DNA from: Anadara kagoshimensis
Lineage: Eukaryota; Mollusca; Bivalvia; Arcoida; Arcidae
Length of the DNA: 64,000 nt
Assembly: GCA_021292105.1 (NCBI GenBank)
Contig: CM037874.1
Coordinates: 13,245,115 to 13,309,114 of the forward strand
Direction of reading: 5' to 3'
Positions 1 to 64,000 of the stretch are shown here, one piece after another; the stretch's first letter is position 1, and each line of letters begins with the position of its first letter. The notes beneath the pieces are model-generated. The model was not told where the DNA came from. It worked only from the letters and a program-made list of their open reading frames with translations, and searched no databases. Both the position numbers and the translations under genes were made by a program.

Positions 1-880
1 GTACATACTTGTATACAGAGTATCCTGCCTGACCTAAAGAAGAATAAATATATCTACTTAATGTTGTGTGGCCAAAAGTAATTCTGTATTGCAAAAACAA
101 ACTGCACTATTCAATATGGTAAACATAAATAGTAAAAGTAAACAAGATTGATTCATTGAATGGAGTTTAACATCACAGTCATGAATATTTTGTTTAAATT
201 GAGAATCATCAGCTATAAGTGAAATGGCAGAAATTTGTACCTTTGCATTGGGTTGTGGGTTCAGGCCAAATGTTCAAATGTGCAGGGAAGGTTCTTCAAC
301 ATGTGACAACTTCTGTTAAATGGGACACCTGTTTTTAAGATCTCTTCCCAAGTACCCAAAGACTTTCATTTGTGAAATGCAGAGTGCTTAGCAAAAGAAC
401 AGTCACTAACTACTATCAGGTCTTTATCAGACCCCACCAGGTTTCAAATCCCCAACCTCTCACATATGGAACCAGCACTTTACTAACTAAGCTGTTGTAG
501 TGGTTAAAGGCACAAGATAGATTACTTAATGTATATAGATGAATCAGAGTATGACAATATCAGAGTTGCACTTTGCACTTGTAAGCTAAAAGAAACCATA
601 AAAGGACACAATTCAAATATGTCTGGATGAGTGGGTGTGAAATCGTGAAAGATATGCTATTATTTTGTGTCCAATAGTTATAAACTTTACACAGTAACAT
701 CTTTGTATAAAATGTCTGCATATTTTCAACTATTTTCATCAAATCTGTCCTTCCCTGAAATGGTATAGTTAAGCTAAATTTTCAAATTCTATGGTTGTAA
801 TGGATAACTAAATTCTGGTCATAACATCATACCAGAAAAGGGTGTACATGATTGCAAAATAATATTGCATGTTAACTTAC
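1..880. other. Left edge: PRODH intron 12, no gene seen
   Basis: No exon found on either strand. About 148-190 resembles the SINE tail motif found elsewhere in the window (minus orientation), and 425-470 has a B-box-like GGTTTCAAATCCCC, so SINE debris is likely. Confidence 0.5.
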
Positions 881-967
881 CCAATGGAAAACTGACTTGA
901 TCACACATTCCTAAAAGTTGTCCAAAACATATCAGTCTCTCTAGGCATGATATTGTACTGCTTCATT
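881..967 (-). CDS. PRODH: PRODH exon 12, with an apparent frame slip
   Basis: Acceptor with a long pyrimidine tract (tttttgttttatag), donor gtaagt. Joined to exon 11 it starts [14 protein letters not shown], but the conserved [18 protein letters not shown] lies in another frame, switching within GAGACTGATATG near 930-940. Two extra bases (or one fewer) would be needed. Either the assembly has an indel here, or a 3' splice site after tgcctag (at 942-943) is used with an unseen micro-exon, or the allele is broken. Intact splice sites and good conservation argue for a sequence error. Confidence 0.85.
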
Positions 968-3900
968 CTATAAAACAAAAACAATGACCAAGTAGAGTTA
1001 CTAATCAAATCTAGATGGTAATATTAGGAGTCATTACAGATTTTATGCAGGTTACGTTCCATACATGGTCCCATGTGCCCTGTAAATGATTTTTGTATTC
1101 TGAGCAGCAGGGAACAAAAATTACAGTCATTTTAAGTATCTCAACTTCATGATGGCTTGCCACCTCTCTCTCTCTCTCTCTGGTCTATATAACTTACTTC
1201 TCTACAGTAAATCTTACCCTATCTTCGTTATGACTAGCAACCATGACACTGGTTTGCTCTCTCTCTCTCTCTTCTCTCTCTCTCTGGTGTATATAACTTA
1301 CTTCTCTACAGTAAACCGTACAGTATCTTCATTATGACTAGCTCTCTCTCTCTCTCTATCTCTCTGGTGTATATAACTTACTTCTCTACAGTAAAACCGT
1401 ACAGTATCTTCATTATGACTAGCTCTCTCTCTCTCTCTCTCTGGTGTATATAACTTACTTCTCTACAGTAAACCGTACAGTATCTTCATTATGACTAGCC
1501 ACCATGACACTGATTCGTCCCCTTTCTCTCTGATTGATCTGTTTCATTACAAACTCTAAGACCTTATGATACATCTCTGAGGTAGCTTCATAAGTAGGAT
1601 TCACAGGGTCTTCATAACCAATGGTGACAGCTCTCTCACGCTCCTGTAAATTACAAATCAAGACAACAATATGATAAGTATACATTGAAAATAAAGATGA
1701 ATTCCTATTTTGATTTAATATTGATCAGCCATAAAATAAAATGTAAAATGACAGCTACTTGGGATCCCATGTCTACATGAAAAAAGTTTCATTAAAACCT
1801 GCTTTGTAGTTTTAAAGAGGTCAAAAATGTGGTAATAATGCACACAAACACAAACACACACAAATACATACACAGACATGTGCGTACTGCACTATGCCAT
1901 AGATAAGGTTGTATGACCTTTGATCAGGTGAGCTTACACCCTTTTTCACTGGCAGTTGACCAAGAAAAACCCTTTTTCACTTGGGGTCAAGTGCACAGTG
2001 GCAAGGGCTCTTGGAGTTTGAAGGCTAATGCCTTAACAACTAGGACTCTATAGCCCTCTTACTTCAGTATCAGTTATCAAATTAAATTTACAAATGCATT
2101 CATACTCTTGGACATTTGTAATGTCAATTTTAAGTCTCATAAACTGACTTGCAAATATTTGCAATTTTCAGGATTGAATTAGCATCATAAGAAAATTTGT
2201 GTTAAATGACATCACAAAACAATTTATTTTTGGTGTAACAGACAAAATCCTTTATTCCCTAACATTAAACAGTGGGGAATATTTTCTGCCAAATTTCTGC
2301 CTCTTCACCTATTGCTGATGACATCCCAGTGAGTGTTATATTCTTGACTGGAGTGTAAAACTCTAATCCGAAAATTACAACTTACCTGCTCCATATATGC
2401 ACCTCTCACTAACTTGGCACCAAAATGAAAGTTTTCCCTCCTAGCCAGATCCATATCTACACAGATTGTATCATAAGCACCCTAAAACAGAACAACTGTA
2501 TTTTGTACATTGTCATTAACATATCATGGGCTAAACTAAAATAGCTTGTATGCAAGTGGCTTGCAACTGTTTATTTTCATATCATGGGGTAAACTAAAAT
2601 AGCTTGTGTGCAAGTCACTTGCAACTGTTCTACCTTGTCCATCAAAATAGTTTGAAATCCTCGAAGCTATTTCTTCTGCATTTTTCCTTCAGTTTTAAAT
2701 AAAAGATTGTTGGTTTGTGCCAAAGCTGGGTGAGATAAGAATTTTGTCCTGAGGTAAGAATTTAACTCCAAATTGCTCCATTAAAACCCACTATTAAAAT
2801 ATGTGGCTTCCTACAGAAGTGCTCAGAGATAACCTTATAAGACAGAATTATGTACCATTCAAGTTAGAGTCTTAATGTATTCTGAATATGTATTGACTGT
2901 CAGTAAACTACAAAACCATTATATAAACACTGGCTTTGGCACAGTAAAGCATGTTCTCCTCATGTGCAGCCATTCATGACCATTTAAAAAGATTATTTAT
3001 TCCACAGGAAATGTAGGTATTTGGAAGTTTCTTAACTGTTATAGAAGCTGATTTGAGCTGACAATTATGTCGGTGTTCCAAATACGGAAGTGTTGGTTTC
3101 AGGAAGTTTTTATTTCTACTTTCTACTTTGCTCAGTCTGTTTCAGTCACTTAGTTGTAAGCGTCTTCTGTAGCTGCCACAGGTGGCCTACTCTTTTTCGA
3201 ACTCTACAGAGGTGTCTTTAGCATGCACTGAGACATGTGACCTCAGTTCTGAGTCTCATTCGAAAAACTACTGAGTAACAAGCTTTTTACAGCTCAACTA
3301 TTACATGATTTATATCAGGATAAATCTGTACAGACAATGTGGTTTAGGGAGGTTGTTGGTATTTTGAGGTGTCAGTTTTTGGACCTTATACTGTAAATAC
3401 CTTCAGATAACATTGATATGTGTTAAATAAGACAGGCGAATCTTTGTTAAACTTGCGCATCATTTCCATGGTAAGACGTCTAATGGCGGGTTGGAAATAT
3501 GTCTGCTCGGCATCTACCATAATCCTTACTCCTTTCTTCTGAGCATACTATTAATACAAAAAAAATTTTTAATGAAAATTATCAAGATATTACATACCAG
3601 TATATTACTATTTTGTAATAATTTAGAAATAAACAAGAGAACTTAAAATAAATGAGGTCTTATGTAATGGTAGGCAATCCTGTTGTATAATGCCATCAGC
3701 ACAATGCATAGGCAAAATATTTCTGCACCTTTGCCCATAGCTAGATTGTCTCAATATAAGTGAAATATTCTTGACTGGGATGTTAAACACCATTACTAAA
3801 CTCAAATCACTCACAACAGGGATATATACTAGTACATTATAGGAATGAAGTTTATAATAATTATCAGTTTTGTATCATAATGGAGTGAAGTAAATGAGTT

Positions 3901-6900
3901 TTAGGTCCCAGTAAAGATTCTTTCACTTAATTGAGGCAGACAACTATGGAGGATTCAGGAGTGGCTGGAGAAAACAGAGATCTTTGACAAGCAAACTGAC
4001 AAACTTTGTCAAAAAAGGATCGTCTGTTCCAAGTAAGATTCAAACCTAGATGATGAGAGGTGATGTGCAGGGATTAAGATTAACAGGGGCCCAGTAGCCA
4101 ATTGCTCCTAAAAATCAGTCTAGGGCCCCTAAATGTTTAAACATTTTAGTTAATTACTACTATTAAAACTTCTTTTTCTGAAGTGAGCTAGGCCCCTAAC
4201 TCAAAATAGTTAAGCTTCATCCCTGATGTGATTTGTATGCATGTGCTTCAGACCACATAAACATTCATATATTTCCTACCTCAGCTAGAGTATTTAGTCT
4301 ACGTAACATGTTCTTCATCTGCATTTCTTCATCATCTGTTAGTGATGTCATTAGTGGTTCAATAGATCCTGTCTGAAATAAAACCAATTTACAAAGACTG
4401 AGTCATGCGAATTTCAATATATCATTGATACAAGTAGCAATAAATTTACAAATAGGTAAGATGTTGGTTGAATGTTGTTCTACATGGCATCAGCAATTCT
4501 TAGCAATGACATAACTTTTTATTTATTAATCTTAACAATTAATCTAAATAAAGTCCATGCACATGAATCTGTGCAAATACTAGTATTTTATGGGGCGCTG
4601 TTTTACTATTTATTAACTATTTAGTGATATCAATAATTCGATTTTTGGATATCAATAATTCATTTATTGATATCCATAAATCGAATTATAGATATCACTA
4701 ATTCGATTTACTGATATCCAAAAATCAAATTATTGATATCAATAAATATTTATTGATATCATTAAATATTAATGGATATCAATAAATCGAATTATTGATA
4801 TCCATAAATGATTTATGGATATCACTAAAAAGTGAATAAATAGTAAAACGGCGCCCCACAGTATTTCAGATATGTTGTGTAATAGCGGTAATCTTAAGAG
4901 TGTCAGTAAACCCATCAATAATGCAGTAGATAAACATCACAGACCACTCAGTCCAATATTAAACTGTTACCAAGCCAACAAATCAAGGCCTGCAACAAGG
5001 AAACTCCTTTCTCAAAATTAGTCGACGAGGGCTGAAATCACAACAGTGATATGCCTATACACTTGTTCAGAAAACAAACATTACTGTTGATAGACTCAAT
5101 ATGTCAAAAGATATCATCATTTCATGGCGACTGTTCTTGTATTTGTGCAGAATTTGTAAATATTTACACTGGTATCAAGACAAGTCTTAAAGGCCTTATA
5201 ATAACTAAGTTAAATAATTTGTCTTAATATTTTGATGTTTATGAAATCATGAAATATATATGATCCATATGATCGAAAATATTCCAAAGATAAAATATAC
5301 TTCACTGCAACATGGCACAACTTTAGAAATCTTCCTTATGTGGTTCATCACTGTACTATGTGATCCCACGTTTGTGTTGGACATTTTGGAAAATGTTAAC
5401 TCCTAGAATAATGTCATTTTTAAGGAAAATCCGTAACTGGTATAGTTCTATATTCAATGGAAATAATTGTTTCACACAAACATTAGTGGTCTCACAAAGT
5501 ACAGCAGCCAACCCCATTAGACAAAATTTACCGTTATATTAGGAATAACAAACAACTTTGATAGACTTATGTTGACTTCTAGCAGATTATCCCAATCCAG
5601 CAGATCTACTTCACTGTAAAACAAAATACAGAATATAGAGTACAACTTAGAATGACTTATGTTGACTTCTAGCAGATTATCCCAATCCAGTAGATCTACT
5701 TCACTGTAAAATAAAATACAGAATACAGAGTACAACTTAGACAGACTTATGTTGACTTCTAGCAGATTATCCCAATCCAGTAGATCTACTTCACTGTAAA
5801 ATAAAATACAGAATATAGAGTACAACTTAGACAGACTTATGTTGACTTCTAGCAGATTATCCCAATCCAGCAGATCTACTTCACTGTAAAACAAAATACA
5901 GAATATAGAGTACAACTTAGAAAGACTTATGTTGACTTCTAGCAGATTACCCCAATCCAGCAGATCTACTTCACTGTAAAACAAAATACAGAATATAGAG
6001 TACAACTTAGAAAGACTTATGTTGACTTCTAGCAGATTATCCCAATCCAACAGATCTACTTCACTGTAAAACAAAATACAGAATATAGAGTACAATTTAG
6101 ACAGACTTATGTTGACTTCTAGCAGATTATCCCAATCCAGCAGATCTACTTCACTGTAAAACAAAATACAGAATATAGAGTACAACTTAGAAAGACTTAT
6201 GTTGACTTCTAGCAGATTATCCCAATCCAACAGATCTACTTCACTGTAAAACAAATTACAGAACTCTCAATACAATTATTACTTATGGTACTGTTATACA
6301 TACAACAAACAGAGGACGTTCTACGGTCAGTGGCTGCCAGCTGAACTAGCAAAGCTATATCAAAGATACAGCTGTATGGAAATGACTACATTTTCAGTCT
6401 CAGATTATGTTTCTTAATCATTATTATTAAAATAAAATATTGTTATTATATTATAACCAACTGTCGATGTTAACAGAAAATACCCAGAGAAAACTATACC
6501 TTTATTCAGTAGTAGTAGGCAAGTAGTTATCTTAGGCAAACAAAATTACCGTACTGATTCAATTTCAAAACTAGTGTGTATTCCAAAGATTGAAAACAAT
6601 TATTAAAACTTTACCCATCGCGAGATATATCCAATATGGAGAACCATTTATGGGAATCATCTTTACTTATAGGTATTCCCATTCCCTTTAACTTTGATCG
6701 GAAATGTTCTTCCTGGAATTTTCTCAGTAAAATATCACCTTCTTCTCCAGCAATGTTGTCAAAAAATCTCCTGATGGATACAAGTACATCGGACAGTTGT
6801 AGCTGAAAGTAACAATGTTGTTCTGTAAGTTTACTGAATTAAGCAGTTACATGTACATGTATCTTATTTTGGTGATTTCCGTAGTATAGTCGAACCTCTA

Positions 6901-9900
6901 TATAAAAGGGCCACCCACTTTTACAGGCCATTAAAATTTTATCCCAACTGTTCTTTTTTTAGTTATTTGAACCTGTATGCAAAGGTCACCTGTCCATAAA
7001 GGCTAGTTTTACAGGTTCCCTTGGGTTGCCTTTTTACACAGGTTTGACTAGAATGTTTAAGGTAATTTATGATCAGAAATGTTGTCAAACAATCTCCTGA
7101 TGGGTATGAGTAAATCAGATAGCTGTAGCTAAATTTAACAATGGTATTTTGTAAATTTAGTGGTTATCTTATTTTAGCATTTTTAACATTGAATGTTGGT
7201 GCTAAATCATGATCACTGCAATGAAAATTTTTCTGCATCAATAAATATAAGCAAACGAGCAACACTGTGACAGCTGAGTAGACACTTAATTATGATCTAA
7301 TGTTATTAGTAAAAACATAATTATAATTCCCTTAGATTATAATTATTTATAATTCTTATCAAGAATATAATTATTAAACATCATTTTATTACAGAAACTG
7401 CAAGTGACATTATGAAATACATAAACATACAGGTATACATAATATCATAATATCAAGTTAACTTTCTTGGATATTGGTTCAAGTTAAAAAAAGTGTGTTG
7501 ATTTATGATTAACATTGCACGGAAATTTGATTACCAGTAGGATGGATGAACAGATGTTGATTCTATCCTAAATACCCCTAAACTTCATTTAGAGGAGGGG
7601 GTTAATGATACAGATATACATGTACTTACTAACAGCTGGGGCCTGCCTAGAGCTGTCATCTTAATAGCTACAAAACCAGTCCCTTCTGTGGCACCTAAAA
7701 TAAATGGAATTATCATTATGTAAAAATTGATCCAAGTCCTATTAATAGTGACTTTTTGTTATAAAGGGCTTTATTTTACCATACATACTTGAAGATTGTA
7801 CTAAACTAGAACTGTCTCTTGAGACCAAAATACCCCCACCCCAACATCTACAAGGGTTTAATGTTTTCTGCAACCTTGACATTTGCAATATTGCCTTACA
7901 CACCTTTGGACCATGAAGATTATTCATTTGAAGTTTTATGACAGTCGTCCAAAGCAGTTATGAGATATGGCCCAGACACAATTTTACAAGGACAGATGGA
8001 TGAACAGACTGACAGACAAAAATGGTGATTCCTATATACCCCCCCCCCCACTCAAACTAGTTTGCAGGGGGTATAAAATTACTTCCAGTCTTTAATATCA
8101 TTATCTAAAAAGTCACACCAGTCAGATTTTACTGCATGTAAACATCAGATAGGGGCATTCCTAGACTTTATGAAAACTGACTCCTAATAAAGTCTCTGTG
8201 ACTGTAGAGCATTTATGAGAGATGTATAATACATGTAAATTCATTTTCAGGTCCAAGGCTTAACTTGAATTTTTTTATTCCTTGGTACAAAAAAATAGAG
8301 ACATGTGTTACATCAAGTATTGCATATAATTTAATTTCCTTTCTATCTTGAAGAGATATATTATCAACTTTTATCAGGGCCCTCAAAAAGTTTTATGGCT
8401 GGCATCACAGTATTTTTGATAAGTTTGATGTCTCTGTGTCCAGGATTGCCCTGGACATATTTGACACCCCATAGTTTCATGTTCCTTTCACTCAATTTTG
8501 ATTACACATGTGGCGGGTGATGCTTACCCTTCTGAAGCACCCAGCCTCACTTCCCTGGTGGAAGTTCCTGTGTTTAACCTAACTTGTCAGTTTAAAAGGT
8601 TTTACTTTGCTTCTGGATTGTGGTTCTGACATGGATTAGTATGTTTGTTTTTGATTTTATTATTAGCAGTTCCACAAAGGCTATATACAAAGGGGAACAA
8701 CTCTACCTTACTTAAATGTACTATACATATTTGTTTTTTTAATTGATAAAGCATGATACATATTTAAAGATTGTGGATTGTGATTTGGACATGGATTAGT
8801 ATGTTGGGTTTTTTTTTGGATTTTATTATTACCAGTTTCACACAGGCTATAAACAAGGGGAACAACTCTACCTAACTTAAATGTACTATACATATTTATT
8901 TGTTTTTTTTAATTGATAAAGCATGCTACATATTATAAATACAAATAGAATTTATAGATGTTTTATCTACTTCTATAATATACCATATGTTACCTGTATG
9001 ATACAGTATATAAATTTACACCTGCAAAATGTAATTTAATAAAACACTGAACAAATTGTTTTCTGTGTAGCACTAACAGAAATAAAATTTGTGTTTGATA
9101 TAATAATGTTCATGTGATGATACATGAATTAGGGGCAAGCACTTAGAAACAGTGTTGGGTGTAAGTCAAAATTTTCAACCAGTCCTTCATTGTTTAATCT
9201 AGGTTTTATTCAGAAGGGCCGTTTTAAAAAACTATCTTCTAAGACACCATAAAATCAATATTTTTCCATTCACATGTTTAATTTTTCCCACTAATGCCTT
9301 AACAATGTGGTCATTTGGAAAAATAAGGGATAAATGGTCCCATGGCCCCTTTTAGATAGAACACTGGTCCTTGTCTGACCATTCCAACATTTTTCTGTAT
9401 ATAGGAAACTATTGAAAAAGTAACCAGTCCTTCTTAACAAGTTAATTGGCCACCAAATGTTTAAGTTGTTACTTCATCAATATTTCAAACAATTTGAGTA
9501 AAATTAACAAATTTCTGTAAAACAAAAATGCACTACACAATGGGTAAATAACTGGCAATTTTTCAGTTTTCATAGTGGAATGGCCTTTTCCACTAATTTC
9601 AAGCATGTACTTTATAATGTATATATCTTAATTGATAAATGTATTTCACCTTTTTCTATTTCTTTTTGATTACGGTAAACATCACAAATGAAGAGATTAA
9701 ACCCTTTTTTCAGAAAAGATTAAATTGTACAACTTTTACCAACTGAAAGTTAGTTAATCTTATGCATGAAACTACCAGTATGTAGACAATATATATATCC
9801 CATTTATGTAACATTTCATATAATCAGGATATGTTACTATAGGCAAACAACAATGACCTGTCCGTTTGACCTTTAATTCAAATATTTATCGTGGATGAAC

Positions 9901-12900
9901 ACATTTATGTTTATGGATCACATGTGTTTATTTCGTCTACATAATGAGAAACTAACTATGCCCATTGTGTATACTAATTAACTGTGACTCCTAGCACTAC
10001 CTATGTAGCGGTTTGATCCTTCTATATGAATTTTCCTAATGAAAGGTCAAGCAGACAGGTCAATGTTGTTTCCTTATACATTATTGTAAACCATAAACCA
10101 TATTGTAATATCATGACCTAGGGGTTAATGTTATAATGACATTACATTCTAGTTGTTGCATGCTCTGTAAAGTTCAGTCATTTTTACAGCTTTATAAAGT
10201 TCAGTAATTTTTACGGTTCTGCACTGGTAATCAAGGTTGTCACATTTACTTTATAAAATCACTGTATTACCCAGTGGATGTACAGTGGTATTCCACATGA
10301 TCAACATGTGCTTGGGGCTTATTACTGCACATGTTCAATGAAATGTAAAGATTTTGGGGTCAACAAACTTATATGACAATTTGAATTTTGAGTATGTTTT
10401 AGTGCATAATGACTTAAAAGTATAACAGTACTTACACAAAATTTATTTTAAATTTCATGAAATGGGAATTAGATAACATGAATTGTGAAAGTTTTGATTA
10501 CATGATATTTAACAAACTAGGCCACAGTTTAAATTTTCCTTAACTTAGATTTTAGCAAACTTTGGTAATCTTTCCTTGGAACTATGAATAAATATTTTTG
10601 ACAAAACAAAATACAAATATGTTAAGCTAGAATTAAGTGATCTTCAAAAGGAAACCTAAAATTCCTGAATCTCTTAAATATAATATAGGTCTATCTTTTT
10701 ATTGCCGTTACTTTTGTAGACCTATGAAAAGCCTCCTAAACCAAAGATTTTGCTCAAATAACATGAGTACAGTAAAATCTTGTTATAGTGACCAGCAATA
10801 ACTTTGTCACTTTGTTAATGGCCACAGTATTTTGTTAAGTCCCAAAATCTATATCTTCTATTTTTTAAGTCTCTCTGGTCAAGATTCTTTCACTTATATT
10901 GAGGCAGTCAGTTAAGTTTAAGTTGAGGGAATCTTACTTCAAGAATGATTGTGAAACTCGGGCCAGGTGCTCTGGAAGGGTTATCATCTCTTGTCTAATA
11001 ACTAATTATTGTACCTGATACTGCATCAATACAATCCAGAAATATTTCTGTGTTCCGATCACAGTTAGCTTCATCTTCATAAAAATAAGTTCTAGCGGAG
11101 ACAACATTTTCTCTTCTATCCCCAAAGTCCTCATGTGCCATGAATCGTTTGTGGTTCGAACCTAAAATTATTTAATGAACAATGATTATTATGTATGATA
11201 TGGGTGTTTAAATATAACTGGTTTTGCTAATAAAGTCTGTAAACATTGACATGTGAAAACAAAAAACTTTGATTTCCATGTACAAGAAGTGCAGATTACC
11301 AACTGTATAAGAGAAAGTTATGGAATATTTTATTACACTAGCAATATTAATTTTCTATAAATATCAAGTTTCTGAAAAAAAATCATATCTATAGTGAAAT
11401 TTCTTTATGATGTCCATCTATAACTTAGACACCTTGCTTAATGCTGCAGTACATTTGTATTTTGAAGTCCCAAAGTTGATTTCTTTAATACTGTTCTCCT
11501 TAGATCTGTCACCAAACCCCTTTATAATGCTAAAATTTGTCCCCTTTATAATGCTAAAATCTGTCCCCTTTATAATGTCAAAATTTGTCCCCTTTATAAT
11601 GTCAAAATCTGTCTTAACAAACAGATGCAACAAATCAAGGTTTACTGCAGCCCTCAAAGTGGGTTTCAAAACTAAGTGGCCAGCTGGCCACCAATTTAAA
11701 TTTTCAGGTGGCCAATGGAAATTCCAAGTGGCCAAGTGTTCTTTTCTTCTAAATGAAGAAAAAGTAAGGCATGTTTTAGGTATGGAGAACGAAAATGCAC
11801 ATTTTTAAAACTGACTTACAATCACTTACATATATCAGTGTTATTAATAGCAATAATGATGATGTAAAGTGTCCATTATACCGTATTGCCTGAAATGGCA
11901 ACAGTATCATGAAAATTCTGTAACACAGAAATAATATATGTTCTCTGGTCACAAAAGTTCAAATTTCAGGTGGACAAGCTGGCCGCCAATTACAAATTTT
12001 AGGTCACCAGACACAATTCCTGGTCAATTTGGCCACCATTTTAGTAGACAAAATTGAAGGCTGTACTGTAAAAAACTTCATACAGGGTTTACAGAATCAG
12101 TATTTAATCATGTCAGTTTTAAAATATGCAGTTTCTTCAAAGAGTTACTGGTCAAATAACTAGTAATGTAATCAATGTTAGTTTTAATTTTTTTCCTAAG
12201 TTATCAGGGTTATTCAGGTCAAATAATTTTCCTTCCTTTACATGAAGCACCATGGGCAAAATAATACATTTTTTTAGTTATACAGGGACTAAATAAATAG
12301 TCTAAACAGCCAAATAATTTGGATGGCCAATGAATACACATGTGCAGTCAAACCTGTCTATAAAGGCCACCCAAAAAAGTGGCCTAAATGGGCAGGTGAC
12401 ATTTATATACAGGTTCAAATAACATGAATAAAGAACAATTTGGATACAATTCTACTGCCCTTTATAAGCAGGTGGTCCTTATACAGAGGTGACCTTTAAG
12501 GTAGGTTAGACTGTAATAACAAAATGGCATTTAGAGTTAGTACTGTTGCAAAGCTCTAATCATCCCAGTACTACTGTAGAAACCACTATGTGACAGTGAA
12601 ATACTCCTTATATTCATAGAAAATCAAATAAAATTGAATAAAGATTGATATTTTTCACTTACTTGCATCTAGGAAATCTGTATGCACATCCGCGATTGTC
12701 ATAAAGTATGACTGTAGAAAGGAAAATGTTGGCGCTATAGAAATTTAACATGGCGAAAATGGCGCAGTTTACACCAGAAGTGATGTCCTTGGTGACGTTT
12801 TACGTCATATGCGCAACAGGATCCGCCATTTGCCTGTTTTTCAACATGTTAAATCCCCATAGCGTCAAAGTTTTACCCTGTGTAGATATATCCTGGGCTA

Positions 12901-13376
12901 ATTGCGCATGCGCATACAGATTTCCTGTTACGACTAGGTACAAGTACGGTAAGTTTCACCACCTCAACCATTCTGAAACTGACTGCCTTGTTATAAGTGA
13001 AAGAATCTTGACTCTAGTGCATAAAACATTGTTGCTACAATCAATTTCTTTAACGACATATGGCACTAAGTTAATTACTAAAGGTCAAATTTCAAAATCA
13101 ATTGCACATTCACCAGGAACAATTTACTGATAAATCAAATATTTTAGGCTGTTGTATGTCAATTTTATTCTTCCTGTAAATGACATGTAATTATGTAATA
13201 GTTTCAGATGTTTGATCTCATATTAAGGTGCATTACATCTCAACTTTAGATGACGAATATAATTAATTTTTCAGCATAGTGCACTGTCAAGCACACAAAC
13301 GATTGATAGATTGATTGATTGATTAATTGATTGATTGATTGATTGATTGCCTGTGTGCATGATTGATTACAAGACC

Positions 13377-13415
<39 letters not shown>

Positions 13416-16400
13416 ACTCATTACAGATTGACCATTGATTCTTGGTCATCATTACACTAATCACTGTCACTTTTAGGGAGTATTTGAAAAAGGTTAACCT
13501 GCACTGAATTCAAAATCTAAAACATCATAATTAGTATTCTATTTCAGTTTTCTAAAAAAATATGTATATTTGCAATGACATTTACTGTATTCTGTTTTAT
13601 CAATATATCAACAGTCAATTATCACATCATAAATCCAGTTAAAAAAAAACACTTGTGTTATTTATTAAGAATTCATTGAATAACAGTAACTTAAAATATG
13701 CCATTCATGAATTGAAATTCAAAGTCCAATCCATAAATTTGAAATAAAAGATATTTTCTGAATTAGTTGGTCAAGCTTAAATTTGTCCCTAACATATTAT
13801 TTCAAATTCAATATGTAATTCAATGTAAATAGCTCTTTTGAATTTTTTGAAATGGTGACCCTAACATAATATCAAATCAAAAGTATATATGTATGTAAAT
13901 TTAAATAATTCAAATGTGAGAAAGCTAACATATTCATGTAAATAAGAACATAAATAAAATGTTGAATTTAAAACATGAAAAAGTCATGATACCGGTACTT
14001 CACAGTTCAGTGAAGCATTAACTAAAATGGTTTCATGTGACTGTAATATATCTCGCAATAAATTAACCATAAATCACAGTAATCTACCAGTATCTACTCT
14101 GGAAGGTATAAATATAACTGTTAAATTTTTAGGGTTTTTTATTCTTAGTATAAAGAAGCCATAATTAGGGCTTTGGTGCTCATCTGACTTATGCTGTAGA
14201 AGCCACTATTGGAAAAGTTTTAGTCAAGATTACCTACAGTCACAGTTCTAGTGTTATTAACAGTAGATTAACAGTAATTAGAATATAAAAAACATCCCTT
14301 AACATACAAAACAAGAATTGTGAGTGAAGCTGATTTATACCCCTATATCGGTTTTATCACTGGGTCATGGCCCTTGACCTATGTACCTAAATTTTGTATG
14401 TGACACATCATCTCATGCTGGTTTACATTTGTGCCAAGTTTATCAAAATCCATCCACAGACATGGATGATATACAGCAAAAATATTTTTTGGATGGACAA
14501 CCAGATGGACAAACAGGCAAGGCATTTCTAATATATCCCTGAAAGCATTGTTGTTGTTGAAGTTGGGGTACAAAAAATGTATAATTGACCTGTTTAAGTT
14601 TAATAACGTCAATAAAATCACAAACTTTAACACTCTCATGTGTACATATAATTAGAAATCACCTGTGCAGCAGGCCACACCAATTCAAAATAAACCAGTA
14701 CATTAGTATTATAGTATTTTTTTAGTTAATGTTTACTTCATGTCTTTCCTTACCCACCCTGAAGCTGACACAAATTGAAAGCTTAAAACAATTGTTGAAG
14801 TCACTAAAAACAACTTTCTCAAGGGTGACAGTAAAAGAAAGGGCATATATGCACACCCATTCCAGACTGTAAAACAAAGGGCATATATGCACACCCATTC
14901 CAGACTGTAAAACAAAGGGCATATATGCACACCCATTCCAGACTGTAAAACAAAGGGCATATATGCACACCCATTCCAGACTGTAAAACAAAGGGCATAT
15001 ATGCACACCCATTCCAGTCAATCTTAAGATAGCAGATAGGAAAAAATTAAGAGTCCATGTACCAGGTATACCGTAACTCAATGTTGTTTCCACAAATGCA
15101 GCCCAAGAAAAAAATTAAGAATTCTTTGTAAGAATTGCCCTAGATATATTTGACGTCCCATAGTTCCATGTTCCTTTTACACAATTTTGATTCCTCACGT
15201 GGGTGGTGTAGCTAGCTAAACAGGAGGTGCTTACCATTTCTGAGCACCTGGCCTCACTTCCCTGGTGGAAGTTCACGTGTTTAACCTAACTTGTCAGTTC
15301 CAAAGTGTTTATTTTGCTTCTGGATTGTGATTCGGACATGGATTAGTATGTTTGTTTTTGATTCTGGATTATGATTTGGACATGGATTAGTATATTTCTT
15401 TTTGACTTCTGAATTGTGATTCGGACATGGATTAGTATGTTTGTTTTTGACTTCTGGATTGTGATTCGGACATGGATTAGTATGTGTGTTTTTTATTTTA
15501 TTTTGATTTTAACATAAATGGGTTTCTTGTATTTTGATTTTTCACAAATAAGTTTTTCCATGGAAATATATGAGCACTGCATCGATTATAAAATATCACA
15601 AAAAAGAAATCATATTATTTAGTGAAAGCATAGATCAATCCAAAACAAAATACAAAGCAAAATAAGATCAACTTATTGTGTTATACAAGTTCAGTGCATA
15701 GTAACCTGATCCTGAAATGTATCCTATATTGATAAATAATGAAAATAAGAATATATATTATAATTAGGAGATAACTGTCTTGTAATTTTCAATTTCCAGA
15801 CGTATATCAGTGGTTATACTGTCGCAAATTAGTTTTATTAGCGACAAATCAGCGGAGCATGAAAATTAACATTTGATGCAAATATTTGTTTACAAATCAC
15901 ATTTTATCCTGCAATAAAAAGAATCCTACACCACTAACAGTGTAATATTTTCAATGTCAGGAAAATATTCATTCTCCTTTGAAATATCTTTGTGCAAGAT
16001 GGTTTGGTACCGAATGTGCACATGCAAGTACCCGGAAAATATGAAGCAGTATATTGTGGTTTTACTGACATCAGCCAATGAAAACGGGTGTTACATACAG
16101 AATGAATTAGAATTTTTGTTATAATATGCACTGACAAGTGATTTTTAAATAAATTGATTTCTGATTATACTTATTGACCATATTTCTTTATTCCAAATAC
16201 TGGCACCACACTTATAACTATTTTATAGAGTGTCACCTGGCAAGGTCTCCTCATCTTCATCAAAACCACAAGCATACCATGTGATGCCCCATATATTTCT
16301 TTTGGATATGGAAACACATAGATTTTCATTTTGGAGAATAAATGATGCTATACTGGGAATATGTCATAGCATGTTATTAATTTGTTTGGAAAAATGAAAA

Positions 16401-19400
16401 AAAAATATGGTATTGTTAATGGGGTATTCTTGCAAACCCAAATTGGACAGTATTTCAAATTTTCAATGTAACCATGGTAACATACCTTTATCATCTACAA
16501 GTAGATCATCTGGTTGGTTAGCTGACACACATCCTCTGTAAAGTAAAAAAATCATACCAGTTCATAATTGTGTCTTAAAGTTCATGATATGGAACTTATA
16601 AATCATGAAAATTAGAATATATGAGAATTGATGTATCGCCAGTCATGCCCACAATGTTCCGACAAAGGCTCGGCATACTTGAATTAGATGCAAAAAGAAT
16701 GAAAACTCGGCATGAATAGTGCTGTTTAATGATGTCACTGACACAAGTACATCATTAGATGCCTAGACGCTGCCTTAGTACCGTGATGGCAGCCATTGTC
16801 GGAACATTGTGGACGTGGTCAGCAAAACGTCAATTGAAGTTATGACTATAGATCTACTTACGACTTTGGCCATGGTGGTTTCATGGTCTAAAGCAGGGGT
16901 TCAAAATTATGTTTTGATATGGAAGGTCCAGGACCTTTTGCTTTTAAATTTGGCAGGTTCCACATAAAGTTATAAAATTCCAATATCATCATTGAAAGGT
17001 TCATGTGCAATTATGTTGTCAGATTGAAAAAAGTACATCCTGGTAAAAAAAAAAAAAAGAAGGCAGGTCCATCAGACTTATACAGATTAAATATCAAGGG
17101 TCCCAGTGTGAAAACAATAGGTCCTGCACCTCGAACCAGGGGAATTTTTAACCCCTGCTAAAGTGTGCACTTACAAATTGCAATGTCTGTGTTTGAATCC
17201 CATATGTGCAGATTCTAGTGTGAGAATGTTTTGCCAAATTTTGGAAATTTTTAATTCCTAAAGTTGCTGGTTTTCTCTATGTGCTCCAGTTTCTTCTGCC
17301 ATCCAAGACCTGACTGCCTTGATATAAGAGACATACTCTTGATTACATTTTCATAGCTGTAGAAGCCTGATGAAATAATGTAATAGTAAAGACTAGGCAC
17401 TCCTTAGTCCTATGACAGTTACTATTGATACAGGTATATCAGGCTGACTAATCAATTTTATTTACCAAGTATTTGTCCAGATCGGTACATTTTTAGTGCA
17501 AAAGGTTGCCATTTAGGTACTTTTTTATTGTTAAGTGTTTGATTTTGGTACAATTTCCATACAAAAAGTCCGAATCTATTGTACTTCTAAATAAAACAAG
17601 AGGCCCATGGGCCTTAACGCTCACCTGTGACCTTGACCTTTGAACCCATAACCCTCATTCATGTATCAAAATGATCATTCGACCAATACCTACAATATTC
17701 TAGCATACATGCCTATACAAAATATTTATAGTTTTCAAGATAATTAACCAATTCAGTATTAATTTGCACCTGTGACCTTGACCTTTGAACTCATGACCTT
17801 TATTCATATATCAAAATTATCATTAGACCAATACCTACAATATTCCAATATATGCCTATACAAGGAAGTTATGGTTTTTGAGATAATCAACCATTTCAGT
17901 TCTTGCTTGCATCTGTGACCTTGACCTTTGAACCCATGGCCTTTATTAATATATCAAAATGACCATTGTGCCATTACCTACAATATTCTAATATGTATGC
18001 CTATAAAAAAAGTTAATAGTTTTGCAGATAATCAACTATAATGGAAATAGTTGTTCATCTTTGAACTTGACCTTTAAACCCATGACCTTTAATAATATAT
18101 CAAAATGACCATTGTGCCATTACCTACAATATTCTAATATGTATGCCTATACAAAAAGTTAATAGTTTTGCAGATAATCAACTATAACGGAAATAGTTGT
18201 TCATCTTTGACCTTGACCTTTGACCTTGATCTATGTATCAAAATGATCACCGTGTCAATACCTACAATTAACTGAAAATCCCATGCCATTATCACTTGAA
18301 ATGTTTAAAACAAAGGTCAAAAACAGGGACATGACCTTGACCTTTGACCTTGAAATCTTTTGGAAGAAAATAGCAAGACAAGATCAACAGTGAAAACTCC
18401 ATACAATTATCTTCAGCCGTTATCGAGTTATAACAATAAATGTCTCATTTTCAAAATTACATAATTTTATGCAAAAAATGCATAACCTATTTTTCGTTCA
18501 ATTTTCATGAAAAACACAATTTTAATGTCCCCAGGTATGCTGAATCCAAATATCCAATCAAAATTTGCCTGCATCTTCTGGTTCCAGAGAAGAAGATGTT
18601 TTTGTCTTTTTGCAATTTTTAGTAACGGCGGACATCTTGTTGGGCGTGGCCAAACCCCGAACACAATTTTGAAAGGCTGTTACCCAGGCATGATAATCAC
18701 CAAGTTTCATCAAATTTGGCTAAGTAGTTTTGGAGGAGAAGATTAAAATGTAAAGTTTACACACGACGCACGACGGACGACGCACAACGCACGACGGACG
18801 GTGATAGATTGCAATAGCTCATCTGAGCCTTCGGCTCAGGTGAGCTAAAAATGTCAAAATGGAAAAAATCTGTCTACTTTCACCTTTTCATTTTATCTGT
18901 CTGTTTATCCGTTTTATGTACAAATCCATCAAAAACGGATAGATCTGTCTATTTGGTCAGCCTGGTATATTAAAAGTTATAAACTTACTTCATTTCTGCT
19001 TCCTTTGCTTCCTGGGTTGATATATCTTTCTCCACACTGTAGTCCAGTATAGATTTGACACCAAACTTTCGATATTTATCTACCAGTGGTTTTATACTTA
19101 TTTGATCTTCACCCGCCACAAAATGACCATAAAATGACGACTTCATTATCTTGGTGAACAAAGTCTTCCCAAAAACTTTCTGACTCCATTTCAAAATCTA
19201 AAAACAAAAGAAATTTAATATCTACAAACAAAAATATGCGGGGGGAAAAAGGCCCTACTGCTGATGACCTGATGCTGATGATGGTAATGGTGGTGTTGGT
19301 GATGGTGATTTTCACCAAGAATGTTTAGTTTCAACTTGAAGCCATTCATTTTTTTCAATAACCTATACATAGAGTGAAAAGTTACTTTAATATTTATGTT

Positions 19401-20782
19401 TCTGTGTAGCTTTTGGTTGACAACAATATTTACTAAATTTTAAAATCAGTTCAAGGTCATTAAAAGGTTTACCTCATCAGAATTTTGGTATAAAATTAAC
19501 AGAAATATTCAAGATAATGGGTGGACATGGCCAAGTGGTACTGTCACTAGGGTTGTGGGTTCGAACCTCACTCAGGACTTGCATATTTTCTGAGATGATT
19601 TTCATCTCCTGCCCAAACTAGAGCTGTAAAAAGCTAAATACTAGTATAGTGTTTCCGATGAAACAGACACAAAACCAAGGACCTGTATTTTATTAATTCA
19701 TTTTGTTGTATAATACTAATGATGAAATTTATGAAAATGAAATAAATTTAAATGTACATGGCTCAAGTTAAATTACAATTGTTTTTATCGTGGATTAGTT
19801 AACATAGTATCTTCTGCAATGAATAAGACTCTTCCTTATAAGCCTATCAAATGACCTAAGGAAGTAATGAATGTGTTCGTTAGGGTCACTAGTCAGAAAT
19901 TATGTTATCAAGTCGCTGTATCATACTATGATACTGGGAGAAACAACATTGACCTATCCATTTGACCTTTCATTAGGAATATTCGTATAGAAGAGTCTAC
20001 CTTATACATAGGTAGTAGTAGGATTTGTAGCTAATAATGTGTACAGAAGATAAGTATTATGTATACAAAATAAACGTGATTTCTGTATTATTATTTCAGT
20101 CGTCTATAATAAATTTTAATTAAAGGTTAAGTGGACAGGTTAATGTCGTTTGCCTATACATGTATTTAAATGAATTCATCTTCCTGAAACTTGACATGTC
20201 AAGTGTTATTAATAATAATAATAAATCTTTATTTACAGTCGAATTTTAAAACATAAAACTTATGCAAATAGACAATTTTAAATTTTTTTTTTAAATCCGG
20301 TTCATTCATAAACGGGACACACTACGAACATATTAAATATATAAAACAGCTCTATAAATTGGCCGTTTGCCATCAAAAGATTTGTTAAATAATTCAGTAT
20401 TGATCACGCACCTTGCTATTTTATAAATAAAAACCGGATTTAATATCAAAATTATTTATAGAATTACCTGCTTGTTATTATTTACAAGAAATGGTATAGA
20501 ACAGCCACTAAACACAATTAAAGCTCTTAAAAGTTCCGATGTAGTCTTGCTTCTAAAGGCTTCATGTTCGTTGGAAAATGTCAGATCAATATTGTTTGGA
20601 TGTTCTTTGGCGAGTGGAAGTCCTTCTACTTTTGACTTTGGTTTTTGTGGATCAGAGCTAGCCTCTGCATTATAATGAGTCGTTGTTGACGATTTGAACC
20701 TGAAAGTTCCTAAAGAATCTGCATTAATTCTTAGCCATTTTCTCTGCACTTGTTGAAATGGTCTGCTACAAAATACCGCCAT
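881..20782 (-). CDS. PRODH: Proline dehydrogenase 1, mitochondrial (12 exons, 3' end off window)
   Basis: Twelve exons with GT-AG borders and matching phases read as PRODH, the FAD enzyme of the mitochondrial inner membrane that oxidises L-proline to pyrroline-5-carboxylate and feeds electrons to ubiquinone. Exons from 5' to 3': 20468-20782, 18989-19197, 16486-16535, 11015-11161, 7630-7694, 6615-6802, 5532-5613, 4280-4372, 3401-3547, 2386-2481, 1459-1643, 881-967. They sum to about 554 codons (human PRODH is about 600 in all). Family motifs seen: [36 protein letters not shown] and [10 protein letters not shown] of the (beta/alpha)8 barrel. The N-terminus is Arg-rich and nearly free of acidic residues, as expected for a mitochondrial presequence. 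The last exon(s), with the substrate-binding SRRA arginines, are not in 1-880 and should lie beyond the left edge. Oddities: tandem copies of three exon edges and a frame slip in exon 12. Confidence 0.96.
1155..1442. repeat. (CT)n microsatellite tracts
   Basis: Four separate CT runs (about 1161-1182, 1256-1286, 1342-1364, 1422-1442) alternating with the exon-edge copies. Confidence 0.9.
1181..1458 (-). repeat. PRODH: Three extra copies of the PRODH exon 11 donor edge between (CT)n tracts
   Basis: The last 40-60 bp of exon 11 plus the gtaagt donor and about 15 bp of intron recur near 1187-1250, 1288-1345 and 1368-1423, each separated by a (CT)n run. The two nearer copies are almost identical to the real exon end; the farthest has several changes. 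Read-through from exon 11 meets TAA at once (GAG AAG TAA), so unlike exon 7 these copies cannot extend the protein directly. Confidence 0.85.
1459..1643 (-). CDS. PRODH: PRODH exon 11
   Basis: [20 protein letters not shown], then [15 protein letters not shown] and [17 protein letters not shown], matching human GYEDPINPTYEAT and [15 protein letters not shown]. Ends in phase 2 at a gtaagt donor that is repeated three more times downstream. Confidence 0.97.
2386..2481 (-). CDS. PRODH: PRODH exon 10
   Basis: 32 codons: [17 protein letters not shown], then [13 protein letters not shown]. The KLVRGAY strand contributes to the FAD/substrate pocket in the family. Donor gtaagt. Confidence 0.97.
2518..2635. 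repeat. Intronic tandem duplication, about 57 bp x 2
   Basis: The phrase atatcatggg..taaactaaaatagcttg..tgcaagt..cttgcaactgtt occurs at about 2521-2573 and again at 2578-2632 with few differences. It lies in PRODH intron 9 and has no coding content. Confidence 0.8.
3401..3547 (-). CDS. PRODH: PRODH exon 9
   Basis: 49 codons with [19 protein letters not shown], then [11 protein letters not shown] and [10 protein letters not shown], among the most conserved barrel strands of the family. Phase 0 both sides; donor gtattt. Confidence 0.97.
3747..3800 (+). mobile_element. SINE tail fragment
   Basis: Contains TCAATATAAGTGAAATATTC followed by TTGACTGGGATGTTAAACACC, the 3' domain typical of bivalve tRNA-derived SINEs. 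Related fragments lie near 2322-2350 and, reversed, near 148-190, 3918-3955 and 10884-10915, and forward at 12970-13020 and 17310-17345. Confidence 0.55.
4069..4226. mobile_element. MITE with AGGGGCCCAGTAGCCAAT-type termini
   Basis: GCAGGGATTAAGATTAACAG at the left mirrors the right end (TTAAGCTTCATCCCTG). The same element occurs inverted at 22017-22196, sharing GGGGCCCAGTAGCCAATTG and AAAATCAGTCTAGGG. Short, non-coding, non-autonomous. Confidence 0.65.
4280..4372 (-). CDS. PRODH: PRODH exon 8
   Basis: 31 codons: [20 protein letters not shown], then [11 protein letters not shown]; matches GQLEPLLSRFTEEEELQMTRML of human PRODH. Phase 0 both sides; donor gtagga. Confidence 0.95.
4591..4860. 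mobile_element. MITE built of GATATC palindromes
   Basis: Terminal inverted repeats of about 24 bp: TGGGGCGCTGTTTTACTATT at the left, its near-perfect complement ending GCGCCCCA at the right. The inside is a run of imperfect palindromes on the theme TTGATATCAATAAATCGAAT, with about a dozen GATATC sites. Non-coding; can fold into one long hairpin or many small ones. Confidence 0.85.
5339..5516. mobile_element. MITE, 'GTGGTTC..CTGTAC' family (copy 1)
   Basis: Left end GTGGTTCATCACTGTACTAT matches the complement of the right end (GTACAGCAGCCAACCCC). Same family as 50822-51018 and 60472-60666, sharing CATTTTGGAAAA, AATGTCATTTTTA and CAATGGAAATAAT-type blocks. It ends about 15 bp from the donor of PRODH exon 7. 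Confidence 0.75.
5532..5613 (-). CDS. PRODH: PRODH exon 7 (the complete copy)
   Basis: The only unit of the 90-bp array with both an acceptor (ttttacag at 5614-5621) and a proper exon end and donor (ATAACG then gtaaat). Encodes [15 protein letters not shown], then [11 protein letters not shown], matching family MDLLDWSSLID...KLSKHLVVPN. Phase 2 in, phase 0 out, as required by exons 6 and 8. Confidence 0.94.
5614..6254 (-). repeat. PRODH: 90-bp array: seven extra copies of the PRODH exon 7 acceptor edge
   Basis: Seven further units at 90-bp spacing, nearly identical, lie on the 5' side of exon 7. Each has the pyrimidine tract and AG followed by about 60 bp of exon 7 ([19 protein letters not shown]), then about 30 bp leading to the next acceptor, and no clear donor. 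Because 90 bp is 30 codons and no unit holds a stop, the minus strand stays open across all eight copies in the exon 7 frame. Use of an upstream acceptor would add multiples of 30 residues. Differences between units are a few single bases, including one D-to-G and one L-to-H change. Confidence 0.95.
6615..6802 (-). CDS. PRODH: PRODH exon 6
   Basis: Encodes [19 protein letters not shown], then [20 protein letters not shown] and [12 protein letters not shown]. This is the variable insert before the LLDW motif in animal PRODH. Acceptor actttcag, donor gtaaag, phase 2 out. Confidence 0.92.
6887..7053. mobile_element. MITE, 'GAACCTGTCTATAAAGG' family
   Basis: AGTCGAACCTCTATATAAAA at the left and ACACAGGTTTGACTAG at the right form inverted ends; the interior has GGCCACC/GGTCACC blocks. 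Related copies at 12350-12515, 57680-57870, 58430-58490 and 59505-59600. Lies in PRODH intron 5 between the old exon 6 copy and exon 6. Confidence 0.7.
7070..7128 (-). pseudogene. PRODH: Decayed duplicate of the 5' edge of PRODH exon 6
   Basis: This piece and the flanking intron up to about 7165 align with 6741-6840, i.e. the start of exon 6, its acceptor and some 35 bases of intron. The copy keeps an AG at 7129-7130 and an open frame in the same phase ([18 protein letters not shown], against [18 protein letters not shown] in exon 6), but has no visible donor. It lies about 270 bp on the 5' side of the real exon and is clearly diverged, so it is an older exon-edge copy. Confidence 0.7.
7630..7694 (-). 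CDS. PRODH: PRODH exon 5
   Basis: 65-bp exon reading [20 protein letters not shown], a hallmark strand of the barrel (family GFSAIKLTALGRPQ). Donor gtaagta; ends in phase 0. Confidence 0.96.
7850..8075. repeat. Dispersed mollusc-type repeat with a poly-C/G end
   Basis: Contains ATGGATGAACAGACTGACAG followed by a C10 run and GCAGGGGGTATAAAA. Similar phrases (ggatggacaaccagatggac) occur at 14330-14600. Looks like a non-coding dispersed element; class uncertain. Confidence 0.4.
8376..8656 (+). mobile_element. Dispersed repeat carrying the 49-bp satellite monomer (3' part)
   Basis: Copy of a repeat best seen at 59041-59495: CCCTCAAAAAGTTTTATGG, TTTGATGTCTCTGTGTCCAG, CACTTCCCTGGTGGAAGTTC, CCTAACTTGTCAGTT and finally the monomer GACATGGATTAGTATGTTTG. 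The end is followed by a 180-bp tandem duplication. Confidence 0.75.
8640..8935 (+). repeat. Tandem duplication, about 180 bp x 2, including one satellite monomer
   Basis: ATTTTATTATTAGCAGTT...GGGGAACAACTCTACCTTAC...TTAATTGATAAAGCATG is repeated from about 8817 with minor changes; the second copy begins with another GACATGGATTAGTATG monomer. Confidence 0.8.
8936..9838. other. PRODH intron 4, no feature recognised
   Basis: AT-rich intron; no exon, no clear transposon end and no tandem repeat seen. Confidence 0.5.
9839..10078. mobile_element. MITE, 'AAACAACAATGACCTGTCC' family (copy 1)
   Basis: Inverted ends: GGCAAACAACAATGACCTGT at the left; right end complement GGAAACAACATTGACCTGTC. About 35-bp ends, 240 bp in all. 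A second copy in the opposite sense lies at 19934-20156. Confidence 0.8.
11015..11161 (-). CDS. PRODH: PRODH exon 4
   Basis: Encodes [19 protein letters not shown], then [16 protein letters not shown] and [11 protein letters not shown]; matches the TARTYFYADEA segment of vertebrate PRODH. Phase 1 on both sides; acceptor aattttag, donor gtacaa. Confidence 0.95.
11517..11612 (+). repeat. 24-bp tandem repeat, 4 copies
   Basis: Unit CCCCTTTATAATGCTAAAAT plus tTGT repeated four times with G/T-C/A substitutions; 24 bp is eight codons, which explains open frames on both strands here. Intronic. Confidence 0.9.
11640..12072. mobile_element. MITE with 'TACTGCAGCCCTCAA' ends
   Basis: TTTACTGCAGCCCTCAAA at the left pairs with TTGAAGGCTGTACTGTAAA at the right. 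Inside are paired phrases built on GTGGCCAGCTGGCCACCAAT and GGACAAGCTGGCCGCCAAT. Non-coding. Confidence 0.65.
12350..12515. mobile_element. MITE, 'GAACCTGTCTATAAAGG' family
   Basis: CAGTCAAACCTGTCTATAAA at the left; right end complement TTACAGTCTAACCTACCTTA. Best-preserved copy of this family in the window. Confidence 0.8.
12663..12702 (-). CDS. PRODH: Candidate alternative first exon of PRODH
   Basis: On the minus strand an ATG at 12702 opens 13 codons ([13 protein letters not shown]) plus one base before a strong gtaagtg donor. The exon leaves in phase 1, the phase needed to join exon 4, giving ...[13 protein letters not shown]. It lies in intron 3 beside a CpG-rich promoter-like patch. 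A protein made from here would lack the mitochondrial presequence and exons 1-3. Phase agreement alone has a one-in-three chance; the promoter context strengthens the case. It could also be the first exon of a non-coding transcript. Confidence 0.45.
12703..12948. promoter_or_regulatory. Candidate bidirectional internal promoter
   Basis: A locally CpG-rich patch in otherwise AT-rich intron. It holds an NRF1-type palindrome GCGCATGCGC (12904-12913), paired CRE-like half sites TGACGT and TACGTCA (12793-12807, an inverted repeat) and two AATGGCG-type motifs near 12750-12767. Donor-bounded open exons leave it on both strands (12663-12702 minus, 12750-12948 plus). The motifs are seen; promoter activity is inferred. 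Confidence 0.45.
12750..12948 (+). CDS. Possible first exon of an unknown plus-strand transcript
   Basis: ATG at 12750 opens 66 codons before a good donor (tacG then gtaagt at 12949). The peptide has one hydrophobic stretch around residues 12-32 ([20 protein letters not shown]) that could span a membrane, followed by several cysteines. I do not recognise it and find no matching downstream exon. The frame stays open past the donor to 13130, where it enters SINE-like sequence. It could be only the untranslated start of an antisense transcript. Confidence 0.22.
13296..13412. repeat. (GATT)n and (GA)n microsatellites
   Basis: GATT/GATTG runs at about 13301-13348 and a GA run at 13382-13412. Confidence 0.9.
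13413..14330. other. AT-rich PRODH intron 3, nothing recognised
   Basis: Long A/T-rich stretch with no convincing ORF, exon edge or element end. Confidence 0.5.
14330..14610. repeat. Dispersed repeat resembling 7850-8075
   Basis: Contains AAGAATTGTGAGTGAAGC, GGGTCATGGCCCTTGACCTA and CATCCACAGACATGGATGAT followed by GGATGGACAACCAGATGGAC, the typical layout of a common mollusc non-coding repeat. Boundaries approximate. Confidence 0.4.
14841..15018 (-). repeat. 38-bp tandem array with a splice-acceptor-like core
   Basis: Unit gggcatatatgcacacccat tccagactgtaaaacaaa (38 bp), four full copies plus a partial, identical to each other. On the minus strand (sense for PRODH) each full unit reads CCCTTTGTTTTACAG then TCTGGAATGG, a strong 3' splice site look-alike. 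A donor-like GG gtaagg lies downstream at 14752-14753. It may be cryptic, or the edge of an unrecognised cassette exon. Confidence 0.9.
15129..15500 (+). mobile_element. Dispersed repeat with four tail monomers
   Basis: Body phrases TATATTTGACGTCCCATAGT, CACTTCCCTGGTGGAAGTTC and CCTAACTTGTCAGTTCC, then four tandem monomers of about 50 bp (GATTCGGACATGGATTAGTA) at about 15311-15500. This is an intermediate between single-monomer copies and the 18-kb satellite. Confidence 0.85.
16486..16535 (-). CDS. PRODH: PRODH exon 3 (50 bp)
   Basis: Small exon encoding [16 protein letters not shown]. Acceptor ctttacag, donor gtatgt. Phase 2 in and phase 1 out fit exons 2 and 4 exactly, which is the main support because this stretch is poorly conserved in the family. 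Confidence 0.85.
16628..16837. mobile_element. MITE with 'CACAATGTTCCGACAA' inverted ends
   Basis: Left TCATGCCCACAATGTTCCGA, right end complement CACGTCCACAATGTTCCGAC; about 38-bp ends, 210 bp in total. Non-coding. Confidence 0.85.
16888..17163. mobile_element. hAT-like MITE (CAGGGGTT ends)
   Basis: Ends CAGGGGTTCAAAATT and, reversed, CAGGGGTTAAAAATT, each flanked by CTAAAG. The terminal CAGGGG and the flanking direct repeat fit a non-autonomous hAT element; the exact 8-bp target duplication is not clean. Confidence 0.7.
17598..18848 (+). mobile_element. Non-coding dispersed element with TGACCTTTGACC-type internal repeats
   Basis: Starts AAGAGGCCCATGGGCCTTAA then CGCTCACCTG and ends in a 14-bp stem around a TTC loop (CTGAGCCTTCGGCTCAG, then GTGAGCT), a layout widespread in bivalves. 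Inside are four or five diverged units of about 145 bp, each opening with GTGACCTTGACCTTTGAAC, a decayed CATGAAAAACAC/CCAAGTTTCATCAAATTTG block and a CGACGCACGACGGACG tail. The terminal hairpin hints at a Helitron-like 3' end, but no canonical CTRR end is plain. Lies in PRODH intron 2. Confidence 0.7.
18989..19197 (-). CDS. PRODH: PRODH exon 2
   Basis: Acceptor ttttttag at 19198-19199, donor gtaagt at 18988. Encodes [11 protein letters not shown], then [10 protein letters not shown], then [15 protein letters not shown], closely matching vertebrate PRODH. Ends in phase 2. Confidence 0.96.
19520..19690 (+). mobile_element. tRNA-derived SINE head
   Basis: A-box-like TGGCCAAGTGGTA and B-box GGTTCGAACCTC at tRNA spacing suggest a Ser/Leu-type tRNA ancestor. 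Not an intact tRNA. Lies in PRODH intron 1. Confidence 0.55.
19934..20156. mobile_element. MITE, 'AAACAACAATGACCTGTCC' family (copy 2, inverted)
   Basis: Ends AGAAACAACATTGACCTATC and, reversed, GGCAAACGACATTAACCTGT; interior matches 9839-10078 in reverse. Confidence 0.8.
20468..20782 (-). CDS. PRODH: PRODH exon 1 (start codon, mitochondrial presequence)
   Basis: 105 codons from the ATG at 20782, ending in CAG before a gtaatt donor (phase 0). Residues 1-32 are rich in Arg, Ser and Phe and fit a mitochondrial targeting sequence. The last third ([15 protein letters not shown] then [11 protein letters not shown]) matches the start of the conserved animal PRODH fold. A GTG codon directly upstream is not needed as a start. 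The start context ATGGCGG resembles a YY1-type initiator element. Confidence 0.93.
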
Positions 20783-20785
20783 CAC

Positions 20786-21368
20786 ATTCTATGCACTGGT
20801 TATGAATGAATTAATTGGCCCAAGGGAAATAACTCTGTTGTGTTTACGATTATGTTTGCATCAACATTGTTCCAGTGGGGGCATTTTGGTATTCCTGTCT
20901 TATGAAATGTTTTTCGGAATATTTATACAATTGATAAACAAACGATACAATGACTTTTTGCCATCATTGTTTGAATATTTATTATTTATCTAGAGTATCA
21001 AAGACTTATATAAAGAAGAACTTATTTAACCTTTTGTGAACCTTATTCGAATCGTAACTGGTGGGTGTGCGCAATTCTTGTGATTTGATTGGTTAAACCA
21101 GACACACCTCCAATACTGTGTAAACACATGTGGAATTATTTACGTAAGTGATCGGTGTTGTTTAGAATTTATGCAAATTTTCTGAATGTGTGTGTGTGTC
21201 CAAAATTCCTGGGTTTACCTTTTCTTATTTTCAGATCTAGTTTTTAAGACAATCATTATTAGCGAAACAATCATACGATGCTAGCCAGCTACTAGCAAAT
21301 GTTACTGTTTTCGCTCTAACCATGTCAATGTACCCCTAATTTACGATTTATTATTATTATTATTCATG

Positions 21369-21419
<51 letters not shown>

Positions 21420-22016
21420 CCATATATATCTATTTATGAACATTTTCTTTACTTAAAAATCACAGTTCCCCTGTTATGGATCCAAATAATGATCGAGTCT
21501 GTCTACAACTCAGTAATATGTTATAGCATTGATATAAGAATGTTTTGTCAAATTGATCCTGAAAATGTGATTTCAAGTGTATTGTTGTTTTCCAATTGCT
21601 TTGCAACTTTTTGGTTATGATTTGGTATACTAAAATCACTTTCGGGATGATTTTTTACAGCCGAATGACTGCAAATCACCAGTCACCCAGAACAAGGGGA
21701 AATAACACGGAATTTCTTAAAAAAGGTGCAGTACTAAACTTTGCAGTGTAGTATTCAGACAGATGGAACGCATCACCATTTGAAGTCTGTTGTAAATTCC
21801 CCCTCTGTCAATGCTTTAAAATCAAATCTTAACAAGTTCTGGTCAAATCATCCATTCAAATTCAATCCCAGTTGCGATATAGGATACCCCCATGCACAAC
21901 AAACAGTACCATCCAGAAAAAATTATAAAGAAGCATCACAGAAGCAGAACTGCTTACAACGATGTCTATCTACGTAAGAAACATTGGACACTCCTCCGTT
22001 TTCTCTCTGCAACTAA
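20786..22016. other. Intergenic region between PRODH and the plus-strand gene
   Basis: Holds the PRODH upstream region, a GT run near 21187-21200 and an (ATT)n microsatellite at about 21349-21418. No convincing gene; short open frames lack homology and codon structure. Confidence 0.6.
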
Positions 22017-22196
22017 GCAGGGACGAAGCTTAACTATTTTGAGTTAGGGGCCCAGTTCACGTCAGAAAGAAGTCATAATAGTAATAAATAGGTAAAATGT
22101 GTAAACATTTAGGGTCCCAGACTGATTTTTAGGAGCCATTGGCTACTGGGCCCCTGCTAATCTTCATCCTTGCTAAGTATACAACTTCAACATTAA
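22017..22196. mobile_element. MITE, inverted copy of 4069-4226
   Basis: AGGGACGAAGCTTAACTATT at the left and TGGGCCCCTGCTAATCTTCA at the right match the other copy in the reverse sense. Confidence 0.65.
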
Positions 22197-22265
22197 AACT
22201 ATTCGTTGTAAGTGTATCCTTTTTTCAAACAGTTTATGGATCAGCAAATCAAAAACACAAATAAG

Positions 22266-22475
22266 AGGCCACAGTGGCCTAATGGATAAGACGTCAGTCT
22301 CCATACACAGGGTCTCTCGAGTCCCGCTCAGACCGCATGTGAGAAAGTGAATTTTCCTTGCCGTTCATAGATCAATACATAGAGAATAATAAAAAATAGT
22401 TCTCGTCGCGAATAGCTGAAAATTTGCTGATGCGACGTTAAGCAGCGCTCAACCAAACCAAAAACAAAAATACCA
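22266..22475 (+). mobile_element. tRNA-derived SINE (Arg-like head, CAACCAAACC tail)
   Basis: GTGGCCTAATGGATAAGACG (A-box region) and TCTCGAGTCCCGCTC (B-box region) resemble a tRNA-Arg. After a central domain the element ends GCGACGTTAAGCAGCGCTCA then ACCAAACC, the familiar 3' end of metazoan core-domain SINEs. Anticodon and acceptor stems do not pair, so it is not a functional tRNA. Confidence 0.75.
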
Positions 22476-22628
22476 AATCCATACCAAACATACAAAAAAA
22501 TTAAATATTATGAAAACAATATTCAACTAAAATAGATCTACATTGTATGTATGAGTAGACAAAATGTTTGATAAACAGTAAAAAACGGACACCTGACAGT
22601 TTGACTTGGATGCACTTGTTATATTTAT

Positions 22629-22689
22629 TGACGTCATCAATAGAATGATGCTTCTATTGATGACGTCACAAAGTATGTGACATACGTCA
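22629..22689 (+). promoter_or_regulatory. CRE hairpin promoter upstream of the 242-aa gene
   Basis: Two perfect CRE octamers TGACGTCA (22629-22636, 22661-22668) sit in the arms of a perfect 17-bp inverted repeat (TGACGTCATCAATAGAA, loop tgatgc), followed by a half-site TACGTCA (22683-22689). They lie 32-92 bp before the start codon, where CREB/ATF promoters keep such sites. Confidence 0.7.
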
Positions 22690-22720
22690 TGTTCAATTTG
22701 CTGACGAAATTTGGTAAAAT

Positions 22721-23449
22721 ATGGCGGTTCCGTATTCGAAGGAAGCCGATTTAGTCGAAGAATACTTCTCAGCAGCTCACGAGATAAATTCACTTGTTCA
22801 TTATGCGCGTGTACAAGCACACGAAGCCGATCTGAAAGCTAAACACGCAATGACTCTAGCCAAGAGAGCAGCTTCTGAGGCCGAATCTGCCCAAGAAATA
22901 GCTGAAAGTTTAGCCAGCACATCAAATGCTATTGCAAGGATGGCTTATGAATTTGCTAATCAAAGTCCCCGAAGATTTAGTGGATCCAAAAAGGTTCCAA
23001 GGCAATCAGCCGATAGTGATTATACTGCGGAGGAATTTGACACGGACAAATCAAAACCTTTATTTGGAAACAAATACGACATGGAATCAAATTCTGCTGT
23101 TTTTAATTCACCAGTTTCGCCAAACGAAAACTCACCAAAATATACAGAATCATTTCCGCTTCCGGATATCGAAGATGGAAAAGATCTCCCGAAGGAATTC
23201 GACAGTTCACACTCGCTTCCAATAATCATGGAGAATGCATATCAAGGCCCAAGAGAGAGCAAACCAACACCGTGGTCGGAAAAGAAATCACTGAGGAAAA
23301 TTCAAAGAAAGTTAAAAGGCATGGAAATAGAAGGAAGCTCAGATGAAGCTCTTAAGGACACAAAATCGCAGAGCGAACAGTTGTTACAATCTGTCAGGAT
23401 AAGTGCTCTTCCTGAGCAAAACCATTCTTCGAGCGAAGGTAATGACTAG
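22721..23449 (+). CDS. Intronless 242-aa protein of unknown function
   Basis: One uninterrupted frame from ATG 22721 (context AAAATATGGCGG, YY1-like) to TAG. Residues about 5-80 are Ala/Glu/Lys-rich and strongly helical (EADLVEEYFSAAHEINSLVH, then KAKHAMTLAKRAASEAESAQ), probably a coiled coil. Residues 85-190 are polar, Ser/Pro/Asp-rich and likely disordered. A basic patch follows (WSEKKSLRKIQRKLKGMEIE), then a Ser/Gln-rich end. No signal peptide or membrane segment. Support: length, composition unlike the surrounding AT-rich DNA, CRE promoter, AATAAA near 23740. I do not recognise the family. It is divergent to PRODH, about 1.9 kb apart. Confidence 0.75.
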   Translation: MAVPYSKEADLVEEYFSAAHEINSLVHYARVQAHEADLKAKHAMTLAKRAASEAESAQEIAESLASTSNAIARMAYEFANQSPRRFSGSKKVPRQSADSDYTAEEFDTDKSKPLFGNKYDMESNSAVFNSPVSPNENSPKYTESFPLPDIEDGKDLPKEFDSSHSLPIIMENAYQGPRESKPTPWSEKKSLRKIQRKLKGMEIEGSSDEALKDTKSQSEQLLQSVRISALPEQNHSSSEGND

Positions 23450-23739
23450 CATGGTCTGTATCCATGGCAATTGAAACCGGATATGGAGCTCATGTTTAGT
23501 CAGTATGTTGTATACTGTTCATTCGTGATGCAGAAACTTCAGACGGCACCAATGACTCGGAATTGCATCCCACTTAACCTCCACATCGGTTTGAGTAGTT
23601 GTTGTTGCTATATGCAACTACATTTTGATAGAATGTTTTTGATTATAAACTGGCTGTTAATGTAACAATTTGACTACTAGTACATGTATTTATGTGATAA
23701 CTTATTTTACAACGCCTATCTCGTTGTTGAATTTAAAAA

Positions 23740-23745
23740 AATAAA
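23740..23745 (+). terminator. Polyadenylation signal AATAAA
   Basis: AATAAA in an A-rich stretch about 290 bp after the stop of the 242-aa gene; it overlaps a second AATAAA five bases on. Confidence 0.55.
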
Positions 23746-23819
23746 ATAAAATACGGGTATTTGAACTAAATATTTGGATTTATTTCCTTCTCATCGCACA
23801 TAACATTACTGTTACAGTA

Positions 23820-24807
23820 GTTAAGGGTAATGTAAGTAGGAACATTCAAGTGAAAACCGTTTGGTTGAAATGCGTGAAAGAGAGACATAATTAAGAAATT
23901 ACCTACACAAGAGAGAAGATTTATAAATAAAAATAAAGTAGGAATTGATAATTTAAGAGTTTATAAAATATTTGTTGCATTTTTTAAAGAAAATTGTGCA
24001 AAAATACACGTGTTGGGGAAAACAGCTTACATCTTTTATAACGAATTAATTTTCAAAAATGAAACATCAAAGAGCAGTGCAAAGAAGGCAGAGTTTGTTA
24101 AAGAAATACGAGGTTTTTGAAAACTCGACAATTTACGGCGGAGGTTTTCTATGATTTGTTTTCCTTTTAAAAATGCGTGTACCAGGCGTGATAGTTCATA
24201 TTCTAAGGCTACCAACGATCCGAGGAAGGATTATAAAAGCTAAATTTGTATATTGCTTGATTATTGTTGAGGCATATTCGGCTTTATATAGTTCAACATT
24301 GTTCAAACCAAACAATATCCACTTCAATTCAAATAGAACAGTATTGTGTGACCGTGCACTTTTAGTGACCTGTTGTATTTTGGATTATAAGTGGCCTTAG
24401 AATATAAATATCACGCCTGGTACACGCATTTTTAAAAGGAAAATAAATCGTAGATAACCTCAACCGTAAATTGTCGAATTTTCAAAAAACCTCGTACATT
24501 TATTTCCTTTACAAACTCTGGCCCCTTTGCACTGCTCTATAATGTTGACTATCTTAATATATTTTCATTTTTTTTAAATTAATTCGTTATACAAGGTGTA
24601 AGCTGTTTTCCCAACACGTGTATTTTTGCAGAATTTCCGTTAAAAATGCAACAAATATTTTATAAACTCTTAAATTATCAATTCCTACTTTATTTTTATT
24701 GATAAATCTTCACACTTGTGTAGGTAATTTCATAATTATACCCCTCTTTCATGCTTTTTAACCAAATGGTTTTCACTTGAATTCTCCTACTCAAATGACC
24801 CTTAACA
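23820..24807. mobile_element. Foldback element with about 400-bp inverted arms
   Basis: Arms 23820-24212 and 24395-24807 are imperfect complements along their length: AACCGTTTGGTTGAAATGCG with its partner, GGAATTGATAATTTAAGAGT with ACTCTTAAATTATCAATTCC, and ATGCGTGTACCAGGCGTGAT with ATCACGCCTGGTACACGC. A 182-bp loop separates them. No transposase frame; non-autonomous foldback or long-TIR DNA element, well diverged. Confidence 0.88.
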
Positions 24808-24829
24808 CACAAACCCTTATCACCCTTCC

Positions 24830-25420
24830 CTTTCTTTGTTAAATTAAAATTGAATTCAATACATACAACTCAGTATTTGTGTGGACAGTTTAAAACAACG
24901 TTTACGCCCGAAATATACCCATATTCTCGGGATATTGGTAACGTAACCTTTTCAGTGATTAAGAAGAGAAGCGTCGTGACTACGGGTCATTTAGCACATG
25001 GCAAAGAGATGACCTAGTGATGCATAAAACATTACATGACTTTTATAAACAATGACCTGTACTATTCTCAAAATCTATGGAAAACTACAAAAAGGCACAT
25101 AATAAAAATCCCCTTCTCTATCACGGCTTTTTAAAACTAAAACGTCGAGTGGCAGCAGTTTAATAATCATCTGTTTCAATCAAGGTCCGAACAGCGGTCA
25201 ACATTCGCACGCATATCTCTTTATTCACTTTCTTAGTTGGTACCTCGTGACATACGGAGCCAAGAGGTGGGGACTGTTTCGGAGCTTGCTGTCTCAATAT
25301 GGTTTTTGCCGTTTCTTTGTCTTGCCATGTTTAGTAACTTCTATTGTGTCGGTTTTTTGCTACGTTGCCAAATATACATTTTAAGACAAACACCTAAAAG
25401 TCGGTATTGTTTGTATGATC
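24830..25420. other. Intergenic, nothing recognised
   Basis: No exon-like or repeat-like structure that I can support. Confidence 0.4.
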
Positions 25421-25630
25421 TTAGTGATGGTTCCTCTATCCTATACGCGACATTATACTTATACTCGAGATCGGAAGGTCGTTGGTTCAAATCCTAGCTG
25501 GTTTATACATAAGACTTTCAAATGTGAGAAACTGCTTCCTCACCTGGCATTCGAAATTCCTGGCCCACTCATGTCATTGCCAGAATAATATGACCAGCGG
25601 AGTGGTATGCTGGTTCACTAACTCTGTGAG
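25420..25630 (+). mobile_element. Possible tRNA-derived SINE fragment
   Basis: GGTCGTTGGTTCAAATCCTA contains a good B-box (GGTTCAAATCC); the upstream A-box is unclear. The following ACATAAGACTTTCAAATGTG, then TGAGAAACTGCTTCCTCACC, resembles SINE body sequence. Confidence 0.4.
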
Positions 25631-25984
25631 TTAGCACCTTTACCTCAAGTTCCGAAAACCAACAAAATAGAACGGAGGTCCTTTTCCATTACTCCATGCA
25701 CCATTATTCAGTCGAATTGCCTGCTTTGGACATTCTATTAAAGCACAATCGAACACCTCACGCATGTATGAAAATGTTTTCGGTTTGTACATTGACCAAG
25801 GCCACATGTACACACGTTTAACTCCGACAATTGTCATCGTATTCTAACGATAGTTCTTACTTACGTTGGGTGACAACGGTGTTAAAGTTAGGATGCTATT
25901 CAATAATCTTTACCATAAGCACACATTAAGAGGTACATGGCGGGACATTAAAGCAATCATTTACCAATGTATTTTTAAACCTTG

Positions 25985-26447
25985 AATATAAGATACTTTA
26001 ATGTTTATAACGCAATGGCTTCATTTGTGTCAACTTTCCTTTTCTATTCAACAATATACCTGCTTCTCCTGCTTATGGAATATTTTTTGTTTAAGGATTT
26101 TTACGCTATAACGGAGCTTCTTTTAACTACGGGAGCTTTATACAACGAAGCATATACATGCTCCCTACAAATAAATTGTTGGCACAATAATATTGCACGC
26201 CTACTGTTCTACTAGTCGCTTATCGAGATCCTCATAAAGGTATATCGCCGCCATCACATTATTGTTGATAAGTACAATGTCTCCAAAATTACCCTCGGTA
26301 TATTTGACTTCCATATTTCCATGTTCCTTTCATTCTCAATTTCGATTTCACACGTGGCGGATGTAGCGAACTAAACAAGAGGTGCTAACCCTTCTGTAGC
26401 TCCAAGTCTTACTTTCCATGTTAAACTTATTTGCCAGTTTCAATGTT
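25985..26447 (+). mobile_element. Dispersed repeat copy that runs into the satellite
   Basis: CCTGCTTCTCCTGCTTATGG, GCTTTATACAACGAAGCATA, CATCACATTATTGTTGATAA and CACACGTGGCGGATGTAGC match the full copy at 59041-59495 in order. Where that copy has one tail monomer, this one passes straight into the 49-bp array. Confidence 0.85.
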
Positions 26448-29400
26448 TTACTTTGTTTTGGGATTGTGATTTGGACATGGATTGGTATGTTTGTTTTTAA
26501 TTTGTTTTGGGATTGTGATTTGGACATGGATTGGTATGTTTGCTTTTAATTTGCTTTGGAATTGTGATTTGTACATGGATTGGTATGTTTATTTCTACTT
26601 TGCTTTAGGATTGTGATTTGTACATGGATTGGTATGTTTGTTTTTACTTTGCTTTAGGATTGTGAACTGGACATGGATTGGTATGTTTGTTTTTACTTTG
26701 CTTTAGGATTGTGATTTGTACATGGATTGGTATGTTTGTTTTTCCTTTGCTTTGGGATTGTGAACTGGACATGGATTGGTATGTTTGCTTTTAATTTGCT
26801 TTGGAATTGTGATTTGTACATGGATTGGTATGTTTATTTCTACTTTGCTTTGGGATTGTGAACTGGACATGGATTGGTATGTTTGTTTTTACTTTGCTTT
26901 AGGATTGTGATTTGTACATGGATTGGTATATTTGTTTTACTTTGCTTTGGGGTTATGATTTGTACATGGAATGGTGTGTTTATTTCTACTTTGCTTTGGG
27001 ATTGTGAACTGGACATGGATTAGTATGTTTGTTTTTACTTTGCTTTAAGATTGTGATTTGTACATGGATTGGTATGTTTGTTTTACTTTGCTTTGGGGTT
27101 ATGATTTGGACATGGATTGGTATGTTTGTTTTTACTTTGCTTTAAGATTGTGATTTGTACATGGATTGGTATGTTTGTTTTTACTTTGCTTTGGGGTTAT
27201 GATTTGGACATGGATTGGTATGTTTGTTTCTACTTTGCTTTGGGATTGTGAACTGGACATGGATTGGTATGTTTGTTTTTACTTTGTTTTAAGATTGTGA
27301 TTTGTACATGGATTGGTATGTTTGTTTTTACTTTGCTTTGGGGTTATGATTTGGACATGGATTGGTATGTTTGTTTTTACTTTGCTTTAAGATTGTGATT
27401 TGTACATGGATTGGTATGTTTGTTTTTACTTTGCTTTGGGGTTATGATTTGGACATGGATTGGTATGTTTGTTTTTACTTTGCTTTAGGATTGTGATTTG
27501 TACATGGATTGGTATGTTTGTTTTTACTTTGCTTTAGGATTGTGATTTGTACATGGATTGGTATATTTGTTTTTACTTTGCTTTAGGATTGTGATTTGTA
27601 CATGGATTGGTATGTTTGTTTTTACTTTGCTTTAGGATTGTGATTTGTACATGGATTGGTATGTTTGTTTTTACTTTGCTTTGGGATTGTGAACTGGACA
27701 TGGATTGGTATGTTTGCTTTTAATTTGCTTTGGAATTGTGATTTGTACATGGATTGGTATGTTTATTTCTACTTTGCTTTGGGATTGTGAACTGTACATG
27801 GATTGGTATGTTTGTTTTTACTTTGCTTTAGGATTGTGATTTGTACATGGATTGGTATATTTGTTTTACTTTGCTTTGGGGTTATGATTTGTACATGGAT
27901 TGGTATGTTTATTTCTACTTTGCTTTGGGATTGTGAACTGGACATGGATTAGTATGTTTGTTTTTACTTTGCTTTAAGATTGTGATTTGTACATGGATTG
28001 GTATGTTTGTTTTACTTTGCTTTGGGGTTATGATTTGGACATGGATTGGTATGTTTGTTTTTACTTTGCTTTAAGATTGTGATTTGTACATGGATTGGTA
28101 TGTTTGTTTTTACTTTGCTTTGGGGTTATGATTTGGACATGGATTGGTATGTTTGTTTCTACTTTGCTTTGGGATTGTGAACTGGACATGGATTGGTATG
28201 TTTGTTTTTACTTTGTTTTAAGATTGTGATTTGTACATGGATTGGTATGTTTGTTTTTACTTTGCTTTGGGGATATGATTTGGACATGGATTGGTATGTT
28301 TGTTTTTACTTTGCTTTAGGATTGTGATTTGTACATGGATTGGTATATTTGTTTTTACTTTGCTTTAGGATTGTGATTTGTACATGGATTGGTATGTTTG
28401 TTTTACTTTGCTTTGGGGTTATGATTTGGACATGGATTGGTATGTTTGTTTTTACTTTGCTTTAGGATTGTGATTTGTACATGGATTGGTATATTTGTTT
28501 TACTTTGCTTTGGGGTTATGATTTGTACATGGATTGGTATGTTTATTTCTACTTTGCTTTGGGATTGTGAACTGGACATGGATTAGTATGTTTGTTTTTA
28601 CTTTGCTTTAAGATTGTGATTTGTACATGGATTGGTATGTTTGTTTTACTTTGCTTTGGGGTTATGATTTGGACATGGATTGGTATGTTTGTTTTTACTT
28701 TGCTTTAAGATTGTGATTTGTACATGGATTGGTATGTTTGTTTTTACTTTGCTTTGGGGTTATGATTTGGACATGGATTGGTATGTTTGTTTTTACTTTG
28801 CTTTAGGATTGTGATTTGTACATGGATTGGTATGTTTGTTTTTACTTTGCTTTAGGATTGTGATTTGTACATGGATTGGTATATTTGTTTTACTTTGCTT
28901 TGGGGTTATGATTTGTACATGGATTGGTATGTTTATTTCTACTTTGCTTTGGGATTGTGAACTGGACATGGATTGGTATGTTTGTTTTTACTTTGCTTTA
29001 AGATTGTGATTTGTACATGGATTGGTATGTTTGTTTTTACTTTGCTTTGGGGTTATGATTTAGACATGGATTGGTATGTTTGTTTCTACTTTGCTTTGGG
29101 ATTGTGAACTGGACATGGATTGGTATGTTTGTTTTTACTTTGCTTTAAGATTGTGATTTGTACATGGATTGGTATGTTTGTTTTTACTTTGCTTTGGGGT
29201 TATGATTTGGACATGGATTGGTATGTTTGTTTTTACTTTGCTTTAGGATTGTGATTTGTACATGGATTGGTATGTTTGTTTTTACTTTGCTTTAGGATTG
29301 TGATTTGTACATGGATTGGTATATTTGTTTTTACTTTGCTTTAGGATTGTGATTTGTACATGGATTGGTATGTTTGTTTTTACTTTGCTTTAGGATTGTG

Positions 29401-32400
29401 ATTTGGACATGGATTGGTATGTTTTGTTTTTACTTTGCTTTAGGATTGTGATTTGTACATGGATTGGTATATTTGTTTTACTTTGCTTTGGGGTTATGAT
29501 TTGTACATGGATTGGTATGTTTATTTCTACTTTGCTTTGGGATTGTGAACTGGACATGGATTAGTATGTTTGTTTTACTTGCTTTAAGATTGGGATTTGT
29601 ACATGGATTGGTATGTTTGTTTTACTTTGCTTTGGGGTTATGATTTGGACATGGATTGGTATGTTTGTTTTTACTTTGCTTTAAGATTGTGATTTGTACA
29701 TGGATTGGTATGTTTGTTTTTACTTTGCTTTGGGGTTATGATTTGGACATGGATTGGTATGTTTGTTTTTACTTTGCTTTAAGATTGTGATTTACATGGA
29801 TTGGTATGTTTGTTTTTACTTTGCTTTGGGGTTATGATTTAGACATGGATTGGTATGTTTTGTTTCTACTTTGCTTTGGGATTGTGAACTGGACATGGAT
29901 TGGTATGTTTGTTTTTACTTTGCTTTAAGATTGTGATTTGTACATGGATTGGTATGTTTGTTTTTACTTTGCTTTGGGGTTATGATTTGGACATGGATTG
30001 GTATGTTTGTTTTTACTTTGCTTTAAGATTGTGATTTGTACATGGATTGGTATGTTTGTTTTTACTTTGCTTTGGGGTTATGATTTGGACATGGATTGGT
30101 ATGTTTGTTTTTACTTTGCTTTAAGATTGTGATTTCTACATGGATTGGTATGTTTGTTTTTACTTTGCTTTGGGGTTATGATTTAGACATGGATTGGTAT
30201 GTTTGTTTCTACTTTGCTTTGGGATTGTGAACTGGACATGGATTGGTATGTTTGTTTTTACTTTGCTTTAAGATTGTGATTTGTACATGGATTGGTATGT
30301 TTGTTTTTACTTTGCTTTGGGGTTATGATTTGGACATGGATTGGTATGTTTGTTTTTACTTTGCTTTAAGATTGTGATTTGTACATGGATTGGTATGTTT
30401 GTTTTTACTTTGCTTTGGGGTTATGATTTGGACATGGATTGGTATGTTTGTTTTTACTTTGCTTTAGGATTGTGATTTGTACATGGATTGGTATGTTTGT
30501 TTTTACTTTGCTTTAGGATTGTGATTTGTACATGGATTGGTATGTTTGTTTTTACTTTGCTTTAGGATTGTGATTTGTACATGGATTGGTATGTTTGTTT
30601 TTACTTTGCTTTAGGATTGTGATTTGTACATGGATTGGTATATTTATTTTTACTTTGCTTTAGGATTGTGATTTGTACATGGATTGGTATGTTTGTTTTT
30701 ACTTTGCTTTAGGATTGTGATTTGTACATGGATTGGTATATTTGTTTTACTTTGCTTTGGGGTTATGATTTGTACATGGATTGGTATGTTTATTTCTACT
30801 TTGCTTTGGGATTGTGAACTGGACATGGATTAGTATGTTTGTTTTTACTTTGCTTTAAGATTGTGATTTGTACATGGATTGGTATGTTTGTTTTACTTTG
30901 CTTTGGGGTTATGATTTGGACATGGATTGGTATGTTTGTTTTTACTTTGCTTTAAGATTGTGATTTGTACATGGATTGGTATGTTTGTTTTTACTTTGCT
31001 TTGGGGTTATGATTTGGACATGGATTGGTATGTTTGTTTTTACTTTGCTTTAAGATTGTGATTTGTACATGGATTGCTATGTTTGTTTTTACTTTGCTTT
31101 GGGGTTATGATTTAGACATGGATTGGTATGTTTGTTTCTACTTTGCTTTGGGATTGTGAACTGGACATGGATTGGTATGTTTGTTTTTACTTTGCTTTAA
31201 GATTGTGATTTGTACATGGATTGGTATGTTTGTATTTACTTTGCTTTGGGGTTATGATTTGGACATGGATTGGTATGTTTGTTTTTACTTTGCTTTAGGA
31301 TTGTGATTTGTACATGGATTGGTATATTTGTTTTTACTTTGCTTTAGGATTGTGATTTGTACATGGATTGGTATGTTTGTTTTTACTTTGCTTTAGGATT
31401 GTGATTTGTACATGGATTGGTATATTTGTTTTACTTTGCTTTGGGGTTATGATTTGTACATAGATTGGTATGTTTATTTCTACTTTGCTTTGGGATTGTG
31501 AACTGGACATGGATTAGTATGTTTGTTTTTACTTTGCTTTAAGATTGTGATTTGTACATGGATTGGTATGTTTGTTTTTACTTTGCTTTGGGGTTATGAT
31601 TTGGACATGGATTGGTATGTTTGTTTTTACTTTGCTTTAAGATTGTGATTTGTACATGGATTGGTATGTTTGTTTTTACTTTCCTTTGGGGTTATGATTT
31701 AGACATGGATTGGTATGTTTGTTTCTACTTTGCTTTGGGATTGTGAACTGGACATGGATTGGTATGTTTGTTTTTACTTTGCTTTAAGATTGTGATTTGT
31801 ACATGGATTGGTATGTTTGTTTTTACTTTGCTTTGGGGTTATGATTTGGACATGGATTGGTATGTTTGTTTTTACTTTGCTTTAAGATTGTGATTTGTAC
31901 ATGGATTGGTATGTTTGTTTTTACTTTGCTTTGGGGTTATGATTTGGACATGGATTGGTATGTTTGTTTTTACTTTGCTTTAGGATTGTGATTTGTACAT
32001 GGATTGGTATGTTTGTTTTTACTTTGCTTTAGGATTGTGATTTGTACATGGATTGGTATATTTGTTTTACTTTGCTTTGGGGTTATGATTTGTACATGGA
32101 TTGGTATGTTTATTTCTACTTTGCTTTGGGATTGTGAACTGGACATGGATTAGTATGTTTGTTTTTACTTTGCTTTAAGATTGTGATTTGTACATGGATT
32201 GGTATGTTTTTTTACTTTGCTTTGGGGTTATGATTTGGACATGGATTGGTATGTTTGTTTTTACTTTGCTTTAAGATTGTGATTTGTACATGGATTGGTA
32301 TGTTTTGTTTTTACTTTGCTTTGGGGTTATGATTTGGACATGGATTGGTATGTTTGTTTTTACTTTGCTTTAAGATTGTGATTTGTACATGGATTGGTAT

Positions 32401-35400
32401 GTTTGTTTTTACTTTGCTTTGGGGTTATGATTTAGACATGGATTGGTATGTTTGTTTCTACTTTGCTTTGGGATTGTGAACTGGACATGGATTGGTATGT
32501 TTGTTTTTACTTTGCTTTAAGATTGTGATTTGTACATGGATTGGTATGTTTTGTTTTTACTTTGCTTTGGGGTTTGATTTGGACATGGATTGGTATGTTT
32601 TGTTTTTACTTTGCTTTAAGATTGTGATTTGTACATGGATTGGTAGTTTTGTTTTTACTTTGCTTTGGGGTTATGATTTGGACATGGATTGGTATGTTTG
32701 TTTTTACTTTGCTTTAGGATTGTGATTTGTACATGGATTGGTATGTTTGTTTTTACTTTGCTTTAGGATTGTGATTTGTACATGGATTGGTATATTTGTT
32801 TTTACTTTGCTTTAGGATTGTGATTTGTACATGGATTGGTATATTTGTTTTACTTTGCTTTGGGGTTATGATTTGTACATGGATTGGTATGTTTATTTCT
32901 ACTTTGCTTTGGGATTGTGAACTGGACATGGATTAGTATGTTTGTTTTACTTTGCTTTAAGATTGTGATTTGTACATGGATTGGTATGTTTGTTTTACTT
33001 TGCTTTGGGGTTATGATTTGGACATGGATTGGTATGTTTGTTTTTTACTTTGCTTTAAGATTGTGATTTGTACATGGATTGGTATGTTTGTTTTTTACTT
33101 TGCTTTGGGGTTATGATTTGGACATGGATTGGTATGTTTGTTTTTACTTTGCTTTAAGATTGTGATTTGTACATGGATTGGTATGTTTGTTTTTACTTTG
33201 CTTTGGGTTATGATTTGGACATGGATTGGTATGTTTGTTTTTACTTTGCTTTAAGATTGTGATTTCTACATGGATTGGTATGTTTGTTTTTACTTTGCTT
33301 TGGGGTTATGATTTAGACATGATTGGTATGTTTGTTTCTACTTTGCTTTGGGATTGTGAACTGGACATGGATTGGTATGTTTGTTTTTACTTTGCTTTAA
33401 GATTGTGATTTGTACATGGATTGGTATGTTTGTTTTTACTTTGCTTTGGGGTTATGATTTGGACATGGATTGGTATGTTTGTTTTTACTTTGCTTTATAG
33501 ATTGTGATTTGTACATGGATTGGTATGTTTGTTTTTACTTTGCTTTGGGGTTATGATTTGGACATGGATTGGTATGTTTTTTTTTTACTTTGCTTTAGGA
33601 TTGTGATTTGTACATGGATTGGTATGTTTGTTTTTACTTTGCTTTAGGATTGTGATTTGTACTGGATTGGTATGTTTGTTTTTACTTTGCTTTAGGATTG
33701 TGATTTGTACATGGATTGGTATGTTTGTTTTTACTTTGCTTTAGGATTGTGATTTGTACATGGATTGGTATATTTATTTTTACTTTGCTTTAGGATTGTG
33801 ATTTGTACATGGATTGGTATGTTTGTTTTTACTTTGCTTTAGGATTGTGATTTGTACATGGATTGGTATATTTGTTTTACTTTGCTTTGGGGTTATGATT
33901 TGTACATGGATTGGTATGTTTTATTTCTACTTTGCTTTGGGATTGTGAACTGGACATGGATTAGTATGTTTGTTTTTACTTTGCTTTAAGATTGTGATTT
34001 GTACATGGATTGGTATGTTTGTTTTACTTTGCTTTGGGGTTATGATTTGGACATGGATTGGTATGTTTGTTTTTACTTTGCTTTAAGATTGTGATTTGTA
34101 CATGGATTGGTATGTTTGTTTTTACTTTGCTTTGGGGTTATGATTTGGACATGGATTGGTATGTTTTGTTTTTACTTTGCTTTAAGATTGTGATTTGTAC
34201 ATGGATTGCTATGTTTGTTTTTACTTTGCTTTGGGGTTATGATTTAGACATGGATTGGTATGTTTGTTTTCTACTTTGCTTTGGGATTGTGAACTGGACA
34301 TGGATTGGTATGTTTGTTTTTACTTTGCTTAAGATTGTGATTTGTACATGGATTGGTATGTTTGTATTTACTTTGCTTTGGGGTTATGATTTGGACATGG
34401 ATTGGTATGTTTGTTTTTACTTTGCTTTAGGATTGTGATTTGTACATGGATTGGTATATTTGTTTTTACTTTGCTTTAGGATTGTGATTTGTACATGGAT
34501 TGGTATGTTTGTTTTTACTTTGCTTTAGGATTGTGATTTGTACATGGATTGGTATATTTGTTTTACTTTGCTTTGGGTTATGATTTGTACATAGATTGGT
34601 ATGTTTATTTCTACTTTGCTTTGGATTGTGAACTGGACATGGATTAGTATGTTTTGTTTTTACTTTGCTTTAAGATTGTGATTTGTACATGGATTGGTAT
34701 GTTTGTTTTTACTTTGCTTTGGGGTTTGATTTGGACATGGATTGGTATGTTTGTTTTTACTTTGCTTTAAGATTGTGATTTGTACATGGATTGGTATGTT
34801 TTGTTTTTACTTTCCTTTGGGGTTATGATTTAGACATGGATTGGTATGTTTGTTTCTACTTTGCTTTGGGATTGTGAACTGGACATGGATTGGTATGTTT
34901 GTTTTTACTTTGCTTTAAGATTGTGATTTGTACATGGATTGGTATGTTTGTTTTTACTTTGCTTTGGGGTTATGATTTGGACATGGATTGTATGTTTGTT
35001 TTTACTTTGCTTTAAGATTGTGATTTGTACATGGATTGGTATGTTTGTTTTTACTTTGCTTTGGGGTTATGATTTGGACATGGATTGGTATGTTTGTTTT
35101 TACTTTGCTTTAGGATTGTGATTTGTACATGGATTGGTATGTTTGTTTTTACTTTGCTTTAGGATTGTGATTTGTACATGGATTGGTATATTTGTTTTAC
35201 TTTGCTTTGGGTTATGATTTGTACATGGATTGGTATGTTTTATTTCTACTTTGCTTTGGGATTGTGAACTGGACATGGATTAGTATGTTTGTTTTTACTT
35301 TGCTTTAAGATTGTGATTTGTACATGGATTGGTATGTTTGTTTTACTTTGCTTTGGGGTTATGATTTGGACATGGATTGGTATGTTTGTTTTTACTTTGC

Positions 35401-38400
35401 TTTAAGATTGTGATTTGTACATGGATTGGTATGTTTGTTTTTACTTTGCTTTGGGGTTATGATTTGGACATGGATTGGTATGTTTGTTTTTACTTTGCTT
35501 TAAGATTGTGATTTGTACATGGATTGGTTGTTTTGTTTTTACTTTGCTTTGGGTTATGATTTAGACATGGATTGGTATGTTTGTTTCTACTTTGCTTTGG
35601 GATTGTGAACTGGACATGGATTGGTATGTTTGTTTTTACTTTGCTTTAAGATTGTGATTTGTACATGGATTGGTATGTTTGTTTTTACTTTGCTTTGGGG
35701 TTTGATTTGGACATGGATTGGTATGTTTGTTTTTACTTTGCTTTAAGATTGTGATTTGTACATGGATTGGTATGTTTGTTTTTACTTTGCTTTGGGGTTA
35801 TGATTTGGACATGGATTGGTATTTTGTTTTTACTTTGCTTTAGGATTGTGATTTGTACATGGATTGGTATGTTTGTTTTTACTTTGCTTTAGGATTGTGA
35901 TTTGTACATGGATTGGTATATTTTTTTTTACTTTGCTTTAGGATTGTGATTTGTACATGGATTGGTATATTTTTTTACTTTGCTTTGGGGTTATGATTTG
36001 TACATGGATTGGTATGTTTATTTCTACTTTGCTTTGGATTGTGAACTGGACATGGATTGTATGTTTGTTTTTACTTTGCTTTAAGATTGTGATTTGTACA
36101 TGGATTGGTATGTTTGTTTTACTTTGCTTTGGGTTATGATTTGGACATGGATTGGTATGTTTGTTTTTACTTTGCTTTAAGGATTGTGATTTTGTACATG
36201 GATTGGTATGTTTGTTTTTACTTTGCTTTGGGTTATGATTTGGACATGGATTGGTATGTTTGTTTTTACTTTGCTTTAAGATTGTGATTTGTACATGGAT
36301 TGGTATGTTTGTTTTACTTTGCTTTGGGGTTATGATTTAGACATGGATTGGTATGTTTGTTTCTACTTTGCTTTGGGATTGTGAACTGGACTGGATTGGT
36401 ATGTTTGTTTTTACTTTGCTTTAGATTGTGATTTGTACATGGATTGGTATGTTTTTTTTACTTTGCTTTGGGGTTATGATTTGGACATGGATTGGTATGT
36501 TTGTTTTTACTTTGCTTTAAGATTGTGATTTGTACATGGATTGGTATGTTGTTTTTACTTGCTTTGGTTATGATTTGGACATGGATTGGTATGTTTGTTT
36601 TTACTTTGCTTTAGGATTGTGATTTCTACATGGATTGGTATGTTTGTTTTTACTTTGCTTTAGGATTGTGATTTGTACATGGATTGGTATATTTGTTTTT
36701 CTTTGCTTTAGGATTGTGATTTGTACATGGATTGGTATGTTTGTTTTTACTTTGCTTTAGGATTGTGATTTACATGATTGGTATAAGTTTGTTTACTTTG
36801 CTTTGGGTTATGATTTGTACATGGATTGGTATGTTTATTTCTACTTTGCTTTGGATTGTGACTGGACATGGATTAGTATGTTTGTTTTTACTTTGCTTTA
36901 AGATTGTGATTTGTACATGGATTGGTATGTTTGTTTTACTTTGCTTTGGGTTATGATTTGGACATGGATTGGTATGTTTGTTTTTACTTTGCTTTAAAGA
37001 TTGTGATTTGTACATGGATTGGTATGTTTGTTTTACTTTGCTTTGGGGTTATGATTTGGACATGGATTGGTATGTTTGTTTTTACTTTGCTTTAAGATTG
37101 TGATTTGTACATGGATTGGTATGTTTGTTTTTACTTTGCTTTGGGGTTATGATTTAGACATGGATTGGTATGTTTGTTTCTTACTTTGCTTTGGGATTGT
37201 GAACTGGACATGGATTGGTATGTTTGTTTTTACTTTGCTTTAAATTGTGATTTGTACATGGATTGGTATGTTTGTTTTACTTTGCTTTGGGTTATGATTT
37301 GGACATGGATTGGTATGTTTTGTTTTTACTTTGCTTTAAGATTGTGATTTGTACATGGATTGGTATGTTTGTTTTTACTTTGCTTTGGGGTTATGATTTG
37401 GACATGGATTGGTATGTTTGTTTTTACTTTGCTTTAAGATTGTGATTTGTACATGGATTGGTATGTTTGTTTTTACTTTGCTTTGGGGTTATGATTTGGA
37501 CATGGATTGGTATGTTTGTTTTTACTTTGCTTTAGATTGTGATTTGTACATGGATTGGTATGTTTGTTTTTACTTTGCTTTAGGATTGTGATTTGGACAT
37601 GGATTGGTATGTTTGTTTTTACTTTGCTTTAGATTGTGATTTGTACATGGATTGGTATGTTTGTTTTACTTTGCTTTGGGTTTGATTTGGACATGGATTG
37701 GTATGTTTGTTTTACTTTGCTTTAAGATTGTGATTTGTACATGGATTGGTATGTTTGTTTTTTACTTTGCTTTGGGGTTATGATTTGGACATGGATTGGT
37801 ATGTTGTTTTACTTTGCTTTAGGATTGTGATTTGTACATGGATTGGTATGTTTGTTTTTACTTTGCTTTAGGATTGTGATTTGTACATGGATTGGTATAT
37901 TTGTTTTACTTTGCTTTGGGGTTATGATTTGTACATGGATTGGTATGTTTTTTCTACTTTGCTTTGGGATTGTGAACTGTACATGGATTAGTATGTTTGC
38001 TTTTACTTTGCTTTAAGATTGTGATTTGTACATGGATTGGTATGTTTTTTTACTTTGCTTTGGGGTTATGATTTGCATGGATTGGTATTTTGTTTTTACT
38101 TTGCTTTAAGATTGTGATTTGTACATGGATTGGTATGTTTGTTTTTACTTTGCTTTGGGGTTATGATTTGGACATGGATTGGTATGTTTGTTTTTTACTT
38201 TGCTTTAGATTGTGATTTGTACATGGATTGGTATGTTTGCTTTTAATTTGCTTTGGAATTGTGATTTGTACATGGATTGGTATGTTTGTTTTTACTTTGC
38301 TTGATTGTGATGTACATGGATTGGTATGTTTGTTTTTACTTTGCTTTAGGATTGTGATTTGTACATGGATTGGTATGTTTGTTTTTACTTTGCTTTAGGA

Positions 38401-41400
38401 TTGTGATTTGGACATGGATTGGTATGTTTGTTTTTACTTTGCTTTAAGATGTGATTTGTACATGGATTGGTATGTTTGTTTTTACTTTGCTTTGGGTTAT
38501 GATTTGGACATGGATTGGTATGTTTTGTTTTTACTTTGCTTTAAGATTGTGATTTGTACATGGATTGGTATGTTTGTTTTACTTTGCTTTGGGGTTATGA
38601 TTTGGACATGGATTGGTATGTTTGTTTTTACTTTGCTTTAGGATTGTGATTTGTACATGGATTGGTATGTTTGTTTTTACTTTGCTTTAGGATTGTGATT
38701 TGTACATGGATTGGTATTTGTTTTACTTTGCTTTGGGTTATGATTTGTACATGGATTGGTATGTTTATTTCTACTTTGCTTTGGGATTGTGAACTGGACA
38801 TGGATTGTATGTTTGTTTTTACTTTGCTTTAAGATTGTGATTTGTACATGGATTGGTATGTTTGTTTCTTTGCTTTGGGTTATGATTTGGACATGGATTG
38901 GTATGTTTGTTTTTACTTTGCTTTAAGATTGTGATTTGTACATGGATTGGTATGTTTGTTTTTACTTTGCTTTGGGGTTATGATTTGGACATGGATTGGT
39001 ATGTTTGTTTTTACTTTGCTTTAGGATTGTGATTTGTACATGGATTGGTATGTTTGCTTTTATTTGCTTTGGATTGTGATTTGTACATGGATTGGTATGT
39101 TTATTTCTACTTTGCTTTGGGATTGTGAACTGTACATGGATTGGTATGTTTGTTTTTACTTTGCTTTAGGATTGTGATTTGTACATGGATTGGTATGTTT
39201 GCTTTTAATTTGCTTTGGAATTGTGATTTGTACATGGATTGGTATGTTTATTTCTACTTTGCTTTGGATTGTGAACTGTACATGGATTGGTATGTTTGTT
39301 TTTACTTTGCTTTAGGATTGTGATTTGTACATGGATTGGTATATTTGTTTTTCTTTGCTTTGGATTGTGATTTGTACATGGATTGGTATGTTTGTTTTTA
39401 CTTTGCTTTAGGATTGTGATTTGTACATGGATTGGTATATTTGTTTTACTTTGCTTTGGGGTTATGATTTGTACATGGATTGGTATGTTTATTTCTACTT
39501 TGCTTTGGATTGTGATGACATGGATAGTATGTTTGTTTTTACTTTGCTTATGTGATTTGTACATGGATTGGTATGTTTGTTTTACTTTGCTTTGGGGTTG
39601 TGAACTTTGGACATGGATTGGTATGTTTGTTTTTTACTTTGCTTTAAGATTGTGATTTGTACATGGATTGGTATGTTTGTTTTACTTTCTTTGGGGTTAT
39701 GATTTAGACATGGATTGTATGTTTGTTTCTACTTTGCTTTGATTGTGAACTGTACATGGATTGGTATGTTTTTGTTTTTACTTTGCTTTAAGATTGTGAT
39801 TTGTACATGGATTGGTATGTTTGTTTTTACTTTGCTTTGGGTTATGATTTGGACATGGATTGGTATGTTTGTTTTTACTTTGCTTTAAGATTGTGATTTG
39901 TACATGGATTGGTATGTTTGTTTTTACTTTGCTTTGGGGTTATGATTTGGACATGGATTGGTATGTTTGTTTTTACTTTGCTTTAGGATTGTGATTTGTA
40001 CATGGATTGGTATGTTTGTTTTTACTTTGCTTTAGGATTGTGATTTGTACATGGATTGGTATTTTGTTTTTACTTTGCTTTGGGTGTATGATTTGTACAT
40101 GGATTGGTATGTTTATTTCTACTTTGCTTTGGGATTGTGAACTGGCATGGATTAGTATGTTTGTTTTTACTTTGCTTTAAGATTGTGATTTGTACATGGA
40201 TTGGTATGTTTGTTTTACTTTGCTTTGGGTTATGATTGGACATGGATTGGTATGTTTGTTTTTACTTTGCTTTAAGATTGTGATTTGTACATGGATTGGT
40301 ATGTTTGTTTTTACTTTGCTTTGGGTTATGATTTGGACATGGATTGGTATGTTTGTTTTACTTTGCTTTAAGATTGTGATTTGTACATGGATTGGTATGT
40401 TTGTTTTTACTTTGCTTTGGGGTTATGATTTAGACATGGATTGGTATGTTTGTTTCTACTTTGCTTTGGATTGTGACTGGACATGGATTGGTATGTTTGT
40501 TTTTACTTTGCTTTAAGATTGTGATTTGTACATGGATTGGTATGTTTGTTTTACTTTGCTTTGGGTTATGATTTGGACATGGATTGGTATGTTTGTTTTT
40601 ACTTTGCTTTAAGATTGTGATTTGTACATGGATTGGTATGTTTGTTTTTACTTTGCTTTGGGTTATGATTTGGCATGGATTGGTATGTTTGTTTTTTACT
40701 TTGCTTTAGGATTGTGATTTGTACATGGATTGGTATGTTTGTTTTTACTTTGCTTTAGGATTGTGATTTGTACATGGATTGGTTATTTTGTTTTTACTTT
40801 GCTTTAGGATTGTGATTTGTACATGGATTGGTATTTGTTTTACTTTGCTTTGGGGTTATGATTTGTACATGGATTGGTATGTTTTTTCTACTTTGCTTTG
40901 GGATTGTGAACTGGACATGGATTAGTATGTTTGTTTTTACTTTGCTTTAAGATTGTGATTTGTACATGGATTGGTATGTTTGTTTTACTTTGCTTTGGGG
41001 TTATGATTTGGACATGGATTGGTATGTTTGTTTTTACTTTGCTTTAAGATTGTGATTTGTACATGGATTGGTATGTTTGTTTTTACTTTGCTTTGGGGTT
41101 ATGATTTGGACATGGATTGGTTGTTTGTTTTTACTTTGCTTAAGATTGTGATTTGTACATGGATTGGTATGTTTTTTTTACTTTGCTTTGGGTTATGATT
41201 TGACATGGATTGGTATGTTTGTTTCTACTTTGCTTTGGGATGTGAACTGGACATGGATTGGTATGTTTGTTTTTACTTTGCTTTAAGATTGTGATTTGTA
41301 CATGGATTGGTATGTTTGTTTTTACTTTGCTTTGGGGTTATGATTTGGACATGGATTGGTATGTTTGTTTTACTTGCTTTAAGATTGTGATTTGTACATG

Positions 41401-44400
41401 GATTGGTATGTTTTTTTTACTTTGCTTTGGGGTTATGATTTGGACATGGATTGGTATGTTTGTTTTTACTTTGCTTTAGGATTGTGATTTCTACATGGAT
41501 TGGTATGTTTGTTTTTACTTTGCTTTAGGATTGTGATTTGTACATGGATTGGTATATTTGTTTTTACTTTGCTTTAGGATTGTGATTTGTACATGGATTG
41601 GTATGTTTGTTTTTACTTTGCTTTAGGATTGTGATTTGTACATGAATTGGTATATTTGTTTTACTTTGCTTTGGGGTTTATGATTTGTAATGGATTGGTA
41701 TGTTTATTTCTACTTTGCTTTGGATTGTGATGGACATGGATTAGTATGTTTGTTTTTACTTTGCTTTAAGATTGTGATTTGTACATGGATTGGTATGTTT
41801 GTTTTACTTTGCTTTGGGTTATGATTTGGACATGGATTGGTATGTTTGTTTTTACTTTGCTTTAAGATTGTGATTTGTACATGGATTGGTATGTTTGTTT
41901 TTACTTTGCTTTGGGGTTATGATTTGGACATGGATTGGTATGTTTGTTTTTACTTTGCTTTAAGATTGTGATTTGTACATGGATTGGTATGTTTGTTTTT
42001 ACTTTGCTTTGGGGTTATGATTTAGACATGGATTGGTATGTTTGTTTCTACTTTGCTTTGGATTGTGAACTGGACATGGATTGGTATGTTTGTTTTTACT
42101 TTGCTTTAAGATTGTGATTTGTACATGGATTGGTATGTTTGTTTTACTTTGCTTTGGGGTTATGATTTGGACATGGATTGGTATGTTTGTTTTTACTTTG
42201 CTTTAAGATTGTGATTTGTACATGGATTGGTATGTTTGTTTTTACTTTGCTTTGGGGTTATGATTTGGACATGGATTGGTATGTTTGTTTTTACTTTGCT
42301 TTAAGATTGTGATTTGTACATGGATTGGTATGTTTGTTTTTACTTTGCTTTGGGGTTATGATTTGGACATGGATTGGTATGTTTGTTTTTACTTTGCTTT
42401 AGGATTGTGATTTGTACATGGATTGGTATGTTTGTTTTTACTTTGCTTTAGGATTGTGATTTGGACATGGATTGGTATGTTTTTTTACTTTGCTTTAAGA
42501 TTGTGATTTGTACATGGATTGGTATGTTTGTTTTTACTTTGCTTTGGGGTTATGATTTGGACATGGATTGGTATGTTTGTTTTTACTTTGCTTTAAGATT
42601 GTGATTTGTACATGGATTGGTATGTTTGTTTTTACTTTGCTTTGGGGTTATGATTTGGACATGGATTGGTATGTTTGTTTTTACTTTGCTTTAGGATTGT
42701 GATTTGTACATGGATTGGTATGTTTGTTTTTACTTTGCTTTAGGATTGTGATTGTACATGGATTGGTATATTTGTTTTACTTTGCTTTGGGTTATGATTT
42801 GTACATGGATTGGTATGTTTATTTCTACTTTGCTTTGGGATTGTGAACTGGACATGGATTAGTATGTTTGTTTTTACTTTGCTTTAAGATTGTGATTTGT
42901 ACATGGATTGGTATGTTTGTTTTACTTTGCTTTGGGGTTATGATTTGGACATGGATTGGTATGTTTGTTTTTACTTTGCTTTAAGATTGTGATTTGTACA
43001 TGGATTGGTATGTTTGTTTTTACTTTGCTTTGGGGTTATGATTTGGACATGGATTGGTATGTTTGTTTTTACTTTGCTTTAGGATTGTGATTTGTACATG
43101 GATTGGTATGTTTCTTTTAATTTGCTTTGGAATTGTATTTGTACATGGATTGGTATGTTATTTCTACTTTGCTTTGGGATTGTGAACTGTACATGGATTG
43201 GTATGTTTGTTTTTACTTTGCTTTAGGATTGTGATTTGTACATGGATTGGTATGTTTGTTTTTACTTTGCTTTAGGATTGTGATTTGGACATGGATTGGT
43301 ATGTTTGTTTTTACTTTGCTTTAGATTGTGATTTGTACATGGATTGGTATGTTTGTTTTTACTTTGCTTTGGGTTATGATTTGGACATGGATTGGTATGT
43401 TTGTTTTTACTTTGCTTTAAGATTGTGATTTGTACATGGATTGGTATGTTTGTTTTTACTTGCTTTGGGGTTATGATTTGGACATGGATTGGTATGTTTG
43501 TTTTTACTTTGCTTTAGGATTGTGATTTGTACATGGATTGGTATGTTTGTTTTTACTTTGCTTTAGAATTGTGATTTGTACATGGATTGGTATATTTGTT
43601 TTTACTTTGCTTTGGGGTTATGATTTGTACATGGATTGGTATGTTTTTTCTACTTTGCTTTGGGATTGTGAATGGACATGGATTAGTATGTTTGTTTTTA
43701 CTTTGCTTTAAGATTGTGATTTGTACATGGATTGGTATGTTTGTTTTACTTTGCTTTGGGGTTATGATTTGGACATGGATTGGTATGTTTGTTTTTACTT
43801 TGCTTTAAGATTGTGATTTGTACATGGATTGGTATGTTTGTTTTTACTTTGCTTTGGGGTTATGATTTGGACATGGATTGGTATGTTTGTTTTTACTTTG
43901 CTTTAGGATTGTGATTTGTACATGGATTGGTATGTTTGCTTTTAATTTGCTTTGGAATTGTGATTTGTACATGGATTGGTATGTTTATTTCTACTTTGCT
44001 TTGGGATTGTGAACTGTACATGGATTGGTATGTTTGTTTTTACTTTGCTTTAGGATTGTGATTTGTACATGGATTGGTATTTTGTTTTACTTTGCTTTGG
44101 GGTTATGATTTGTACATGGATTGGTATGTTTTATTTCTACTTTGCTTTGGGATTGTGAACTGGACATGGATTAGTATGTTTGTTTTTACTTTGCTTTAAG
44201 ATTGTGATTTGTACATGGATTGGTATGTTTGTTTTACTTTGCTTTGGGGTTATGATTTGGACATGGATTGGTATGTTTGTTTTTACTTTGCTTTAATTGT
44301 GATTTGTACATGGATTGGTATGTTTGTTTTACTTTGCTTTGGGGTTATGATTTAGACATGGATTGGTATGTTTGTTTTTACTTTGCTTTGGGATTGTGAA

Positions 44401-44795
44401 CTGGACATGGATTGGTATGTTTGTTTTTACTTTGCTTTAAGATTGTGATTTGTACATGGATTGGTATGTTTGTTTTTACTTTGCTTTGGGGTTATGATTT
44501 GGACATGGATTGGTATGTTTGTTTTTACTTTGCTTTAAGATTGTGATTTGTACATGGATTGGTATGTTTGTTTTTACTTTGCTTTGGGGTTATGATTTAG
44601 ACATGGATTGTTGTTTCTACTTTGCTTTGGGATTGTGAACTGGACATGGATTGGTATATTTGTTTTTACTTTGCTTTAAGATTGTGATTTGTACATGGAT
44701 TGGTATGTTTGTTTTACTTTGCTTTGGGGTTGTGATTTGGACATGGATTAGTATGTTTGTTTTTACTTTTCTTTAGGAATGGGATCGAACATGGA
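26448..44795 (+). repeat. 49-bp satellite, about 370 monomers (18.3 kb)
   Basis: Head-to-tail monomers of 49 bp: TTGTGATTTGTACATGGATT, GGTATGTTTGTTTTTACTTT, GCTTTAGGA. Three main variants alternate: (a) GATTGTGATTTGTACATGG, (b) GGTTATGATTTGGACATGG, (c) GGATTGTGAACTGGACATGG, giving higher-order units of about 13 monomers and a long repeat of 64. Because three monomers make 147 bp with few stops on the plus strand, many 60-130-codon frames (period 49 residues) appear; they are artefacts of the repeat. Homopolymer-length differences are far commoner to the right of about 32.2 kb. Confidence 0.98.
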
Positions 44796-44799
44796 TGTT

Positions 44800-45935
44800 T
44801 GTGTTTGATCATAATAGTTCTAACAACAAATTCTAGTATCAATGAACTTATGAATTTCGGAAATGATTATACTATTTTGCTGATGGAAAGAACTAGTAAC
44901 CTTTTTTGGAAAGATGTGTTGTATAGCTGGGGTATAGTACAAAATAAAGCTAAATTATCAGAAAGAGAAAATTTAGAATTACATAATATATGGTATAATA
45001 AGGACATAGCAATAGGGGGAAAACACTTTTCTATAAAAATTACTGGAAAGCAGGTATTATATATATAAATGATATTTTAGACAAAAATGGTAAATTTCAA
45101 AATTTGAAGATTTTAAGAAGACATTTGGAATAAAAACAAATTTTTGGAATATGCCACGTTAATTAAAGCAATAAAGCTATTTTTAGTTAGATATGATGGG
45201 AATAGTATATCTTCTAAAGCATCACAGCCCTTTATACCTCAAAATATGAAAGTTTTGATGAGTTACAAGTCAGGTTGTAAACCAATCTATGAAATTTTAT
45301 GCAAATGCAACACTACTCCCACGGCACAGTCTAAGTGGACAGAATTTGGATACGATTTTCCAGAAGAACAATGGAAAAAGAACTACGTACTATCTTTTAA
45401 ATGCTGTCAAGAAACTGCTGTACAATGGTTACAATATAGAATCTTACACAGAATTTTGGCTACTAATTCATTCCTGTATAAAATTAAAATTGTTAATTCA
45501 AACTTGTGCACCTTTTGCGATATCCATGATGAAACCATTGAACACTTATTTTTCCAATGTAGTTACGTAACAAAATATGGGACAGCTTGCAAAAATGCTT
45601 GAAATTAAATTTAGAAAAACATTTCGGTTAGATAAGCAAACAATCGTTTTTGGTACAGAATTCGCTGGTAAAGAAAATAAAGCACTGAACTGGTTAATAT
45701 TAAATACAAAATGTTTTATCTACAGCAAAAGATTACAAAAACAAAAGCCAAATATAAATTCACTAAGGCACTATATTGAAACCAAATTGGCAGCTGAAAA
45801 ATATTTGCTATTTAAAAATTGTAACTACAACGTATACTATGAATATTGGCATATATTGGAAAATATTTTTGAGTATGAAACATTATAATGTTATATTCTT
45901 AAATTTTTGTTTACACATTTCACGCATGACAGGAT
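44800..45935 (+). mobile_element. 5'-truncated Tx1/L1-like LINE tail
   Basis: Three broken frames encode the C-terminal part of a LINE ORF2: LFWKDVLYSWGIVQNK, then KWTEFGYDFPEEQW, then QWLQYRILHRILATNSF, then a zinc motif CTFCDIHDETIEHLFFQC. The order and motifs match the 3' part of the LINE at 51.3-55.2 kb (TFWKDVLEAWSILQ, QWFQYRINNNILATNSY). Frame changes occur near 45068-45144 and 45577-45602. It abuts the right edge of the satellite. Confidence 0.85.
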
Positions 45936-46215
45936 TTACTTTGATAACTTAGCCTTAGCAAAAGAACACTCTTTCAATATATTTAGTTTTAATAAATTAT
46001 CAAAAAATTATATAGAAAGATAACTTACGGTACAAAATAACAATAAAATCCATATCTTTATATACATCATATATATCACAAACACAGCATTTTTTATATC
46101 CACGGTATTATACACCACATGTATTGACCTCTTTAAAGTCACGCACGGGATATTCATGCGTGTTTTAGCGTTTGTACATCGATTTAGTGCGTCATAACTC
46201 GCAAGGATGTCGGGC
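45936..46215. other. AT-rich spacer, nothing recognised
   Basis: No supported feature between the LINE tail and the microsatellites. Confidence 0.4.
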
Positions 46216-46216
<1 letters not shown>

Positions 46217-46250
<34 letters not shown>

Positions 46251-46303
46251 CTCGCTCTCTACAACACACTTCACACACACACACACACACGCACGCAGTT
46301 TTT

Positions 46304-46338
<35 letters not shown>

Positions 46339-46372
46339 TTTTTTGGCACACACACACACGCACACTTTTTCT
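46217..46372. repeat. (CT)n and (CA)n microsatellite cluster
   Basis: CT run 46218-46247, CA runs 46271-46292, 46304-46336 and 46347-46366, separated by short GCA and TTTTT interruptions. Confidence 0.95.
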
Positions 46373-46410
46373 ATAGAATGTATTTATTGTTACAGTACAG
46401 GCCTGGCGGA

Positions 46411-46588
46411 AGTTTAACACTGAGCTAACGAATGGATGTCGAATCGAAAGCTAATCGCCTACTTTCGATACATATACATATAACAGCTGTTGTCGTATAT
46501 ATATCAGCAGCTTCGGTCACTAGTTATTCATACATCGGAGTTCGGCAGCTGATCATCAATTCTTTTCGTTACCTCAGTGTTAAACTGT
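46411..46588. mobile_element. MITE with 'AGTTTAACACTGAG' inverted ends
   Basis: AGTTTAACACTGAGCTAACG at the left; right end complement AGTTTAACACTGAGGTAACG. About 178 bp, non-coding. Confidence 0.85.
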
Positions 46589-46884
46589 AGACAGATCCGT
46601 ACTGTATATATATATATGTATTATAATTTATTAATTAATTACGTATTTACTATCTTATATATTGCTGTAGTATAACAAATTTACTCACACATATTGTGTG
46701 AAGGATTGTGAATTCTATGGAAATAAAACACATTACGGCGGCCGCCGGTAGTTATTGACATGGTCGTGTCTGGAAATAAAACGATAAACATAGCAATAAA
46801 CAAACAATGTTCAAAGAAATATAGGAGCAAGAGATGCATATTTGTGATGAATTCAAAGCAAATATGGTTATACATATTAATTGG

Positions 46885-47110
46885 ATTGATAGATTGAATG
46901 GATGGAGTTTGACGTTCCAGTCGAGAATATTTCAGTTACAAGATAAGATAACTTTATTAACCAATCAAGGAGCTATTACTGGCATGATAATCAGTAATCA
47001 TCACAGTATTGTTGATAAGTTTGATGTGTCTGTGTCCATTATTTCCCCGGATATATTTGACGTCCCATAATTCCATGATTCCCAATTTTGATTATACACA
47101 TAACAACATA
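46885..47110. mobile_element. SINE-tail remnant next to a fragment of the satellite-seeding repeat
   Basis: 46885-46935 (GGATGGAGTTTGACGTTCCA, GTCGAGAATATTTCAG) is the reversed SINE tail. 46995-47110 (TGATAAGTTTGATGTGTCTG, GATATATTTGACGTCCCATA) is an internal piece of the dispersed repeat without its tail monomer. Confidence 0.6.
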
Positions 47111-47332
47111 CCTGTCCATGTTCAAATCTCAATCCAAAACCAAAGAAAAAGGTTGAAAACTAACATAGTAAGTTATATACAGGAAATTCCACCTTTGAAA
47201 TCAGAACTGAATAAAGCATAAATGAATACATACAATGTGTAAATACATCATATTGGATTTTTCTACTTTGAAAATATTGTAAAACATACCCAGAGGTGTG
47301 GTAGAAGAGAATCAACCAATCCAGGAAAATAT

Positions 47333-47344
47333 TTACCGTGTCGT
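47333..47344 (-). CDS. C-type lectin exon 5 (last four codons and stop)
   Basis: Acceptor gattttcag followed by ACG ACA CGG TAA, completing ...EKYTPTTR. The rest of the exon would be 3' UTR. Support is the good acceptor and matching phase; an ending by read-through of exon 4 is the alternative. Confidence 0.5.
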   Translation of the reverse strand, partial: TTR

Positions 47345-50300
47345 CTGAAAATCATAGAAAATAAATAGGTACTAGTAAATAAATGGTATATCTATCAATA
47401 AACATTCTAAGCGCTCATATAATACCTACATATTATATACACGTTGTGTATATAATATTTTATTTAACATTTCCAATGAGGTTATTTAAAATAATAAAAA
47501 CCAAAACTTTATGTGGAAAAATACATTTTACCACAGAAAACCGCGGGACTATGTTACGACATATTTTCTGTAGTATTGACGTAATTCTTTACATTTGACA
47601 AATCGGAGATTCCCCAATGACGTCACAATGAGAAGTCCGACTAAAAGTGCACGTGTACTTTACCGCCAATGTTTTATCTAACATTAGACTAGTTTTTCTG
47701 TCTGATTTGACAAAATACAAGTTTTATGGAACACGTATGATACAGGATCTTGTATCACCACACTGTGTGGTGATACAACATTGGCGGTAAAGAACACGTG
47801 CACTTATCATTGGGAAATCATTACTACAGAACATGTCATAACATAGTTCAGTGTTTTTTTATGGTTCATTTGTTTCCCAATTAGTACGCTATGATAAAGC
47901 TTGTTTTAATAATACGAGAACTATATACGTCGAAGCAAGCTGCTTACAAATAAATTATTGAGCAGGGATATCGTAAGTCTAGCCTTATCAACACTCGAAA
48001 ACTTTTATGGTCGTCATCACAATATTATTGATAAGAACGATATTTCTGTATCCAAAATGACCTTGAATATTTTCAATTTTAATTTTACACGTGATGGGTA
48101 CAGCTAGATAAACAGGAAATGTTTACCTTTCCGGAATACCTGATTTCACTTCTCTTGTGGCGGCTCACGTGTTTCACTTAATTTGATAAAAAAATTAAAG
48201 TGTTTACTCTGGTTTGGAATTGGGATTTCGACCAAGATCGGTATGTTTGTTTTTTATTTCATATTGAAACAATATTGATTCTAACAAGAAATATATGACA
48301 TGGGTATTGTTACTCCATGTCATTGGTCTTTGCTTTTTACAAGTATCTTTGCTTAATTTAACTGTAAACTAACTGATACTGTCAGTCGAACCCGATATTT
48401 TCTCCTCGCCCTGTATCATTCCGTACCGGACACATATTTACAGCATGTTACTCTTTTATCCTACGAACTATTCCACAGTTTTCAAAATCCTTATCCAGTT
48501 TATTTTCCTTTAAGTATTGTCATAGGAATCTAGCAGCCTTTACGTTGGCTTTCATTGTCTCGTTTTAAAACAACATCTTCAGGATATCGTTTACAAGTAT
48601 TTACGTTGGCCATTTTGGTTGACAATGACGTTAGCGACAGGAGACGCGCCGATCACCCTCCCGATATGAGCCTCACAAACACAGTATTTGTGCACGTGTG
48701 GCTAATTACGGAATGATATGGGTTCGTCATGTGATTGATTTTAGCCAATCACTTTCATAGAATTAAGTCAGAGGTAGCGTAATGTATTATACAGAATGTA
48801 TTTACTAACCGGCGTGTACTTTTCACAAATAAAGAGACGCCTTGTACTGCAATCGTCATCATCCCACTTGAAGTCAAATTGTCGATATAACCCCAAACAG
48901 TCTTGCCTGTCTTCAAAGTTGTTTGGCTGGCCTGGATTCCAATCAGTAAAACTAAGATCAAACTTCCCCGCCCCACTATACACCCACCTGCCTTCCTCAG
49001 ATTCATCTGTCCCGTCTATCCAGAAATTATTAGTTGCTGTCAAAATAATTTTTAACAATTTTATGTATGCATCAATATATAACAGAAATATTATGTTTCA
49101 AATAGAATAAAATCAAAAACGAACATACTAATCCATGTCCGAATCAAATTCCAGAAGCAAAGTAAAAACTTTGGAACTGAAAAGTTAGGTTAGTCAAGTG
49201 AACTTTCACCAGGGAAGTGAGGTCGGGTGCTCCGAAAGGGTAAGCACCTCCTGTTTAGCTAGCTACATCCGCCACATGTGTAATCAAAACTGTGAAAGGA
49301 ACATGAAACTATGGGATGTCAAATACATCTATGACAACCCTGAACACAGAGACATCAAAATTATCAATAATACCGTTCATTAAACATAAAATTATACACC
49401 CATGAAGAACAAACCAAGAATTTGAACACACGCAACGGGTATAGCTAGCTAAACAGAATGTTTTTATCCTTGCGGAGCACCCGGTCTCACTTCACTGAGC
49501 TAACCTAAATTGGCACTTTTGAAGTTCATATTTTGATTAGGGATTGTAATTTGAATATGAATTGGTATGTTTAGTTCTTTATCATAGATCAGATTAAGTG
49601 ATACAATATTGCTTCATTTAATTTTTACAAAACATTCCGATGATAAATGTAATTAAAACATTTGAAAAGGGCATGACCATCTTTTACGACGTATTAAAAA
49701 ATTAAACAATTTGAAAATAATTGTTTATTTTGATACAACAGTTATAAGCATTAAACAGTCTTTTATTTAAGATAAAGGCATTAGTGTTTAGAAAGTAAAA
49801 CATTAGCCAAAATGCGTACATTTATAACTTTTTGATAAGCGAAGTTAAGTTTTTTTCTTTCAAATTGTCATTTGTCGAAGCTGTTTGACAAAAGTGAGGA
49901 CCTCAATATTTCTATTATCAACTTTTCTTTTCTATGCAACAATATATCTGCTTCTCATGCTTATGGTGTATTTGTTTCACAATTAATACGCTATTGTAGA
50001 GCTTGTTCTCACTACAGGAACTTTATACATCGAAGCAAGCTGCTTACAACTAAATTGTTGACATAATGATATTGCAAATCTAGACTTATCAAAACCCTCA
50101 AAAAGTTTTATGGCCGTCATCACAATATTGTGATAAATTCATAAAAAACATACCGATCCATACATTCCATGAATTCGTATGACAGTTTGGAAACGTGCTG
50201 TTTTTTACATTGATCATACTTATAATTGACAGAACGTGCCCGCATTTTTTTCCTGTATTTTAACATTTATCATACTTACAGTTGACAGAACGTGCCCGCA

Positions 50301-53300
50301 TTTTTGCTGTATTTTACATTTATCATACTTATAATTGACAGAACGTGTCCGCATTTTTTCCTGTATTTTAACATTTATCATACTTACAGTTGACAGAACG
50401 TGTCCGCATTTTTGCTGTATTTTACATTTATCATACTTATAGTTGACAGAACGTGCCCGCATTTCTGCTGTATTTTACATTTATCATACTTACAGTTGAC
50501 AAAACGTGTCCGCATTTTTGCTGTATTTTACATTTATCATACTTATAGTTGACAGAACGTGCCCGCATTTTTGCTGTATTTTACATTTATCATACTTACA
50601 GTTGACAGAACGTGACCGCATTTTGTTGTATTTTACATTTATCATACTTACAGTTGACAGAACGTGCCCGTATTTTTGCTGTATTTTTACATTTATCATA
50701 CTTGCAGTTGACAGAACGTGCCCGTATTTTTGCTGTATTTTTACACTTATGATACTTACAGTTGACAGAATGTGCCCGCTCTTTTGCTGTATTTTTACAT
50801 TTACATACTTACATACTTACAATGGGGTTCGCCGCTGTACCACGTGATCAATACCTCTTAACATTTGTGCGGAACATTTTGGAAAACGTCAACGTCACAA
50901 ATTCCCGGAATAACGTTGTTTTTACGGGAAAACGTCATATTGTGCGATTCCATGTCCATTAGAAACAAGCGTTTCGCAGACACGTTAGAGGGTATCATGT
51001 GGTACAGCGGCGAACCCCATTGACAGAACGTGCCTGCATTTTTGCAGTATTTATATATTTATAATACTTACAGTTGACAGAACGTGCCCGCATTTGTTCC
51101 TGTATTTTAACTTTTATCACACTTGCAGTTGACAGAATGTGTCCGCATTTTCGCTGTATTTATACATTTATCATACTTACAGTTGACAGATCGTGCCCGC
51201 ATTTTTTGCTGTATTTTACATTTATGATACTTACAGTTGACAGATCGTGCCCGCATTTTTGCTGTATTTTTATATTTTTTTTTTTATATTTTTTTTATTT
51301 TTGTAAAGCAAACATGAAATATCATAGTTCTACATAATTGTTATATACAATCATAATACAATATATACAATATACAGATTTTCTGCATGGTTATCCAATA
51401 CATGTCAATAGTGAAAAAAAATTAAATTAGAACACTGTAAATATATTTCCAAAACCTATCAAAAATTTCCAATTTTCCCAAATTGCTTAATCTTATTCTT
51501 TCTAATGCTATATTATAGTTCAATTTTGTTTTTAAACTGTTAAAATTTAATTTGCTATCATTTGATCTGGCGTTTATATATAATTTCTTACTAGGATAAA
51601 TATGAAGTTTAAAGGTTTTAATTTTTCCGAAATGTAAGGGTTACCGAAAATAGCCGTTTTAGGATTTTATTTCTAAATTTATTCCATTATTTTCAAATAA
51701 ATTTTCTAATTTCTCCCAAAGATTATAAACATGTTGACACTCCCAAAACAAATGTACTATATTTTCCGCAAATGTGTTACAAAATTTACATTTATCATCT
51801 GTTCTTATTCCATTTTTTTTTCAGATAACTATTTGTTGCTAAAATGTTATTATTTATTCTATACTGAAACCATTGGAGATAAGTATTTTTGGTTGTATAA
51901 AAAGGTATACTATTGTAAATTTTCCATTCTTTATCTCCAATGTTAAACTCTAATTTCCATTTTATTTCACTTGTCTGTATTTTGTTTGTCTTAATTAAAC
52001 ATAAGTACATGTCTTTAGCGCCTTTTTTAGATTTAAAAATTATTTTTAAGTGAAACGGTATAAACGGGTTTATTGTTTTAATGTTGTTGGGGTGTATCTT
52101 AAGTGTTTTTATATACTCTTTAATTGAATTTATAAGACTTTTATACTCTAGAAAATTTGTTTTGATGTTGTATTTTAGTTTAAAAAAGTTTCATAATTCA
52201 GTAATTTGTTGGTTTTCATCTATTAAATCTTTTATGAAAACGATATTATTTTTCAAATATTCTTTATAAAGTATTGTTTCATTGTTTATTTTTATATTTA
52301 TATTACACCATATGCACGAAGATTCAATGTCGTTCCAGTTTTGAGGACTGATTTTTATTTGTAAAATAGACCATGCTTCCAAAACATCTTTCCAAAATGT
52401 ATTTTTAATATTATGTATTTTCTTATTTAAATATTCCACTCCCATAGTGGCAATGTCATTACTTTGAAAATTAAAACTTCTAGATAACCTTAAACATTTA
52501 GAATCACTTTGTAAGAGTCTTCGTATCCAGGTCATTTTTAAGGCTTTGATGAAAGATGTAAGATCGATCATTTTTAACCCTCCCTTCTGATAATTTTGAA
52601 TTATTATATCTCTTTTGATTCTGTCAATTTTATTGTTCCAGATAAAGTCATGAAATAGAGTGTTTAATTTATATATTAACTCATTTGTAGGATTAGGTAA
52701 ACTTATGAATAAGTGATTGAATTTTGAAATAACAAGCGATTTTATTAAAGTAATTTTACCGAGTGGTGTCAAACTTCTCGTTTTCCATATTTGAATTAAT
52801 TTTTCTGCTTGTTTAACTTTTCCATCATAGTTTAAAGATATCATTTTATCTAAATCTACATGAAATTTTATTCCTAATAAGGTAAAAGTATGTCCCCACT
52901 CTAGCTTTAATCGATGATTAAATGTTTCTCCAGAAAATTTTTGCAACCTATCCAAACTGTTTTACATTTATTTATATTGGTATTCAATCCAGAAATTTTG
53001 GCAAAGAAATTTAAAGTTTTTAAAGATTCATCTATAGATTTATAAGACCCATCTAAAAAAGATGTGTCATCAGCAAATTGTGAAATTTTAAATTCTTCTT
53101 TATTTATTGTAATACCTTTGATTTCTTTATTATTTTTTATCATAATACTTAGTATTTCGGCACATATTAAAAAAAGGTAACTTGAAATTGGGTCCCCTTG
53201 TCTCACTCCCCTGCCTACCGCAAAAAATTCTGAGACAATGTTGTTTTGCACTACTGCAGAAGAAATGTTTGTATATAAGATTTTTTCCATCTTTTAATAG

Positions 53301-55368
53301 ACTCCCCAAAATTGAAAAAATCAAGAACCTCGAATAAAAAATCCCACGATACCGAATCATATGCTTTTTGAAAATCAATCAAATATAACATACCAGGTAT
53401 GTTATGGTTTTCAGTATATGTCATTATATCAGCGATTAGCCTAATATTTTCAGCTATGTGTCTACCACTTAAAAAACCAGTTTGGTCCTCTGATATTATT
53501 TTATTTAAGACAGATTTAAAACGTTCTGCTATACAACCAGAAGCTATTTTATATACAACATTTAATAAAGTGATCGGTCTCCAGTTTTGTAAATATTCTC
53601 TCGGCTTATCTCCTTTGGGTATACACATAATAATTCCTTGTTTCTGAGTTATAGACAATTCCCCCTTTATGTAACCTTCATTTATTGACCTTAGTACATA
53701 TATTCCCAAATCTTTCCAAAAAATTTAAAAAATTCTACCGTAAACCCATCAGACCCCGGACTCTTGTTATTTTTCATTTTCTTTAATACAGACAATACTT
53801 CATTATTACTTATTTCTCCCTCCAGTTTTAAATTATCAGTTTGGTTTAGTTTATTTATATCTATCAGTTTAAATTCATTTTTTAAATCTATTTTTTCTGT
53901 CTTTTTTTCTTCATAGAGATTTGCATAAAATGATTTAACTTCATTAAGAATTTCTTTTTGATTAGTTATTTCGTTTCCACTTTTATCTATTAGTCTACTA
54001 ATCGTTTTATTTTCGAAATTATGATTTTCCAAATTAAGAAAGTATTTATTTGGTTTTTCCCCTTCCTCGATCCACTGCACTCTTGATCTTATTATAGTAC
54101 CTTTTAATTTTTCATTTCTAACGGTTTCCAAATTTTCTTTTAAATCCTGCAACACCGATAGGTCTTCTTGGTTTAAATTATTTTTATTTTCTAACTTAAT
54201 ATTTGATTTTTTAAATTAGTTTCTACTTTATTTTTTTCCTTTTTAGTGAAAGATGAGTGTGCAATACATTTTCCTCGGATTTCCATTAAAAGTGTTTCTA
54301 GGAATAGTTGGTCAGATATTGTAAACTGTATATTATCTATATTATTTAAATTATCTAAGTTATATAAAGGTACCATGTATTGTTTAACAGTATCTTTATA
54401 CATCGTTTAATTTTATTAATGAACACCTGATCGCGTAATAAGTTGGCGTTAAATTTCCAAAGGCCCCTACCCTTAACAAAATTATTTGGCTTAAGAGACA
54501 AGATTACCATAGAATGATCCGACCTATAGCTGGGTTCAATTTGAACTTTACATACTTGATTAAATATACTGTCACTTATTAGAAAAAAGTCCAATCGAGA
54601 TTGTTTAAGAGGTTTACTTCTTCTCCATGTATACCTTTTTAAATTAGGATACAGTTTTCTAAAAGGATCAGTCAAATTGTACGTATCTTTAATTTCCAAA
54701 ACCTTTTTCCTAGCCCTTGGGTTATTTATATTTTTATATTTATCCATATCAAGATCAGGTTCTTGTATCAAATTAAAATCTCCACATATAATATTTGTTG
54801 TGCAACTAAGTGTTTCTATATGTCTAACTAATTTTGTATAAAAATCAGGTGAATCATTATTAGGGCCATATAAATTCAGTAAATTAAACCTGAAATTATT
54901 CATTTCTACATCTAATATTAAAAAATTACCATCGGTATCTGTTATTTCTTTATGTATTTTAACATCTGAACCCTTTTGAAAAAGAATACAAACACCCCTA
55001 GCGTTTGATGTATATGCGGAAAAAAAGCTTTTACCATCCCATTGACTTTTTACTGTATTTTCAATTGCATTCGAAAAATGTACATCTTGTAAGCAATAAA
55101 TATGACAATTCATATCTTTAAGGTAACTAAAAACATCGTGCCGTTTCTTAAAATCGGATAAACCTCTACAATTATAAGACAATATTCTAATTACAGTGTC
55201 AAACGTTTTATCATCGCTTTTATCTACACTCATGATTTAAATGATATAATAACAATGCGTTGTAATATATAACAAAAACTTATACATATTCTACATGCAG
55301 TATGAAAGATAACTTATTTACAAAAATACAACTACGTATTTGACTATTCATGTTTGCTTGCATTATGC

Positions 55369-55436
<68 letters not shown>

Positions 55437-58400
55437 TGGAAGTGGAAGAATTGTATTAACAATAAGGTGTTGCTAATACAGGCGCCTTTCCCTAGAATAA
55501 CGGGATACATTAAGTATTTGATAGTGTGCTTATATACAAGTAAAATATCTATACTAACAAAATCATGTCATTTCGGCCGCAAGGATAACATAACAAAGGG
55601 TAAATCAGTGAATACTTGATACAAGTATTACAGTAAGTATTACTTATTATATAACCTATTATGATATACTCGTACTTCAAGAAAACAATAAATGTATACA
55701 TATACCTATATACATACACTTGTGTGCGCGAGTGTATGTGTGTGAGTGCGCGTATGTGTATGTGTCGCGCATTTCGGGCCGATATTACTCTATCCTTTTT
55801 TGTGTAGTACTATCTTTTGTATGTGCAAATTTTGAATATTTACAAAATAGTACAAAAGTAGCACATAACAATTATGATAGATAAATTGATATTTGTATAT
55901 GAAGAGGAAAAACAATATTAAAAAAACCGCAACGTACATGTGCGCGCGTATTTCGGGCCGATATTACTCTATCCTTTTTGTGTAGTACTATCTTTTGTAT
56001 GTGCAAATTTTGAAATTTACAAAATAGAACAAAAGTAGCACATAACAATTATGATAGATAAATTGATATTTGTAGATGAAGAGGGGAAAAAACAATATTA
56101 AAAAACCGCAACGTACATGTGCGCGCGTATTTCGGGCCGATATTACTCTATCTACTATCTTTTGTATGTGCAAATTTTGAATATTTACAAAATAGTACAA
56201 AAGTAGCACATAACAATTATGATAGATAAATTGATATTTGTATATGAAGAGGAAGAAAAAAAAAACAATATTAAAAAACCGCAACGTACATGTGCTTTTA
56301 TATTTTGTATTTTTATATTTATCATACTTACAGTTGACAGAACATGCCCGCAGTTTTGCTGTATTTTTACATTTATCATACTTACAGTTGACAGAACGTG
56401 CCCGCATTTTTGCTGTAATTTTACATTTATGATACTTACAGTTGACAGAATGTGTCCGCATTTTTGCTGTATTTTTCCATTTATCATACTTACAGTTGAC
56501 AGAACGTGCCCGCATTTTTTCCTGTATTTTAACATTTATCATACTTACAGTTGACAGAACATGCCCGCAGTTTTGCTGTATTTTTACATTGATGATACTT
56601 ACAGTTGACAGAATGTGTCCGCATGTTTGCTGTATTTTTACATTTATCATACTTACAGTTGACAGAACGTGACCGCTCTTTTGCTGTATTTTTACATTTA
56701 TGATACTTGCAGTTGACAGAACGTGACCGCTCTTTTGCTGTATTTTTACATTTATGATACTTGCAGTTGACAGAATGTGTCCGCATTTTTGCTGTATTTT
56801 TACATTTGTCATACTTACAGTTGACAGAACGTTACCGCTGTTTTGCTGTATTTTTACATTTATCATACTTACAGTTGACAGAACGTGACCGCATTGTTGT
56901 TGTATTTTTACATTTATCATACTTACAGTTGACAGAACGTGACCGCTCTTATGATGTATTTTTCCATTTATCATACTTACAGTTGACAAAACGTGACCGC
57001 ATTTTTGCTGTTTTTTTCCATTTATCATACTTACAGTTGACAGAACGTACCCGCTCTTTTGCTGTATTTTTACATTTATTATACTTACAGTTAACAGAAC
57101 GTGACCGCTCTTTTGCTGTATTTTTACATTTATCATACTTACAATTGACAGAACGTGTCCGCATTTTTGCTGTATTTTTACATTTTTCATACTTACAGTT
57201 GACAGAACAAGCCTGCATTGTTGCTGTATTTTTCCATTTATCATACTTACAGTTGGCAGAACAAGCCTGCATTTTTGCTGTATTTTTACATTTATCATAC
57301 TTACAGTTGACAGAATGTGTCCGCATTTTGTTGTATTTTACATTTATTATACTTACAGTTGACAAAACATGATCGCATTTTTGCTGTATTTTTACATTTA
57401 TCATACTTACAGTTGACAGAACGTGCCCGCATTTTTAGGTACTCATTCTCATGTCTACTGTTTATTCTCACAAGAGACCCACCAGTAGCTTTACATAAAT
57501 CCTGAAAATAATAAAGTATGGAATATGTTGTCTACAAAACTAGCATCAGTGTGATAAATACAGAATCGGAATTATCGTAATATGTTATCTTGTCCAAGCA
57601 TTTTCTCGTTGTTATGTGTAAATCAGCTTAATGCTTAATGACTTTGTGCTGTGCCAAAATTCTAACTTTGTCCGATATACAGTATAACCTGCTATAGAGG
57701 CCACCTCTATATAAAGTCCGCCTGTCTATAGCAACCGGTCTGAAGTATCCCCAATGGATTTTACTATATAATGACCCTGTATATAAAGTACACCTGTCTA
57801 ATGTGAATAGTGTCCACCCTTTTCAGTCCCAAATGACTTCTCAACCTGTCTATAAAGTCCACTTTTTCAATCAACTTTTTAAGTCTTTAGATTTTTATAA
57901 TTTCTTAAAATTTGTGCAAAAATCAACTTTATTCTTACATTCTTAATGCATGAAGATAAGAAATATATATTTATTATTATTACAAATCTGACAAGTTTTA
58001 AAATTTTCCATTGTAAAGAGTATAGTTTTGAGTTATAATAAGTAAAATTTAAAAAAAAATTTAAAGTTATTATTTTCATGTCATTGACTGAAGCCATTTA
58101 ACCAGAAGGTAGAAATAGCCTTTGTTATCTACAGGTAAGTATGTTTTCTATATATATATTATCTTAATTAGTGACACCCTGCTTCTTAAGAAACCAAAGA
58201 CAATAAGTCAAAGTGTATACCAATACAGTAACCATGTAATCAGATGATTAAATATACTTTTCAAATATTTTCTATAATTAACTCTGAAAAGTCAATAAAA
58301 AACTTTTTATGAAAAAACTATAATGAAAATCATTTATTAACAAATTTAAGAAAATACATGTTTGTAGTATCTAAATATGTACTACATATGTTTCACTGAT

Positions 58401-61400
58401 TTGTTAAACAATATGAACAATACATATGAAGTGACCCTCTATATAAAGTCCACCTGTCTATTAAGTCCACTTTTGTCCAGTCCCGTTTGTTCATCAAATT
58501 GTTCATCAAAAGTATCTGCTTCTTAAATTTTAAAATTCAAACCAAACTAAGCCATGCTTAATCGTTCAAAATCAATTTATTGCCTTAGGTTGATTTGATA
58601 AAACACATTTTGGTTTTTCTATTTTTCTCATTACAACATGTTAAAGTATTTGGAGTTTCACAATTTGGACAGAGCACTACAGATGAGTATTTTATTCCAG
58701 AACGAGCGTCTAGTGGTGTGGGATAAAAACAGGTCGAGCAATAATATCATAGATAATTTGCTGGTAATGAAGTCGATTTCCTGTGTTCAAATCAATGGCC
58801 ATTTATTCTTTACCTGTGGTTTCATCCACAAATATGAGTGCACATAATCTTGTATCTCATATTAAACTTGTATAGTCTTAACAATCCTAAGTTTGGAGAC
58901 TATGTAAATGTCATCTATCCTAGTGAGCTTGAAATAAAAGACACGACTGATTCCTCAAGCTCTGCTTCATATTTAGACTTATACTTGAATTATGACGCAC
59001 ACGAAAGGCTACATTTGAAACTTTATGACAAACGTGATGACTTATGCAGCAATTAACCTGCTTCTCCTGCTTATGGTGTATTTGTTTCCTAATTAATACG
59101 CTATGGTAGAGCTTGTTCCCACTACGGGGACTTTGTACAACGAAGTAGGCTGCTTGCAAATAAATTGTTTACTCAGGAATATTGCTAGCCTAGGCTTATC
59201 AAGGCCCTCAAAAAGTTTTATGGCCGTCATCACAGTTTTGTTGATAAGTTTGATGTCTCTGTGTCCAGGATTGCCTTGGATATATTTGACGTCTCATAGT
59301 TCCATGTTCCTTTCACACAATTTTGATTACACACGTGGCGGATGTAGCTAGCTAAACAGGAGGCGCTTACCCTTCCGGAGCACGCAGCCTCACTTCCCCG
59401 GTGGAAGTTCACGTGTCTAACCTAACTTGTCAGTTCCAAAGTTTTTACTTTCCTTCTGGATTGTGATTCGGACATGAATTAATATGTTTGTTTATTATAA
59501 GGGCCAGTATAATTGTATCCAAATTGTTCTTTGTTCATATTATATGAACCTGTATATAAAGGCCAACTGTTCATTAAGGCCATTTTTACTGGTTCCCTTG
59601 AGTGTATTTGATTGTACTTTTTGGTGTTAGGTATCTATTAAATTGTCACTTTTTTCAACCAGGAATCTTTTACGTTTACACTTATGACATATAAGATTTT
59701 TCAAATTTACCTGTAAATTTATCTGTGTTTTGCATACAAATGTGTAATAATATTATTACAAACATGTATTAGTATCAGTAGAAGTTGTAGGCGTAGGAGT
59801 ACTCTAATTATTACGGCATTATCGGGTTTTGATCGAAACAATTATGACGTCAGGCAGACATCTAAATTAATACATGTACATTAAGTTGACATGTTTTATT
59901 GATCTTTGGACATTGTTATGTTCAAATGTGCAATGTAATCTCAAATATCAATAATATTAATATTTTACATTTTACATTTATTTATTCATTTATTCATTCA
60001 TTTAAATACATCAATTAAAAAAATTCCAGTAGGATTTCTTCATTATTTATTTTTTTTATTTATAATTTTATTATATTTTATTGTTTATTATTACCGTTAC
60101 TTACTGTTTTGATTCCCTTTAACATAACTCTGAATGAAATAACTGTTTCTGATTGGTCGATCACTAATTGGGGACAAGACTAGTCATGGAAAATAGAGCA
60201 TGTGACAAATCATGGAATTCCCATTGTTGTCAGTAGATAGCGGCATGCGCAATGGAATGTGAAAGGGGTCTATTATCTCAGGGGTTTTACACTATGAAGT
60301 TTGTATTATATTACAAATTTTATAGTGTAAACGGGCCTTTACCTAATTTGGTTATATTTAGCCCTGCTGTCTCACAGGAGATGTTCAAAGGACAATAAGT
60401 TTAAAATAACACCTCATTTGATAAATCAGAGAAAATTGGGCCAACAATTTTTTGACAATAATCCAATCAATGGGTTTCGTCAAGGCGCCACGTGATCAAT
60501 GCCCCTTAACGTTTATATGGAAAGTTTTGGATAATGTTTACGTCACCATTTTCTACATAAATGTCGTTTTTATGGGAAAAAGTCAATTGATGCAATTTCA
60601 TATACAATGGAAATAATAGTTTTTCCCCATCATGGAGTATCATGTTGTGTAATAGCAAAATCCATTTGATAAAACAGATATGCATCTCTAATTATCAAAT
60701 TGAGACTAAATCGATCCACAATTTATTAAAACTGTAATGGCCATATTTTTTGTAGTACCAACTGCCATCTTTGATACGATCGGACTAGTTGGACATAAGT
60801 TTTGATCTATAGCAACTTTGGTTCAATTCAGCGAAAAATGAAATTTACGACCAAACGGACACTTAAGTATATGCATGTTGCCAATTGTGATAAAGCTTAT
60901 CCGAATGTAACCAGGTTAACTAAAATAACAGCAGAAAAATTGAAATAATTAATCCACCACCAGTGGTACTTACATTTGCGTCATACCAGTTCTCTGTCAT
61001 GCCACTTATAAAATAACAAGCTGCATCAAAAGATTCCCATCCTTCTTCGCAGCGAGCGCTTCCTGAAAGAACAAATAAGTAAGCTGATATAAGGTAAGGG
61101 CCATATTTGGTCTATAAATGCAGTTTTTGTTGATATAAGGTAAGGGCCATATTTGGTCTATAAATGCAGTTTTTGTTGATATAAGGTAAGGGCCATATTT
61201 GGTCTATAAATGCAGTTTTTGTTGATATAAGGTAAGGGCCATATTTGGTCTATAAATGCAGTTTTTGTTGATATAAGGTAAGGGCCATATTTGGTCTATA
61301 AATGCAGTTTTTGTTGATATAAGGTAAGGGCCATATTTGGTCTATAAATGCAGTTTTTGTTGATATAAGGTAAGGGCCATATTTGGTCTATAAATGCAGT

Positions 61401-61974
61401 TTTTGTTGATATAAGGTAAGGGCCATATTTGGTCTATAAATGCAGTTTTTGTTGATATTTGCTCTATTGTAGTATTTAATAGATAATCAATACATTTGAT
61501 ATCTTAAATGAGATAAAAACATGAAAATAGGATTATACAATGTATAACGATTTCCTCCTTATATGCATTTTCATTTTTCAAAATTTTATGGTTGAAATAA
61601 ACAAAAGAGAAGACAAACACAAATGATAAAAGCGATTTAACTATCGTGTTATGGATTGATGCCATTTTACATTTATGCAGAATGATTTGGAATACGATTT
61701 CGTCGAAAATGCTAGGAATGGCATGTTTTGAAACTTCATTGTTGACTATGCTACACTGATTGGCTGATCAATAGACCTTGGGTATATTCACTATATCTTT
61801 TTGGTTCGTTAATTACCTTTGGCTCACACACACACACACACAGATATATATATATGACCAGAGTACGGCATGCACTAAAATGATATTATTTGATATTAAA
61901 TTTTCTCTCTCGAGCTCTTTCTCAGAGAGATATATATGGCCAAACTACGGCATGCACTAAAATGATATTATTTG

Positions 61975-62033
<59 letters not shown>

Positions 62034-62134
62034 TTGCCCGCACACGTTTACGATAATGGATATTATATTGTCTTACCATATGACTGATGCACTCCGATCA
62101 AAGCTAAAACACCAAAGACTATGAATCCGTTCAT
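47333..62134 (-). CDS. Secreted single-domain C-type lectin (5 exons, complete)
   Basis: Five exons, 62077-62134, 60974-61062, 57411-57501, 48810-49036 and 47333-47344, join in phase (1, 0, 1, 0) to 158 codons. A signal peptide (MNGFIVFGVLALIGV) is followed by one C-type lectin-like domain from CEEGWESFDAACYF to RRLFICEKY. Cysteines fit the long-form fold: RCEEGW, AACYF, DLCKAT, QDCLGL, DDDDC, FICEK. The sugar/Ca2+ site reads QPN (in NPGQPNNFED) rather than EPN or QPD, with WDD in place of WND. Such lectins bind glycans outside the cell and serve in mollusc immunity, feeding or shell matrix; which applies here is unknown. Intron 3 (8.4 kb) holds the 54-bp minisatellite, a MITE and a LINE. Confidence 0.92.
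47545..47857. mobile_element. TIR element with a central perfect palindrome
   Basis: Left arm phrases GGACTATGTTACGACATATT, GATTCCCCAATGA, AAAGTGCACGTGTACTTTAC and CGCCAATGTT recur reversed at the right (AACATTGGCGGTAAAG, ACACGTGCACTTATCATTGG, ACATGTCATAACATAGTTC). The centre (47752-47780) is a 29-base perfect palindrome around CACACTGTGTG. Non-coding; in lectin intron 4. Confidence 0.8.
47866..48265 (+). mobile_element. Copy of the satellite-seeding dispersed repeat
   Basis: TTTGTTTCCCAATTAGTACG, CGAAGCAAGCTGCTTACAAA, TTTTATGGTCGTCATCACAA, GGCTCACGTGTTTCAC, ending in a diverged tail monomer (GATTTCGACCAAGATCGGTA). More diverged than 59041-59495. Confidence 0.75.
48266..48809. other. Lectin intron 4, nothing recognised
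   Basis: No exon, repeat or element end that I can support. Confidence 0.4.
48810..49036 (-). CDS. C-type lectin exon 4 (carbohydrate-site exon)
   Basis: STNNFWIDGTDESEEGRWVY, then WNPGQPNNFEDRQDC and FKWDDDDCSTRRLFICEKYT. Acceptor ttttgacag; donor CCG then gttagt is weak but gives the right phase. Without it the frame would run on for about 14 residues. Confidence 0.93.
49106..49375 (-). mobile_element. Minus-strand copy of the satellite-seeding repeat
   Basis: Begins (on the plus strand) with the complement of one tail monomer (CATACTAATCCATGTCCGAA) and continues through GAACTTTCACCAGGGAAGTG, CACCTCCTGTTTAGCTAGCT and AACATGAAACTATGGGATGT. Confidence 0.85.
49425..49590 (+). mobile_element. 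Partial copy of the satellite-seeding repeat (3' part)
   Basis: ACGGGTATAGCTAGCTAAAC, GGTCTCACTTCACTGAG, then a diverged monomer ATTTGAATATGAATTGGTAT. Confidence 0.65.
49925..50145 (+). mobile_element. Partial copy of the satellite-seeding repeat (5' part)
   Basis: CAACAATATATCTGCTTCTC, TTAATACGCTATTGTAGAGC, CGAAGCAAGCTGCTTACAAC, CCCTCAAAAAGTTTTATGG, CATCACAATATTGTGATAAA; stops about 60 bp before the 54-bp minisatellite. Confidence 0.8.
50203..51275 (-). repeat. 54-bp exon-edge minisatellite, left block (about 16 units)
   Basis: Units of 52-54 bp; on the minus strand ATGCGGGCACGTTCTGTCAA, CTGTAAGTATGATAAATGTA, AAAATACAGCAAAA. Each copies the last 25 bp of lectin exon 3 plus its donor and 27 bp of intron. 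Several units here have ataagt in place of gtaagt. Interrupted at 50822-51018 by a MITE. Confidence 0.95.
50822..51018. mobile_element. MITE inserted in the 54-bp minisatellite ('GGGGTTCGCCGCTGTACCAC' family, copy 2)
   Basis: Near-perfect 25-bp inverted ends: GGGGTTCGCCGCTGTACCAC at the left, GTGGTACAGCGGCGAACCCC at the right. The youngest-looking of the three family copies; the repeat unit resumes directly after it. Confidence 0.92.
52191..54155 (-). pseudogene. LINE ORF2, reverse transcriptase and connection parts
   Basis: Spread over four overlapping frames (54155-53691, 53709-53251, 53290-52907, 52955-52191). Seen: KMKNNKSPGSDGFTVEFF, WRPITLLNVVYKIAS, YLIDFQKAYDSVSWDFLF (motif A), GRGVRQGDPISSYLF (motif B), SQFADDTSF (catalytic ADD), then FHDFIWNNKIDRIKRDIIIQ. 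Domain order and the KGGLKMIDL block are typical of Tx1-type elements. No RNase H domain. Confidence 0.9.
54355..55233 (-). pseudogene. LINE ORF2, endonuclease part
   Basis: Open for 292 codons from an ATG at 55233. AP-endonuclease motifs in order: LSYNCRGLSD, CLQDVHF, NLYGPN, IICGDFNLI, SRLDFFLIS, RSDHSMV. The usual catalytic Glu (LQE) is Asp here. Frame changes follow near 54360-54400 and again before the RT part. Confidence 0.9.
55370..55432. repeat. (GA)n microsatellite
   Basis: About 31 uninterrupted GA repeats, in the region upstream of the LINE ORF2. Confidence 0.97.
55760..56297 (-). repeat. 179-bp tandem monomers, 3 copies
   Basis: Blocks TTTCGGGCCGATATTACTCT, TACTATCTTTTGTATGTGCA, CATAACAATTATGATAGATA, AAAAACCGCAACGTACATGT recur at 179-bp spacing (landmark CGGGCC at 55775, 55954, 56133). 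The third copy lacks about 14 bp. Position at the 5' side of the LINE and just before the minisatellite resumes suggests LINE 5' UTR monomers. Confidence 0.9.
56305..57435 (-). repeat. 54-bp exon-edge minisatellite, right block (about 21 units, first unit in lectin exon 3)
   Basis: Same unit as 50203-51275. The first unit (on the minus strand) is the real end of lectin exon 3. Most units keep GTCAACT then gtaagt; a few have gcaagt. Units are 54 bp (18 codons), so two minus frames stay open for long runs (e.g. CKYDKCKNTAKMRARSVN repeated). Confidence 0.97.
57411..57501 (-). CDS. C-type lectin exon 3 (source of the 54-bp minisatellite)
   Basis: DLCKATGGSLVRINSRHENE, then YLKMRARSVN. This is the CTLD alpha-2 region. 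The last 25 bases (from ATGCGGGCACGTTCTGTCAA) and the gtaagtatg donor are the start of the tandem repeat that fills the adjoining intron. Confidence 0.95.
57680..57870. mobile_element. MITE, 'GAACCTGTCTATAAAGG' family, with relatives nearby
   Basis: CAGTATAACCTGCTATAGAG and CAACCTGTCTATAAAGTCCA mark the ends; further fragments at 58430-58490 (CTATATAAAGTCCACCTGTC) and 59505-59600 (GAACCTGTATATAAAGGCC). Confidence 0.6.
58500..59040. other. Lectin intron 2, nothing recognised
   Basis: Open frames of 60-72 codons occur on the plus strand but have no recognisable motif. Confidence 0.4.
59041..59495 (+). mobile_element. Best-preserved copy of the satellite-seeding repeat
   Basis: About 455 bp: CCTGCTTCTCCTGCTTATGG, TTAATACGCTATGGTAGAGC, CGAAGTAGGCTGCTTGCAAA, CCCTCAAAAAGTTTTATGGC, GTTTGATGTCTCTGTGTCCA, CACACGTGGCGGATGTAGCT, CACTTCCCCGGTGGAAGTTC, CCTAACTTGTCAGTTCC, and a single tail monomer GATTCGGACATGAATTAATA. 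No coding capacity and no clear inverted ends. A Helitron-like or SINE-like nature is possible. Confidence 0.85.
60472..60666. mobile_element. MITE, 'GGGGTTCGCC' family (copy 3, diverged)
   Basis: GCCACGTGATCAATGCCCCT, TTACGTCACCATTTTC, GGGAAAAAGTCAATTG and GGAGTATCATGTTGTGTAAT follow the same order as in 50822-51018. Confidence 0.8.
60974..61062 (-). CDS. C-type lectin exon 2
   Basis: GSARCEEGWESFDAACYFIS, then GMTENWYDAN. Acceptor ttctttcag, donor gtaagt, phase 1 in and 0 out. Contains the first CTLD cysteines and the conserved W-S/T-F-Y pattern. Confidence 0.93.
61087..61455. repeat. 46-bp tandem repeat, 8 identical copies
   Basis: Unit GATATAAGGTAAGGGCCATA, TTTGGTCTATAAATGCAGTT, TTTGTT repeated eight times without a visible difference. 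It starts 25 bp on the 5' side of lectin exon 2, in intron 1. Confidence 0.97.
61805..62030. repeat. (CA)n, (CT)n and a duplicated 55-bp segment
   Basis: CA run 61824-61842; CT run 61976-62030. ACGGCATGCACTAAAATGAT followed by ATTATTTGAT occurs at about 61865 and 61945, each after a GATATATATATG phrase. Confidence 0.9.
62077..62134 (-). CDS. C-type lectin exon 1 (signal peptide)
   Basis: ATG at 62134, 19 codons plus one base, reading MNGFIVFGVLALIGVHQSY; hydrophobic core of about 12 residues. Donor gtaaga, phase 1. A TATA-like CATATATATAAT lies about 45-60 bp upstream (62180-62192). Confidence 0.88.
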
Positions 62135-62139
62135 CTTGG

Positions 62140-63100
62140 TTTTATAATTTAAACAAATGTTTCAAAACAATAAGTGTCAGCATATATATAATACCTAATT
62201 GACACTTAACGCCTAGTCAAGAAGTTGAAGACGTTAAGGATGTTGGCAATTGTAAACATATTATTTCTTGCCTTAATTAGGATGAAAACACGCACGTATG
62301 GGATTTCATATACTGCTGTACAAACATGTGTATGGAAGTCGATAGGTGTTATTATACAATATATACAAAGCTATATCGTTTGGAGAACCTTACCAATCTA
62401 CATGTACTCATTTTGAATCCTTATCAGTCTGGTAAAGCATGTGGTTGAAAACATTCTGAAACTTTCCAGATATAATATATAGCCGTGCCTTCTCTGTTGG
62501 AAATTCATATGTCTTACCTAACTTTGCTGTTTGGGATTGTGATTTTGACATGGATAAGTATGTTTGTTTTTGATAATTACTAGAAGCTTCATAACAATGT
62601 TTCGTTAGAGAATCCATAATCATAGATGAATTTTCGAGCTTGATCTTTGTAGCCATGTCATGTTCATGATTTAGTGTTTCTTGTCTCTTTTAAAAAAATT
62701 ATCAGAAGCTAACACTAAACTAGACGCAAAGTTTAACCTCCCTGAAATTAGCAACATTCTCTCCACAATCAAAAAGAATATCAAGCATTAAATATTTTAC
62801 ATTTTATATATAATATTCCTTGTATATGTAAAATTGTTATTTTGTTACCCGGCAAATTCACTGAGTAGTCCCCTTTCTTAATTAATAGTTTCGTCACAAT
62901 AAAAACATAAATTACAAAAAAATCCCTATAATATCGTTATTTGGCTTTTATGTGTAATAACTAATTTTTATATATATTACGGTAGAATATTATAGTGTTT
63001 ATTTAAATATTCACCAAATAATACTTTCATTTGTGTTTAAGCTACTATAAAGAGCAAATAACTTTCAAACGTTAAATTAATATGTCTGAGTATGAATGTA
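62140..63100. other. Upstream region of the lectin gene
   Basis: Holds the lectin TATA-like box and one isolated satellite monomer at 62525-62572 (GATTTTGACATGGATAAGTA). A short plus-strand frame near 62704-62790 (EANTKLDAKFNLPEIS) follows an AG but has no recognised homology. Confidence 0.5.
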
Positions 63101-63134
63101 CCACTTAGTTGTAAAAGAAGTGGGATGGAATGGT

Positions 63135-63255
63135 TCCTCCACTAGTTCTATAACCATAGCAACGGACGTTACCCCCTGTGTCTGACTAGAGTCAGGGGTT
63201 AAGTACCGGTACTATAACCATAGCAACGGACGTTACCGTCAGTGCTTGTCAAGAG
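63135..63255. repeat. Duplicated segment with X-box-like sites
   Basis: CTATAACCATAGCAACGGAC followed by GTTACC occurs twice (about 63149 and 63210). Its complement GTTGCTATGGTTAT resembles an RFX X-box. Confidence 0.6.
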
Positions 63256-63354
63256 TGAGGGGTAATATAAACAGTGGATATAATGACTGTTCGCAAATAT
63301 TTTGTTGACCCTGGTACATTGCAAGCCTACGAAAGCCTATTAAGCTCATGGATA

Positions 63355-63880
63355 AAAAAAATAAAAGGCGTAATAACGCGAAATAAAGGCGTTATAATGC
63401 GAAAAAAGGCGTAATAACGCGAAATGAAAGGCGTTATAACGCGAAATAAAGGCGTAATAACGCGAAATAAAGGCGTAATAACGCGAAATAAAGGCGCAAT
63501 AACGCGAATTGAAAGGCGTTATAACGCAAATTGTAAGGCGTTATAACGCGAAATAAAGGCGGAGTAACGCAAATCAAAAGGCATTATAACGCGAAATAAA
63601 GGCGTTATAACGCGAATTAAAAGGCGTTATATAACGCGAAATAAAGGCGTAATAACGCGAAATAAAGGCGCAATAACGCGAATTGAAAGGCGTTATAACG
63701 CGAAATAAAGGCGTAATAACGCAAATTAAAAGGCGTTATAACGCGAAATAAAGGCGTAATAACGCGAATTAAAAGGCGTTATAACGCGAATTGAAAGGCG
63801 CTATAACGCGAAATAAAGGCGTAATAACGCAAATTGAAAGGCGTTATAACGCAAATTAAAAGGCGTATTAACGCGAAATT
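63355..63880. repeat. 21-bp CpG minisatellite, about 25 units
   Basis: Units alternate AAATAAAGGCGTAATAACGC and AAAGGCGTTATAACGCGAA, nearly every one with two or three CpGs in an otherwise CpG-poor window. Confidence 0.95.
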
Positions 63881-63927
63881 AAGATGCCTACCATAATGAT
63901 GTGGAGGTCCTGTGGTTTAATCTCTAA

Positions 63928-63953
63928 CCCCCCCCCCCCTTACCATACTCATG

Positions 63954-63989
<36 letters not shown>

Positions 63990-63990
63990 C
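63928..63990. repeat. C10 run and (GT)n microsatellite
   Basis: C run at 63930-63939 and a TG run at 63957-63987 at the right edge. Confidence 0.95.
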
Positions 63991-64000
63991 ATGCACAACT

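Follow-up and report, generated by a model that had tools for sequence, protein, structure and literature searches.

Exon edges copied together with their splice sites in two genes of a mollusc: probable minisatellites of the mirage kind and a test of border preference

Gene Models and General Annotation

The window, that is, the whole stretch of 64,000 nucleotides that was analysed, carries two genes on the minus strand and one reading frame between them.

20782..881, minus strand: PRODH (proline dehydrogenase) gene, 12 exons within the window, continuing past the window end
22721-23449, plus strand: uncharacterised open reading frame of 242 codons between the PRODH and lectin genes
62134..48810, minus strand: C-type lectin gene, four exons found

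In the gene models, PRODH exons 1-11 and lectin exons 1-4 were joined in frame with GT-AG borders on the minus strand. The Pfam search assigned the products to Pro_dh (E = 1.6e-40) and Lectin_C (E = 5.4e-20), respectively, and returned no match at E = 0.001 for the reading frame at 22721. No RNA family was found in the window at the gathering threshold. The start and end of PRODH exon 12 (881-967) lie in different frames; the frame changes close to four consecutive T, through either a base-calling or sequence error or a real lesion. A candidate small PRODH exon at 12711-12663 was dropped because exons 3 and 4 join in frame without it. This decision was also aided by known PRODH sequences.

Tandem repeats filled 66 TRF rows in the window. 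An 18-kb satellite (26446-44796) consists of approximately 378 copies of a 49-bp unit, which also occurs singly or in short arrays at other sites of the window. A common repeat of the window had no exact match in viral_contigs or genome_contigs, two sets from which records of the same genome may be absent.

Exon-Edge Duplications in the PRODH Gene

The following features of the PRODH gene were evaluated.

5532..5613, minus strand: exon 7, functional copy, with in-frame joins to exons 6 and 8
5552..6263, minus strand: 90-bp array of eight copies without interruption of the reading frame, each with the acceptor and approximately 62 nt of exon 7
1459..1643, minus strand: exon 11, functional copy (gene model)
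1179..1516, minus strand: 81-bp array of the exon 11 3' edge with the donor GTAAGT, four donors in all
6615..6802, minus strand: exon 6 (gene model)
7075..7154, minus strand: copy, diverged in sequence, of the acceptor edge of exon 6 (coordinates of the ungapped alignment segment)
14827..15017, minus strand: 38-bp array in intron 3, a proposed fifth case

The unit of the exon 7 array comprises approximately 28 nt of the intron end with the AG acceptor, followed by the exon part. The spacing is exactly 90 bp, and TTTTACAG followed directly by TGAAG occurs in each copy, so that the acceptor is kept in 8/8. The functional acceptor is the last of the eight, and the rest of the exon and the donor follow this last copy alone. 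The PRODH frame is open in all copies, which contain no indel: the period of 90 (30 codons) is divisible by three, and the unit is free of stops. Among the differences in the exon-derived part, 6/8 were synonymous, whereas 27.5% were expected (P = 0.007), and the proportion in the seven upstream copies was 4/6 (P = 0.047). This bias departs from the prediction of pure neutrality and counts against a reading of the array as a passive minisatellite. Some variants were common to non-adjacent copies. Two explanations can be given: older variants may have been present in the functional copy first and been copied from there, or splicing may at times use the upstream acceptors, with the repeats being translated. 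The first is preferred. In-frame PRODH isoforms generated from the array are possible in view of its reading frame and the synonymous bias.

In exon 11, the functional donor GTAAGTTATAT is followed by three more copies downstream, and the units are separated by (CT)n tracts. In an ungapped comparison with the last 41 nt of the exon, one copy matched at 41/41 positions and the most distal one at 36/41, and another scored low because of an extra base. The most distal copy includes more of the exon and has diverged more; this suggests that an older, larger duplication came first and that an inner 81-bp unit was expanded later.

The acceptor edge of exon 6 has a single copy starting at 7154, 326 bp upstream in the transcript, and hence represents a spaced pair, not an array. 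Its local alignment score was 57, whereas the maximum in 300 first-order Markov resamples was 21.5. Centred on the border, 46/60 positions were identical, and the copy passed two of the four settings of the border self-match test described below. The copy is old.

The 38-bp array holds the acceptor-like TTTTACAG. An exon part was not found when it was compared with exons 3 and 4 and their 30-nt flanks, the best ungapped 20-mer matching at 12/20 positions; the suggestion of the preliminary description that this array may be a fifth case was therefore dropped. A 58-bp repeat of two copies (2520-2629) lies 39 bp from the exon 10 acceptor.

The Lectin Exon 3 Array

57411..57501, minus strand: lectin exon 3, joined in frame to exon 4 inside the Lectin_C domain
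56306..57436, minus strand: 54-bp array, block 1, 21 copies of the exon 3 3' edge with the donor
51020..51277, minus strand: 54-bp array, block 2, 4 copies
50196..50813, minus strand: 54-bp array, block 3, 11 copies

In total, the array has 36 copies of the 54-bp unit, each with approximately 26 nt of exon plus the donor, and the first copy is the functional edge of exon 3. This edge is identical across 54 nt to the copy at 56395. The donor GTAAGT is present in 28/36 copies and lost in 8/36. Its conservation was unremarkable, since 10 of 49 6-mers scored higher. In the exon-derived part, 5/23 differences were synonymous, as compared with 26% expected (P = 0.75), and one difference creates a stop. 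The copies show a neutral-looking drift as non-coding DNA without codon constraint. A reading of the array as a coding repeat was rejected: the first two copies are open, after which the frame changes and stops appear.

Two stretches interrupt the array between its blocks, one an insertion with inverted ends and the other carrying broken reading frames of a non-LTR retrotransposon. The former, approximately 200 bp long (50816-51025), splits the edge array; its local alignment scores with stretches near 60470 and 5330 were 73 and 55, respectively, values obtained without a control. The latter occupies 51300-55240 of the lectin intron between the array blocks, and its reading frames contain a reverse transcriptase-like FADD motif. 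Since the blocks are split by these insertions, the array is probably older than they are. Elsewhere in the gene, a 46-bp unit in approximately eight identical copies (61085-61458) stops 23 bp short of the exon 2 acceptor and stays outside the exon.

Placement of the Repeats Relative to Exon Borders

The preliminary description had reported four separate duplications of an exon edge with its splice site in two unrelated genes, and these were confirmed as three arrays and the exon 6 pair; as copied sequence they are certainly beyond chance. They involve two acceptors and two donors, and how far the unit ends are from the splice site varies from case to case; hence, the breakpoints showed no fixed position with respect to the splice site. 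The accompanying statement that a whole exon is never duplicated mostly follows from unit size with no special cause needed: the 54- and 81-bp units are shorter than their own exons (91 and 185 nt), so a whole exon cannot fit, and the 90-bp unit alone is long enough for its exon (82 nt).

Two kinds of count were used to explore whether borders attract repeats. In the position test, the 60 bp centred on each of 30 borders were searched for copies on the same strand at distances of 8 to 3000 bp; the main threshold was an identity of 75% or more, and 30,258 intron and 1,239 exon-interior positions served as the comparison. Matches were found at 4/30 borders and at 15.5% of intron, 4.4% of exon-interior and 61% of intergenic positions, the last of which contain the 18-kb satellite. 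Matched random intron draws gave a mean of 4.09 (P = 0.60), and circular shifts gave a mean of 3.99 (P = 0.575). Under three other settings, 3 or 4 of the 30 borders matched (P = 0.67-0.82). Within the window, borders were not enriched over intron positions in local repeats. The proposal that splice sites, R-loops or template switching seed the duplications was thus not established: within the window, the test put forward in the preliminary description gave a match rate at borders no higher than at intron positions, the outcome named there as a refutation.

The position test weights long arrays heavily. In the founder count, every array entered once, represented by its founding unit, and the three blocks of the lectin gene together made up a single array. 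The count covered arrays within the two gene spans and left out TRF arrays of period <20, the low-complexity array of period 23 at 51256-51302 and the two-copy exon 6 case; a strict set of 12 arrays also excluded those at 53826, 54174 and 58306. Three straddling arrays were found among 15, against 0.94 expected (P = 0.070). The expectation was 0.73 when at least 8 nt were required on each side of the border (P = 0.037), 0.87 in the strict set (P = 0.059) and 0.67 in a gene-matched simulation (P = 0.025). Straddling arrays therefore occurred at approximately 3 to 4.5 times the random expectation, a weak excess in two genes of a window that had been raised because of these very cases, with founder-level cut-offs set after the cases had been seen. 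Selection, if anything, should lower the number of border events, and the excess runs in the opposite direction. Moreover, 5/12 arrays lay ≤40 bp from a border versus 1.30 expected under random placement of single units, a test whose P = 0.007 is too kind because the distances were taken from whole arrays and the simulation from single units. With full lengths, 2/9 non-straddling arrays lay ≤40 bp from a border versus 0.44 expected (P = 0.062). The founder-level numbers lean weakly toward a border effect; a preference for borders is not established by the window.

A rule that the periods of border arrays are multiples of three was also considered and rejected. It applied to 3/3 border arrays versus 3/9 others, which is too few, and a 157-bp unit in amphioxus breaks it.

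Origin of the Exon-Edge Duplications

What can be read directly in the window is how the copies are ordered, that splice signals are retained in them, that the exon-derived part of the lectin array drifts in a neutral-looking way and that the exon-proximal site gives an in-frame join. We consider it probable that the arrays are mirage-type minisatellites, ordinary in their birth, which are tolerated at borders since the exon-proximal splice site stays usable. A short tandem duplication would span an exon border by chance, by way of slippage, template switching or unequal exchange. Such a duplication would leave the exon unharmed together with its reading frame and a proper splice site, and the extra edge would end up in the intron. 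Its tolerance would follow from continued splicing at the copy that adjoins the intact exon, so that the exon-proximal site would be the one in use. A duplication inside an exon would mostly break the frame or the protein and be lost; edge duplications would thus be the natural surviving class near exons, and their placement would mainly reflect random births filtered by selection against in-exon duplications. The array would then grow and homogenise as minisatellites do, and the surplus exon edges would drift as part of the intron. Several observations support this reading. Reading frames and domains are continuous when the proximal sites are joined, and local repeats are abundant in the introns of both genes, where the 15.5% of positions noted above have a 60-bp copy within 3 kb, a rate that borders do not exceed. 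The lectin copies change without codon constraint, and some have lost GTAAGT. Turnover is indicated by the lectin copy identical to the functional edge, the exon 11 copy with 41/41 matches and the exon 7 variants common to non-adjacent copies.

Alternatively, exon borders may be a mutational hotspot at which structures formed during transcription, or template switching, initiate tandem duplications close to splice sites. The three straddling arrays against 0.67-0.94 expected (P = 0.025-0.07) would fit this process, as would the arrays within 40 bp of a border (5/12, measured against single units; 2/9 of the non-straddling ones, at full length) and the involvement of both donors and acceptors, as in amphioxus. 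However, no excess appeared in the position test (4/30 borders), the unit ends vary in their distance from the splice site, and the window and cut-offs were chosen post hoc for two genes only. A hotspot is hence regarded as unlikely. A broader claim, which we likewise rate as unlikely, is that borders are a true duplication hotspot in certain animal lineages, this one and amphioxus among them, by a process linked to splicing or transcription; it would have made the exon 7 ladder of eight near-identical in-frame acceptor units and, possibly, extra 30-residue PRODH units.

The exon 7 array itself might be partly coding, in which case upstream acceptors would be used and PRODH isoforms would carry one to seven extra 30-residue units. 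The period of 30 codons, the eight copies open in one frame without an indel, the retention of TTTTACAG in every copy and the synonymous bias (6/8 overall and 4/6 upstream) are all in keeping with translation. The open frame adds little to this, because a single open unit suffices to keep eight near-identical copies open. Furthermore, the variants may have gone through the functional copy before copying, the events are few, and a metabolic enzyme would have to grow by up to 210 residues. Translated repeats are accordingly judged very improbable. An assembly artefact or a dead gene copy, to which the two frames of PRODH exon 12 near the run of four T might point, is hardly credible given array copies that bear different substitutions, insertions that split the lectin array, and PRODH exons 1-11 that are open with GT-AG borders.

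Comparison With Known Systems

The accessible parts of the published accounts describe similar structures in amphioxus under the name of mirages, which are minisatellite-like tandem duplications over an intron/exon boundary in Adh3 and the globin genes BflGb6 and BflGb9 (PMC3087553). According to this source, they occur at 5' and 3' edges, include part of the exon and carry splice signals in many, not all, copies; the units measure 10-72 bp in Adh3, 150-160 bp in BflGb6 and 157 bp in BflGb9, and BflGb6 haplotypes have 6 and 3 copies (PMC3087553). For lancelet PGBD5, repeats of 60 and 108 bp over splice sites are reported and troponin C (TnC) is cited (PMC3902484). The available portions of both papers describe mirages from cephalochordates and propose them as a source of new introns (PMC3087553, PMC3902484). 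No intron gain by tandem duplication was found here: the arrays adjoin existing borders, and the exons join in frame without a new intron.

Related repeats have been described in other animals. In human genes within segmental duplications, minisatellites at exon-intron boundaries, which may change splicing, were found by comparing recent paralogues with transcripts, as far as the accessible text goes (PMC2812944). The present arrays likewise lie at exon borders and were found at two loci from genomic sequence. In Drosophila, the part of the report available describes tandem duplications with a splice signal inside an exon that make a new intron (PMC2891723). The duplications here similarly carry a splice signal, whereas it is an existing intron border that was copied. 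An intronic minisatellite is known from abalone, in an account whose accessible part does not give its placement at an exon border (PMC6905558). No report of a mirage in a mollusc was present among the literature matches listed, a search largely outside subscription papers.

The exon-edge arrays thus appear, from their sequence, to be mirages, a known kind of structure, in an apparently different lineage from amphioxus. Four edge duplications in two mollusc genes would make mirages more general in repeat-rich animal genomes, and mollusc mirages would permit exon borders to be tested cleanly across a whole genome, to see whether they draw duplications in or merely tolerate them. The present cases differ from those of amphioxus in that other genes and apparently another animal group are involved, known here from one sequence alone. 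The lectin intron array, with 36 copies, exceeds the BflGb6 haplotypes in copy number, and the exon 7 array, unlike amphioxus mirages, is fully open in frame. As in amphioxus, the unit spans the exon-intron boundary in the exon 7, exon 11 and lectin exon 3 arrays, and the splice signal is kept in many, not all, lectin copies (28/36) and in all of those of exon 7 (8/8). A further likeness is homogenisation within the arrays, where distant copies are identical or nearly so, as read from the copies without a formal test.
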